Source of the DNA: Candidatus Aminicenantes bacterium JdFR-80 | Lineage (GTDB): Bacteria > Acidobacteriota > Aminicenantia > Aminicenantales > Aminicenantaceae | Direction of reading: 5' to 3' | NCBI GenBank assembly: GCA_002010725.1 | Contig: MTOP01000098.1 | Location: forward strand, 1-32,103 | DNA: 32,103 nt | In this document: piece after piece, positions 1 through 32,103 of the stretch | Position numbering within the stretch: position 1 is the stretch's first letter | Layout: every line of letters begins with the position of its first letter | Program-made: the position numbers and the translations under genes | Notes under the pieces: generated by a model | The model's input: the letters and a program-made list of their open reading frames with translations, nothing else | Databases searched by the model: none | Told to the model about the DNA's origin: nothing

Positions 1-473
<473 letters not shown>

Positions 474-681
474 TATTTAGGCTCCTTAGTATCACTGATT
501 AGAAATTCTTTGAGTTCATTCAAAATCTTATAATTTGTTTTTCTTTCTCAATTAATTTATTGTTTTCTAATCCTCAAAAAAATAACACAAGCAAAATATG
601 AAGTCAAATAAACTTAACTCCCTATCCAAAATAGATATAGACATATTTACCAGTTAGAGAGGAAAAAGTTAATAAAGAGAG
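474..681. other. AT-rich intergenic region between the HEPN/MNT pair and the transposase
   Basis: No gene with convincing coding character is seen here. A short minus-strand frame ends in LKEFLISDTKEPK with its stop overlapping the transferase ATG (TAATG). It could be a leader peptide or a remnant of a deleted gene, but it has no recognisable domain. A weak minus-strand promoter lies at 579-607. Confidence 0.4.
579..607 (-). promoter_or_regulatory. Candidate sigma-70 promoter for the HEPN/MNT pair
   Basis: On the minus strand TTGACT (607-602) is followed after 17 nt by TATTTT (584-579). The -35 is close to consensus and the -10 matches 4 of 6. It would give a leader of about 100 nt before the transferase ATG. 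No other candidate is better placed. Confidence 0.3.
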
Positions 682-712
682 TTGAGGCTGCCCATCACAT
701 CCTGGGTATAAT
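682..712 (+). promoter_or_regulatory. Candidate promoter of the transposase
   Basis: TTGAGG (682-687) and a perfect TATAAT (707-712) are separated by 19 nt, slightly longer than optimal. The start point would lie near 719, just ahead of the leader hairpin at 731-759. Confidence 0.4.
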
Positions 713-730
713 AAAGAGTTTGAGAGTTCC

Positions 731-768
731 CTGGTGGAGGGAGCCGCATCCTCTACCAGGATGGAGGA
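731..768 (+). promoter_or_regulatory. Mutually exclusive hairpins in the transposase leader
   Basis: CTGGTGGAGG (731-740) pairs with CCTCTACCAG (750-759): a 10-bp stem with one G-U pair and a 9-nt loop. The downstream TCCTC (749-753) can instead pair with GAGGA (764-768), which covers the ribosome site GGAGG (763-767) of the ATG at 776. The two pairings share 750-753 and cannot coexist, so the leader could switch translation on or off. This stretch is much richer in G and C than its surroundings. The pairings are read directly; the switch is inference. Confidence 0.45.
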
Positions 769-775
769 CAGCCCC

Positions 776-1900
776 ATGAGTGAAAAACCATTAATAACAT
801 ATCATGAATTGAGAAAAATTTCACCTTCTAAGGCAAGGGAATTAGTGAGAAAAGTATTAGAGAGAGCGAATTACAATGTTTCTCTTACATCGAGGATTCT
901 TGGTATTTCGAGGAGAACAGTGAGAAGGGCAAGGGATGGACCTTTAGAGGATAAATCAAAAAGACCTCATCACTGTCCAAAGAGAACTCCTCGATTTTTT
1001 GAGGAACTTATTGTCGAAGAGGCTCGAAGAACAGGTTTTAGAGCTAGGAATCTTTCTTCATATATGGAAAGGAAATATGGTTTGAGATTTAAAGAGAGCA
1101 CAATAAAAGTGATATTGAGGAGGAATGGTGTAAGTAAGAGAAGGAGAAAGAGCGGAAAAGGAACATATAGAGCTCTTTATGATTATGAAGCACTTCTTCC
1201 TTTTCAAGAATTTCAACTTGATACAAAACATCTCCTTGATAAATATTCCTTACCCAAGGAGGTTTATGAACATATAAAGAGACGTTGTCTTCCTCTCTAT
1301 GAGTGGAATATGATAGACATCGCTACAAGAGCACGATTCACAGCCTATTCTTATGAGCTCTCCTCAGTGTTTGGCATGATGTTTATAGTAATGGTAGTGT
1401 TATGGTTAAGGGCTCATAATGTAAGAAATCCAATAAGAATAAGAGTGGATAATGGAGCAGAGTTTACAAGTGGAAGCAAGAGAAAGTTAAGGGAGTATAA
1501 TGAGTTATTGAAGCCATTAGGAGTGGAACTTGAGGCAATACCACCTGGGGCAAAACATTTAATGGCTGTAGTGGAAGCCTCTCATAGAGCAGACGATGAA
1601 TGGTTTTTAATCATACATGCTGAAAGATGTGAAAATAGAGAAGAATTCCTCCTCAGAGCTCAAAGATGGCAGGATACATGGAATTTCTTTAGAGCTCATC
1701 ATGGAAAAGGAATGAAAGGTCTAACACCTTTTATGAAACTTAAAGAGAAAAGCTCAATGATCCATCATCATGTGTTATTATATCCTGTGGTGTTGATGGA
1801 AGATGTAATGAGAAAAGTCGGTATTATTACAGAGGTTCTTAGAGTCAATCAAGGTGGTAAATATGTCTTTACCAAGTGCCATATTTTTTTCGAAATTTAA
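776..1900 (+). CDS. DDE transposase / integrase-core protein (IS481-like)
   Basis: A 374-residue protein with an N-terminal helix-turn-helix (about residues 16-55, containing LGISRRTVRRARDG) and the DKSKRPHHCP linker typical of IS481/rve transposases. An RNase H-like integrase core follows. Likely catalytic acids are D149 (FQLDTKHL), D225 (RVDNGAEF) and E267 (AVVEASHR). The second and third are 41 residues apart rather than the usual 35. An open frame extends upstream to a GTG at 734, but the ATG at 776 has GGAGG 8 nt before it and is preferred. I found no terminal inverted repeats or target duplication, so this may be a lone or end-decayed element. The gene stops 8 nt before a strong promoter for the electron-transfer operon. 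Confidence 0.8.
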   Translation: MSEKPLITYHELRKISPSKARELVRKVLERANYNVSLTSRILGISRRTVRRARDGPLEDKSKRPHHCPKRTPRFFEELIVEEARRTGFRARNLSSYMERKYGLRFKESTIKVILRRNGVSKRRRKSGKGTYRALYDYEALLPFQEFQLDTKHLLDKYSLPKEVYEHIKRRCLPLYEWNMIDIATRARFTAYSYELSSVFGMMFIVMVVLWLRAHNVRNPIRIRVDNGAEFTSGSKRKLREYNELLKPLGVELEAIPPGAKHLMAVVEASHRADDEWFLIIHAERCENREEFLLRAQRWQDTWNFFRAHHGKGMKGLTPFMKLKEKSSMIHHHVLLYPVVLMEDVMRKVGIITEVLRVNQGGKYVFTKCHIFFEI

Positions 1901-1908
1901 TTCTTTTT

Positions 1909-1937
1909 TTGACAATTCCTATGAATTTAGTTATAAT
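1909..1937 (+). promoter_or_regulatory. Perfect sigma-70 promoter of the octahaem/FeS/NrfD operon
   Basis: TTGACA (1909-1914) and TATAAT (1932-1937) are both exact consensus, with the optimal 17-nt spacer. The expected start point near 1944 leaves about 9 nt before the ATG at 1953, and no ribosome site is seen there. The promoter lies immediately behind the transposase stop. Confidence 0.85.
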
Positions 1938-1952
1938 GTCACACCTTTAACT

Positions 1953-2711
1953 ATGAGAAAGGTAAAGCTGTTATGGAATAGAATTCCTGATCAATTGAAA
2001 CGATTGTTAATACCTGTAATTTTAGTAATCGGCCTTTTCATAGCTATGAGACATCTATTTGTTCCTTCTGATTTTGGTAAATATGGGCATTATAGAGCAT
2101 CCGCTGTTGAAGAAGTAGCATCAAAAGAAATTAAATACAGTGGACATAGAGTCTGTGAAGAGTGCCATGATGATATAGTGGAAATAAAGAAAAATTCTTA
2201 CCATAGAAATGTTGCCTGTGAGGTATGTCATGGCCCGGCTGCTGCTCATACTCAAGATCCTGAAGGTAATCAACTGTTAGCTCCAACAGGAAGAGGTTAT
2301 TGCCCTTTATGTCATGAATATTTACCATCCAGACCTACTGGTTTTCCTCAGATAGTTTCAGAATCTCATAACCCAATGAGAGCCTGTATCTCCTGTCATG
2401 ATCCTCATGATCCGAAACCTCCTACAGTGCCAAAAGAATGTGAAGCTTGTCATGCTGATATTGCTCGAGCAAAGGCATTATCCCATCATGTTTATCTTTC
2501 TTGCACACAGTGTCATGAAACTCCACCCGAACATAAAGTAAGGCCAAGAGAGTTTCGGCCTAAGAAACCCAATAATAGGGAATTCTGCGGAACATGTCAT
2601 TCGAAAGATGCTCCAAGTCCAAAAGAAATACCTCGAGTAGATATGGCGACCCATGGCGAGAGATATATGTGCTGGCAATGTCATTATCCTCACTTACCAG
2701 AGGTTCATTAA
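1953..2711 (+). CDS. Membrane-anchored octahaem c-type cytochrome (CbcS/NrfH-like role)
   Basis: A 252-residue protein with an uncleaved-looking membrane segment at about 17-36, then a periplasmic domain with eight CXXCH motifs, the first at 68-72. The set is CEECH, CEVCH, CPLCH, CISCH, CEACH, CTQCH, CGTCH and CWQCH. It would accept electrons from the membrane partner and pass them into the periplasm. An open frame continues upstream to 1854, but that part overlaps the transposase and the promoter, so the ATG at 1953 is chosen. Its stop abuts the next ATG (TAAATG). The order cytochrome, ferredoxin, NrfD is that of Geobacter CbcSTU (Cbc4) and of Nrf-type quinol dehydrogenases. Haem count is certain; the exact complex is inferred. 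Confidence 0.85.
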   Translation: MRKVKLLWNRIPDQLKRLLIPVILVIGLFIAMRHLFVPSDFGKYGHYRASAVEEVASKEIKYSGHRVCEECHDDIVEIKKNSYHRNVACEVCHGPAAAHTQDPEGNQLLAPTGRGYCPLCHEYLPSRPTGFPQIVSESHNPMRACISCHDPHDPKPPTVPKECEACHADIARAKALSHHVYLSCTQCHETPPEHKVRPREFRPKKPNNREFCGTCHSKDAPSPKEIPRVDMATHGERYMCWQCHYPHLPEVH

Positions 2712-3479
2712 ATGGATAAAATAGATTTTAAAATTAAAAGAAGGGAATTTTTTGGGAAATTCTTTTTCGTGGCTGTATCTGTTTTATTTCCAGGTGCACT
2801 TAAAGGGAAAAAGGATGAAAAGGGTCATTTTGTAAGAAATACTCTAAGAGAAGTTTCATGGGGAATGGGAATAGAAATTGATAAATGTATAGGTTGTGGG
2901 AGGTGTGCAGATGCTTGTAAAAAAGAAAATGATGTCCCACCTTATCCCTTCTTTTTCAGAACTTGGGTGGAGCGTTACATTATCTTAGAAGGTGGAGAAG
3001 TAATTGTGGATAGTCCTAATGGAGGAGTGAATGGATTCAAGCCGCGTGCAGAGGAAAGAAAAATTATAAAAAGTTTCTTTGTCCCAAAATTGTGCAATCA
3101 CTGTGACAAACCTCCATGTGTTCAGGTTTGCCCAGTTGGTGCAACATTTAAAACAAATGATGGAGTAATTCTGGTGGATTCCAAATACTGTATCGGCTGT
3201 CGTTATTGTATTCAGGCATGTCCTTATGGAGCTCGATTTCTTCATCCAGAAACTCGTACAGCAGAAAAATGTACATTTTGCTATCATCGAATAGTGAAAG
3301 GGCTGGTGCCTGTCTGTGTTGAAGTATGCCCCACTCAAGCAAGGATTTTTGGTGATACAAAAGGAAGAGCCAGCCCCCTTGTAAGATTTATGCGTATGAA
3401 TAAAATAAGGGTTCTTAAACCTTATCTCAATACAGAACCAAAAGTTTTCTATGCAGACCTTGATATGGAGGTGAAATAA
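2712..3479 (+). CDS. Tat-exported 4x[4Fe-4S] ferredoxin subunit (NrfC/CbcT/DmsB-like)
   Basis: A 255-residue protein. An N-terminal twin-arginine motif (KRREFFGKF, R10-R11) precedes a hydrophobic stretch, indicating Tat export to the periplasmic face. Sixteen cysteines form four cluster motifs: CIGCGRCADAC, CNHC with CVQVCP, CIGCRYCIQACP, and CTFC with CVEVCP. This is the pattern of the NrfC/PsrB/DmsB electron-transfer subunits. It would relay electrons between the NrfD-type quinol site and the octahaem cytochrome encoded just upstream. Spacing to both neighbours is 0-2 nt, so the three genes form one operon. No catalytic molybdopterin subunit is present in the window. Confidence 0.9.
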   Translation: MDKIDFKIKRREFFGKFFFVAVSVLFPGALKGKKDEKGHFVRNTLREVSWGMGIEIDKCIGCGRCADACKKENDVPPYPFFFRTWVERYIILEGGEVIVDSPNGGVNGFKPRAEERKIIKSFFVPKLCNHCDKPPCVQVCPVGATFKTNDGVILVDSKYCIGCRYCIQACPYGARFLHPETRTAEKCTFCYHRIVKGLVPVCVEVCPTQARIFGDTKGRASPLVRFMRMNKIRVLKPYLNTEPKVFYADLDMEVK

Positions 3480-3481
3480 CT

Positions 3482-4684
3482 TTGGATAAGCTTATTGAGC
3501 ATTTATGGCCCATTCTTAAACAAATTACCGGTTATATATATCCTAATGAAATTGAATTACACTGGGGAATTTTAATAGTTATATATCCATATATAACGGG
3601 TCTTGTTGCAGGAGCATTTATCCTTGCATCTCTTGTAAAAGTATTTAATGTTAAAGAAGTTCAGCCCACTTATCGTCTTTCTCTCCTTACAGCTCTTGCC
3701 TTTTTAATAGTAGCTCCTATGCCTCTATTGGCTCATTTAGGACGCCCTGAAAGATCATTAGAGATATTTCTTACTCCAAATCGGAGTTCTGCAATGGCTA
3801 TGTTTGGATTTGTATATGCGTGGTATTTAATGGCTGTATTACTCCTCGAAATATGGTTTGAGTACAGAAGGGATTTAATTATCTGGGCCAAAGAAGGAAA
3901 AGGATTAAAGAAATGGATTCAAAGATTTATTGCTCTGTTTTCCACAGATACTTCAGAAAAATCAGTGGAATTTGATAAAAAAGCAGTGAAGGCTATAACT
4001 GTGATTGGAATTCCATCTGCGTTCTTACTTCATGGTTATGTTGGATTCATATTTGGTTCTGTAAAGGCTAATCCGTGGTGGTCAAGCGTGCTTATGCCAA
4101 TTGTTTTTCTTTTTTCAGCTATTGTTTCAGGTATTGCTTTGGTATTGTTAATCTACATGGTTGTTACACTCGTTCGCGGAGAGGAACTGGATATAGTTTG
4201 TTTGGACAAACTCGCAAGTTTTCTATTCTATGTAATGATTGTTGACTTTTCTCTTGAAGCACTGGATTTTCTTCATCGTTTGTATGAATCAGAGGAGTCT
4301 ATTAAAATATTAGCACAATTAATTTCTGGTAAATTATTCACAAGCCTTGTGGTTATTCAACTCCTTATTGGAATGATATTGCCTTTAATAGCACTTGCCT
4401 CAGTAAAATTATTTAAATTACCAGTAGAGCTGAGAAAACATATATACTTTGTTTCAACATTACTTATCCAAGTAGGTATATTTGCTACAAGATGGAATGT
4501 AGTCATAGGAGGACAATTATTTTCCAAGAGTTTTAGAGGGTTGACAGCTTATAAGATGACTCTTGGAGGAGCAGAAGGTCTCCTTGTATCATTAGGATTT
4601 TTAATTTTACCTCTTCTAATTCTGTATGTACTTGTTAAAATATTACCTCCTTGGCAAGTAAAAGTAAAAATTTCCTCCAATTGA
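3482..4684 (+). CDS. NrfD/PsrC-family quinol-oxidising membrane subunit
   Basis: A 400-residue polytopic membrane protein of the NrfD family. The diagnostic loop HLGRPERS lies at about 85-92 and the C-terminal RWNVVIGGQ motif around 338-346, as in HybB, DsrP and PsrC relatives. It is the quinol-binding subunit of the three-gene complex. The start is TTG at 3482, decided by a strong GGAGGTGA site at 3467-3474 with 7-nt spacing. The first residues (MDKLIEHLWPILKQITGYIYP) are typical of the family. It ends the operon; a 44-nt AT-rich gap without a clear terminator separates it from the convergent resC. Confidence 0.9.
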   Translation: MDKLIEHLWPILKQITGYIYPNEIELHWGILIVIYPYITGLVAGAFILASLVKVFNVKEVQPTYRLSLLTALAFLIVAPMPLLAHLGRPERSLEIFLTPNRSSAMAMFGFVYAWYLMAVLLLEIWFEYRRDLIIWAKEGKGLKKWIQRFIALFSTDTSEKSVEFDKKAVKAITVIGIPSAFLLHGYVGFIFGSVKANPWWSSVLMPIVFLFSAIVSGIALVLLIYMVVTLVRGEELDIVCLDKLASFLFYVMIVDFSLEALDFLHRLYESEESIKILAQLISGKLFTSLVVIQLLIGMILPLIALASVKLFKLPVELRKHIYFVSTLLIQVGIFATRWNVVIGGQLFSKSFRGLTAYKMTLGGAEGLLVSLGFLILPLLILYVLVKILPPWQVKVKISSN

Positions 4685-4728
4685 TCTAATTAATTAAAAA
4701 TTAAGTCAAGAAATATGTTTTAGAGACT

Positions 4729-5547
4729 TTATGTATAACTGTGAAGTCCTGAAATAAGATAATTTACTCCAAAATAGGTAAATAATGCAGATAGAAATCC
4801 AAGTATAGCTATATAGGCTGAACGTCTTCCTTTCCAGCCCATAACAATTCTTGTATGAAGGTAAAGAGCATAAATAAACCAAGTAATAAGAGTCCAGGTT
4901 TCTTTTGGATCCCATGACCAGTAGGAACCCCACGCTTGATAAGCCCAGATCATTCCAAAGATTAGGGCTCCAAGTGTAAAAATTGAAAATCCAATCGCTA
5001 TACATCTATAACTTATATTGTCCAATTCTTCAGGTGTTGCGCTGAGTCTACTTTTCTTTCCTGAACGAAATTTTCTTTCCTGAATTAGATATAGAATACT
5101 TGTGACAAAAGCTATTGCCAGAAAAGCTTCACCTATTAATGTGACTGAAACATGAAGGGTAAGCCAATGACTCTGAAGAGCAGGAACCAATGGGCTAATT
5201 TCTTTTGGAATTAATGGAGAAGATATAACTGCCATCAACCCGAGAATTATGAGTAAAACAAATCCACCAGCAGTTTTCAATTTGTAAATTAATTCAATTA
5301 TTAAATAAGCAACAACAGTAATCCATGTTAAAAAAGAGAGTGATTCAAACATATTAGAAAAAGGGAGATGTCCTGCAGAGATAGATCTAATGATAAGGCT
5401 GATGGTATGGAACAAAAGCCCGATAAATAAGACAACTGTTGCAAGTCTTCCAACCAGGGATTTTCTTTTAAATGAGTAGAGAAAATAAAGAATAGTGGAA
5501 ATTCCATAGATGATAAAGGTGATTAGAATCAAATCTTTTTCACTCAT
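4729..5547 (-). CDS. resC: Cytochrome c maturation protein CcsA/ResC (System II)
   Basis: A 272-residue membrane protein of the CcsA/CcmC haem-handling family. It has the N-terminal motif GHLPFSNMFESL (about 59-70) and an intact WWD domain, WAYQAWGSYWSWDPKETW (201-218). Conserved histidines lie near 47, 132 and 231. With ResB it exports haem and ligates it to CXXCH apocytochromes on the outer face of the cytoplasmic membrane. The start is ATG at 5547 with AAGGAG upstream, 3 nt after the resB stop. Its presence fits the very heavy cytochrome c load of the locus. Confidence 0.92.
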   Translation of the reverse strand: MSEKDLILITFIIYGISTILYFLYSFKRKSLVGRLATVVLFIGLLFHTISLIIRSISAGHLPFSNMFESLSFLTWITVVAYLIIELIYKLKTAGGFVLLIILGLMAVISSPLIPKEISPLVPALQSHWLTLHVSVTLIGEAFLAIAFVTSILYLIQERKFRSGKKSRLSATPEELDNISYRCIAIGFSIFTLGALIFGMIWAYQAWGSYWSWDPKETWTLITWFIYALYLHTRIVMGWKGRRSAYIAILGFLSALFTYFGVNYLISGLHSYT

Positions 5548-5550
5548 TAT

Positions 5551-6909
5551 TTATTCTCCTTGTTTTAATTTATCAACTATTCTTTTAAACTCTTTTTCAA
5601 ATTGGTTTCTTCCTTTTTTTGAAGTTCCCCCAATCCAGACCAAAGTGAAATCCCTGCTCTTTTTAAGGGAGACCCATATTCTACGATGGAAAATATAGAA
5701 ACTTGAAAGTAAACCCAACATGACCAGTGTACAGCCTATCCATACAAAAATCACTCCAGGATCCTTTGTTATCTGAATTCCAGTATATTCAGGAGCTTCA
5801 AAATCAATAAGTTCAAATTTATAGTCCATTTGAGAGGAGAAGTGTGTATCAGGAAATTTTGCGAAAATCCAAATGTGAAATTTTATCTTATTATTTTCTC
5901 TACCTTCGAGTAAAACAGCAGGATTATTTGGTTGATTGGACCTCGAAAATATCTGGCCTCCCTCTCCAATTACAAAATCTGGAACAAAGGCTTCCGCATA
6001 TATATCCAAACCCTTATTTGGTATAGAAAATTTTTCTCCCACCCTTACTTTTACACGGGTGACAAGATTCTGACTGTCTCTTTCCTTCACATTGATAGTT
6101 AGCAGGGCTCTACGCCAGTCCCATCCATAACTTGATTGATAAAATCTTACCCCTTTATAAGTTAATGGATGGTTGACTTCGATTGTCTTTGTAATCTTTT
6201 CTTCTCCATTCTCAATTATTGTCAACGTACTTTTCCAGTCTTTCACATGTCCAGTTGGATAATATTCTGTTGTAAAATCGTCAACTCTTAAATAAAAATT
6301 TTCATGAGGAACTTTAATTGTTCCACCCTCAAGAATTGTAACATGTTCTTTATATCCTTTTATTCCACCTATAATTCCGCCTATTAATATCAGTAAAATG
6401 CTTAGGTGAACAATATCAGCTCCAAATCTTCCAAGAATTCCTTTTTGTGCGTAAAAATAAATATTCTCTCCCTTTTCTACACTTTTTAGTTTATAATTAT
6501 GTTTTTTTAAGACATCTATTATTTTTGATATTTTTTCTTTAAAATCACCTTTCAGTTTAAATTCGTATTTTAATGGGAAGTTCTTTTTTTCTTCTTCATT
6601 TAAAATTATTCTTGAACTGGAAAGAATTTTAAAGCTTGGAATTAATCTATTAATTGTGCAGACAACTATATTTAAACTGAAAAATGTAATAAGAAATATG
6701 AAAAGAAAGGAATGGTATAAATTGTTTAAATTTAGAAAAATAATAATCTTTGAAAAAGCTCCGTATTTATGGATGTATTCAGTCTCTGGTAATTGCTGGG
6801 GAATTAGTGTGCCAATGATTGAGACTATTACAATCACTATTATTAAAATAATTGCCAGATTAATTGAACTAAAAAATTTCCAAAAGCTTCTAAAAAAATT
6901 TTTTTTCAT
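5551..6909 (-). CDS. resB: Cytochrome c maturation protein ResB/Ccs1 (System II)
   Basis: A 452-residue protein with the ResB layout. The N-terminal membrane segment (about 13-34) is followed by the family phrase IGTLIPQQ. Further membrane segments lie near 60-80 and 165-190, then a large periplasmic domain containing VNHPLTYKGVRFYQSSYG, and a final membrane segment near residue 395. That phrase is highly characteristic of ResB. The protein partners ResC in apocytochrome delivery and haem ligation. The start at 6909 has a GAGGT site. It is transcribed divergently from the histidine kinase, and the two promoters share their -35 region. Confidence 0.92.
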   Translation of the reverse strand: MKKNFFRSFWKFFSSINLAIILIIVIVIVSIIGTLIPQQLPETEYIHKYGAFSKIIIFLNLNNLYHSFLFIFLITFFSLNIVVCTINRLIPSFKILSSSRIILNEEEKKNFPLKYEFKLKGDFKEKISKIIDVLKKHNYKLKSVEKGENIYFYAQKGILGRFGADIVHLSILLILIGGIIGGIKGYKEHVTILEGGTIKVPHENFYLRVDDFTTEYYPTGHVKDWKSTLTIIENGEEKITKTIEVNHPLTYKGVRFYQSSYGWDWRRALLTINVKERDSQNLVTRVKVRVGEKFSIPNKGLDIYAEAFVPDFVIGEGGQIFSRSNQPNNPAVLLEGRENNKIKFHIWIFAKFPDTHFSSQMDYKFELIDFEAPEYTGIQITKDPGVIFVWIGCTLVMLGLLSSFYIFHRRIWVSLKKSRDFTLVWIGGTSKKGRNQFEKEFKRIVDKLKQGE

Positions 6910-6935
6910 TTTTCAACCTCAAAATACACTCTTCT

Positions 6936-6965
6936 ATTTTATTATTTTGTTCTTGACTATGTCAA
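6936..6965 (-). promoter_or_regulatory. Sigma-70 promoter of resB-resC
   Basis: On the minus strand TTGACA (6965-6960) and TAAAAT (6941-6936) are separated by 18 nt. It overlaps the -35 of the opposite promoter within the palindrome TTGACTATGTCAA (6953-6965). Confidence 0.55.
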
Positions 6966-6981
6966 TCAAAAATGTTTTAAT
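6953..6981 (+). promoter_or_regulatory. Sigma-70 promoter of the histidine kinase operon
   Basis: TTGACT (6953-6958) and TTTAAT (6976-6981) have a 17-nt spacer. The start point would fall near 6988, about 8 nt before the ATG at 6996. No sigma-54 signature is present here, so the regulatory pair seems not to need its own activator for expression. Confidence 0.5.
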
Positions 6982-6995
6982 TGATAGGAAATAAG

Positions 6996-8459
6996 ATGAT
7001 TTCCACCAAAAACTGGAATTTAAAAACAAAAATAATTTTTTTCATTTTCATTATAGGGGGCGTATGTGCACTTTCATTATTTTATATTTATATAAGGACT
7101 CAGCAAAATATCATACAGAATATGACCGAGGAGAAAATTAAACTCTTGGATTCTGTAATAGAATATTCCCTTTCACTTGCTATGGAAGAAGGGAAAAGTG
7201 AAGAAGTGCAGAATATTATTCAGAGGATTGCAAACTATCCTGATATAAGTGGAATAAGAATAATATCCACAAATGGAATAATCCTTCGATCCTCATTAGA
7301 AGAGGAAATAGGGAAAAGGATAATTAATCCAGAGCATTTAGATTTCAATGATAGAGACATGAAATTTTATATAAATAAATCAAACTCCATAATTCAAAGT
7401 TATAAGCCTATTTTAAATAAACCAAAATGCTATAAATGCCATTCTTCAAAAGAAAAATATAATGGATTTCTAAACGTTGATATAAATTATAGGTCAACAC
7501 TTTCCCTACTTCAGAAAAATCAGCAAATTGGTATTATGATAGCTATTTTCTCTCTTGCTATCTTGACAGTTATTATAATTCATCTATCAGATAAGTTGAT
7601 AAATGAACCTATTTCAGAATTAGAGAGTAAAATGAGAAAACTTCAGGATGGAAATTTGAATGTTAGAGTTAATATCAACAGAAATGATGAATTAGGACAA
7701 TTAGCCAAAAGTTTTAATTTAATGGTTACAAAACTCGATGAGGCCCAGAGGAAAATCGAAGAGATGCATGCACGAGAGATTCAGAGAGCCCAACATCTTG
7801 CAACAATTGGTGAAATGGCAGCAGGACTCGCTCATGAGATAAAAAACCCAATAGCAGGGATAAAAGGAGCTTTAGAAGTAATAAGAGATGAAATGCCAGA
7901 GAAGAACTCCCATAGAGAGATAATCAATGAGATTATTTATCAAACCAGCAGGATTGAAGAAATAATTCAAAATTTATTGAATTATGCAAGGCCAAAAGAA
8001 CCTGAAATAATTTATGCGGATATAAATGAGTGCATTCATAATTCAATAAATTTAGTTAAAACCCAATTTGGAGGAAAGGAAATAAAGATATCCTTCTCTC
8101 CATCTAAGGAGATAAAAAAGGCATATTTTGATCCTGTTCAGATACAGGAGGTTCTGGTTAATATTCTTTTAAATAGCATTCAGGCTATTCCCTCAAAGGG
8201 AATAATTGAAATAAAAATAGAAAGAGATTCAGAAAGAAATTTCTTTAAAATAATAATTTCAGATAATGGAATAGGTATAAAAAAGGAAAATCTTGATAAA
8301 ATTTTTAAGCCCTTTTTCACAACTAAACATAAAGGAACAGGTCTTGGTCTGTCAATTTGTAAAAGAATAATAGAAAAGCATAATGGAATGATTGAAGTGG
8401 AGAGCAAGGAGGGAGAGGGAGCAACCTTTATAATTTATTTGCCTTTAAATAAAAAATGA
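6996..8459 (+). CDS. Membrane histidine kinase with c-haem periplasmic sensor
   Basis: A 487-residue sensor kinase. A membrane segment (about 12-33) is followed by a periplasmic PAS/Cache-like domain that ends with a CYKCH haem c motif (145-149). Then come a second membrane segment (178-197), a HAMP domain (about 198-252), a HisKA box with H280 (GLAHEIKNPIAG) and a complete ATPase (N box NILLNSIQAIP; G boxes DNGIGI and GTGLGL). Periplasmic PAS-like domains holding a single haem c are known in Geobacter sensors such as GSU0935, and this layout suggests redox or ligand sensing. The open frame reaches a TTG at 6981, but ATG 6996 fits the promoter better. It overlaps the regulator gene by 4 nt (ATGA), so they are a cognate pair. 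Confidence 0.92.
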   Translation: MISTKNWNLKTKIIFFIFIIGGVCALSLFYIYIRTQQNIIQNMTEEKIKLLDSVIEYSLSLAMEEGKSEEVQNIIQRIANYPDISGIRIISTNGIILRSSLEEEIGKRIINPEHLDFNDRDMKFYINKSNSIIQSYKPILNKPKCYKCHSSKEKYNGFLNVDINYRSTLSLLQKNQQIGIMIAIFSLAILTVIIIHLSDKLINEPISELESKMRKLQDGNLNVRVNINRNDELGQLAKSFNLMVTKLDEAQRKIEEMHAREIQRAQHLATIGEMAAGLAHEIKNPIAGIKGALEVIRDEMPEKNSHREIINEIIYQTSRIEEIIQNLLNYARPKEPEIIYADINECIHNSINLVKTQFGGKEIKISFSPSKEIKKAYFDPVQIQEVLVNILLNSIQAIPSKGIIEIKIERDSERNFFKIIISDNGIGIKKENLDKIFKPFFTTKHKGTGLGLSICKRIIEKHNGMIEVESKEGEGATFIIYLPLNKK

Positions 8460-9817
8460 ATAAAAAAATATTAATTGTGGATGATGAAAAGGTAATTCGA
8501 TGGACCTTGAGGAAGAAGCTTACAGACTGGGGCTATGAGGTAATAGAAGCAGGAACAGGTGGAGAAGCATTGGATATGTGCCAAAAAGAAAATCCAGACC
8601 TCATTTTGCTTGATGTTAAGCTTCCTGATTATAGTGGAACTACAGTCTTAAAAAAGGTGAAAAATACCTATCAGAATTTGCCTGTAATAATGATAACTGC
8701 TCATGGAGTGATTGAAGATGCAGTAAAATCCTTTAAGCTTGGTGCATATGACTTTATTATTAAACCATTTAATTTTGAGGAACTTAGAAATTTAATAAAA
8801 AATGCTCTCGAAGCTTTCTCTCTTAAAGAGGAAATTGCATCATATCGTAAGAAGGAGAAGAGACAATATAGTCTTGACCAGATTATCGGAGTTTCAAAAA
8901 AGATTCAGGAAATCAAAAATTTAATAAAGAAAATTGCTGAGAGTGAAGCATCAATAGTTCTATTAGAAGGGGAAAGTGGAACAGGTAAAGATTTGGTGTC
9001 AAAGGTAATTCATTATCAGAGCAGAAGAAATAATTATCCATATGTTGCTATAAACTGTTCAGCTCTTCCTGATACTCTTCTTGAAAGTGAACTTTTCGGT
9101 TATGAAAAGGGGGCATTTACAGATGCAAAGTCTCAAAAAAAGGGCTTAGTAGAGCTTGCAGATGGAGGTACTTTATTTTTAGATGAAATAAGCTCGATGA
9201 AGATTTCTCTCCAGGCAAAAATTTTACGATTCCTCGAAACATTGACTTTTAAAAGATTAGGTGGTGTTAGAGATATAAAAGTGGATTTGAGAATTATTGT
9301 AGCAACAAATCAGAATTTAGAAAATTTATGTAAAGAGGGGAAATTCAGATGGGATTTGTATTACAGGATAAATGTCTGTCCAATTTATATTCCACCTCTT
9401 AGAGAAAGGAAAGAAGATATTATTCCGCTGGCAGAGCATTTTATATCTGAATTCAATGTAAAATTCAGAAAAAATATTAAAGGCCTAAGTAAAGAGGCAA
9501 GAAATCTTTTTTTGAATTACTCATGGCCAGGAAATGTAAGAGAATTGAAAAATGCAATAGAAAGAGCTATGATTTTTGAGGAAGATGATTATTTAAGCAC
9601 AAAATATTTACCAATAAAACTAAACCATATTCATGTTAAAAAGGAGGCTTTGCTCTTTGAATTTCCTGAGACAGGTATTTCACTTGAAGAAGTAGAAAAA
9701 CAACTAGTTATAAAATCCTTAGAGCTTGCTAAAGGTAATAAGACAAAAGCAGCTAAACTCCTGGGTATAAGTCGTGATGCTCTTCGTTATAAAATTAAGA
9801 AATTCAACTTGAATTAA
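8456..9817 (+). CDS. NtrC-family sigma-54 activator (response regulator)
   Basis: A 453-residue regulator. Its receiver domain has acidic residues D9/D10 and phosphoacceptor D53 (LILLDVKLP). A central AAA+ domain has Walker A GESGTGKD, the sigma-54 contact loop GAFTDA and Walker B GGTLFLDEI. A Fis-type helix-turn-helix lies at the C-terminus (NKTKAAKLLGISRDALRYKIKK). All modules are complete, so it should activate sigma-54 promoters from an upstream enhancer. Six such promoters lie within the next 20 kb, with a shared palindrome 97-149 bp upstream of their starts. It is co-translated with the haem-sensing kinase. Confidence 0.95.
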   Translation: MNKKILIVDDEKVIRWTLRKKLTDWGYEVIEAGTGGEALDMCQKENPDLILLDVKLPDYSGTTVLKKVKNTYQNLPVIMITAHGVIEDAVKSFKLGAYDFIIKPFNFEELRNLIKNALEAFSLKEEIASYRKKEKRQYSLDQIIGVSKKIQEIKNLIKKIAESEASIVLLEGESGTGKDLVSKVIHYQSRRNNYPYVAINCSALPDTLLESELFGYEKGAFTDAKSQKKGLVELADGGTLFLDEISSMKISLQAKILRFLETLTFKRLGGVRDIKVDLRIIVATNQNLENLCKEGKFRWDLYYRINVCPIYIPPLRERKEDIIPLAEHFISEFNVKFRKNIKGLSKEARNLFLNYSWPGNVRELKNAIERAMIFEEDDYLSTKYLPIKLNHIHVKKEALLFEFPETGISLEEVEKQLVIKSLELAKGNKTKAAKLLGISRDALRYKIKKFNLN

Positions 9818-9876
9818 ACAAATATATGGGAGGGGAACTTTTATCAGAAAATTCAATCAATTGTTTCAAAAATGCA

Positions 9877-9892
9877 TGGGTTATTTCACCCA
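9877..9892. promoter_or_regulatory. Enhancer palindrome TGGGT-N6-ACCCA, site 1
   Basis: TGGGT-TATTTC-ACCCA, a perfect 5-bp inverted repeat with a 6-bp centre. It is centred about 127 bp upstream of the predicted start of the receiver gene. The same motif recurs at 12551, 17424, 25231 and, doubled, at 29421. Probable binding site of the NtrC-type activator (inferred). Confidence 0.75.
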
Positions 9893-9985
9893 TATATTAA
9901 AATAATTTAATTTTTATATAATGATTCATGAATTTTAAGTTGTTGAAAATAAAACAGATAAAAAAAGGTAAAGAAATTTTTATCT

Positions 9986-10002
9986 TGGCACAAAATATGC
10001 AA
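9986..10002 (+). promoter_or_regulatory. Sigma-54 promoter of the stand-alone receiver
   Basis: TTGGCACAAAATATGCA: GG at 9987-9988 and GC at 9999-10000, exactly 10 nt apart. The predicted start is near 10012, only 7 nt before the ATG at 10019, so the G-rich run at 10003-10008 would not be transcribed from here. Confidence 0.85.
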
Positions 10003-10018
10003 GGGGGGTAATAGAAAT

Positions 10019-10387
10019 ATGGCTAAGAAAATTTTAATAGTTGATGATGAAAAACTAATTAGGTGGTCTTTAACCAAAATTCTTACGCAGAGTGGTTATG
10101 AGGTGAAAGCAGTGGAAAGTGGGGAGGAAGCATTAAAAGAGATAGACGAGACTTCTTATGATTTAGTCTTTACAGACTTAAAAATGACTGGAATTGATGG
10201 GATTGAAGTTTTAAAGGAAATTCAAAAAGTATCTCCAAAAACAAAGGTTGTGATCATCACAGCTTATGGAACACCTCAGGTTCGCTCGCTGGCATTAAAA
10301 TTTAAAGCTTTTTCATTTATTGATAAACCATTTAAGGCAGAACAGATTAAAACTGTGGCAAGAAGTGCTTTAGGTAATTGTGATTGA
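10019..10387 (+). CDS. Stand-alone response-regulator receiver (CheY-like)
   Basis: A 122-residue receiver with acidic residues D9/D10, phosphoacceptor D53 (VFTDLKM), a Thr in IITAYG and a Lys in IDKPF: all key positions of a functional receiver. No output domain follows. Its N-terminus (KKILIVDDEK, then IRW and GYEV) closely matches the receiver of the neighbouring sigma-54 activator, suggesting a duplicate. It has its own sigma-54 promoter and enhancer palindrome, so it probably lies under the activator's control. It could act as a phosphate sink, a feedback element or a messenger to the nearby HAMP proteins. It is convergent with the gene at 10390-10995, with a gap of 2 nt. Confidence 0.92.
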   Translation: MAKKILIVDDEKLIRWSLTKILTQSGYEVKAVESGEEALKEIDETSYDLVFTDLKMTGIDGIEVLKEIQKVSPKTKVVIITAYGTPQVRSLALKFKAFSFIDKPFKAEQIKTVARSALGNCD

Positions 10388-10389
10388 TA

Positions 10390-10995
10390 CTAATTAAACT
10401 TAAAAAATTCTATTTTTTTATTGAGGCTTTCAATACTTTGAAATATTAAATTTAGATATTCTTGAATCTCCTTTAAATTTTCAGGCTTTTTGAGCAAGAG
10501 TTTATTTATTTCATTTTGAGGTACTTTAATCTCATTTAAAGGAGATTTCATATTATTAATTGTATTTTTTAATTCATTAATCATTAAATTGAATTTATCT
10601 TGAAGTTCTATTAATCGATCTCCTTTTCTCAAAATTACCTTTAAGGACAGATTTCCCTTAGTAATTTCATCTGCTATTTTTTGAAATCTAAATATAGGGC
10701 CTGAGATTCTTTTAATATAAGATCTGGTAATAATAATACAAATTAGAACAATTAATGGAATAATTATTAAATTTATAAGAATTAGATGTGGAATTATTAT
10801 TTCTCCAGAGGTTTCAATTGCTAAATGAGCTGAATAGAGAGTTTTCTTTATTTCTTTATTTAACAAGAAATAAAGTATTATATTACCTGTAATCGATGAT
10901 ATTATTGCCAATACAAAAAATTTTAGAATAAAGGATAATTGAAGCTCTTTCTTTACAAAATAATGTCTTCTTCTATAAGGTTTTTTCTTTTTCAT
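10390..10995 (-). CDS. Two-helix membrane HAMP protein without output domain
   Basis: A 201-residue protein with a basic N-terminus, a membrane segment (about 20-40), a short extracytoplasmic part, a second segment (about 70-92) and a HAMP domain starting RISGPIFRFQKIADEITKG. It ends in a predicted coiled coil. No kinase, cyclase or chemoreceptor signalling tip is present. The start is ATG at 10995, decided by a GGAGG site at 11001-11005; the longer open frame to 11037 runs into the cytochrome gene upstream. It is the last gene of the operon HAMP-cytochrome-HAMP. The function is unknown; it may form a redox-responsive membrane complex with the heptahaem cytochrome and its paralogue. Confidence 0.75.
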   Translation of the reverse strand: MKKKKPYRRRHYFVKKELQLSFILKFFVLAIISSITGNIILYFLLNKEIKKTLYSAHLAIETSGEIIIPHLILINLIIIPLIVLICIIITRSYIKRISGPIFRFQKIADEITKGNLSLKVILRKGDRLIELQDKFNLMINELKNTINNMKSPLNEIKVPQNEINKLLLKKPENLKEIQEYLNLIFQSIESLNKKIEFFKFN

Positions 10996-11005
10996 TAATT
11001 CCTCC

Positions 11006-11830
11006 TTATTTTCGATGACACTCGAGACAAAGAGCACTTCCAGTATTATCCATTACTAGATAATTTGGATGTTCAGAGAATGGATTATGACATGAACAAC
11101 ATCCAACTTTACCATCAAAAAGCTTAATTGCTGGATTTAAGCTTTCCGGAGGATTTAATCCTTCACTATTTCGAATATAAGCAAGTTCATAATCCACTCC
11201 AATTGGATGAGTAATTCCAATTCCAGGACCATGTTGCCATTTGCCAGCTCCTACAATAACATTATCTGCCATTTTTCCAATAGTTCCATCATGACAGCTG
11301 AGACATTTTCGCGATAGAGAATCTATTGGTGATCTATTATCAGTTATATAGTATTTTGGCTCAAGATGTGCTAATTCAATAGCCAATTTATGCTGGGAAA
11401 ATTTTTCTTCACCTGGTAATTCACGGTGGCAAGAAATGCAAAAAAGTCTTCCTGCGGTTGGGCGTCTTAAAAGATACGGATAAGGATTTTTCTCCTTTTC
11501 CTGATGAATGTCATGGCAGGTTGCACATGTTAATCTCCCCATCCAGTCAAGTGTGAAATCCTTTGGAATTCTCATAGAAGGAATTATGCCTGTAGGATGA
11601 GAGGTCGCTCGAGACAATTGATGGCAATCTTCACAAAGGCTGTCTATGTCTTTCACAAAAAGCATTTTTTTCTCTTCTGTCTTCTCTGGCGGCTCATTTA
11701 AATGACAGCGATTACATTCTCCCTTTCTTGTATGAGGATAATTTTTCGTAATGGAAACAATAAGGAATACTTGTATTAATAGTCCTGTTATAATTAGTAA
11801 AAACTTAAGAAATTCCTTTTTAAAATTCAT
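11006..11830 (-). CDS. Membrane-anchored heptahaem c-type cytochrome
   Basis: A 274-residue protein. An N-terminal membrane anchor or signal (about 8-29) precedes seven CXXCH motifs: CNRCH, CEDCH, CATCH, CISCH, CLSCH, CCSCH and CLECH. The phrase KCLSCHDGTIGKMADN and the later THPIGVDY resemble c-type cytochromes that accompany doubled CXXCH proteins. It overlaps the upstream HAMP gene by 4 nt, and its stop lies next to the ribosome site of the downstream HAMP gene. Being sandwiched between two signalling-type membrane proteins suggests it may report periplasmic redox state rather than only carry current; that is inference. Confidence 0.88.
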   Translation of the reverse strand: MNFKKEFLKFLLIITGLLIQVFLIVSITKNYPHTRKGECNRCHLNEPPEKTEEKKMLFVKDIDSLCEDCHQLSRATSHPTGIIPSMRIPKDFTLDWMGRLTCATCHDIHQEKEKNPYPYLLRRPTAGRLFCISCHRELPGEEKFSQHKLAIELAHLEPKYYITDNRSPIDSLSRKCLSCHDGTIGKMADNVIVGAGKWQHGPGIGITHPIGVDYELAYIRNSEGLNPPESLNPAIKLFDGKVGCCSCHNPFSEHPNYLVMDNTGSALCLECHRK

Positions 11831-12414
11831 TCTGTTTTGAATGAAGATAGAGTTCTTTCAATTATATCTATTTCTTCATTAACAATGTTAAGTTCTTCTT
11901 TTAATGCATCTATTTTTTTCTCCTTGATTAATAAATCAATTTTTTTCTTTCTTTTTTCTATATTCTCTAAGGATGATTTGACAGTAATTACTTTTCTTCT
12001 GATTTCTTTGACCAGATTATCCATAGAATTGGCAAAGCTTTTAATCTGATCCTTGGCTCTAATTCTTACTTCTTTAGGGATTTCTCCTCGGGTTATTTGT
12101 TCGATTATTCTTTCTAATCGGAATAAAGGACCCGCAATTTTATGAGAGGAGAAAAGGGTTATTATAATGGTAGTAATTGTAATTAATATTAATTGAAAAA
12201 AGAAAGAATATAATAAATATTTAGCTAAATTGCGATTAAGTTGCTGTAAAAAATATAATGAATAAAAATAAGAAACGTCTATTTTCTCATTGATTAATAA
12301 ATATAGGAGAAGAGAAGCAACTAAAAAAGCAATAAACATAATAATTGAAAATTTGAGGATAAATTTAATTTGAAAATCAGGTTTAATTGGTTGCGTGTTT
12401 GGATTTTTTATCAT
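11827..12414 (-). CDS. Two-helix membrane HAMP protein with C-terminal coiled coil
   Basis: A 195-residue protein with membrane segments at about 19-42 and 67-87, then HAMP (HKIAGPLFRLERIIEQITRGE, about 91-140) and a charged coiled coil to the end (KKIDLLIKEKKIDALKEEL). No output domain follows. It is paralogous in layout to the gene at 10390-10995. It is first in its operon and is driven by the minus-strand sigma-54 promoter at 12457-12473. A GGAGG site precedes the ATG at 12414. The partner of its HAMP domain is unknown; the solitary receiver or the kinase encoded nearby are candidates. Confidence 0.75.
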   Translation of the reverse strand: MIKNPNTQPIKPDFQIKFILKFSIIMFIAFLVASLLLYLLINEKIDVSYFYSLYFLQQLNRNLAKYLLYSFFFQLILITITTIIITLFSSHKIAGPLFRLERIIEQITRGEIPKEVRIRAKDQIKSFANSMDNLVKEIRRKVITVKSSLENIEKRKKKIDLLIKEKKIDALKEELNIVNEEIDIIERTLSSFKTE

Positions 12415-12456
12415 TTATATTCAGCCTCCCTCCTTTCAAGGCTTTTCACTTTCTCC

Positions 12457-12473
12457 TTGCAATTTACATGCCA
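12457..12473 (-). promoter_or_regulatory. Sigma-54 promoter of the HAMP-cytochrome-HAMP operon
   Basis: Minus strand CTGGCATGTAAATTGCA type: GG at 12472-12471 and GC at 12460-12459, exactly 10 nt apart. The start near 12447 leaves a 33-nt leader with a GGAGG site. It is divergent from the sigma-54 promoter at 12662, and both share the enhancer at 12551. Confidence 0.85.
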
Positions 12474-12550
12474 GAGTAGTGAATTTTACTAAGATTCTTA
12501 AATAATGGCAATTATATAATAATTAGAAGAAAAATTGAATTTATTTTAAC

Positions 12551-12566
12551 TGGGTGAAAACACCCA
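12551..12566. promoter_or_regulatory. Enhancer palindrome TGGGT-N6-ACCCA, site 2 (shared by divergent promoters)
   Basis: TGGGT-GAAAAC-ACCCA. It is centred about 111 bp from the minus-strand start and 129 bp from the plus-strand start, so one enhancer can serve both sigma-54 promoters. Confidence 0.78.
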
Positions 12567-12661
12567 CCTGTATATGGCATTTTTACTATAAAGTATAATT
12601 GAAGTATAATTTAATAGCAAGTTAATTCTGTATCTTCAATAATTGTTATAAAATAAATTTA

Positions 12662-12678
12662 TGGTATGATTTTTGCAA
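12662..12678 (+). promoter_or_regulatory. Sigma-54 promoter of the NHL/cytochrome operon
   Basis: TGGTATGATTTTTGCAA: GG at 12663-12664 and GC at 12675-12676, exactly 10 nt apart. The predicted start near 12688 is practically at the ATG (12689), implying a leaderless or nearly leaderless message. Confidence 0.8.
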
Positions 12679-12688
12679 TGAAGAAGGT

Positions 12689-13756
12689 ATGAAGAGTAGC
12701 AAAAAAGCTTTTCAGTTATTGTTAGTTTATTTATTGATTATATTTATTAATAATTGTATTACAAAGAATGAGATTTCAAAGAAAGAAATCAAAAATTTAA
12801 TCTGGCCTCAACCACCGCAAAATCCAAAAATTGCATTAATTGGATATATCTCAAGCGAACGAGATTTAGGACTTTCTTTTAGAAAGAAATTAGCTGAAAT
12901 ATTGACAGGAGAGAAAAGCTCCATTAAAAAATTAGTGAGACCAGTGAATGTTGCTGTTGATAATAATGGGAAAATTTTTGTAGTTGATTTAGAATACAAT
13001 AACATTTTGGTTTTTGATCGGCCTAATAAAAAATCATATTTTATTGGAAATAAAGGGCGAGTCAGACTGATAAGGCCAATGGGAATTAAAGTAGACAATA
13101 GCTTTGTATATATTAGTGACAATTATCAGAATAGAATTTTCGTGTATGATAAAGAAGGAGATTTTGAAACCGCCTTTGGAGGAGATAGAATTCTCAATAG
13201 GCCTGTTGGAATTGCTCTTGATAAAATGAGAAACTTGATATGGGTTGCAAATACATATAATCATGAGATTTTAGCCTTTGATTTAAAGACAGGTAAATTG
13301 GTAAGAAAAATTGGAAAAAGAGGTCGTGGTAAAGGAGAATTTAATTTTCCAAGTTTTATAGCAGTAGATAATAAAGGCCGAATATATATTACGGATTTTG
13401 GGAATTTCAGAATTCAAATTTTTGATTCCAAGGGCAATTTTATTAATGATTTCGGTAGCTTTGGGGAAGGTCCAGGCAATTTCTCCCGGCCTAAGGGAAT
13501 AGCATTAGACTCTGATGGTTATATTTATGTGGTTGATTCTGAATTATGCAATTTTCAAGTTTTTAATATAAATGGAAATTTTCTTCTTCGTGTTGGACAG
13601 CTTGGGCAGGAATTAGGAGAATTTGATTTGCCAGTTGGAATTTACATTGATGAACAGGATTACATTTATGTTGCAGATCAATTGAATGGAAGGATACAGA
13701 TTTTTAAGTATTTGAAAGGGAAGAAACCACCTAAAAATACGAATTTGACTGAGTAA
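12689..13756 (+). CDS. Exported six-bladed NHL-repeat beta-propeller, copy 1
   Basis: A 355-residue protein. The N-terminal hydrophobic signal (about 8-22) ends at a Cys in INNC, which is a poor lipobox. A short WPQPPQNPKI segment follows, then six NHL repeats of the form RPxGIAxD-IYVxD-RIQIF. The WPxPPxxPxI lead-in is shared with the copy at 16372 and is known from NHL proteins of metal-reducing bacteria. NHL propellers mediate protein contacts; they recur beside exported multihaem cytochromes, possibly as assembly or docking factors. It heads the operon with three cytochromes. The ATG coincides with the predicted sigma-54 start, and there is no classical ribosome site. Confidence 0.85.
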   Translation: MKSSKKAFQLLLVYLLIIFINNCITKNEISKKEIKNLIWPQPPQNPKIALIGYISSERDLGLSFRKKLAEILTGEKSSIKKLVRPVNVAVDNNGKIFVVDLEYNNILVFDRPNKKSYFIGNKGRVRLIRPMGIKVDNSFVYISDNYQNRIFVYDKEGDFETAFGGDRILNRPVGIALDKMRNLIWVANTYNHEILAFDLKTGKLVRKIGKRGRGKGEFNFPSFIAVDNKGRIYITDFGNFRIQIFDSKGNFINDFGSFGEGPGNFSRPKGIALDSDGYIYVVDSELCNFQVFNINGNFLLRVGQLGQELGEFDLPVGIYIDEQDYIYVADQLNGRIQIFKYLKGKKPPKNTNLTE

Positions 13757-13781
13757 ATAGCTACTGTTATAATTGAGTAAG

Positions 13782-14603
13782 ATGGTTTATCGATTTTCCA
13801 GAAAATGTTATTTATTGTTAAGTTTGGGTGTTCTTTTACTAATTTTAAGTGTTCCATTTTTTCTTAATTCATTGAACTTAATTCAAGAAGAGGAATCAGA
13901 CTGTAAAACCTGTCATACATCAATTCGACTATATCATCCAGAGGAGGCTGATTGTTCTAATTGCCATGCTGACCATTCCTCAGGTTCGCCTAAGCTCCTG
14001 TTAGATAAAATTCCTGCTCTATGCTGGAATTGTCATGAAGAAAATGTAAAGATGGAATCAAAGCATTTTCCTTTCTCAGAGGGGGAGTGCCTGGAATGTC
14101 ATGTTGCTCATGGAAATAAGGAAGATTATTTTCTCGCAGAATCTTTACCTAATATATGTCTTGAATGTCATGGAGAAATTAATGAACTAATGGAAAGAAA
14201 TTTTGTTCATCCTCCAGTTGAAGAAGATTGTACCACTTGTCATTCTCCTCATAGCTCAGATTTTCCAAAATTATTAAAGGATTTTATTTCTCTGAGATTC
14301 TATGAATTATATACACCTTTGAAATATCAATTGTGTTTTCAATGCCATGATAGAAAAGATATTTTTGGGAGCAATAGCGGATTTGTAAAAGGAGATATAA
14401 ATTTACATAAGGTTCATGTTCAGAAGAGAAAGGGTCGCACATGTTTTGTCTGTCATGATCCACATGCAAGCGATCAAGGATATCTTCTAAGAGAAAGAAT
14501 TCCATTTGGTAAATTCTGGTTTATAAAGTTAAAGCTGGAAGAGAAAAACGGTCAGAAATCATGTTTACCAAGTTGTCATCAAAAGGAGAATTACGGAAAA
14601 TGA
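13782..14603 (+). CDS. Multihaem c-type cytochrome, eight CXXCH plus one CX3CH
   Basis: A 273-residue protein with an N-terminal signal or anchor (about 10-30). Eight canonical motifs follow (CKTCH, CSNCH, CWNCH, CLECH twice, CTTCH, CFQCH, CFVCH). A last motif, CLPSCH, has three intervening residues. Such CX3CH sites can carry haem in some deltaproteobacterial cytochromes, so it may be a nonahaem protein. A TTG at 13773 is an alternative start; neither has a strong ribosome site, and coupling to the NHL gene 25 nt upstream is likely. Its stop overlaps the next gene (ATGA). Confidence 0.85.
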   Translation: MVYRFSRKCYLLLSLGVLLLILSVPFFLNSLNLIQEEESDCKTCHTSIRLYHPEEADCSNCHADHSSGSPKLLLDKIPALCWNCHEENVKMESKHFPFSEGECLECHVAHGNKEDYFLAESLPNICLECHGEINELMERNFVHPPVEEDCTTCHSPHSSDFPKLLKDFISLRFYELYTPLKYQLCFQCHDRKDIFGSNSGFVKGDINLHKVHVQKRKGRTCFVCHDPHASDQGYLLRERIPFGKFWFIKLKLEEKNGQKSCLPSCHQKENYGK

Positions 14604-15415
14604 GAAGGCTATTACTTTTATTTTTTATAAGTATTATATTATTCCCTGTTTCTGCATTAGATGATATTGTTTTATTCCCTCCTGATAAATCTTTTTTTAA
14701 GTCTTCCAAGGTAACTATTGTTGTAAAAGCAGAATCTGTTCAAACCTCCTTTCCTGTAGTCCGTTCTATTCAGACCAAACCCTATTTTCATTTGTTAATA
14801 AATCTAAAATCAGGGGAGAATAAAATTCCTCTTTTTATAATAAAAGATGGAAAAGCTTACAAGAAAACTTTAACTCTTCATTATTTTCGATCAGATAATT
14901 ATCAAGGCGAAGGAAAAAAATACTTTTTTCATAAAGATGAAAAAATTCAAAATTTTTGCTCCCAATGTCATGCGTCAGATAAAATGCAGGATAATATCTG
15001 TTTAAGCTGCCATCTAGAAAAAAAAGAAGAAAAATCTTACAAGCACGAGGCTTTTGATCCAAGCGATTGTTCAGGATGTCATGAAGAGGAAACACAAGAG
15101 ATAGTTGTTTCTTGCTTTGACTGTCATGAGGAAAAATCTGGTCACTTACATTCACCATATGCAATTAATGAATGTTTTCTATGCCATGACCCACATGGAA
15201 CATTTCAGAAAGCTTTGCTAATTAGTGATGTTCGTTCACTGTGTACTCAGTGCCATCTGAGTGAAGATTATAGAGAATTTGTACATCCTGTCCATAGGCA
15301 TCCAATGGAATCTAGGAATATATCCTGCATTACATGTCACAACCCTCATGGTTCTCCGTATTCTTTTTATTTTCAGTATGCACCTGAAGTTATTTGTACC
15401 AAATGCCATGATTAA
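14600..15415 (+). CDS. Octahaem c-type cytochrome with N-terminal Ig-like domain
   Basis: A 271-residue protein with a signal peptide (about 1-19, ending FPVSA). A haem-free beta-rich region of about 80 residues begins IVLFPPDKSFF and resembles an Ig/Fn3-like fold. Eight CXXCH motifs then fill the C-terminal half: CSQCH, CLSCH, CSGCH, CFDCH, CFLCH, CTQCH, CITCH and CTKCH. The start is the ATG at 14600, overlapping the preceding TGA and served by AAAGGAG at 14582-14588; the open frame further upstream is not used. The Ig-like part may dock the cytochrome to a partner or the outer membrane (inference). Confidence 0.87.
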   Translation: MRRLLLLFFISIILFPVSALDDIVLFPPDKSFFKSSKVTIVVKAESVQTSFPVVRSIQTKPYFHLLINLKSGENKIPLFIIKDGKAYKKTLTLHYFRSDNYQGEGKKYFFHKDEKIQNFCSQCHASDKMQDNICLSCHLEKKEEKSYKHEAFDPSDCSGCHEEETQEIVVSCFDCHEEKSGHLHSPYAINECFLCHDPHGTFQKALLISDVRSLCTQCHLSEDYREFVHPVHRHPMESRNISCITCHNPHGSPYSFYFQYAPEVICTKCHD

Positions 15416-16220
15416 GAATATTGCTAAAAGATTAATTTATCTTTTGATTTTTTATCAATTAGTATACTCTGGAAAATCACCTCACTTATCCTTAATTGTA
15501 ACAAACAAGGATAAACCAGGTTTAAGTAGTTCCTCATCATGTAAAGTATGCCATATAGTTCATTCAGCTAAATCCGTTTATCTGTCCCCCCCTCCAAAAA
15601 GTATAACAGTTGTAGAATTTACAACTCCACGGGGAAATTTATCTGAAAGAGATCTTTTATGTATGAAATGTCATACAGATAATGTTACTTTGCAGATAGA
15701 ATTTCCTGGATTTATTACTAATATATCAAAATCCAATTTTCTAGGTAAAAATATGATTGACGATCACCCAGTAGGTATTCATGTTAGTGAGAGTTTTACA
15801 TTTATAAGAAATAAAAAATCCCTTCCCCTCGGGAAAAACAAAACTATACTCTGTGTTACTTGTCATGATCCACATCAGAATACATTTCCTCCTTTACTTC
15901 GTTTACCTAAAAATGAACTTTGCCTAACCTGTCATGAAAATGCAAATTTAACCTTTGAATATGCTCATAGAGATGAGGATTGCGGTAAGTGTCATCAATT
16001 ACATAACACTTCCAATTCATCACTTATTTTTGTTAAAAAAACTTTAAATGAATGTTTAAACTGTCATTCTAATTCCCATATAGGAATATTTCCAAAGTTA
16101 AACCCTAAAGATATCATTCTCGATTTTAATAATCCATTTATACAACAGGAACAAAAAAATTCTGGGTGTCTTAAATGTCATAAATTTCACAAAAAAATGG
16201 ATGGATTCGGATCCTTTTAA
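15408..16220 (+). CDS. Heptahaem c-type cytochrome
   Basis: A 270-residue protein with a signal peptide (IAKRLIYLLIFYQLVYS). It has seven CXXCH motifs: CKVCH, CMKCH, CVTCH, CLTCH, CGKCH, CLNCH and CLKCH. Several are followed by DPH or a second histidine typical of bis-His ligation. The open frame extends back to 15261 inside the previous gene, but only the ATG at 15408 gives a signal peptide directly at the N-terminus. It overlaps the previous stop by 8 nt, so translation is coupled. It ends the operon that starts at 12689. The phrase DDHPVGIHV resembles the THPIGVDY and NDHPIDLVY segments in the cytochromes at 11006 and 17621, suggesting a common ancestral fold. Confidence 0.87.
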   Translation: MIKNIAKRLIYLLIFYQLVYSGKSPHLSLIVTNKDKPGLSSSSSCKVCHIVHSAKSVYLSPPPKSITVVEFTTPRGNLSERDLLCMKCHTDNVTLQIEFPGFITNISKSNFLGKNMIDDHPVGIHVSESFTFIRNKKSLPLGKNKTILCVTCHDPHQNTFPPLLRLPKNELCLTCHENANLTFEYAHRDEDCGKCHQLHNTSNSSLIFVKKTLNECLNCHSNSHIGIFPKLNPKDIILDFNNPFIQQEQKNSGCLKCHKFHKKMDGFGSF

Positions 16221-16371
16221 TATTAAAATAATAAAAAGTAATAAAAGGATTTTAAATGGAAATCGATTTTTAATAGCTGCTTTTCAGTTTTTAGTTCTAT
16301 TAAAGGATTAAAAAACCTTATTAATATTGAGTTTTTGAGTTGAAAATGCTAAATATGGAGAGGAGGTAATG

Positions 16372-17415
16372 ATGATTCGAAATTTGAATATTATAAAAAT
16401 CTTTATAATTATACTAATTATCCTTTACATTCCTTGCTTAATGTATTCTAAAAAAAGAACCAAAGAATTTGTATGGCCGCTACCTCCTGAAAAACCGAGA
16501 ATCCGATGGATTGCTGAATACAGAACAATAGAAGAGTTTAGAGGAGAAAGTAAGCTAAAAAAATTAATAAGGAAACTTGCTGGAATAAAAATGAAAGGTT
16601 TATTTCTTTATCCAAATAGTGTCACAACAGATGATGAAGGAAATATTTATGTTACAGATACAGTAGGAAAAAGAATTGTAGTGCTTGATATCAAGAAGAA
16701 AAAGGTTTATTTTTGGACAGGGGGAAGAATAAAGCTAGTTTCACCTGCTGGAATTGCATTTTCAAAAAAAGAAAAAATAATTTTTGTATCTGATACACAT
16801 TTGAGAAGCGTTTTTGGATTTAGTAAAAAGGGTGAAATTATAATGGAGATAAAGGAAAAACTTCAACGGCCCGGGGGTTTAGCAGTAGATGACAAACGAG
16901 AAAAGCTCTATGTTGTTGATGTTAGGAATCACGATATAAAAGTATACAATTTATCAGGAGAGTTAATAAAAATAATAGGAAAAAGAGGAGATCAACCAGG
17001 CACTTTTAATTTTCCAAATTATATATGCCTTGACAAAAAAGGAAACATTTATATAAGTGACATGGGGAATTTTAGAATACAGATCCTCTCTCCAGACGGT
17101 AAATTTCTGAATATGTTTGGAGAACCTGGAAGAAGACCTGGTAATTTGATGAGGCCAAAAGGTATTGCAATTGATTCTGAAAATCATATTTACGTAGTAG
17201 ATGCATGGTTTAATAATATACAGATTTTTGATATATATGGGAGAGTTTATCTTGCTTTTGGTTCTCCTGGAGTTAATCCAGGAGAATTTCTTTTACCTAT
17301 AGGCATCCATATAGATGAAAAAGACAGGATATATGTCTTAGATCAGGTAAATAAAAGATTGCAAATATTTCAATATATTTCTTATGGGGAAAAAGCTCCT
17401 CTCCCTAAATATTAA
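16372..17415 (+). CDS. Exported six-bladed NHL-repeat beta-propeller, copy 2
   Basis: About 347 residues. A signal sequence (about 8-25) is followed by the WPLPPEKPRI lead-in shared with the copy at 12689 and by six NHL repeats; the last four have the strict form GxFNFPNYI-IYISDMGNFRIQI. Two ATGs are adjacent. The second, at 16372, sits 5 nt after AGGAGG (16361-16366) and is preferred over 16369. A 150-nt AT-rich gap without a clear promoter separates it from the cytochrome operon, so it is probably co-transcribed with it. It is the paralogue of copy 1, likely by duplication. Confidence 0.87.
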   Translation: MIRNLNIIKIFIIILIILYIPCLMYSKKRTKEFVWPLPPEKPRIRWIAEYRTIEEFRGESKLKKLIRKLAGIKMKGLFLYPNSVTTDDEGNIYVTDTVGKRIVVLDIKKKKVYFWTGGRIKLVSPAGIAFSKKEKIIFVSDTHLRSVFGFSKKGEIIMEIKEKLQRPGGLAVDDKREKLYVVDVRNHDIKVYNLSGELIKIIGKRGDQPGTFNFPNYICLDKKGNIYISDMGNFRIQILSPDGKFLNMFGEPGRRPGNLMRPKGIAIDSENHIYVVDAWFNNIQIFDIYGRVYLAFGSPGVNPGEFLLPIGIHIDEKDRIYVLDQVNKRLQIFQYISYGEKAPLPKY

Positions 17416-17423
17416 TATCTAAG

Positions 17424-17439
17424 TGGGTAAAATAACCCA
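17424..17439. promoter_or_regulatory. Enhancer palindrome TGGGT-N6-ACCCA, site 3
   Basis: TGGGT-AAAATA-ACCCA, starting 8 nt after the stop of the NHL gene and centred about 149 bp upstream of the predicted start for the tetrahaem cytochrome gene. Confidence 0.75.
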
Positions 17440-17440
17440 T

Positions 17441-17470
17441 TTGATTGGGAAATTTCACTTATGATATAAT
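17441..17470 (+). promoter_or_regulatory. Possible additional sigma-70 promoter before the tetrahaem cytochrome
   Basis: TTGATT (17441-17446), 18 nt, then TATAAT (17465-17470), the latter with an extended TGA just before it. It could give basal expression independent of sigma-54. Confidence 0.35.
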
Positions 17471-17554
17471 ACATATTTCCCACAAAAGTTTGAATGTGGG
17501 AGAAAAAACACTAAGTGGAGAGGGAAATAAAAAACATAGTTTTCCGATTGATTT

Positions 17555-17571
17555 TGGCATATTTTTTGCAT
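17555..17571 (+). promoter_or_regulatory. Sigma-54 promoter of the OmcE-like tetrahaem cytochrome
   Basis: TTGGCATATTTTTTGCAT-like: GG at 17556-17557 and GC at 17568-17569, exactly 10 nt apart. The start near 17581 leaves a 40-nt leader with GGGAGGT before the ATG at 17621. Confidence 0.88.
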
Positions 17572-17620
17572 TAAAATTTAATGTGAACAATAATATAAAA
17601 ATATTTATAGGGAGGTACAA

Positions 17621-18271
17621 ATGAAAAAGGTTTTAATTCTGTTTTTAGCGATCTCAGTAATCGGTGCAATTGGAGTTGTTTTAGCTCAAATCAGTGGCTC
17701 GAGTCACGATCTCAGGACATATGGCACAGGTGGCACTCAGGCGACAAGTCAAATTTGTGTTTACTGTCATACCCCTCACAATGCAAATACTAGTGCACGT
17801 ACCTCATACCTATGGAATAGAAATGTTAGGGCAACAGATTATAGTGTTTATGATGGAACTTACACGGATCCCTTGGCAAATAACACCACCCATACCCTAA
17901 TGTGCATGTCCTGTCACGATGGTACTACGACAGCAATCGGTGGAATGATTAATACACCCAGTGATTATGATGGCTCTCAGAATACTGTCTATGTTACTGG
18001 TGATGCAAATTTAGGAACAGATTTGACAAATGATCATCCGATTGATCTCGTTTATAAAAATGATAGCGAAGGTGGCCCATTGCCCTCCAGTACTTATAAT
18101 AGCTCAAGTTCTGTAACAACAGCTGGAATTAAACTTTTCACTTTTGGCGCCAATACTAATGTTATGACATGTGCATCCTGTCATGCACCTCATAATGAGT
18201 CTGGTTTATCATCCTTATTGAGAATAACAGCAGACAGCAGCCAACTTTGTACTACTTGTCATAATTTATAA
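17621..18271 (+). CDS. Exported tetrahaem cytochrome, candidate OmcE-like filament subunit
   Basis: A 216-residue protein with a clean signal peptide (cleavage after VVLA, about residue 22). Four CXXCH motifs (CVYCHTPHNA, CMSCHDG, CASCHAPHN, CTTCH) are spaced by Ser/Thr/Asn-rich segments. Five extra histidines (SHD, TPH, THT, DHP, APH) suffice for bis-His ligation of all four haems. The start GSSHDL, the ICVYCHTPHNA phrase and the SYLWNRNVRATDYSVYDGTYT segment resemble the OmcE family of Geobacter, whose members polymerise into extracellular nanowires. It has its own sigma-54 promoter, a good ribosome site, and an attenuator hairpin after the stop, as for a protein needed in excess. Polymer formation is inferred from family resemblance. 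Confidence 0.85.
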   Translation: MKKVLILFLAISVIGAIGVVLAQISGSSHDLRTYGTGGTQATSQICVYCHTPHNANTSARTSYLWNRNVRATDYSVYDGTYTDPLANNTTHTLMCMSCHDGTTTAIGGMINTPSDYDGSQNTVYVTGDANLGTDLTNDHPIDLVYKNDSEGGPLPSSTYNSSSSVTTAGIKLFTFGANTNVMTCASCHAPHNESGLSSLLRITADSSQLCTTCHNL

Positions 18272-18289
18272 GCATAAAATTAAATTTAA

Positions 18290-18324
18290 AGCCCGGGGGA
18301 ACTTTTTCTCCTGGGCTCCATTTT
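18290..18324 (+). terminator. Terminator/attenuator between tetrahaem cytochrome and beta-barrel
   Basis: AGCCCGGGGGA (18290-18300) pairs with TCTCCTGGGCT (18307-18317): 11 bp including two G-U pairs, with a 6-nt loop. CCATTTT follows. The short T run suggests partial termination. The next ATG begins at 18328, so read-through would supply lower amounts of the downstream porin, NHL and cytochrome products. Confidence 0.7.
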
Positions 18325-18327
18325 GTG

Positions 18328-19920
18328 ATGGGAAAAAGGAGTATAAAAAGTATATTTATATTTCTATTAATAAGTCTGTCCATAACTAAGTTATGTTGGC
18401 CTCAAATTGAAAGTATAAGAATTTTTCTTTCCCAAGAATTTCAGCTTACTAAATTCTCAGGAGCTTATGAAAGGGAAGATTTTTTTAGAAGGATTGGTAA
18501 TATTTCTCTAAACATAGATGGATATATATATCATCCAAATTTTCTTAAATTTAAAACGAGATTTTATTTATTCCGTGAAAAATATAAAGGAATTTCATTT
18601 TATGAGAGTTTAAAGTCTTCCCGTTATTCTCCTTATAATGTTCAAATTAATCTCTTTCAGAATCGTCCTGTTTCTTTTTCGTTCAGTGCATTCAGAGGGG
18701 TTAGTAGAAATGATACCCCTTATTTCTATATTTCTCGTATTGAGAAAAGGTGGTCAATCTCCCATAGACTTAGTTTTCCGAAATTACCAAAAATAAGAGT
18801 TGGATATACAAGTTCAGTATTTTCCTTTGAGGGAGCAAATTCCCTTACCAAAGAAGTCAAATTAAAACAATACTTTGCCAGTTTAAATTACAAAGTAGGT
18901 AAGATCAGTACCAATCTAATAGGAAATTATGCAGATTATGATAATTCGCTATGGTATGATTCACTGAGAATTCAGGGTAATTTAAAATATCTATCGCGTG
19001 AAATTCTATCAAATGCAATTTTTATATTCCATAAATTCGGAGATTTAAATACTTATAGTATTAATTTCAATAGAATAAAAGAAAATCATAGATTTTATTT
19101 AAATGGTAATTTTAATTTACTTCCTCATTATAAATGGTTAAAAAGTTCAGCTCGATACGAATATTGGGGAAGCAAAAATTTTTCTTTTCAGATTGAACCA
19201 GGATTTAGATTCCAAGGGATTCCTGGTTTTTATTATACAGAAGAATTTCTGCAGACCTCTTTTGCACGTGCTTTTACAAAAGGAAAGTGGAATTTTACAT
19301 TAATTCCGCAAGTGAGGATTATGTACATGAAAGGAGAGGGTGAGGAGGGTTTTGGTGCCGGGATAGGACTTCGAAATATAACAAGAAGAAAATTAGGAAG
19401 AGGCGAAGTTCGTATTCAATTAGGGTTTGATTATGGGAAAAAACTTCTCAAGCCATCTCTTAATTATCGTAATTTCTCGGGAGGGATTTTTTGGTCACAG
19501 AATTGGGATAAGATGAGAATAGATATAAGCTCTTTTCATTCAGTTCAAATCACCAGATTCTTGAATAGTTCAATACGTTTCTATCAGAGTAATTCTGGTT
19601 TGTTAATTACCTTTCCTAGTTTACGCACAACTCTAGAATTAAGAATGATTGATCTATCCTGGAATAATGTCGCTTTTAAAAGAAGATTTGGACAATTAAC
19701 AATTGGAGATATAAATGCATTTCTTTTTAGAGCAGATATATATGGAAGGTTTGAATATGTGAATGACACTTACTATGGTATTGGAGGTGCAAGATTGAAT
19801 AAAAATATAGGAGAGTTTCAATTATATTTAATCACTTCAATATATAGTTCTTTTTATAATAATAGAGGGAGGTGGTGGGATATTCGATTTCTTATAAGAC
19901 GACCAATAAACTTATTATAA
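18328..19920 (+). CDS. Predicted outer-membrane beta-barrel protein
   Basis: A 530-residue protein with a signal sequence (about 6-25) followed by alternating hydrophobic and polar strands rich in Tyr, Phe, Arg and Ser throughout. Examples are FSFSAFRGVSRNDTPYFYISRI and NFSFQIEPGFRF. This is typical of a large outer-membrane barrel of roughly 20 strands or more. No CXXCH motif is present. It resembles no family I can name with confidence. It lies between a candidate filament cytochrome and an NHL protein, so it could be the secretion or anchoring pore of the filament. GTG at 18325 is an alternative start; no ribosome site is visible because the attenuator stem occupies the position. Confidence 0.75.
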   Translation: MGKRSIKSIFIFLLISLSITKLCWPQIESIRIFLSQEFQLTKFSGAYEREDFFRRIGNISLNIDGYIYHPNFLKFKTRFYLFREKYKGISFYESLKSSRYSPYNVQINLFQNRPVSFSFSAFRGVSRNDTPYFYISRIEKRWSISHRLSFPKLPKIRVGYTSSVFSFEGANSLTKEVKLKQYFASLNYKVGKISTNLIGNYADYDNSLWYDSLRIQGNLKYLSREILSNAIFIFHKFGDLNTYSINFNRIKENHRFYLNGNFNLLPHYKWLKSSARYEYWGSKNFSFQIEPGFRFQGIPGFYYTEEFLQTSFARAFTKGKWNFTLIPQVRIMYMKGEGEEGFGAGIGLRNITRRKLGRGEVRIQLGFDYGKKLLKPSLNYRNFSGGIFWSQNWDKMRIDISSFHSVQITRFLNSSIRFYQSNSGLLITFPSLRTTLELRMIDLSWNNVAFKRRFGQLTIGDINAFLFRADIYGRFEYVNDTYYGIGGARLNKNIGEFQLYLITSIYSSFYNNRGRWWDIRFLIRRPINLL

Positions 19921-19995
19921 AAATTTTACAAATATACTTGAAATTTATTAGAAATTTTGATATTTCCTAAAATGCTTACTTAGAAGGAGGAAAAA

Positions 19996-20928
19996 ATGAG
20001 GTGGAGAAAACAATACAAAGGATTGATCATTCTATTTATACTACTATTCCTATCAGTTTTATTTTCAAATAAAAATATTTTCGCTCATTCTCGACAAGTG
20101 GACAAGATAATTACGTACGGACATCATGAAGATGATGAAGAAGATGAAGGTCTTACTTCACCTGTAAGGATAGCAATAGGATCTGGGGAGAGAATTTATG
20201 TGAGTGATTTCAAGAACAGACTTATTGCAATTATGAAAATAAAACACGAAAAGGTTAAGTTATTAAAAACAATCCAGATAGATGGCAATCCTTTGGGTAT
20301 TGCAGTTGATCGGAGAGGCTGGATCTATGTTGGGAACAATAATAAAAACAGAGTAGAAGTTTACACTCCAGGAGGAAAATTTAAATATACTCTTGAAGGT
20401 GAAATCAAACGACCGAATGATATTGCTATTGCTTCTAATGGTTTAATTTATGTGGTTGCAAGTGATGAAAATTTGGTTAAGATTTATAATGCGGATGGTT
20501 CTTTTCGCTCAAGTTTTGGTGGTTCAGGGAAAGGATATGGTCAATTTAATTTTCCAACTGGTATAGCAATAGATGAGAATAATATGGAAGTAATAGTCAG
20601 TGATTTTCTTAATAAGAGAATTCAGATTTTTGATTATGAAGGAAATTGGTTGAGAACAATTGGGGGAGGTTGGTTTTCAAGTGTAGTGGACAGACCTCAA
20701 GGTATAGCAGTGGATGAACAAGGAAGGATATATGTTGTTGATCCAAAACAGGCATGTGTCCTTATTTTTGGCCGCGATGGTAAATTAATTACCACCTTTG
20801 GAGAATATGGAGAAGATGAGGGAAAGCTTCGAATTCCCCTTGATATAGTGATAAATAAAAAGGGCGATGCTTTTGTTACCTCTTACCAAAATTCAAGAAT
20901 TGAGATTTTTAGGGGAGTGGTAAAATGA
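19996..20928 (+). CDS. Exported NHL-repeat beta-propeller, copy 3
   Basis: A 310-residue protein with a signal sequence (about 9-31, ending IFAHS) and an acidic patch EDDEEDEG near 50. Six NHL repeats follow (for example FPTGIAIDENN, then IVSDFLNKRIQIFD). It lacks the WPxPPxxPxI lead-in of the other two copies and is more distant from them. AGAAGGAGG directly precedes the ATG. It overlaps the pentahaem cytochrome gene by 4 nt (ATGA), so the two are made together. NHL propellers have been reported next to OmcE-type filament genes, which fits a role in export or assembly here. Confidence 0.87.
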   Translation: MRWRKQYKGLIILFILLFLSVLFSNKNIFAHSRQVDKIITYGHHEDDEEDEGLTSPVRIAIGSGERIYVSDFKNRLIAIMKIKHEKVKLLKTIQIDGNPLGIAVDRRGWIYVGNNNKNRVEVYTPGGKFKYTLEGEIKRPNDIAIASNGLIYVVASDENLVKIYNADGSFRSSFGGSGKGYGQFNFPTGIAIDENNMEVIVSDFLNKRIQIFDYEGNWLRTIGGGWFSSVVDRPQGIAVDEQGRIYVVDPKQACVLIFGRDGKLITTFGEYGEDEGKLRIPLDIVINKKGDAFVTSYQNSRIEIFRGVVK

Positions 20929-21506
20929 CAGGGAAAAAATTAATAATTTTATTTAGTTTTATATTTGGATTAAGTTTGATTTTCATAATAATATTTCAGG
21001 CACCGAAAACAGAGGCTTTAATTCCTGTTCATGAATGCAATTTTTGTCATGGTATGCATTCTACAAAGGGACCGAAATTATTAAAAGAAATAGATGCTGA
21101 AAATACCTGTTTGACCTGTCATGCACCTGGAGGAGCTTCATCTCTCAAAGCTGCAAATCATATACCAGGGACATATACTTGTCTGGATTGTCATGACCCT
21201 CATGATAATGTTACAAACTGGCTTGGTGGCACAAATATAAAACTTGTTTTGGATTATGTTACAGGACAAGATGGCGCAACCCGTCCAGTGGTTTTTGAAA
21301 GCAGAGGCATTGATGTAGGAGATCCAAAACTTCATTCTTTCTGTGATGGAGACATGGATGGAAATGGAGTATGGGATGGTGTGTGTGATACATGTCATAC
21401 AAATACTGGAAAGCATGTGGGATATCCTGTTCCCAAAAAACATAAACATCAACAAGGTAGAACATGCACTCGCTGTCACGAGCATATAAATGGCTTTATA
21501 AGATAA
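20925..21506 (+). CDS. Pentahaem c-type cytochrome with a calcium-loop-like motif
   Basis: A 193-residue protein with a signal peptide (about 5-32, ending TEA). It has five CXXCH motifs: CNFCHGMH, CLTCH, CLDCHDPH, CDTCH and CTRCH. Between haems 3 and 4 the segment DGDMDGNGVWDGVCD looks like an EF-hand or dockerin-type DxDxNG calcium loop placed directly before a haem motif. Similar DGNGVWDG phrases occur in cytochromes of metal-reducing bacteria. It is translationally coupled to NHL copy 3. Likely periplasmic or outer-surface carrier feeding the tetrahaem cytochrome; the location is inferred. Confidence 0.87.
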   Translation: MTGKKLIILFSFIFGLSLIFIIIFQAPKTEALIPVHECNFCHGMHSTKGPKLLKEIDAENTCLTCHAPGGASSLKAANHIPGTYTCLDCHDPHDNVTNWLGGTNIKLVLDYVTGQDGATRPVVFESRGIDVGDPKLHSFCDGDMDGNGVWDGVCDTCHTNTGKHVGYPVPKKHKHQQGRTCTRCHEHINGFIR

Positions 21507-21562
21507 ATTTAATTTGATAAAAGTTGAAAAACATTTTATTTATAAAAATGAAAGGAGGTAAA

Positions 21563-22102
21563 ATGAAGAAGAGTTTATGGATTTTGGTATTATTGGTTTC
21601 CATGGGAGTTATTTTAATTGGTCTAATGGCACAAGAGTTTACTTATGTGGGGGTTAATAAATGTAAAATCTGTCACAAAGCAGAGAAAAGAGGAAATCAG
21701 TATGGTAAGTGGTTGGAAGGTCCTCACTCCAAAGCTTTTGAAGCTTTGAAAAGTGATAAGGCTGCAGAAATAGCAAAGAAAGCAGGAGTAACCACTCCCC
21801 CAACAGAAAGTGCAGAGTGTCTTGAATGCCATTCTCCTTATGCTTCCTCAGCACCAGAATTTAAAGAAGAAGGGGTTGGATGTGAAGCTTGCCATGGTCC
21901 GGGAAGCGGATATAAGTCATTAAAGGCAATGAAAGACAGAAATTTGGCTGTTGAGAAAGGCTTAGTTCTATTGGATACTGATGCTAAAAAAGAAGCACTT
22001 TGCACAAAGTGCCATAAGGCTGATCACAAATATCATGAGATAAAACCTTTTAATCTCCAGGAATTCTGGTCAAAAATTGAACATAAAAAACCTGCTGAAT
22101 AA
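21563..22102 (+). CDS. Tetrahaem cytochrome of the c554-like family
   Basis: A 179-residue protein with a signal peptide (about 4-22, ending GLMA). The mature start QEFTYVGVNKCKICHKAEKRG and the later GVGCEACHGPGSGYK are characteristic of the cytochrome c554-like domain (Cytochrome_C554 family). Four CXXCH motifs are present (CKICH, CLECH, CEACH, CTKCH). The GCEACHGPGS signature is shared with the decahaem and octahaem proteins at 27265 and 28295. The start at 21563 is set by AAAGGAGGT at 21551-21559; an upstream in-frame ATG at 21524 is ignored. It ends the operon. Confidence 0.87.
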   Translation: MKKSLWILVLLVSMGVILIGLMAQEFTYVGVNKCKICHKAEKRGNQYGKWLEGPHSKAFEALKSDKAAEIAKKAGVTTPPTESAECLECHSPYASSAPEFKEEGVGCEACHGPGSGYKSLKAMKDRNLAVEKGLVLLDTDAKKEALCTKCHKADHKYHEIKPFNLQEFWSKIEHKKPAE

Positions 22103-22191
22103 GAATTCAATAAATAATTAAATTAAGATAGAAGCAGATTTATATAAACTTTTTTAAAGGATTTAAAAATATAAAGAAGTAATTCCCTAAT

Positions 22192-22211
22192 ACGTTAAAT
22201 AGAATTAACGT
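22192..22211. terminator. Weak hairpin between convergent cytochrome operons
   Basis: ACGTTAA (22192-22198) and TTAACGT (22205-22211) form a perfect 7-bp stem with a 6-nt loop, followed by TTCATT. There is no long T tract on either strand, so terminator function is uncertain. Confidence 0.35.
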
Positions 22212-22262
22212 TTCATTAAAAAGTAGAAGTTTTTGAAATTTAAAATAAAGAAAGGAAGAGTC

Positions 22263-25058
22263 TTACTTATATCCGAATAACATACTGTAGATAATAAGAA
22301 GAATAAGACTAATACCTATTGAAAGAAAAAGGAATCCAAATATACGTACAAGTAGCATTTGTTTAGGATTTATTTCAGTTGATACAATACATTTCTTTAA
22401 TTTTCCACTTTCTTTTAAATACTTGTATTCAAGTGGCCGTTCTTCTTTATATTGATCCAATGGAACCAGTCCAGTAAAAATAACAGGGTCTAAAGGGAAT
22501 GATTCTGGTCTAAGATGTGTATTGAAAAAGTGGATAGTGAAAATGAATCCAACTGCTAATAGAGCTTCGTCACTATGTACAATCATTGCGACATTAATAA
22601 GCCAGCCTGGTAAAAATTTTGTGAAGAATTCTGGAAACCACAGAATCAATCCCGAAAGTCCTATGACTCCAACTCCCCAAAAAACTGCCATGTAATCGAA
22701 TTTTTCCCAGTATGTCCATCTTCCATATTGGGGTCGCGGCCCTAAACCAAGGAACCATTTTATTGAATCAATAAAGTCGCGCCAGTCCTTTTTATTAAAC
22801 CAGAGAGAACGTTCTCCAAAAATCATCTCCTTCCAGGTTGTTTTTGTTTTGATTTTCATACGTATTAAGCTAAAAAGATGTGCGAAGAAATATCCAAAAG
22901 TAATTATAGCAGAAATACGATGGATGCGTCCTGCTACTTCCACTCCTCCAAGGAAATTAGCCAGTGCTTGAGCCCATGGCATGCTTGCAAATTTTAACAT
23001 CATTCCAGTAAGTGCCAAACCCATAAAACTTAAAATTACAAAAATATGTGTAATTCGCTGTCCTGTTGTGAAACGTTTAATGTAGTATCTTTTTATATGG
23101 CTCTTTTGAGCTTTCTTTTTTTCCTTCAAATTCTTAAAAGAACGAGGTAACCATAATAGAGTATGTAAACCAAAGAAACAGAAAACAAAGATAAGAAGGG
23201 ATGTCATAGCCCAAAAAGTAAAATATAAAACTGGATATTTTTGTTTATCGTGGTGGGTAGCATGTGTTAAATAGCCTGTAAATTTACGGTTAGCATCTTC
23301 ATGGCATTTCTTACAAGTTGTAACAATATTGTTAAATCCAACATGAGAGTTCGGGTCATCCACTTTTCTTATATCATGTGCTCCATGACAATCAGAGCAC
23401 TTTGCAGCTTTTAAATAACCGAGAGTATATGCCTTACCATGAATGGTTTCCATGTAAGTTTCTGATAACTTCTGATGGCAAGAACCGCATTGAAAGGTTA
23501 TTTCTCTCATAAATTGGTCCTGCCGTATCTCTTTAATTTGGTGGGCAGAATGACAGTCTTCACAATTTGGAAGTCTTTTATCCACTCCAGGAGCAGATAT
23601 ATTGTGAACACTATTAGCATATTCCTTGTAAATTCCCTGATGGCAAGAACCACATGTTGCAGGAATATTTTTATAATAAATGGATGATTCTTCCATTTTA
23701 TGGTTTAAGATATAATGAGTATTATGACAATCCGTGCATATAGCACTAGGTAATAAGCCTTTTTTTATCAAGCCCTGACCATGAACACTCATTGAATAAT
23801 CAATTAAGGGGCTTTTTTCAGAGATTTCTAAAGGTTTAGGTGGGGTTAGTTTTGCATGACATTCACCACATAATTGAGGAATATTAACTCTATAAGTTTT
23901 TGCTCGCTCATCACGGGGAGAATAAATAATATGTTTGCCATGACAGTCAGTGCAATAGGGCGTATTAGGTTTATTTTGTATATAAGCTTGTCCATGATCA
24001 CTTTCAAAATAATTTTCTGCAATCTGAGCATGGCAGTTAGAACAATCAACACGCCCTGCAGTCTCGCATGGTCTGGCTCTCTGAGGATCTATATCCGCAT
24101 GACACTTTACACAAGGAATATTTCTATGAACAGAATTTTGGATATCTTCTTTTTTGATTTTCAGAGAGATTTTTTCTCCATTTTTTATTTTAAAAACTTC
24201 TGATTTTTGATGACATTTAAGACATTCTCGATCAGAAGTTCTTAATACCAGATTAGTTCGTTTAATTTTATGAGGTTGGTGACAATCTGTACATGCAGGG
24301 ATAGCTCCAGGTTCTTTTTCCCAGAGTTCCCCTTTTATAATTTTGGCGTGAACCTCTTCTATTCGAGCATGACATTTTGTGCAAGTCTTTGCAATATTAT
24401 AAAGGGAAATAGAGGAGTTTTTGTAAATATGAGGGAGAATCAGGTGGTTGCCGTGACAATCATTGCATGTTGCAGTTACTATAAGACCCTTTTTGAATAA
24501 TCCTTCGCCATGAATACTTTGAGAATAATTAGAAAGGATGTCTTTTTCAGGAATATTGTAAATACGGGCAACAGGAGCACCTTCTCGATGACATTTCCCG
24601 CAGAGAACAGGAATATTCATTTTATAGGTTCGAGAGCGAATATCAGTATGGGGTAGAATATAATGATATCCGTGACATTCTTTGCAAGTTGGAGCATAGG
24701 GAGCGCCTCTCTTTAAAGCCTTTCCATGAATACTTGCCATAAATTTTTTATTTACATCTTCGTGACAGTTTCCACAATTAACACGAGATAACTCTTCAGG
24801 GTGGGGAAATTCTTTGACATTTGCTTCTTCATGACAATCAATGCAATCCAAATCTTTGTGGACAGAACGATAGAATTTTTGGAAATCAATGAACAAAGAA
24901 ATGGTTCGGCCACGTCTTTTAGTCGTTAGCTCAGGATCTGCATGACATATTTTGCAATCTTCGTTGGTTTGAGCAGGTAACAATTGAATGAGAAAGATAA
25001 AAATAAAAAATGAGGTGAGAAGGACTTTCTGTATTTTTATTATTACTGCTTCTCTCAT
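22263..25058 (-). CDS. 19-haem cytochrome c fused to a cytochrome b membrane domain (CbcL-like)
   Basis: A 931-residue protein. A signal peptide (about 9-29, ending LLPA) is followed by about 560 periplasmic residues with 19 CXXCH motifs. The last 325 residues or so are a polytopic FdnI/HydC-like cytochrome b domain with paired membrane histidines ([44 protein letters not shown]). The design is that of Geobacter CbcL, a menaquinol-oxidising cytochrome used at low potential, but CbcL carries about nine haems c. The c domain contains two related blocks, from [13 protein letters not shown] and from [13 protein letters not shown]. It is monocistronic, with its own sigma-54 promoter. An AGGAAG ribosome site lies unusually close to the ATG. 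Confidence 0.9.
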
Positions 25059-25128
25059 CTTCCTAAAATTTTCAATTTAATTTTAATATAGTTTATAAAT
25101 AATGTAAAAATGTATTACCCTCCATTTA

Positions 25129-25145
25129 ATGCAAAAATCATGCCT
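25129..25145 (-). promoter_or_regulatory. Sigma-54 promoter of the 19-haem cytochrome c/b gene
   Basis: Minus strand AGGCATGATTTTTGCAT: GG at 25144-25143 and GC at 25132-25131, exactly 10 nt apart. The start near 25119 leaves a leader of about 60 nt. Confidence 0.85.
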
Positions 25146-25230
25146 GAATCATAAGATATTTTTTTTTATGATTTTACTGGATTATAGTATGAATGTTAAA
25201 TTTACATCTTAAGTAAAATCCCCTTTTAAC

Positions 25231-25246
25231 TGGGTGAAATTACCCA
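25231..25246. promoter_or_regulatory. Enhancer palindrome TGGGT-N6-ACCCA, site 4
   Basis: TGGGT-GAAATT-ACCCA, centred about 119 bp upstream of the predicted start for the 19-haem gene and 60 nt beyond the stop of the porin gene. Confidence 0.78.
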
Positions 25247-25305
25247 CTTATAAATCTAATTTTAAAAATTTGTTGAATATTAGATTTAGTTATTTTCTTT
25301 AAACC

Positions 25306-27249
25306 TTAAAACTTCCACCCAAATCCAAAATATATGATATGGAACTTTCCATTATATTCAGGCACCCATGCAGTATCCTTGTAATTTTCATATTTGTACT
25401 TTGCAATAAAAGCCATATTCTTTGTTAGTGAGTAACTGAATCCACCAGAAAGTCTGGTATGTGTTATATCGAGGTCTGTTAGCTCAGCGATATCTGGAGC
25501 AATATCTGATGAATCGAAATTTGATTTTCCTTTAGTAATTGAAAAGTCAACCAAAAAACTAAGTTTTTCAATAGGATTGAAATTAAGGGAAATTAAAAAT
25601 GTGTTAGCTTTTCTGTTATAAGGGACATCCTCATCACCCATTGCATAACCATAGTCTGTTCCATAAATCAGATTGTTTTTAATCTCGCTATCGAGAAATC
25701 CATAAGAGGCTGTTAAATTCAGCTTGTTAGTTGGAGCAATCCACATATTTATAATAAAGTTATAAGTATTCTCTTTAGAATTTATATCTTCATTCTTGCC
25801 CGATTTCCAGAAGAGATTTCCTCCAAGAGAAAATCTCGAAGTTGGAGTCAAATTCAAACCACATATCACTTCATTTACATCAGTATAAAGATTGGTCATC
25901 AAAAGCTCCTGAGTAGGTTCTAATGGAGATTCGTCTTCAAGCATTGCAAAAGGATTATTTATATCTTTTCTTTTGTATCTAATATAGCCATTGAATTTAG
26001 AAGAAGGATAAAAGGAAGCACTCAGATAAGTGATATATTTTTTAGTTTCTTCAATCTCAAAGTGACTTCTCTTTACCTTTTGCCACTCAAATTTTCCTCT
26101 GAGATTGATTTTCTGTTTTGGAATGTGATAGAAAAGATCAACTACACCAATTGAAGTATCTCTTGAAATAGTATTTTCAATATGATTATCGTACTTTTCT
26201 TTTTGATAATTTACTGCAATTCTTAATCCTTTTATTAGATTTGCAGATAAACGGGAAAGAAAATTTTTCAAATCAAGTTTTCCGTCATTATGTTTATTTT
26301 TTACACTCGCTACTGTATAACTTCCAAATAAGTGTGCTTCATTAAGAACTTTAACCCTTGCCTTTACATTATGTGCAGTTTTGTCTGAATCAGGTATATG
26401 GGCAAATTCCTGTTCTCCTAAATAAGCAAACCATGGCAATCCAGTATAAACATGGGTTAATGGTGTAGCTCTGTCATCAAATCTCCTTGACATGAAAGAA
26501 TAACTTATTGTCACTGGTTTTACATTCACTTCTGTTCCAAGTATAAACTCCATTGTCCTTTGGTCAATCTCCTGAGTTTGTGCATCAATATGGCAGACAA
26601 AGCACTGATCTAAGGTTCTTGCTTGTTGATGTCCCTTTTCAATTATATACCTAACATTTGCCTTAAACTTTACTTGAGGAAAATCAGGAATTACAAGTTC
26701 AGTTCTATTTCTTATTTCAGTTCTCCTAGTTATGTATTCATCAGTAGGATTACTATCTACAAAAACAAATTCATGGTAATCTTCAACATTTGTTAAGGGG
26801 TCGTGGTCAAGGCGATGAATAAATCTATTAAAATAAGTTGTGTTTCTTACTACTCTTCCAATATCAAGATTTGCATAATATTTTTGTTCATCTGAGTGGA
26901 TAAAAGAACCGCTTAGGTCTAAGTAATTTCTCTTTCCAAAACTTCCCTTAATATAGAAATCAGCTCCTGGAGAAGATTCAACGGTTTGATATTCTGCTAC
27001 TCTTCCACCTGAAAGACCTGAAACAAGAATAGGTAAATCTTCCTTTTTTGAGGCTAAAAAGCGATACCGGGGAGCAATATAATAGGAGAATTCAGATTTA
27101 TTTTGAGATTTAGATTCTTTTTCTGCAAGAGAGAATTTTTTAGCTAATTCATTTTTGAATAATACTAAATTATCGGAATTTGCTAATAGGGGATTAATCA
27201 TCCAAACAAATAAAATTAAGAAAGAAATAATTGTTATTTTTTTGCTCAT
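25306..27249 (-). CDS. MtrB/PioB-like outer-membrane porin with one CXXCH motif
   Basis: A 647-residue protein with a signal peptide (about 5-23, ending PLLA) and then beta-strand-rich sequence to a terminal Phe (IIYFGFGWKF), the usual barrel end. A single haem motif CFVCH lies at about 216-220, in a loop between strands. Its neighbour upstream encodes an MtrA/DmsE-like decahaem cytochrome, so this is the sheath of a trans-outer-membrane conduit. MtrB proteins carry an N-terminal CXXC pair, but a full CXXCH inside the barrel region is unusual. The start is ATG 27249; an in-frame GTG at 27258 falls within the AGGAGGTG ribosome site and is not used. Confidence 0.87.
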   Translation of the reverse strand: MSKKITIISFLILFVWMINPLLANSDNLVLFKNELAKKFSLAEKESKSQNKSEFSYYIAPRYRFLASKKEDLPILVSGLSGGRVAEYQTVESSPGADFYIKGSFGKRNYLDLSGSFIHSDEQKYYANLDIGRVVRNTTYFNRFIHRLDHDPLTNVEDYHEFVFVDSNPTDEYITRRTEIRNRTELVIPDFPQVKFKANVRYIIEKGHQQARTLDQCFVCHIDAQTQEIDQRTMEFILGTEVNVKPVTISYSFMSRRFDDRATPLTHVYTGLPWFAYLGEQEFAHIPDSDKTAHNVKARVKVLNEAHLFGSYTVASVKNKHNDGKLDLKNFLSRLSANLIKGLRIAVNYQKEKYDNHIENTISRDTSIGVVDLFYHIPKQKINLRGKFEWQKVKRSHFEIEETKKYITYLSASFYPSSKFNGYIRYKRKDINNPFAMLEDESPLEPTQELLMTNLYTDVNEVICGLNLTPTSRFSLGGNLFWKSGKNEDINSKENTYNFIINMWIAPTNKLNLTASYGFLDSEIKNNLIYGTDYGYAMGDEDVPYNRKANTFLISLNFNPIEKLSFLVDFSITKGKSNFDSSDIAPDIAELTDLDITHTRLSGGFSYSLTKNMAFIAKYKYENYKDTAWVPEYNGKFHIIYFGFGWKF

Positions 27250-27264
27250 TTTCTTCACCTCCTT

Positions 27265-28176
27265 TTATCGAGTAAATCTTCCATGACCGCTTAGTGATGG
27301 AAAATCTGAACCGTGAATTTGGGAATGGCACTGTGTACATTTTGTGTAAAAGCTTATCCGCCACTCAGGATTAGTTACTGCAGGATGATAGTGATCTTCG
27401 TGTCCTGGATGACATTGCATACAAAGGAAAGGCTGATTCTGTTTTAACAAATTATTTGCAATTGTTCCGTGGGAATCATGGCATAATAAACAGTTTTCGA
27501 CAACTGGAGCATGCTCATATGTGAATGGACCCTGTTTTTCAGCATGGCAACTGAAGCAGAGTTCATTAATGGTTTCTGCCCTAAGATTAGCTCTAAAAGT
27601 TCCATGTGTATCATGACAAGAAGAACATTTCATCTTTTTTTCTTTTATTGGATGATGAGAAGGGTAATTCATTGAAGCTATTTTTTCTCTATGGCATTGA
27701 AAACATAATTTAGGGTCTTTTGATTTAAGTAGGAATTTACCCCTTGTTTGATGTGGATCATGACAATCTGTGCAGGAAATTCCACTTAAAGCATGAGTAC
27801 TGCTCGGCCATGCAATTTGAGGTTCTTCTCTATGGCAATTCAGACAGATTTTTGAACTTTCTTGAGGCGTTAATTTTTTCAATGAAACAATCTTCTCAGG
27901 ATCTTGTTCTTCAACATGCACACTTCCTGGGCCATGACAAGCTTCACACCCTAATACCTGGCCTTTTGCTTCAAAATCAGCTATTCTACCGTGAATTGTG
28001 GACTTGAATTTATTGAATGTATCCTCATGGCATTCCTTACAGGTTTCAGAACCAACATAGGTAGCTTCAATGGATTTTTTCTTAGCATATGAGTTTGTAT
28101 TATTTATTAGTAAAAGGTAAAAGACGAAAAATGTTATTATGCAAATTCCTACAATGATGTTCTTATTTACCTTCAT
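27265..28176 (-). CDS. Decahaem c-type cytochrome, MtrA/DmsE family
   Basis: A 303-residue protein with a signal sequence (about 7-31) followed by EATYVGSETCKECH, the usual opening of DmsE/MtrA-type decahaem proteins. It has ten CXXCH motifs: CKECH, CEACH, CLNCH, CTDCH, CFQCH, CSSCH, CFSCH, CLLCH, CMQCH and CTQCH. Length and haem number match MtrA, which threads through an MtrB barrel to move electrons across the outer membrane. The MtrB-like gene follows after 15 nt. The start is ATG 28176 with AAGGAGGG upstream, rather than the TTG at 28194. Confidence 0.92.
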   Translation of the reverse strand: MKVNKNIIVGICIITFFVFYLLLINNTNSYAKKKSIEATYVGSETCKECHEDTFNKFKSTIHGRIADFEAKGQVLGCEACHGPGSVHVEEQDPEKIVSLKKLTPQESSKICLNCHREEPQIAWPSSTHALSGISCTDCHDPHQTRGKFLLKSKDPKLCFQCHREKIASMNYPSHHPIKEKKMKCSSCHDTHGTFRANLRAETINELCFSCHAEKQGPFTYEHAPVVENCLLCHDSHGTIANNLLKQNQPFLCMQCHPGHEDHYHPAVTNPEWRISFYTKCTQCHSQIHGSDFPSLSGHGRFTR

Positions 28177-28242
28177 TTTTCCCTCCTTACTCAATTTTTA
28201 ACCCGAAAAGAATTTTAATTTTTAAGTACTAATACTCCTTGT

Positions 28243-28256
28243 ATCACCTCCTTTCT
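28243..28256 (-). promoter_or_regulatory. Orphan extended Shine-Dalgarno sequence (STAB-SD-like)
   Basis: The minus strand reads AGAAAGGAGGTGAT, 14 nt complementary to the usual 3' end of bacterial 16S rRNA. No ATG, GTG or TTG lies at a usable distance downstream; the next gene starts 67 nt later with its own ribosome site. Untranslated sites of this kind stabilise mRNA in Bacillus cry3A (STAB-SD). A similar role for the decahaem/porin message is inferred. Confidence 0.45.
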
Positions 28257-28294
28257 TAAATTCTTATTTTTTATTAAATTATCGTTATTATCCG

Positions 28295-29314
28295 TCAATG
28301 AACATAAGGAGCTCTGCTTGCAGCCCACTCAACACTCCTGTCTGCATGACATCTTAAACAAGCAAAACCTAACGTAATCCATCCTTTTGAATATTTTCCA
28401 TCAGGAGTAAATTGTGGAGCATTAGGATCAATATTTATTCTAAATAAATGAGTTTTGATATCCCCCTCCCAGGGACCTCTTTTAACTGCTGTTTTTACAA
28501 TATACGCCATATGGCAATCAGTACAAGTTACTCCAGCCTCTGCCATTTCTGTTTCTTTAAATTCCTCAGCCTCTGGTGCATGACAATAACTACAATCAAA
28601 TTTTCGATAGGTTGATAAACCAGCCCTTTTATGCGGGTCATGACAGGTCACGCAATTCATATTTTTGTGTGGACTTTGCAATAATTCTTGATATTGTTCA
28701 TGGTGACGGATAAATCCCCCTTTGGCAGGAATAACTGTAGGGTCCTCCCCTCGAATATGACATTGACCGCATAAGGAAGAAGACCTATCCACAATTATAT
28801 CTGCTGGAGATCGGGTTTTTGTATGAATACTACCAGGACCATGACAGGCTTCACATTGAATTCCTTCAAAAGCCCAACTTCCTACAATACCAGGATATCC
28901 TGTGCTTCCAGTTTCATCATATCCTGTGGTATGGCATTCTCCACAAGTATATTTTTTTACTTCACCTGCATGATAGTCTGCCCATTTTTCAGTTTCAATG
29001 TTAAATTGATTTCTGCCTTTTTCTGTAATAAAGTAGCCTTCATTGTTCAAATATCTTGTTTTCCATTTAAAACCAACAACATAAAGGATATCACTCCATC
29101 CCACATAATCAGGTTTAGGTACTCCTGCTTTTCTCGCATCTTCAGCCTTTCGAAGCATATTAGCATGACCAGATGCTTTCCAGTGGACATAGATACTGCC
29201 ATGACACGTTTTGCAAGTATCAGCTCCTATATATTTAGCATTAGTCTGAGCAAAAGTTGTTTGTGCAATAAGTAGTGAACACATTAATGGAATAAATAAC
29301 TTCAACATTCTCAT
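28295..29314 (-). CDS. Octahaem c-type cytochrome of the porin-cytochrome conduit operon
   Basis: A 339-residue protein with a signal peptide (about 3-22, ending TTFA). The opening YIGADTCKTCHGSIYVHWKASGH is typical of Cytochrome_C554-domain proteins. Eight CXXCH motifs are present: CKTCH, CGECH, CEACH, CGQCH, CVTCH, CSYCH, CTDCH and CLRCH. A haem-free segment (about 50-118, with WADYH) separates haems 1 and 2 and could form a substrate or docking surface. No lipobox is seen. In Geobacter conduits an octahaem (OmaB-type) works on the periplasmic side; in Shewanella MtrC is outside, so the side of the membrane is open. First gene of its operon, with a sigma-54 promoter and GGAGGT ribosome site. 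Confidence 0.87.
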   Translation of the reverse strand: MRMLKLFIPLMCSLLIAQTTFAQTNAKYIGADTCKTCHGSIYVHWKASGHANMLRKAEDARKAGVPKPDYVGWSDILYVVGFKWKTRYLNNEGYFITEKGRNQFNIETEKWADYHAGEVKKYTCGECHTTGYDETGSTGYPGIVGSWAFEGIQCEACHGPGSIHTKTRSPADIIVDRSSSLCGQCHIRGEDPTVIPAKGGFIRHHEQYQELLQSPHKNMNCVTCHDPHKRAGLSTYRKFDCSYCHAPEAEEFKETEMAEAGVTCTDCHMAYIVKTAVKRGPWEGDIKTHLFRINIDPNAPQFTPDGKYSKGWITLGFACLRCHADRSVEWAASRAPYVH

Positions 29315-29340
29315 TTAATATACCTCCTTACTAAGACCTT

Positions 29341-29357
29341 ATGCATAATCCATGCCA
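29341..29357 (-). promoter_or_regulatory. Sigma-54 promoter of the porin-cytochrome conduit operon
   Basis: Minus strand TTGGCATGGATTATGCAT-like: GG at 29356-29355 and GC at 29344-29343, exactly 10 nt apart. The start near 29331 leaves a 17-nt leader containing GGAGGT. Confidence 0.87.
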
Positions 29358-29420
29358 AAATATAAAAAAACCTTTTCTCTAATCTTTTACTTTTTCTATA
29401 AAAATAATAAATTTTTAAAA

Positions 29421-29457
29421 CGGGGAATTTAACCCACTTGTTGGGTTAAATTCCCCG
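29421..29457. promoter_or_regulatory. Doubled enhancer palindrome, site 5
   Basis: CGGGGAATTTAACCCA (29421-29436) and its exact reverse complement (29442-29457) flank CTTGT. Each half fits nGGGn-N6-ACCCA on one strand, so the element looks like two inverted half-degenerate copies of the enhancer. Its halves are centred about 97 and 118 bp upstream of the octahaem start. It could also fold as a strong hairpin in RNA. Confidence 0.65.
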
Positions 29458-29490
29458 CCCTCCCTTCTAAGTCTATAAAAATTTATAATC

Positions 29491-29517
29491 TTGACAGGAA
29501 TAATTGGAAATTATAAT
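29491..29517 (+). promoter_or_regulatory. Candidate sigma-70 promoter of the hemX-sirC-hemA operon
   Basis: A consensus TTGACA (29491-29496) is followed by TATAAT (29512-29517) after 15 nt, or by TAATAT after 17 nt. The start would be near 29524, giving a leader of about 40 nt. Confidence 0.5.
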
Positions 29518-29562
29518 ATATAGTTTGAAAATGCAGTTTACCCAAAAGGTATTTCTATCAAA

Positions 29563-30384
29563 ATGTTTATTATCAAATTATTGAACACCCTTTTACCAGT
29601 TTTTTACATTGTATTAACTATTAACTATGGACTTTATTTTTTTAAGGAAGATCCTTTTTTTGAGAAGACCTTAAAACCCCTTTTATGCATTTCAGTCTCA
29701 TTTCATATTATATACACTGTTCTAAGAAGTATTGCATTCAAACATTTCCCAATTGCTTCAGTATTTGAGCTACTTTCAGTTTTAGCTTTAGCAATAGCTC
29801 TTATCTATTTCTACATTGAATATAAAATAGGGGTAAAATCTACAGGTTTTGTTGTTCTCTTTATAGTATTCCTTTTCCAAACACTATCTTCAGCAAATAT
29901 AAATTATTCTTCTGAAATAAATCCTATTTTGCGGAGTTCTTATGTAATGATTCATTCTGGATTTGCTGCTTTTGGTTACTCTGCATTCAGTATTGCTGCT
30001 CTTTATGGAATTATGTACTTAATGCTTTTTTATGATATAAAATCCAAACATTTTGGAATAATTTACAAAAGACTTCCTTCTTTAGAAATATTAGAAGAGA
30101 TGAATTATAAAGCTTCCTATATTGGATTCATTTTTCTTACTATTTCTCTTATAGCAGGTGCAATATGGCTTTCGAAAGTAATCCATCAAAAATCAATTTT
30201 GGATCCCAAAATAATTGTTGCACTTTTCACTTGGATTATTTTTGGAATTAGTTGTGTTATTAAAAAATATTTTGGGAGAGGAGGAATTATAACTTCTTAT
30301 TTATCTTTTTTTGGTTTTATGGCTATTATTTTTTCGATGGCTATTGTAAACATTTTTTTACCAACATTCCATATATTTTATTGA
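29563..30384 (+). CDS. hemX: HemX/CcsA-like membrane protein
   Basis: A 273-residue polytopic membrane protein of the cytochrome c assembly (CcsA/HemX) fold with about eight membrane segments. It keeps KHFPIASVFELLSVLA, matching GHLPFSNMFESL of ResC at 4729. The WWD region is degraded: where ResC has AWGSYWSWDPKETW, this has IHQKSILDPKIIVALFTW, with the two central Trp lost and only DPK kept. HemX proteins precede hemA in many bacteria and modulate glutamyl-tRNA reductase in Bacillus. Position before sirC and hemA supports that reading over a cytochrome-ligating role. The ribosome site is weak. Confidence 0.75.
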   Translation: MFIIKLLNTLLPVFYIVLTINYGLYFFKEDPFFEKTLKPLLCISVSFHIIYTVLRSIAFKHFPIASVFELLSVLALAIALIYFYIEYKIGVKSTGFVVLFIVFLFQTLSSANINYSSEINPILRSSYVMIHSGFAAFGYSAFSIAALYGIMYLMLFYDIKSKHFGIIYKRLPSLEILEEMNYKASYIGFIFLTISLIAGAIWLSKVIHQKSILDPKIIVALFTWIIFGISCVIKKYFGRGGIITSYLSFFGFMAIIFSMAIVNIFLPTFHIFY

Positions 30385-30396
30385 AGGAAGATTAAA

Positions 30397-31023
30397 TTGA
30401 ATATTTTATATCCTATTTTTTTAAAATTAAATAAAAAGAAATGTGTAGTTATTGGAGGAGGAAAGACTGCGACACGAAAAGTTAAAGCTCTCCTTGAAGC
30501 AAAAGCCAAGGTTACTGTTATAAGCCCAAAATTAACTAAAGAATTAGAAATGCTTGCTGAAAATGGGTCTATTAAAGTCATAAAAAGAGAATATAAAGAA
30601 GGAGATTTAGATAAATATTTCCTTGTATTTGCTACTACAAATTCAGAGGAAATAAATAAAAAAGTAATTAAAGAAGCTAAAAAAAGAAAAATTCTATGTA
30701 ATATTGTGGATGACCCTTCCAATTGCGACTTTTATGTCCCTTCTGTTTATACTCAAGGAGACTTAAAAATAGCTATTTCAACAAATGGTAAAAGTCCTGC
30801 TTTAGCAAGAAAAATTAGAGAAGAGTTGGCAAATATTTATGGAAAAGAGGTAGCTTTATTTTTAAATCTCCTTGGTTCATTGAGAAAGAAAATTAAAGCG
30901 AAATTTCCTGACGAGGAAAAGAGAAGAGAAATTTTTTCAAAAATAGTTAATTCTCAATCTTTATTTTCTTTAAAAAATAAAACCTTAGATGAAATAAAAA
31001 AAGAGATTAAAAAATGGATTTAA
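30397..31023 (+). CDS. sirC: Precorrin-2 dehydrogenase (sirohydrochlorin-forming, SirC/Met8)
   Basis: A 208-residue protein with the NAD-binding motif CVVIGGGKTATRKVKALLEA (G20-G22) and the family signatures FATTNSEE, NIVDDPSNCDFYVPS and STNGKSPALARKIRE. It oxidises precorrin-2 to sirohydrochlorin for sirohaem or, in some anaerobes, for the alternative haem route. The start is TTG 30397, chosen for the AAGGAAG site 6 nt upstream and the correct N-terminal length. It lies 12 nt after hemX and overlaps hemA by 10 nt, an order known from several anaerobic bacteria. Confidence 0.9.
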   Translation: MNILYPIFLKLNKKKCVVIGGGKTATRKVKALLEAKAKVTVISPKLTKELEMLAENGSIKVIKREYKEGDLDKYFLVFATTNSEEINKKVIKEAKKRKILCNIVDDPSNCDFYVPSVYTQGDLKIAISTNGKSPALARKIREELANIYGKEVALFLNLLGSLRKKIKAKFPDEEKRREIFSKIVNSQSLFSLKNKTLDEIKKEIKKWI

Positions 31024-32103
31024 TTGTTACTGGTGTAAATCACAAAACAGCTCCTATTGAATTTAGGGAAAAAATCTCTTTTTCTCGTTCTGAAATTTTA
31101 AATGCATTAAAAGAAATAAAAAAGGAAAATAGTTTAAAAGAAAGTCTTATTCTTTCAACGTGTAATAGGACTGAAATTTATGGTTGTGTGAATACTAATG
31201 AAGTAAATGGTGAAGAATATATTAAAAATTTTATAAGGAAATTTAAAAAAATAGATACTTCAACTAATAATCAATATTTTTATACCCTTAATTCAGAAGA
31301 GGCAGTAAGACATCTCTTTAAAGTAGCCTCTGGATTAGATTCAATGATTGTAGGTGAAAGCCAAATTCTTGGTCAAGTAAAAGAAGCTTATGCTTTATCC
31401 TGTGAAGCTAAGGCTAATGGAATAATTTTGAATAAGCTTCTCCATTGGACATTTAGAGTTGGAAAAAGAGCGAGAACTGAGACTGAAATAGGAATAGGAG
31501 CTGTTTCAGTAAGTAGTGCAGCAACAGAATTAGCCCAAAAAATATTTAAAGATTTATCAAAGCGAAGTGCTTTATTAATTGGAGCAGGAGAAACAGGAGA
31601 ATTAACTGCTCAACATCTAAAAGAAAAAGAAATTGGAGAATTGTATATTACAAATCGTACTTTCAAAAAAGCAGAAGTTTTAGCTAGAAAATTAAAGGCT
31701 AAGGCAATTCCTTTTGAAAATATGGAGGAGATATTTAAAAGAGTTGATGTAATTATAAGTTCCACCAGTTCTAAAGAATATTTAATTACTGCTGATTATA
31801 TGAAAAAAATTATGAATTTTAGAAATTATCAACCTCTTTTTATTATAGATATTTCTGTTCCAAGGGATTTTGATCCTAAAATAAACAAAATTTATAATGT
31901 TTTTCTTCATTGTATTGATGATCTTCAAAAGATAGTTGATAAAAATTTAGAGAAGAGAAAAGGCGAGATACCAAAAGTTCTTGCTATTATTGAAGAAGAA
32001 GTTAAAAAATTTTTTCAGTGGTATAGATCATTAAAAGTAACTCCAATTATTAAAGGTCTCCAAAGAAAAATTGAGGAAATAAGGATTTCTGAATTAAAAA
32101 AAA
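31014..32103 (+). CDS. hemA: Glutamyl-tRNA reductase, C-terminus cut by window edge
   Basis: An open frame of 363 codons runs to the window end without a stop. The N-terminus MDLIVTGVNHKTAPIEFREK, the catalytic C50 in LSTCNRTEIY, the phrase DSMIVGESQILGQVKEAY, the NADPH site GAGETGEL and the ITNRT segment identify glutamyl-tRNA reductase. It makes glutamate-1-semialdehyde from glutamyl-tRNA, the first committed step of C5-pathway tetrapyrrole synthesis. About 60 residues of the dimerisation domain are probably missing. Its ATG lies inside the end of sirC, so translation is coupled. It supplies haem for the cytochromes of the region. Confidence 0.95.
   Translation, partial: MDLIVTGVNHKTAPIEFREKISFSRSEILNALKEIKKENSLKESLILSTCNRTEIYGCVNTNEVNGEEYIKNFIRKFKKIDTSTNNQYFYTLNSEEAVRHLFKVASGLDSMIVGESQILGQVKEAYALSCEAKANGIILNKLLHWTFRVGKRARTETEIGIGAVSVSSAATELAQKIFKDLSKRSALLIGAGETGELTAQHLKEKEIGELYITNRTFKKAEVLARKLKAKAIPFENMEEIFKRVDVIISSTSSKEYLITADYMKKIMNFRNYQPLFIIDISVPRDFDPKINKIYNVFLHCIDDLQKIVDKNLEKRKGEIPKVLAIIEEEVKKFFQWYRSLKVTPIIKGLQRKIEEIRISELKK

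Follow-up and report, generated by a model that had tools for sequence, protein, structure and literature searches.

A putative local sigma-54 regulon around extracellular electron transfer operons in an uncultured Aminicenantes bacterium

Introduction

How does an uncultured deep-subsurface bacterium decide when to express the genes that move electrons out of its cell? Most of what is known about the control of extracellular electron transfer comes from Geobacter and Shewanella. We have analyzed a stretch of 32,103 nucleotides (the window) in which a sensor kinase and its neighbouring activator appear to switch on adjoining electron-export operons, and to do so through a short DNA signature. 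From sequence comparisons, we consider it likely that the kinase (6981-8459) and the activator (8456-9817) lie at the centre of a dedicated, local two-component sigma-54 regulon.

Assignment of the window to a genome

Of the 32,103 bases of the window, 30,370 recur unchanged in a contig of a second metagenome-assembled genome, Aminicenantes JdFR-78 (G060), and the window contig is a misbin whose true source is JdFR-78. The signs of misbinning include, beside the 100% identity to G060, the GC content of the window (32.5%, versus 38–49% in 23 of 24 stretches of other contigs, with 35% in L018) and a second GlutR-type gene. Genome-wide palindrome counts therefore belong in JdFR-78, and the count in the window's own bin was dropped as the main test; it agrees anyway, with five exact palindromes, four in the window and one intragenic. 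G060 encodes RpoN (PF04552, 202.8 bits), and it alone represents its order in the genome set.

Sites upstream of six putative transcription units

The NtrC-type response regulator at 8456..9817 (+), the proposed binder of the palindrome, is complete, as the first-pass annotation had claimed: Response_reg, Sigma54_activat and HTH_8 all exceed their Pfam cut-offs, corresponding to a receiver, an AAA+ domain with GAFTDA, and a Fis-type helix-turn-helix. GAFTDA is found in 19/19 activators of the class (window included) and in 57 of 67 others, and is thus a conserved variant rather than the classic GAFTGA sigma-54-contact loop. The phospho-acceptor aspartate of the receiver is likewise present in all 19 class activators. 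Among the matches listed in a search of plasmids (at least 5,000), none reaches 60% identity, and the activators there are remote members of this large family.

The six intergenic -24/-12 sites that had been claimed are all present, each with exact GG-N10-GC spacing. Twelve sites in the window score at least 6/7 by our own consensus score, and the intergenic ones are exactly these six; four match TGGCAYN5WTGCA in full, and two are one base off, with TGGTA at 12662 and AGGCA at 25130. The first promoter (TGGCACAAAATATGCA, 9986-10001, +) would drive a receiver gene at 10019. The remaining five are assigned to 12414-10390 (12458-12473, -), to the NHL and cytochrome genes 12689-17415 (12662-12677, +, one base off), to 17621-22102 (17555-17570, +), to 25058-22263 (25130-25145, -, one base off) and to the porin-cytochrome genes 29314-25306 (29342-29357, -), with operon extents predicted from gene order except at 25058-22263. 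Predicted leaders are very short at 10019 (7 nt) and 12689 (1 nt), which would exclude a Shine-Dalgarno sequence at either gene; these leaders and the one-base-off promoters at 12662 and 25130 are a point against the regulon.

Exact TGGGT-N6-ACCCA palindromes lie at 9877-9892 (TGGGTTATTTCACCCA), the proposed enhancer of the receiver gene; at 12551-12566 (TGGGTGAAAACACCCA), common to the divergent promoters of 12414 (-) and 12689 (+); at 17424-17439 (TGGGTAAAATAACCCA); and at 25231-25246 (TGGGTGAAATTACCCA). A doubled palindrome at 29421-29457 consists of CGGGG-N6-ACCCA and TGGGT-N6-CCCCG, two sites (29421 and 29442) arranged as mirror images 21 bp apart. The distance given previously, 97–149 bp upstream of the start, fits that from palindrome centre to predicted transcription start (97.5–149.5 bp); the other gaps are 106–181 bp to the start codon and 63–115 bp to the -24 hexamer.

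Pure chance was rejected as an explanation, there being four exact palindromes in the window and a mean of 0.00 in 100 dinucleotide shuffles. When up to two mismatches are allowed the window has 10 sites, which is not unusual (mean 6.75), and the pattern YGGGK-N6-MCCCR yields six sites serving 6/6 promoters, versus a shuffle mean of 0.044 sites; none of 500 shuffled windows contained any palindrome-promoter pair with this pattern. All of these palindromes fall within intergenic DNA, which makes up 7.1% of the window. Inverted repeats could also be terminators or RNA hairpins rather than protein sites, as might be suggested by the start of the 9877 repeat 59 bp after the activator stop codon and by the 16-base inverted arms at 29421-29457. 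We regard this as highly improbable and rejected it, because the 12551 and 29421 repeats lie between divergent genes, where a terminator would have none of their transcripts to stop, and because half-site spacing is fixed at 6; in locus L233, too, tandem copies separate a 17-CXXCH cytochrome gene from one that diverges from it.

The first-pass annotation had named abundance of the palindrome away from sigma-54 promoters as a possible refutation, and in G060 the palindrome is not common. There are five exact copies, four of them those of the window and the fifth intragenic, with no sigma-54-like site found within 40–200 bp of it. The genome has 32 exact -24/-12 sites, of which 30 were examined: four, all in this cluster, have a palindrome no more than 160 bp upstream (up to two mismatches), and none was found upstream of the other 26.

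Conservation in related loci

The proposal that the window activator reads TGGGT-N6-ACCCA has strong comparative support, being backed by co-conservation and by a recognition-helix signature. A palindrome with half-site spacing 6 accompanies a sigma-54 site near activator orthologues in 11 of 18 other loci of the class, compared with 0–1 loci for each of the control spacings 0–5 and 7–12, and all 11 palindrome-promoter pairs lead to a receiver gene. Every one of the 12 class receiver genes found has a promoter corresponding to that at 9986, with a palindrome (up to two mismatches) starting 105–134 bp upstream of the -24 hexamer, and the activators of these relatives are 56–63% identical to that of the window. 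Counterparts of the 9877 palindrome, between activator and receiver gene, occur in L080, L081, L220–L224, L226, L227 and L230, and class palindromes are often in tandem, 20–24 bp apart. The spacer between palindrome and promoter has a mean pairwise identity of only 0.32, and the motif is therefore not simply a product of recent shared ancestry; the promoter sites in this comparison were pre-selected for GG, C and GC, which makes the invariance of TGGCA/TGC partly one of construction, and the near-random spacer alone is used as evidence.

Loci of other classes show a modest excess, which is a point against the reading: the composite of palindrome and promoter is present in 11 of 67 loci at spacing 6 versus 0–4 at other spacings, and 5/67 have pairs pointing the wrong way. 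It was absent from the 28 loci of control set C (0/28), a set in which L008 and L115 carry the same protein, as do L119 and L163, in which L017 is the class orthologue L099, and in which two further genomes are the source of L110 and L116; n is 28 in both uses of the set, with L130 included in the composite count and L163 in the recognition-helix count. A different control set that includes L020–L029 was left out of the evidence, since those loci were chosen for carrying the palindrome and bias it. Across 396 genomes the composite pattern occurs at 16 places in 14 genomes, versus six for a backwards control. The window, present in both bins, accounts for four of the 16; three of the other 12 (G387, G344 and G203) share a contig with the orthologue of the activator, and the remaining nine are close to the six of the control. 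One backwards-pattern control contains CpG and is thus too rare to be fair.

The palindrome might instead be the site of another dimeric regulator accompanying the operons, either a repressor or a nucleoid protein, with the activator reading a different site. In favour of this, and against the regulon proposed here, are six of the 18 class loci (L225, L228, L231, L082, L084 and L099) that have the activator but in which neither a receiver gene nor a palindrome-promoter pair was found in the 6.9–20 kb examined of each; both of the good sigma-54 sites in L084 lack a palindrome, and L227, a seventh exception, has degenerate sites only. Against it, where the palindrome is found near the activator, in 11/18 class loci, it is at enhancer distance from sigma-54 sites and often tandem, and it also accompanies the homologues in L088 and L092, where the stretch covered contains no multi-CXXCH gene. 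Moreover, the signature RDxxRY is found in the recognition helix of 19/19 class activators (window included) and in none of 25 distinct other activators, one of which (L128) ends before the DNA-binding domain; among activators compared from two bins, only that of the window and its orthologue at G000:C81 share the helix. We thus judge a separate regulator to be unlikely, and favour binding by the window activator.

A similar layout is seen in the Nitrospirota locus L166, with an activator, a receiver gene with a perfect sigma-54 site, OmcE-like cytochromes and NHL proteins. The palindrome was not found there (three mismatches at best), and TGTGC-N6-ACGCA lies 110 bp upstream of the sigma-54 site; the code is therefore either changed or not shared in this locus.

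Genes under the putative promoters

The gene at 10019..10387 (+) encodes a stand-alone receiver domain (Pfam REC) whose alpha-1 helix, DDEKLIRWSL, nearly matches that of the activator's own receiver. The two helices are near-identical in 13/13 loci, and IRW at this position is absent from all other activator receivers readable in the comparison. We take the alpha-1 positions to be kinase contacts, and the stand-alone receiver therefore probably draws phosphate from the activator's kinase, and would limit the response.

The remaining units encode membrane proteins and multiheme cytochromes. On the minus strand, 12414-10390 comprises a 7-CXXCH cytochrome together with a pair of small membrane proteins. 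At 17621..18271 (+) is a tetraheme cytochrome (4 CXXCH), a candidate OmcE-like nanowire subunit, with phmmer matches to 9yuq (E 1.8e-31) and 7tfs (E 1.2e-27), the latter presumably the OmcE filament; the 7tfs match spans residues 13–215, in keeping with likeness to the tetraheme chain. The gene at 22263..25058 (-) encodes a fusion of a 19-CXXCH cytochrome with a cytochrome b561-like membrane domain. The final unit includes a GSU2203-family decaheme cytochrome, MtrA/DmsE-like, at 27265..28194 (-; NCBIfam NF041028, 361.6 bits, cut-off 325), and an MtrB/PioB-like outer-membrane porin with one CXXCH at 25306..27258 (-; Pfam MtrB_PioB, 36.5 bits, cut-off 23). The porin is under the cut-offs of NF041027 (281.8 bits, cut-off 350) and TIGR03509 (21.7, cut-off 240), and no PDB match was found for it at E values up to 1.

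Sensor domain of the kinase

The sensor histidine kinase at 6981..8459 (+) has, by Pfam, a periplasmic domain with one CXXCH, followed by HAMP, HisKA and HATPase domains. The CXXCH is kept in 18/18 kinases compared and in 15/15 in alignment A1. Comparisons support the sensor as a relative of c-heme sensor domains with one predicted c-type heme: its profile hits 3b42 (E 5.4e-5) and 3b47 (E 0.0011), both c-heme chemoreceptor domains, and Mcp40H-20_sensor is matched by 13 of 15 members with E values no higher than 0.1 and as low as 4.6e-7.

Because the sensor resembles c-heme Cache domains, its signal could be redox or nitric oxide. A real regulon responding to nitric oxide or another heme ligand, rather than to the redox state of an electron acceptor, has in our estimate somewhat less than an even chance. 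The matches above favour it, as does a 2026 preprint, which reports that domains of this kind, where they are part of a fusion with signalling modules, have the properties of nitric oxide sensors (PMC12889525). Against these stand the window domain itself, which is under the Pfam cut-offs for Tll0287-like and Mcp40H-20_sensor (PF11845 of the c-heme Cache family test, DUF3365/Tll0287, sCache_heme: 16.9 bits, cut-off 24.1), and the electron-transfer targets, which would suit a redox cue.

A model of the switch

We suggest that the membrane kinase, with its predicted periplasmic heme, phosphorylates the activator, as gene order and family would indicate, and that an activator dimer binds TGGGT-N6-ACCCA, oligomerises, and contacts RNA polymerase-sigma-54 at promoters 63–115 bp away. 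Six transcription units would be switched on: the stand-alone receiver, the small membrane-protein/cytochrome operon, two NHL/multiheme operons, one of them headed by the OmcE-like cytochrome, the 19-heme/cytochrome-b membrane protein, and the decaheme/MtrB-like porin operon. The receiver would then take phosphate from the same kinase and limit the response. A fuller account, offered tentatively and as rather doubtful, is of a heme-gated, self-limiting sigma-54 circuit for extracellular electron transfer, with a c-heme kinase, one activator, a fixed enhancer code, and a first product that competes for phosphate; in Aminicenantia it would be a switch of outward respiration of long standing, and L166 has a layout much like it.

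In this locus, porin-cytochrome, nanowire-candidate and NHL genes are linked to an enhancer code that is compact and readable. The code could be used to find what this activator controls in other genomes, and would give the predicted heme kinase a ready reporter. The same signature beside the same regulator in many relatives makes the control of extracellular respiration testable in an uncultured group.

Relationship to described systems

The window pair resembles ZraSR and AtoSC, in that AtoS, ZraS and AtoC rank at or near the top of the NCBIfam matches for kinase and activator, ZraS is the top PDB hit of the kinase, and the activator matches NtrC-family regulators in the PDB, ZraR included; however, scores are far under the equivalog cut-offs, and the sensor domain and targets differ. 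In Geobacter, the sigma-54 activator BccR is reportedly needed for the multiheme cytochrome operon cbcBA. In Desulfovibrio vulgaris, the sigma-54 activator DVU3142 adjoins the ohcBAC cytochrome operon, with binding sites predicted by comparative genomics upstream of sigma-54 promoters (PMC4641369), much as in the window. There the ohc operons are divergent from the activator gene, whereas here six units, a stand-alone receiver among them, surround a kinase-activator pair, the comparison being one of arrangement. In Geobacter sulfurreducens, sigma-54 affects cytochromes of Fe(III) reduction such as omcB (PMC2725144); the available portion of that account describes a global regulon, from expression and promoter prediction, and names neither a palindrome nor an activator devoted to the cytochromes, whereas the regulon proposed here is local.

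Source of the contig

The window is an entire 32,103-base contig within a 2.91 Mb, 113-contig bin that is about 44% GC and fits JdFR-80 as tabulated (2,915 kb, 113 scaffolds, GC 44.5; PMC5369317). Its own GC content is 32.5%, compared with 38–49% in 23 of 24 stretches from other contigs of the bin (the remaining one, L018, is 35%); the same source gives 2,530 kb and GC 32.5 for JdFR-78. Positions 1734–32103 are 100% identical to a contig of 'Candidatus Aminicenantes bacterium JdFR-78' (genome G060, contig C10, MTON01000031.1). The whole contig (1–32103) has very probably been placed in the wrong bin, and a genome-wide test therefore belongs in G060.

Promoters and palindromes

The first-pass annotation placed six sigma-54 promoters (−24/−12, GG-N10-GC) before 10019, 12414 (minus), 12689, 17621, 25058 (minus) and 29314 (minus), each with a TGGGT-N6-ACCCA palindrome or its doubled variant upstream, and the window sequence bears out these positions. 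A gap of 63–115 bp separates palindrome from downstream sigma-54-like site at all six intergenic sites scoring at least 6 of 7, and no further intergenic site with such a score is present in the window. The distance of 97–149 bp originally reported holds from palindrome centre to predicted transcription start, but not to the start codon, where the gap is 106–181 bp. Exact palindromes number four in the window versus 0.00 in 100 shuffles, and none of 500 shuffles yielded even one palindrome–promoter pair; the palindrome alone, at two mismatches, is not enriched (10 versus 6.75 expected). Predicted leaders at two of the promoters are too short for a Shine-Dalgarno sequence, which counts against the regulon. 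Between palindrome and promoter, at approximately 9936–9964 and in the same zone of 12 relatives, is a block rich in A/T (resembling TTATTTTCAA or its complement), with many columns at pairwise identities of 0.4–0.6; it is possibly the site of a bending protein.

The proposed genome-wide scan for palindromes near sigma-54 promoters was run in G060, which encodes sigma-54 and in which 18 stretches match the activator domain. Four of its five exact palindromes are those of this cluster; the fifth falls within an open frame and lacks any sigma-54-like site 40–200 bp away. At up to one mismatch the palindrome occurs at chance level (31 places versus 28 for a control pattern); all ten of the one-mismatch places inspected, from a total of 26, are within open frames and have no sigma-54 site at 60–135 bp. 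Of the 32 exact TGGCAYN5WTGCA sites, 30 were inspected, and a palindrome (up to two mismatches) within 160 bp upstream accompanies 4/4 of those in the cluster versus 0/26 of the others, 20 of which are intergenic by frame calling. Among the G060 sites inspected, no sign of this code was thus seen beyond the cluster.

Co-occurrence of palindrome and activator in relatives

Going by the name of JdFR-78, the class is taken to be Aminicenantia and the phylum Acidobacteriota. Of the 396 phylum genomes compared, 348 encode a match to the NtrC-type activator (8456–9817, plus strand) at an E-value of 1e-100 or better, many of these being paralogues; at 1e-140 or better, 19 of the 142 class genomes do so, the window's bin and G060 included. 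We assembled 18 class orthologous loci (window and G060 left out, the bin's own G000:C81 included), 67 other-class homologues and 28 controls (other activators and paralogues, some overlapping), and scored as composite any YGGGK-Nk-MCCCR, or any pair of arms differing from TGGGT/ACCCA at no more than one base, lying 60–135 bp upstream of GG-N10-GC. Composites at k = 6 occur in 11/18 class, 11/67 other-class and 0/28 control loci, compared with 0–1, 0–4 and 0–1, respectively, at every other k from 0 to 12; promoters facing the wrong way at k = 6 number 0/18, 5/67 and 0/28. By FastTree leaf order (support values left aside), the composite-bearing loci fall mostly within the class group and a few nearby other-class groups. 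Counting against the regulon, six class loci with the activator have neither receiver gene nor palindrome–promoter pair within the 6.9–20 kb covered at each; one of them, L084, has sigma-54 sites lacking the palindrome. The bin's own orthologue (G000:C81:2108–3409, locus L099; 56%) has a CXXCH kinase and cytochromes resembling the window's tetraheme one; a palindrome–promoter pair is absent from its 8 kb contig.

All 19 class activators, the window's among them, carry the recognition-helix signature RDxxRY, as do 66/67 of other classes. Among controls it occurs in 1/28, namely L017, which duplicates the class orthologue L099; once duplicates are removed the count is 0/25 distinct sequences, one of which is truncated ahead of the domain. 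The signature is compatible with pairing of activator and palindrome but falls short of proof, because it is far more widespread than the composite (66/67 versus 11/67).

The receiver gene as proposed lead target

A stand-alone receiver gene, at 10019–10387 (plus) in the window, lies downstream in 11/11 class composites. Measured to the −24 hexamer, at least one site (up to two mismatches) starts 105–134 bp upstream at each of the 12 identified class receiver genes. A second site 20–24 bp away is seen at 5/12 with two mismatches and at 10/12 with three; one site in L226 is the perfect palindrome TGGGTGATATCACCCA. The spacer has a mean pairwise identity of 0.32 over 13 upstream regions, window included, and the sites are therefore conspicuous within otherwise diverged DNA.

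A decaheme gene comes after the receiver gene at nine of these 12 loci (partly cut in L230), and in the other three (L220, L224, L226) the contig ends at the receiver gene or soon after. Where DNA suffices, a long frame comes next, often with another 10-CXXCH gene (L081, L221, L222, L223, L227, L229); that of L221 is an MtrB-like porin by BLAST. From this order, the first regulon gene, the receiver, looks in relatives like the head of a porin-cytochrome operon. In 13/13 loci the alpha-1 helix of both receiver and activator follows the pattern DD[ED]KLIRW[ST]L, with conservative changes in some activators, and IRW is found at that place in none of the other readable activator receivers, activators being the only other response regulators compared. 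As alpha-1 contains kinase-contact residues, the receiver probably draws phosphate from the activator's kinase.

Sensor kinase

The CXXCH motif of the kinase (6981–8459, plus) is kept in 18/18 aligned kinases, window included. A profile of 15 sensor domains matches two c-heme domains of chemoreceptors, 3b42 (E 5.4e-5) and 3b47 (E 0.0011); the window's own sensor domain is under Pfam cut-offs. A 2026 preprint (PMC12889525) describes such domains, naming GSU0582 (3B47) as one, as Cache domains that bind heme covalently, and reports NO-sensor properties for those fused to signalling modules. The sensor domain thus likely binds heme, and redox is one of two live readings of its signal.

Proposed targets and gene neighbourhood

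By Pfam and NCBIfam, the proposed targets include multiheme cytochromes, NHL propellers and a cytochrome-b561-like fusion, together with a GSU2203-family decaheme (over its NCBIfam cut-off). An MtrB/PioB-like porin, which passes the Pfam threshold and falls short of those of NCBIfam, is also among them. Downstream of the 17555 promoter, the leading gene encodes a tetraheme cytochrome with matches to 9yuq and 7tfs, the latter being the OmcE filament.

The contig of genome G344 has a further tandem pair (L233), which lies ahead of a gene for a 17-CXXCH cytochrome and next to orthologues of window genes; the orthologues of the window's cytochrome/FeS/NrfD genes (1854–4684) adjoin this tandem palindrome. 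In the window an IS481-like transposase frame (734–1900; 95.1 bits, under the cut-off of 224) is directly upstream of these genes and overlaps them, and the G060 contig ends inside this frame. Given the G344 arrangement, the insertion may have separated the genes from a shared control region.

Two small membrane proteins (10390–11037 and 11827–12414), HAMP-like by eye, without kinase domains and with no Pfam HAMP match, flank a 7-CXXCH cytochrome within one sigma-54 unit; the three are possibly a signalling side branch.

Comparison with known systems

Neither the palindrome nor a description of this regulon was found in the open-licence literature (for the regulon, on sigma-54/extracellular electron transfer, Aminicenantes multiheme and Acidobacteriota porin-cytochrome). 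Locus L166 (Nitrospirota, JAADIA010000040.1) has the window's layout in another phylum but a different inverted repeat upstream: an activator homologue (53%), a 5-CXXCH cytochrome, a receiver gene with a perfect TGGCACGAAAATTGCA, a pair of cytochromes resembling the tetraheme one of the window, and NHL proteins with additional cytochromes. The palindrome–activator regulon is proposed from sites and their conservation, with binding and transcription predicted. Control of cytochrome operons by NtrC-type activators via sigma-54 has been proposed earlier (PMC4641369), and sigma-54 affects cytochrome genes in Geobacter (PMC2725144); the kind of regulon is already known, and its proposed lead target, the receiver, is unusual.
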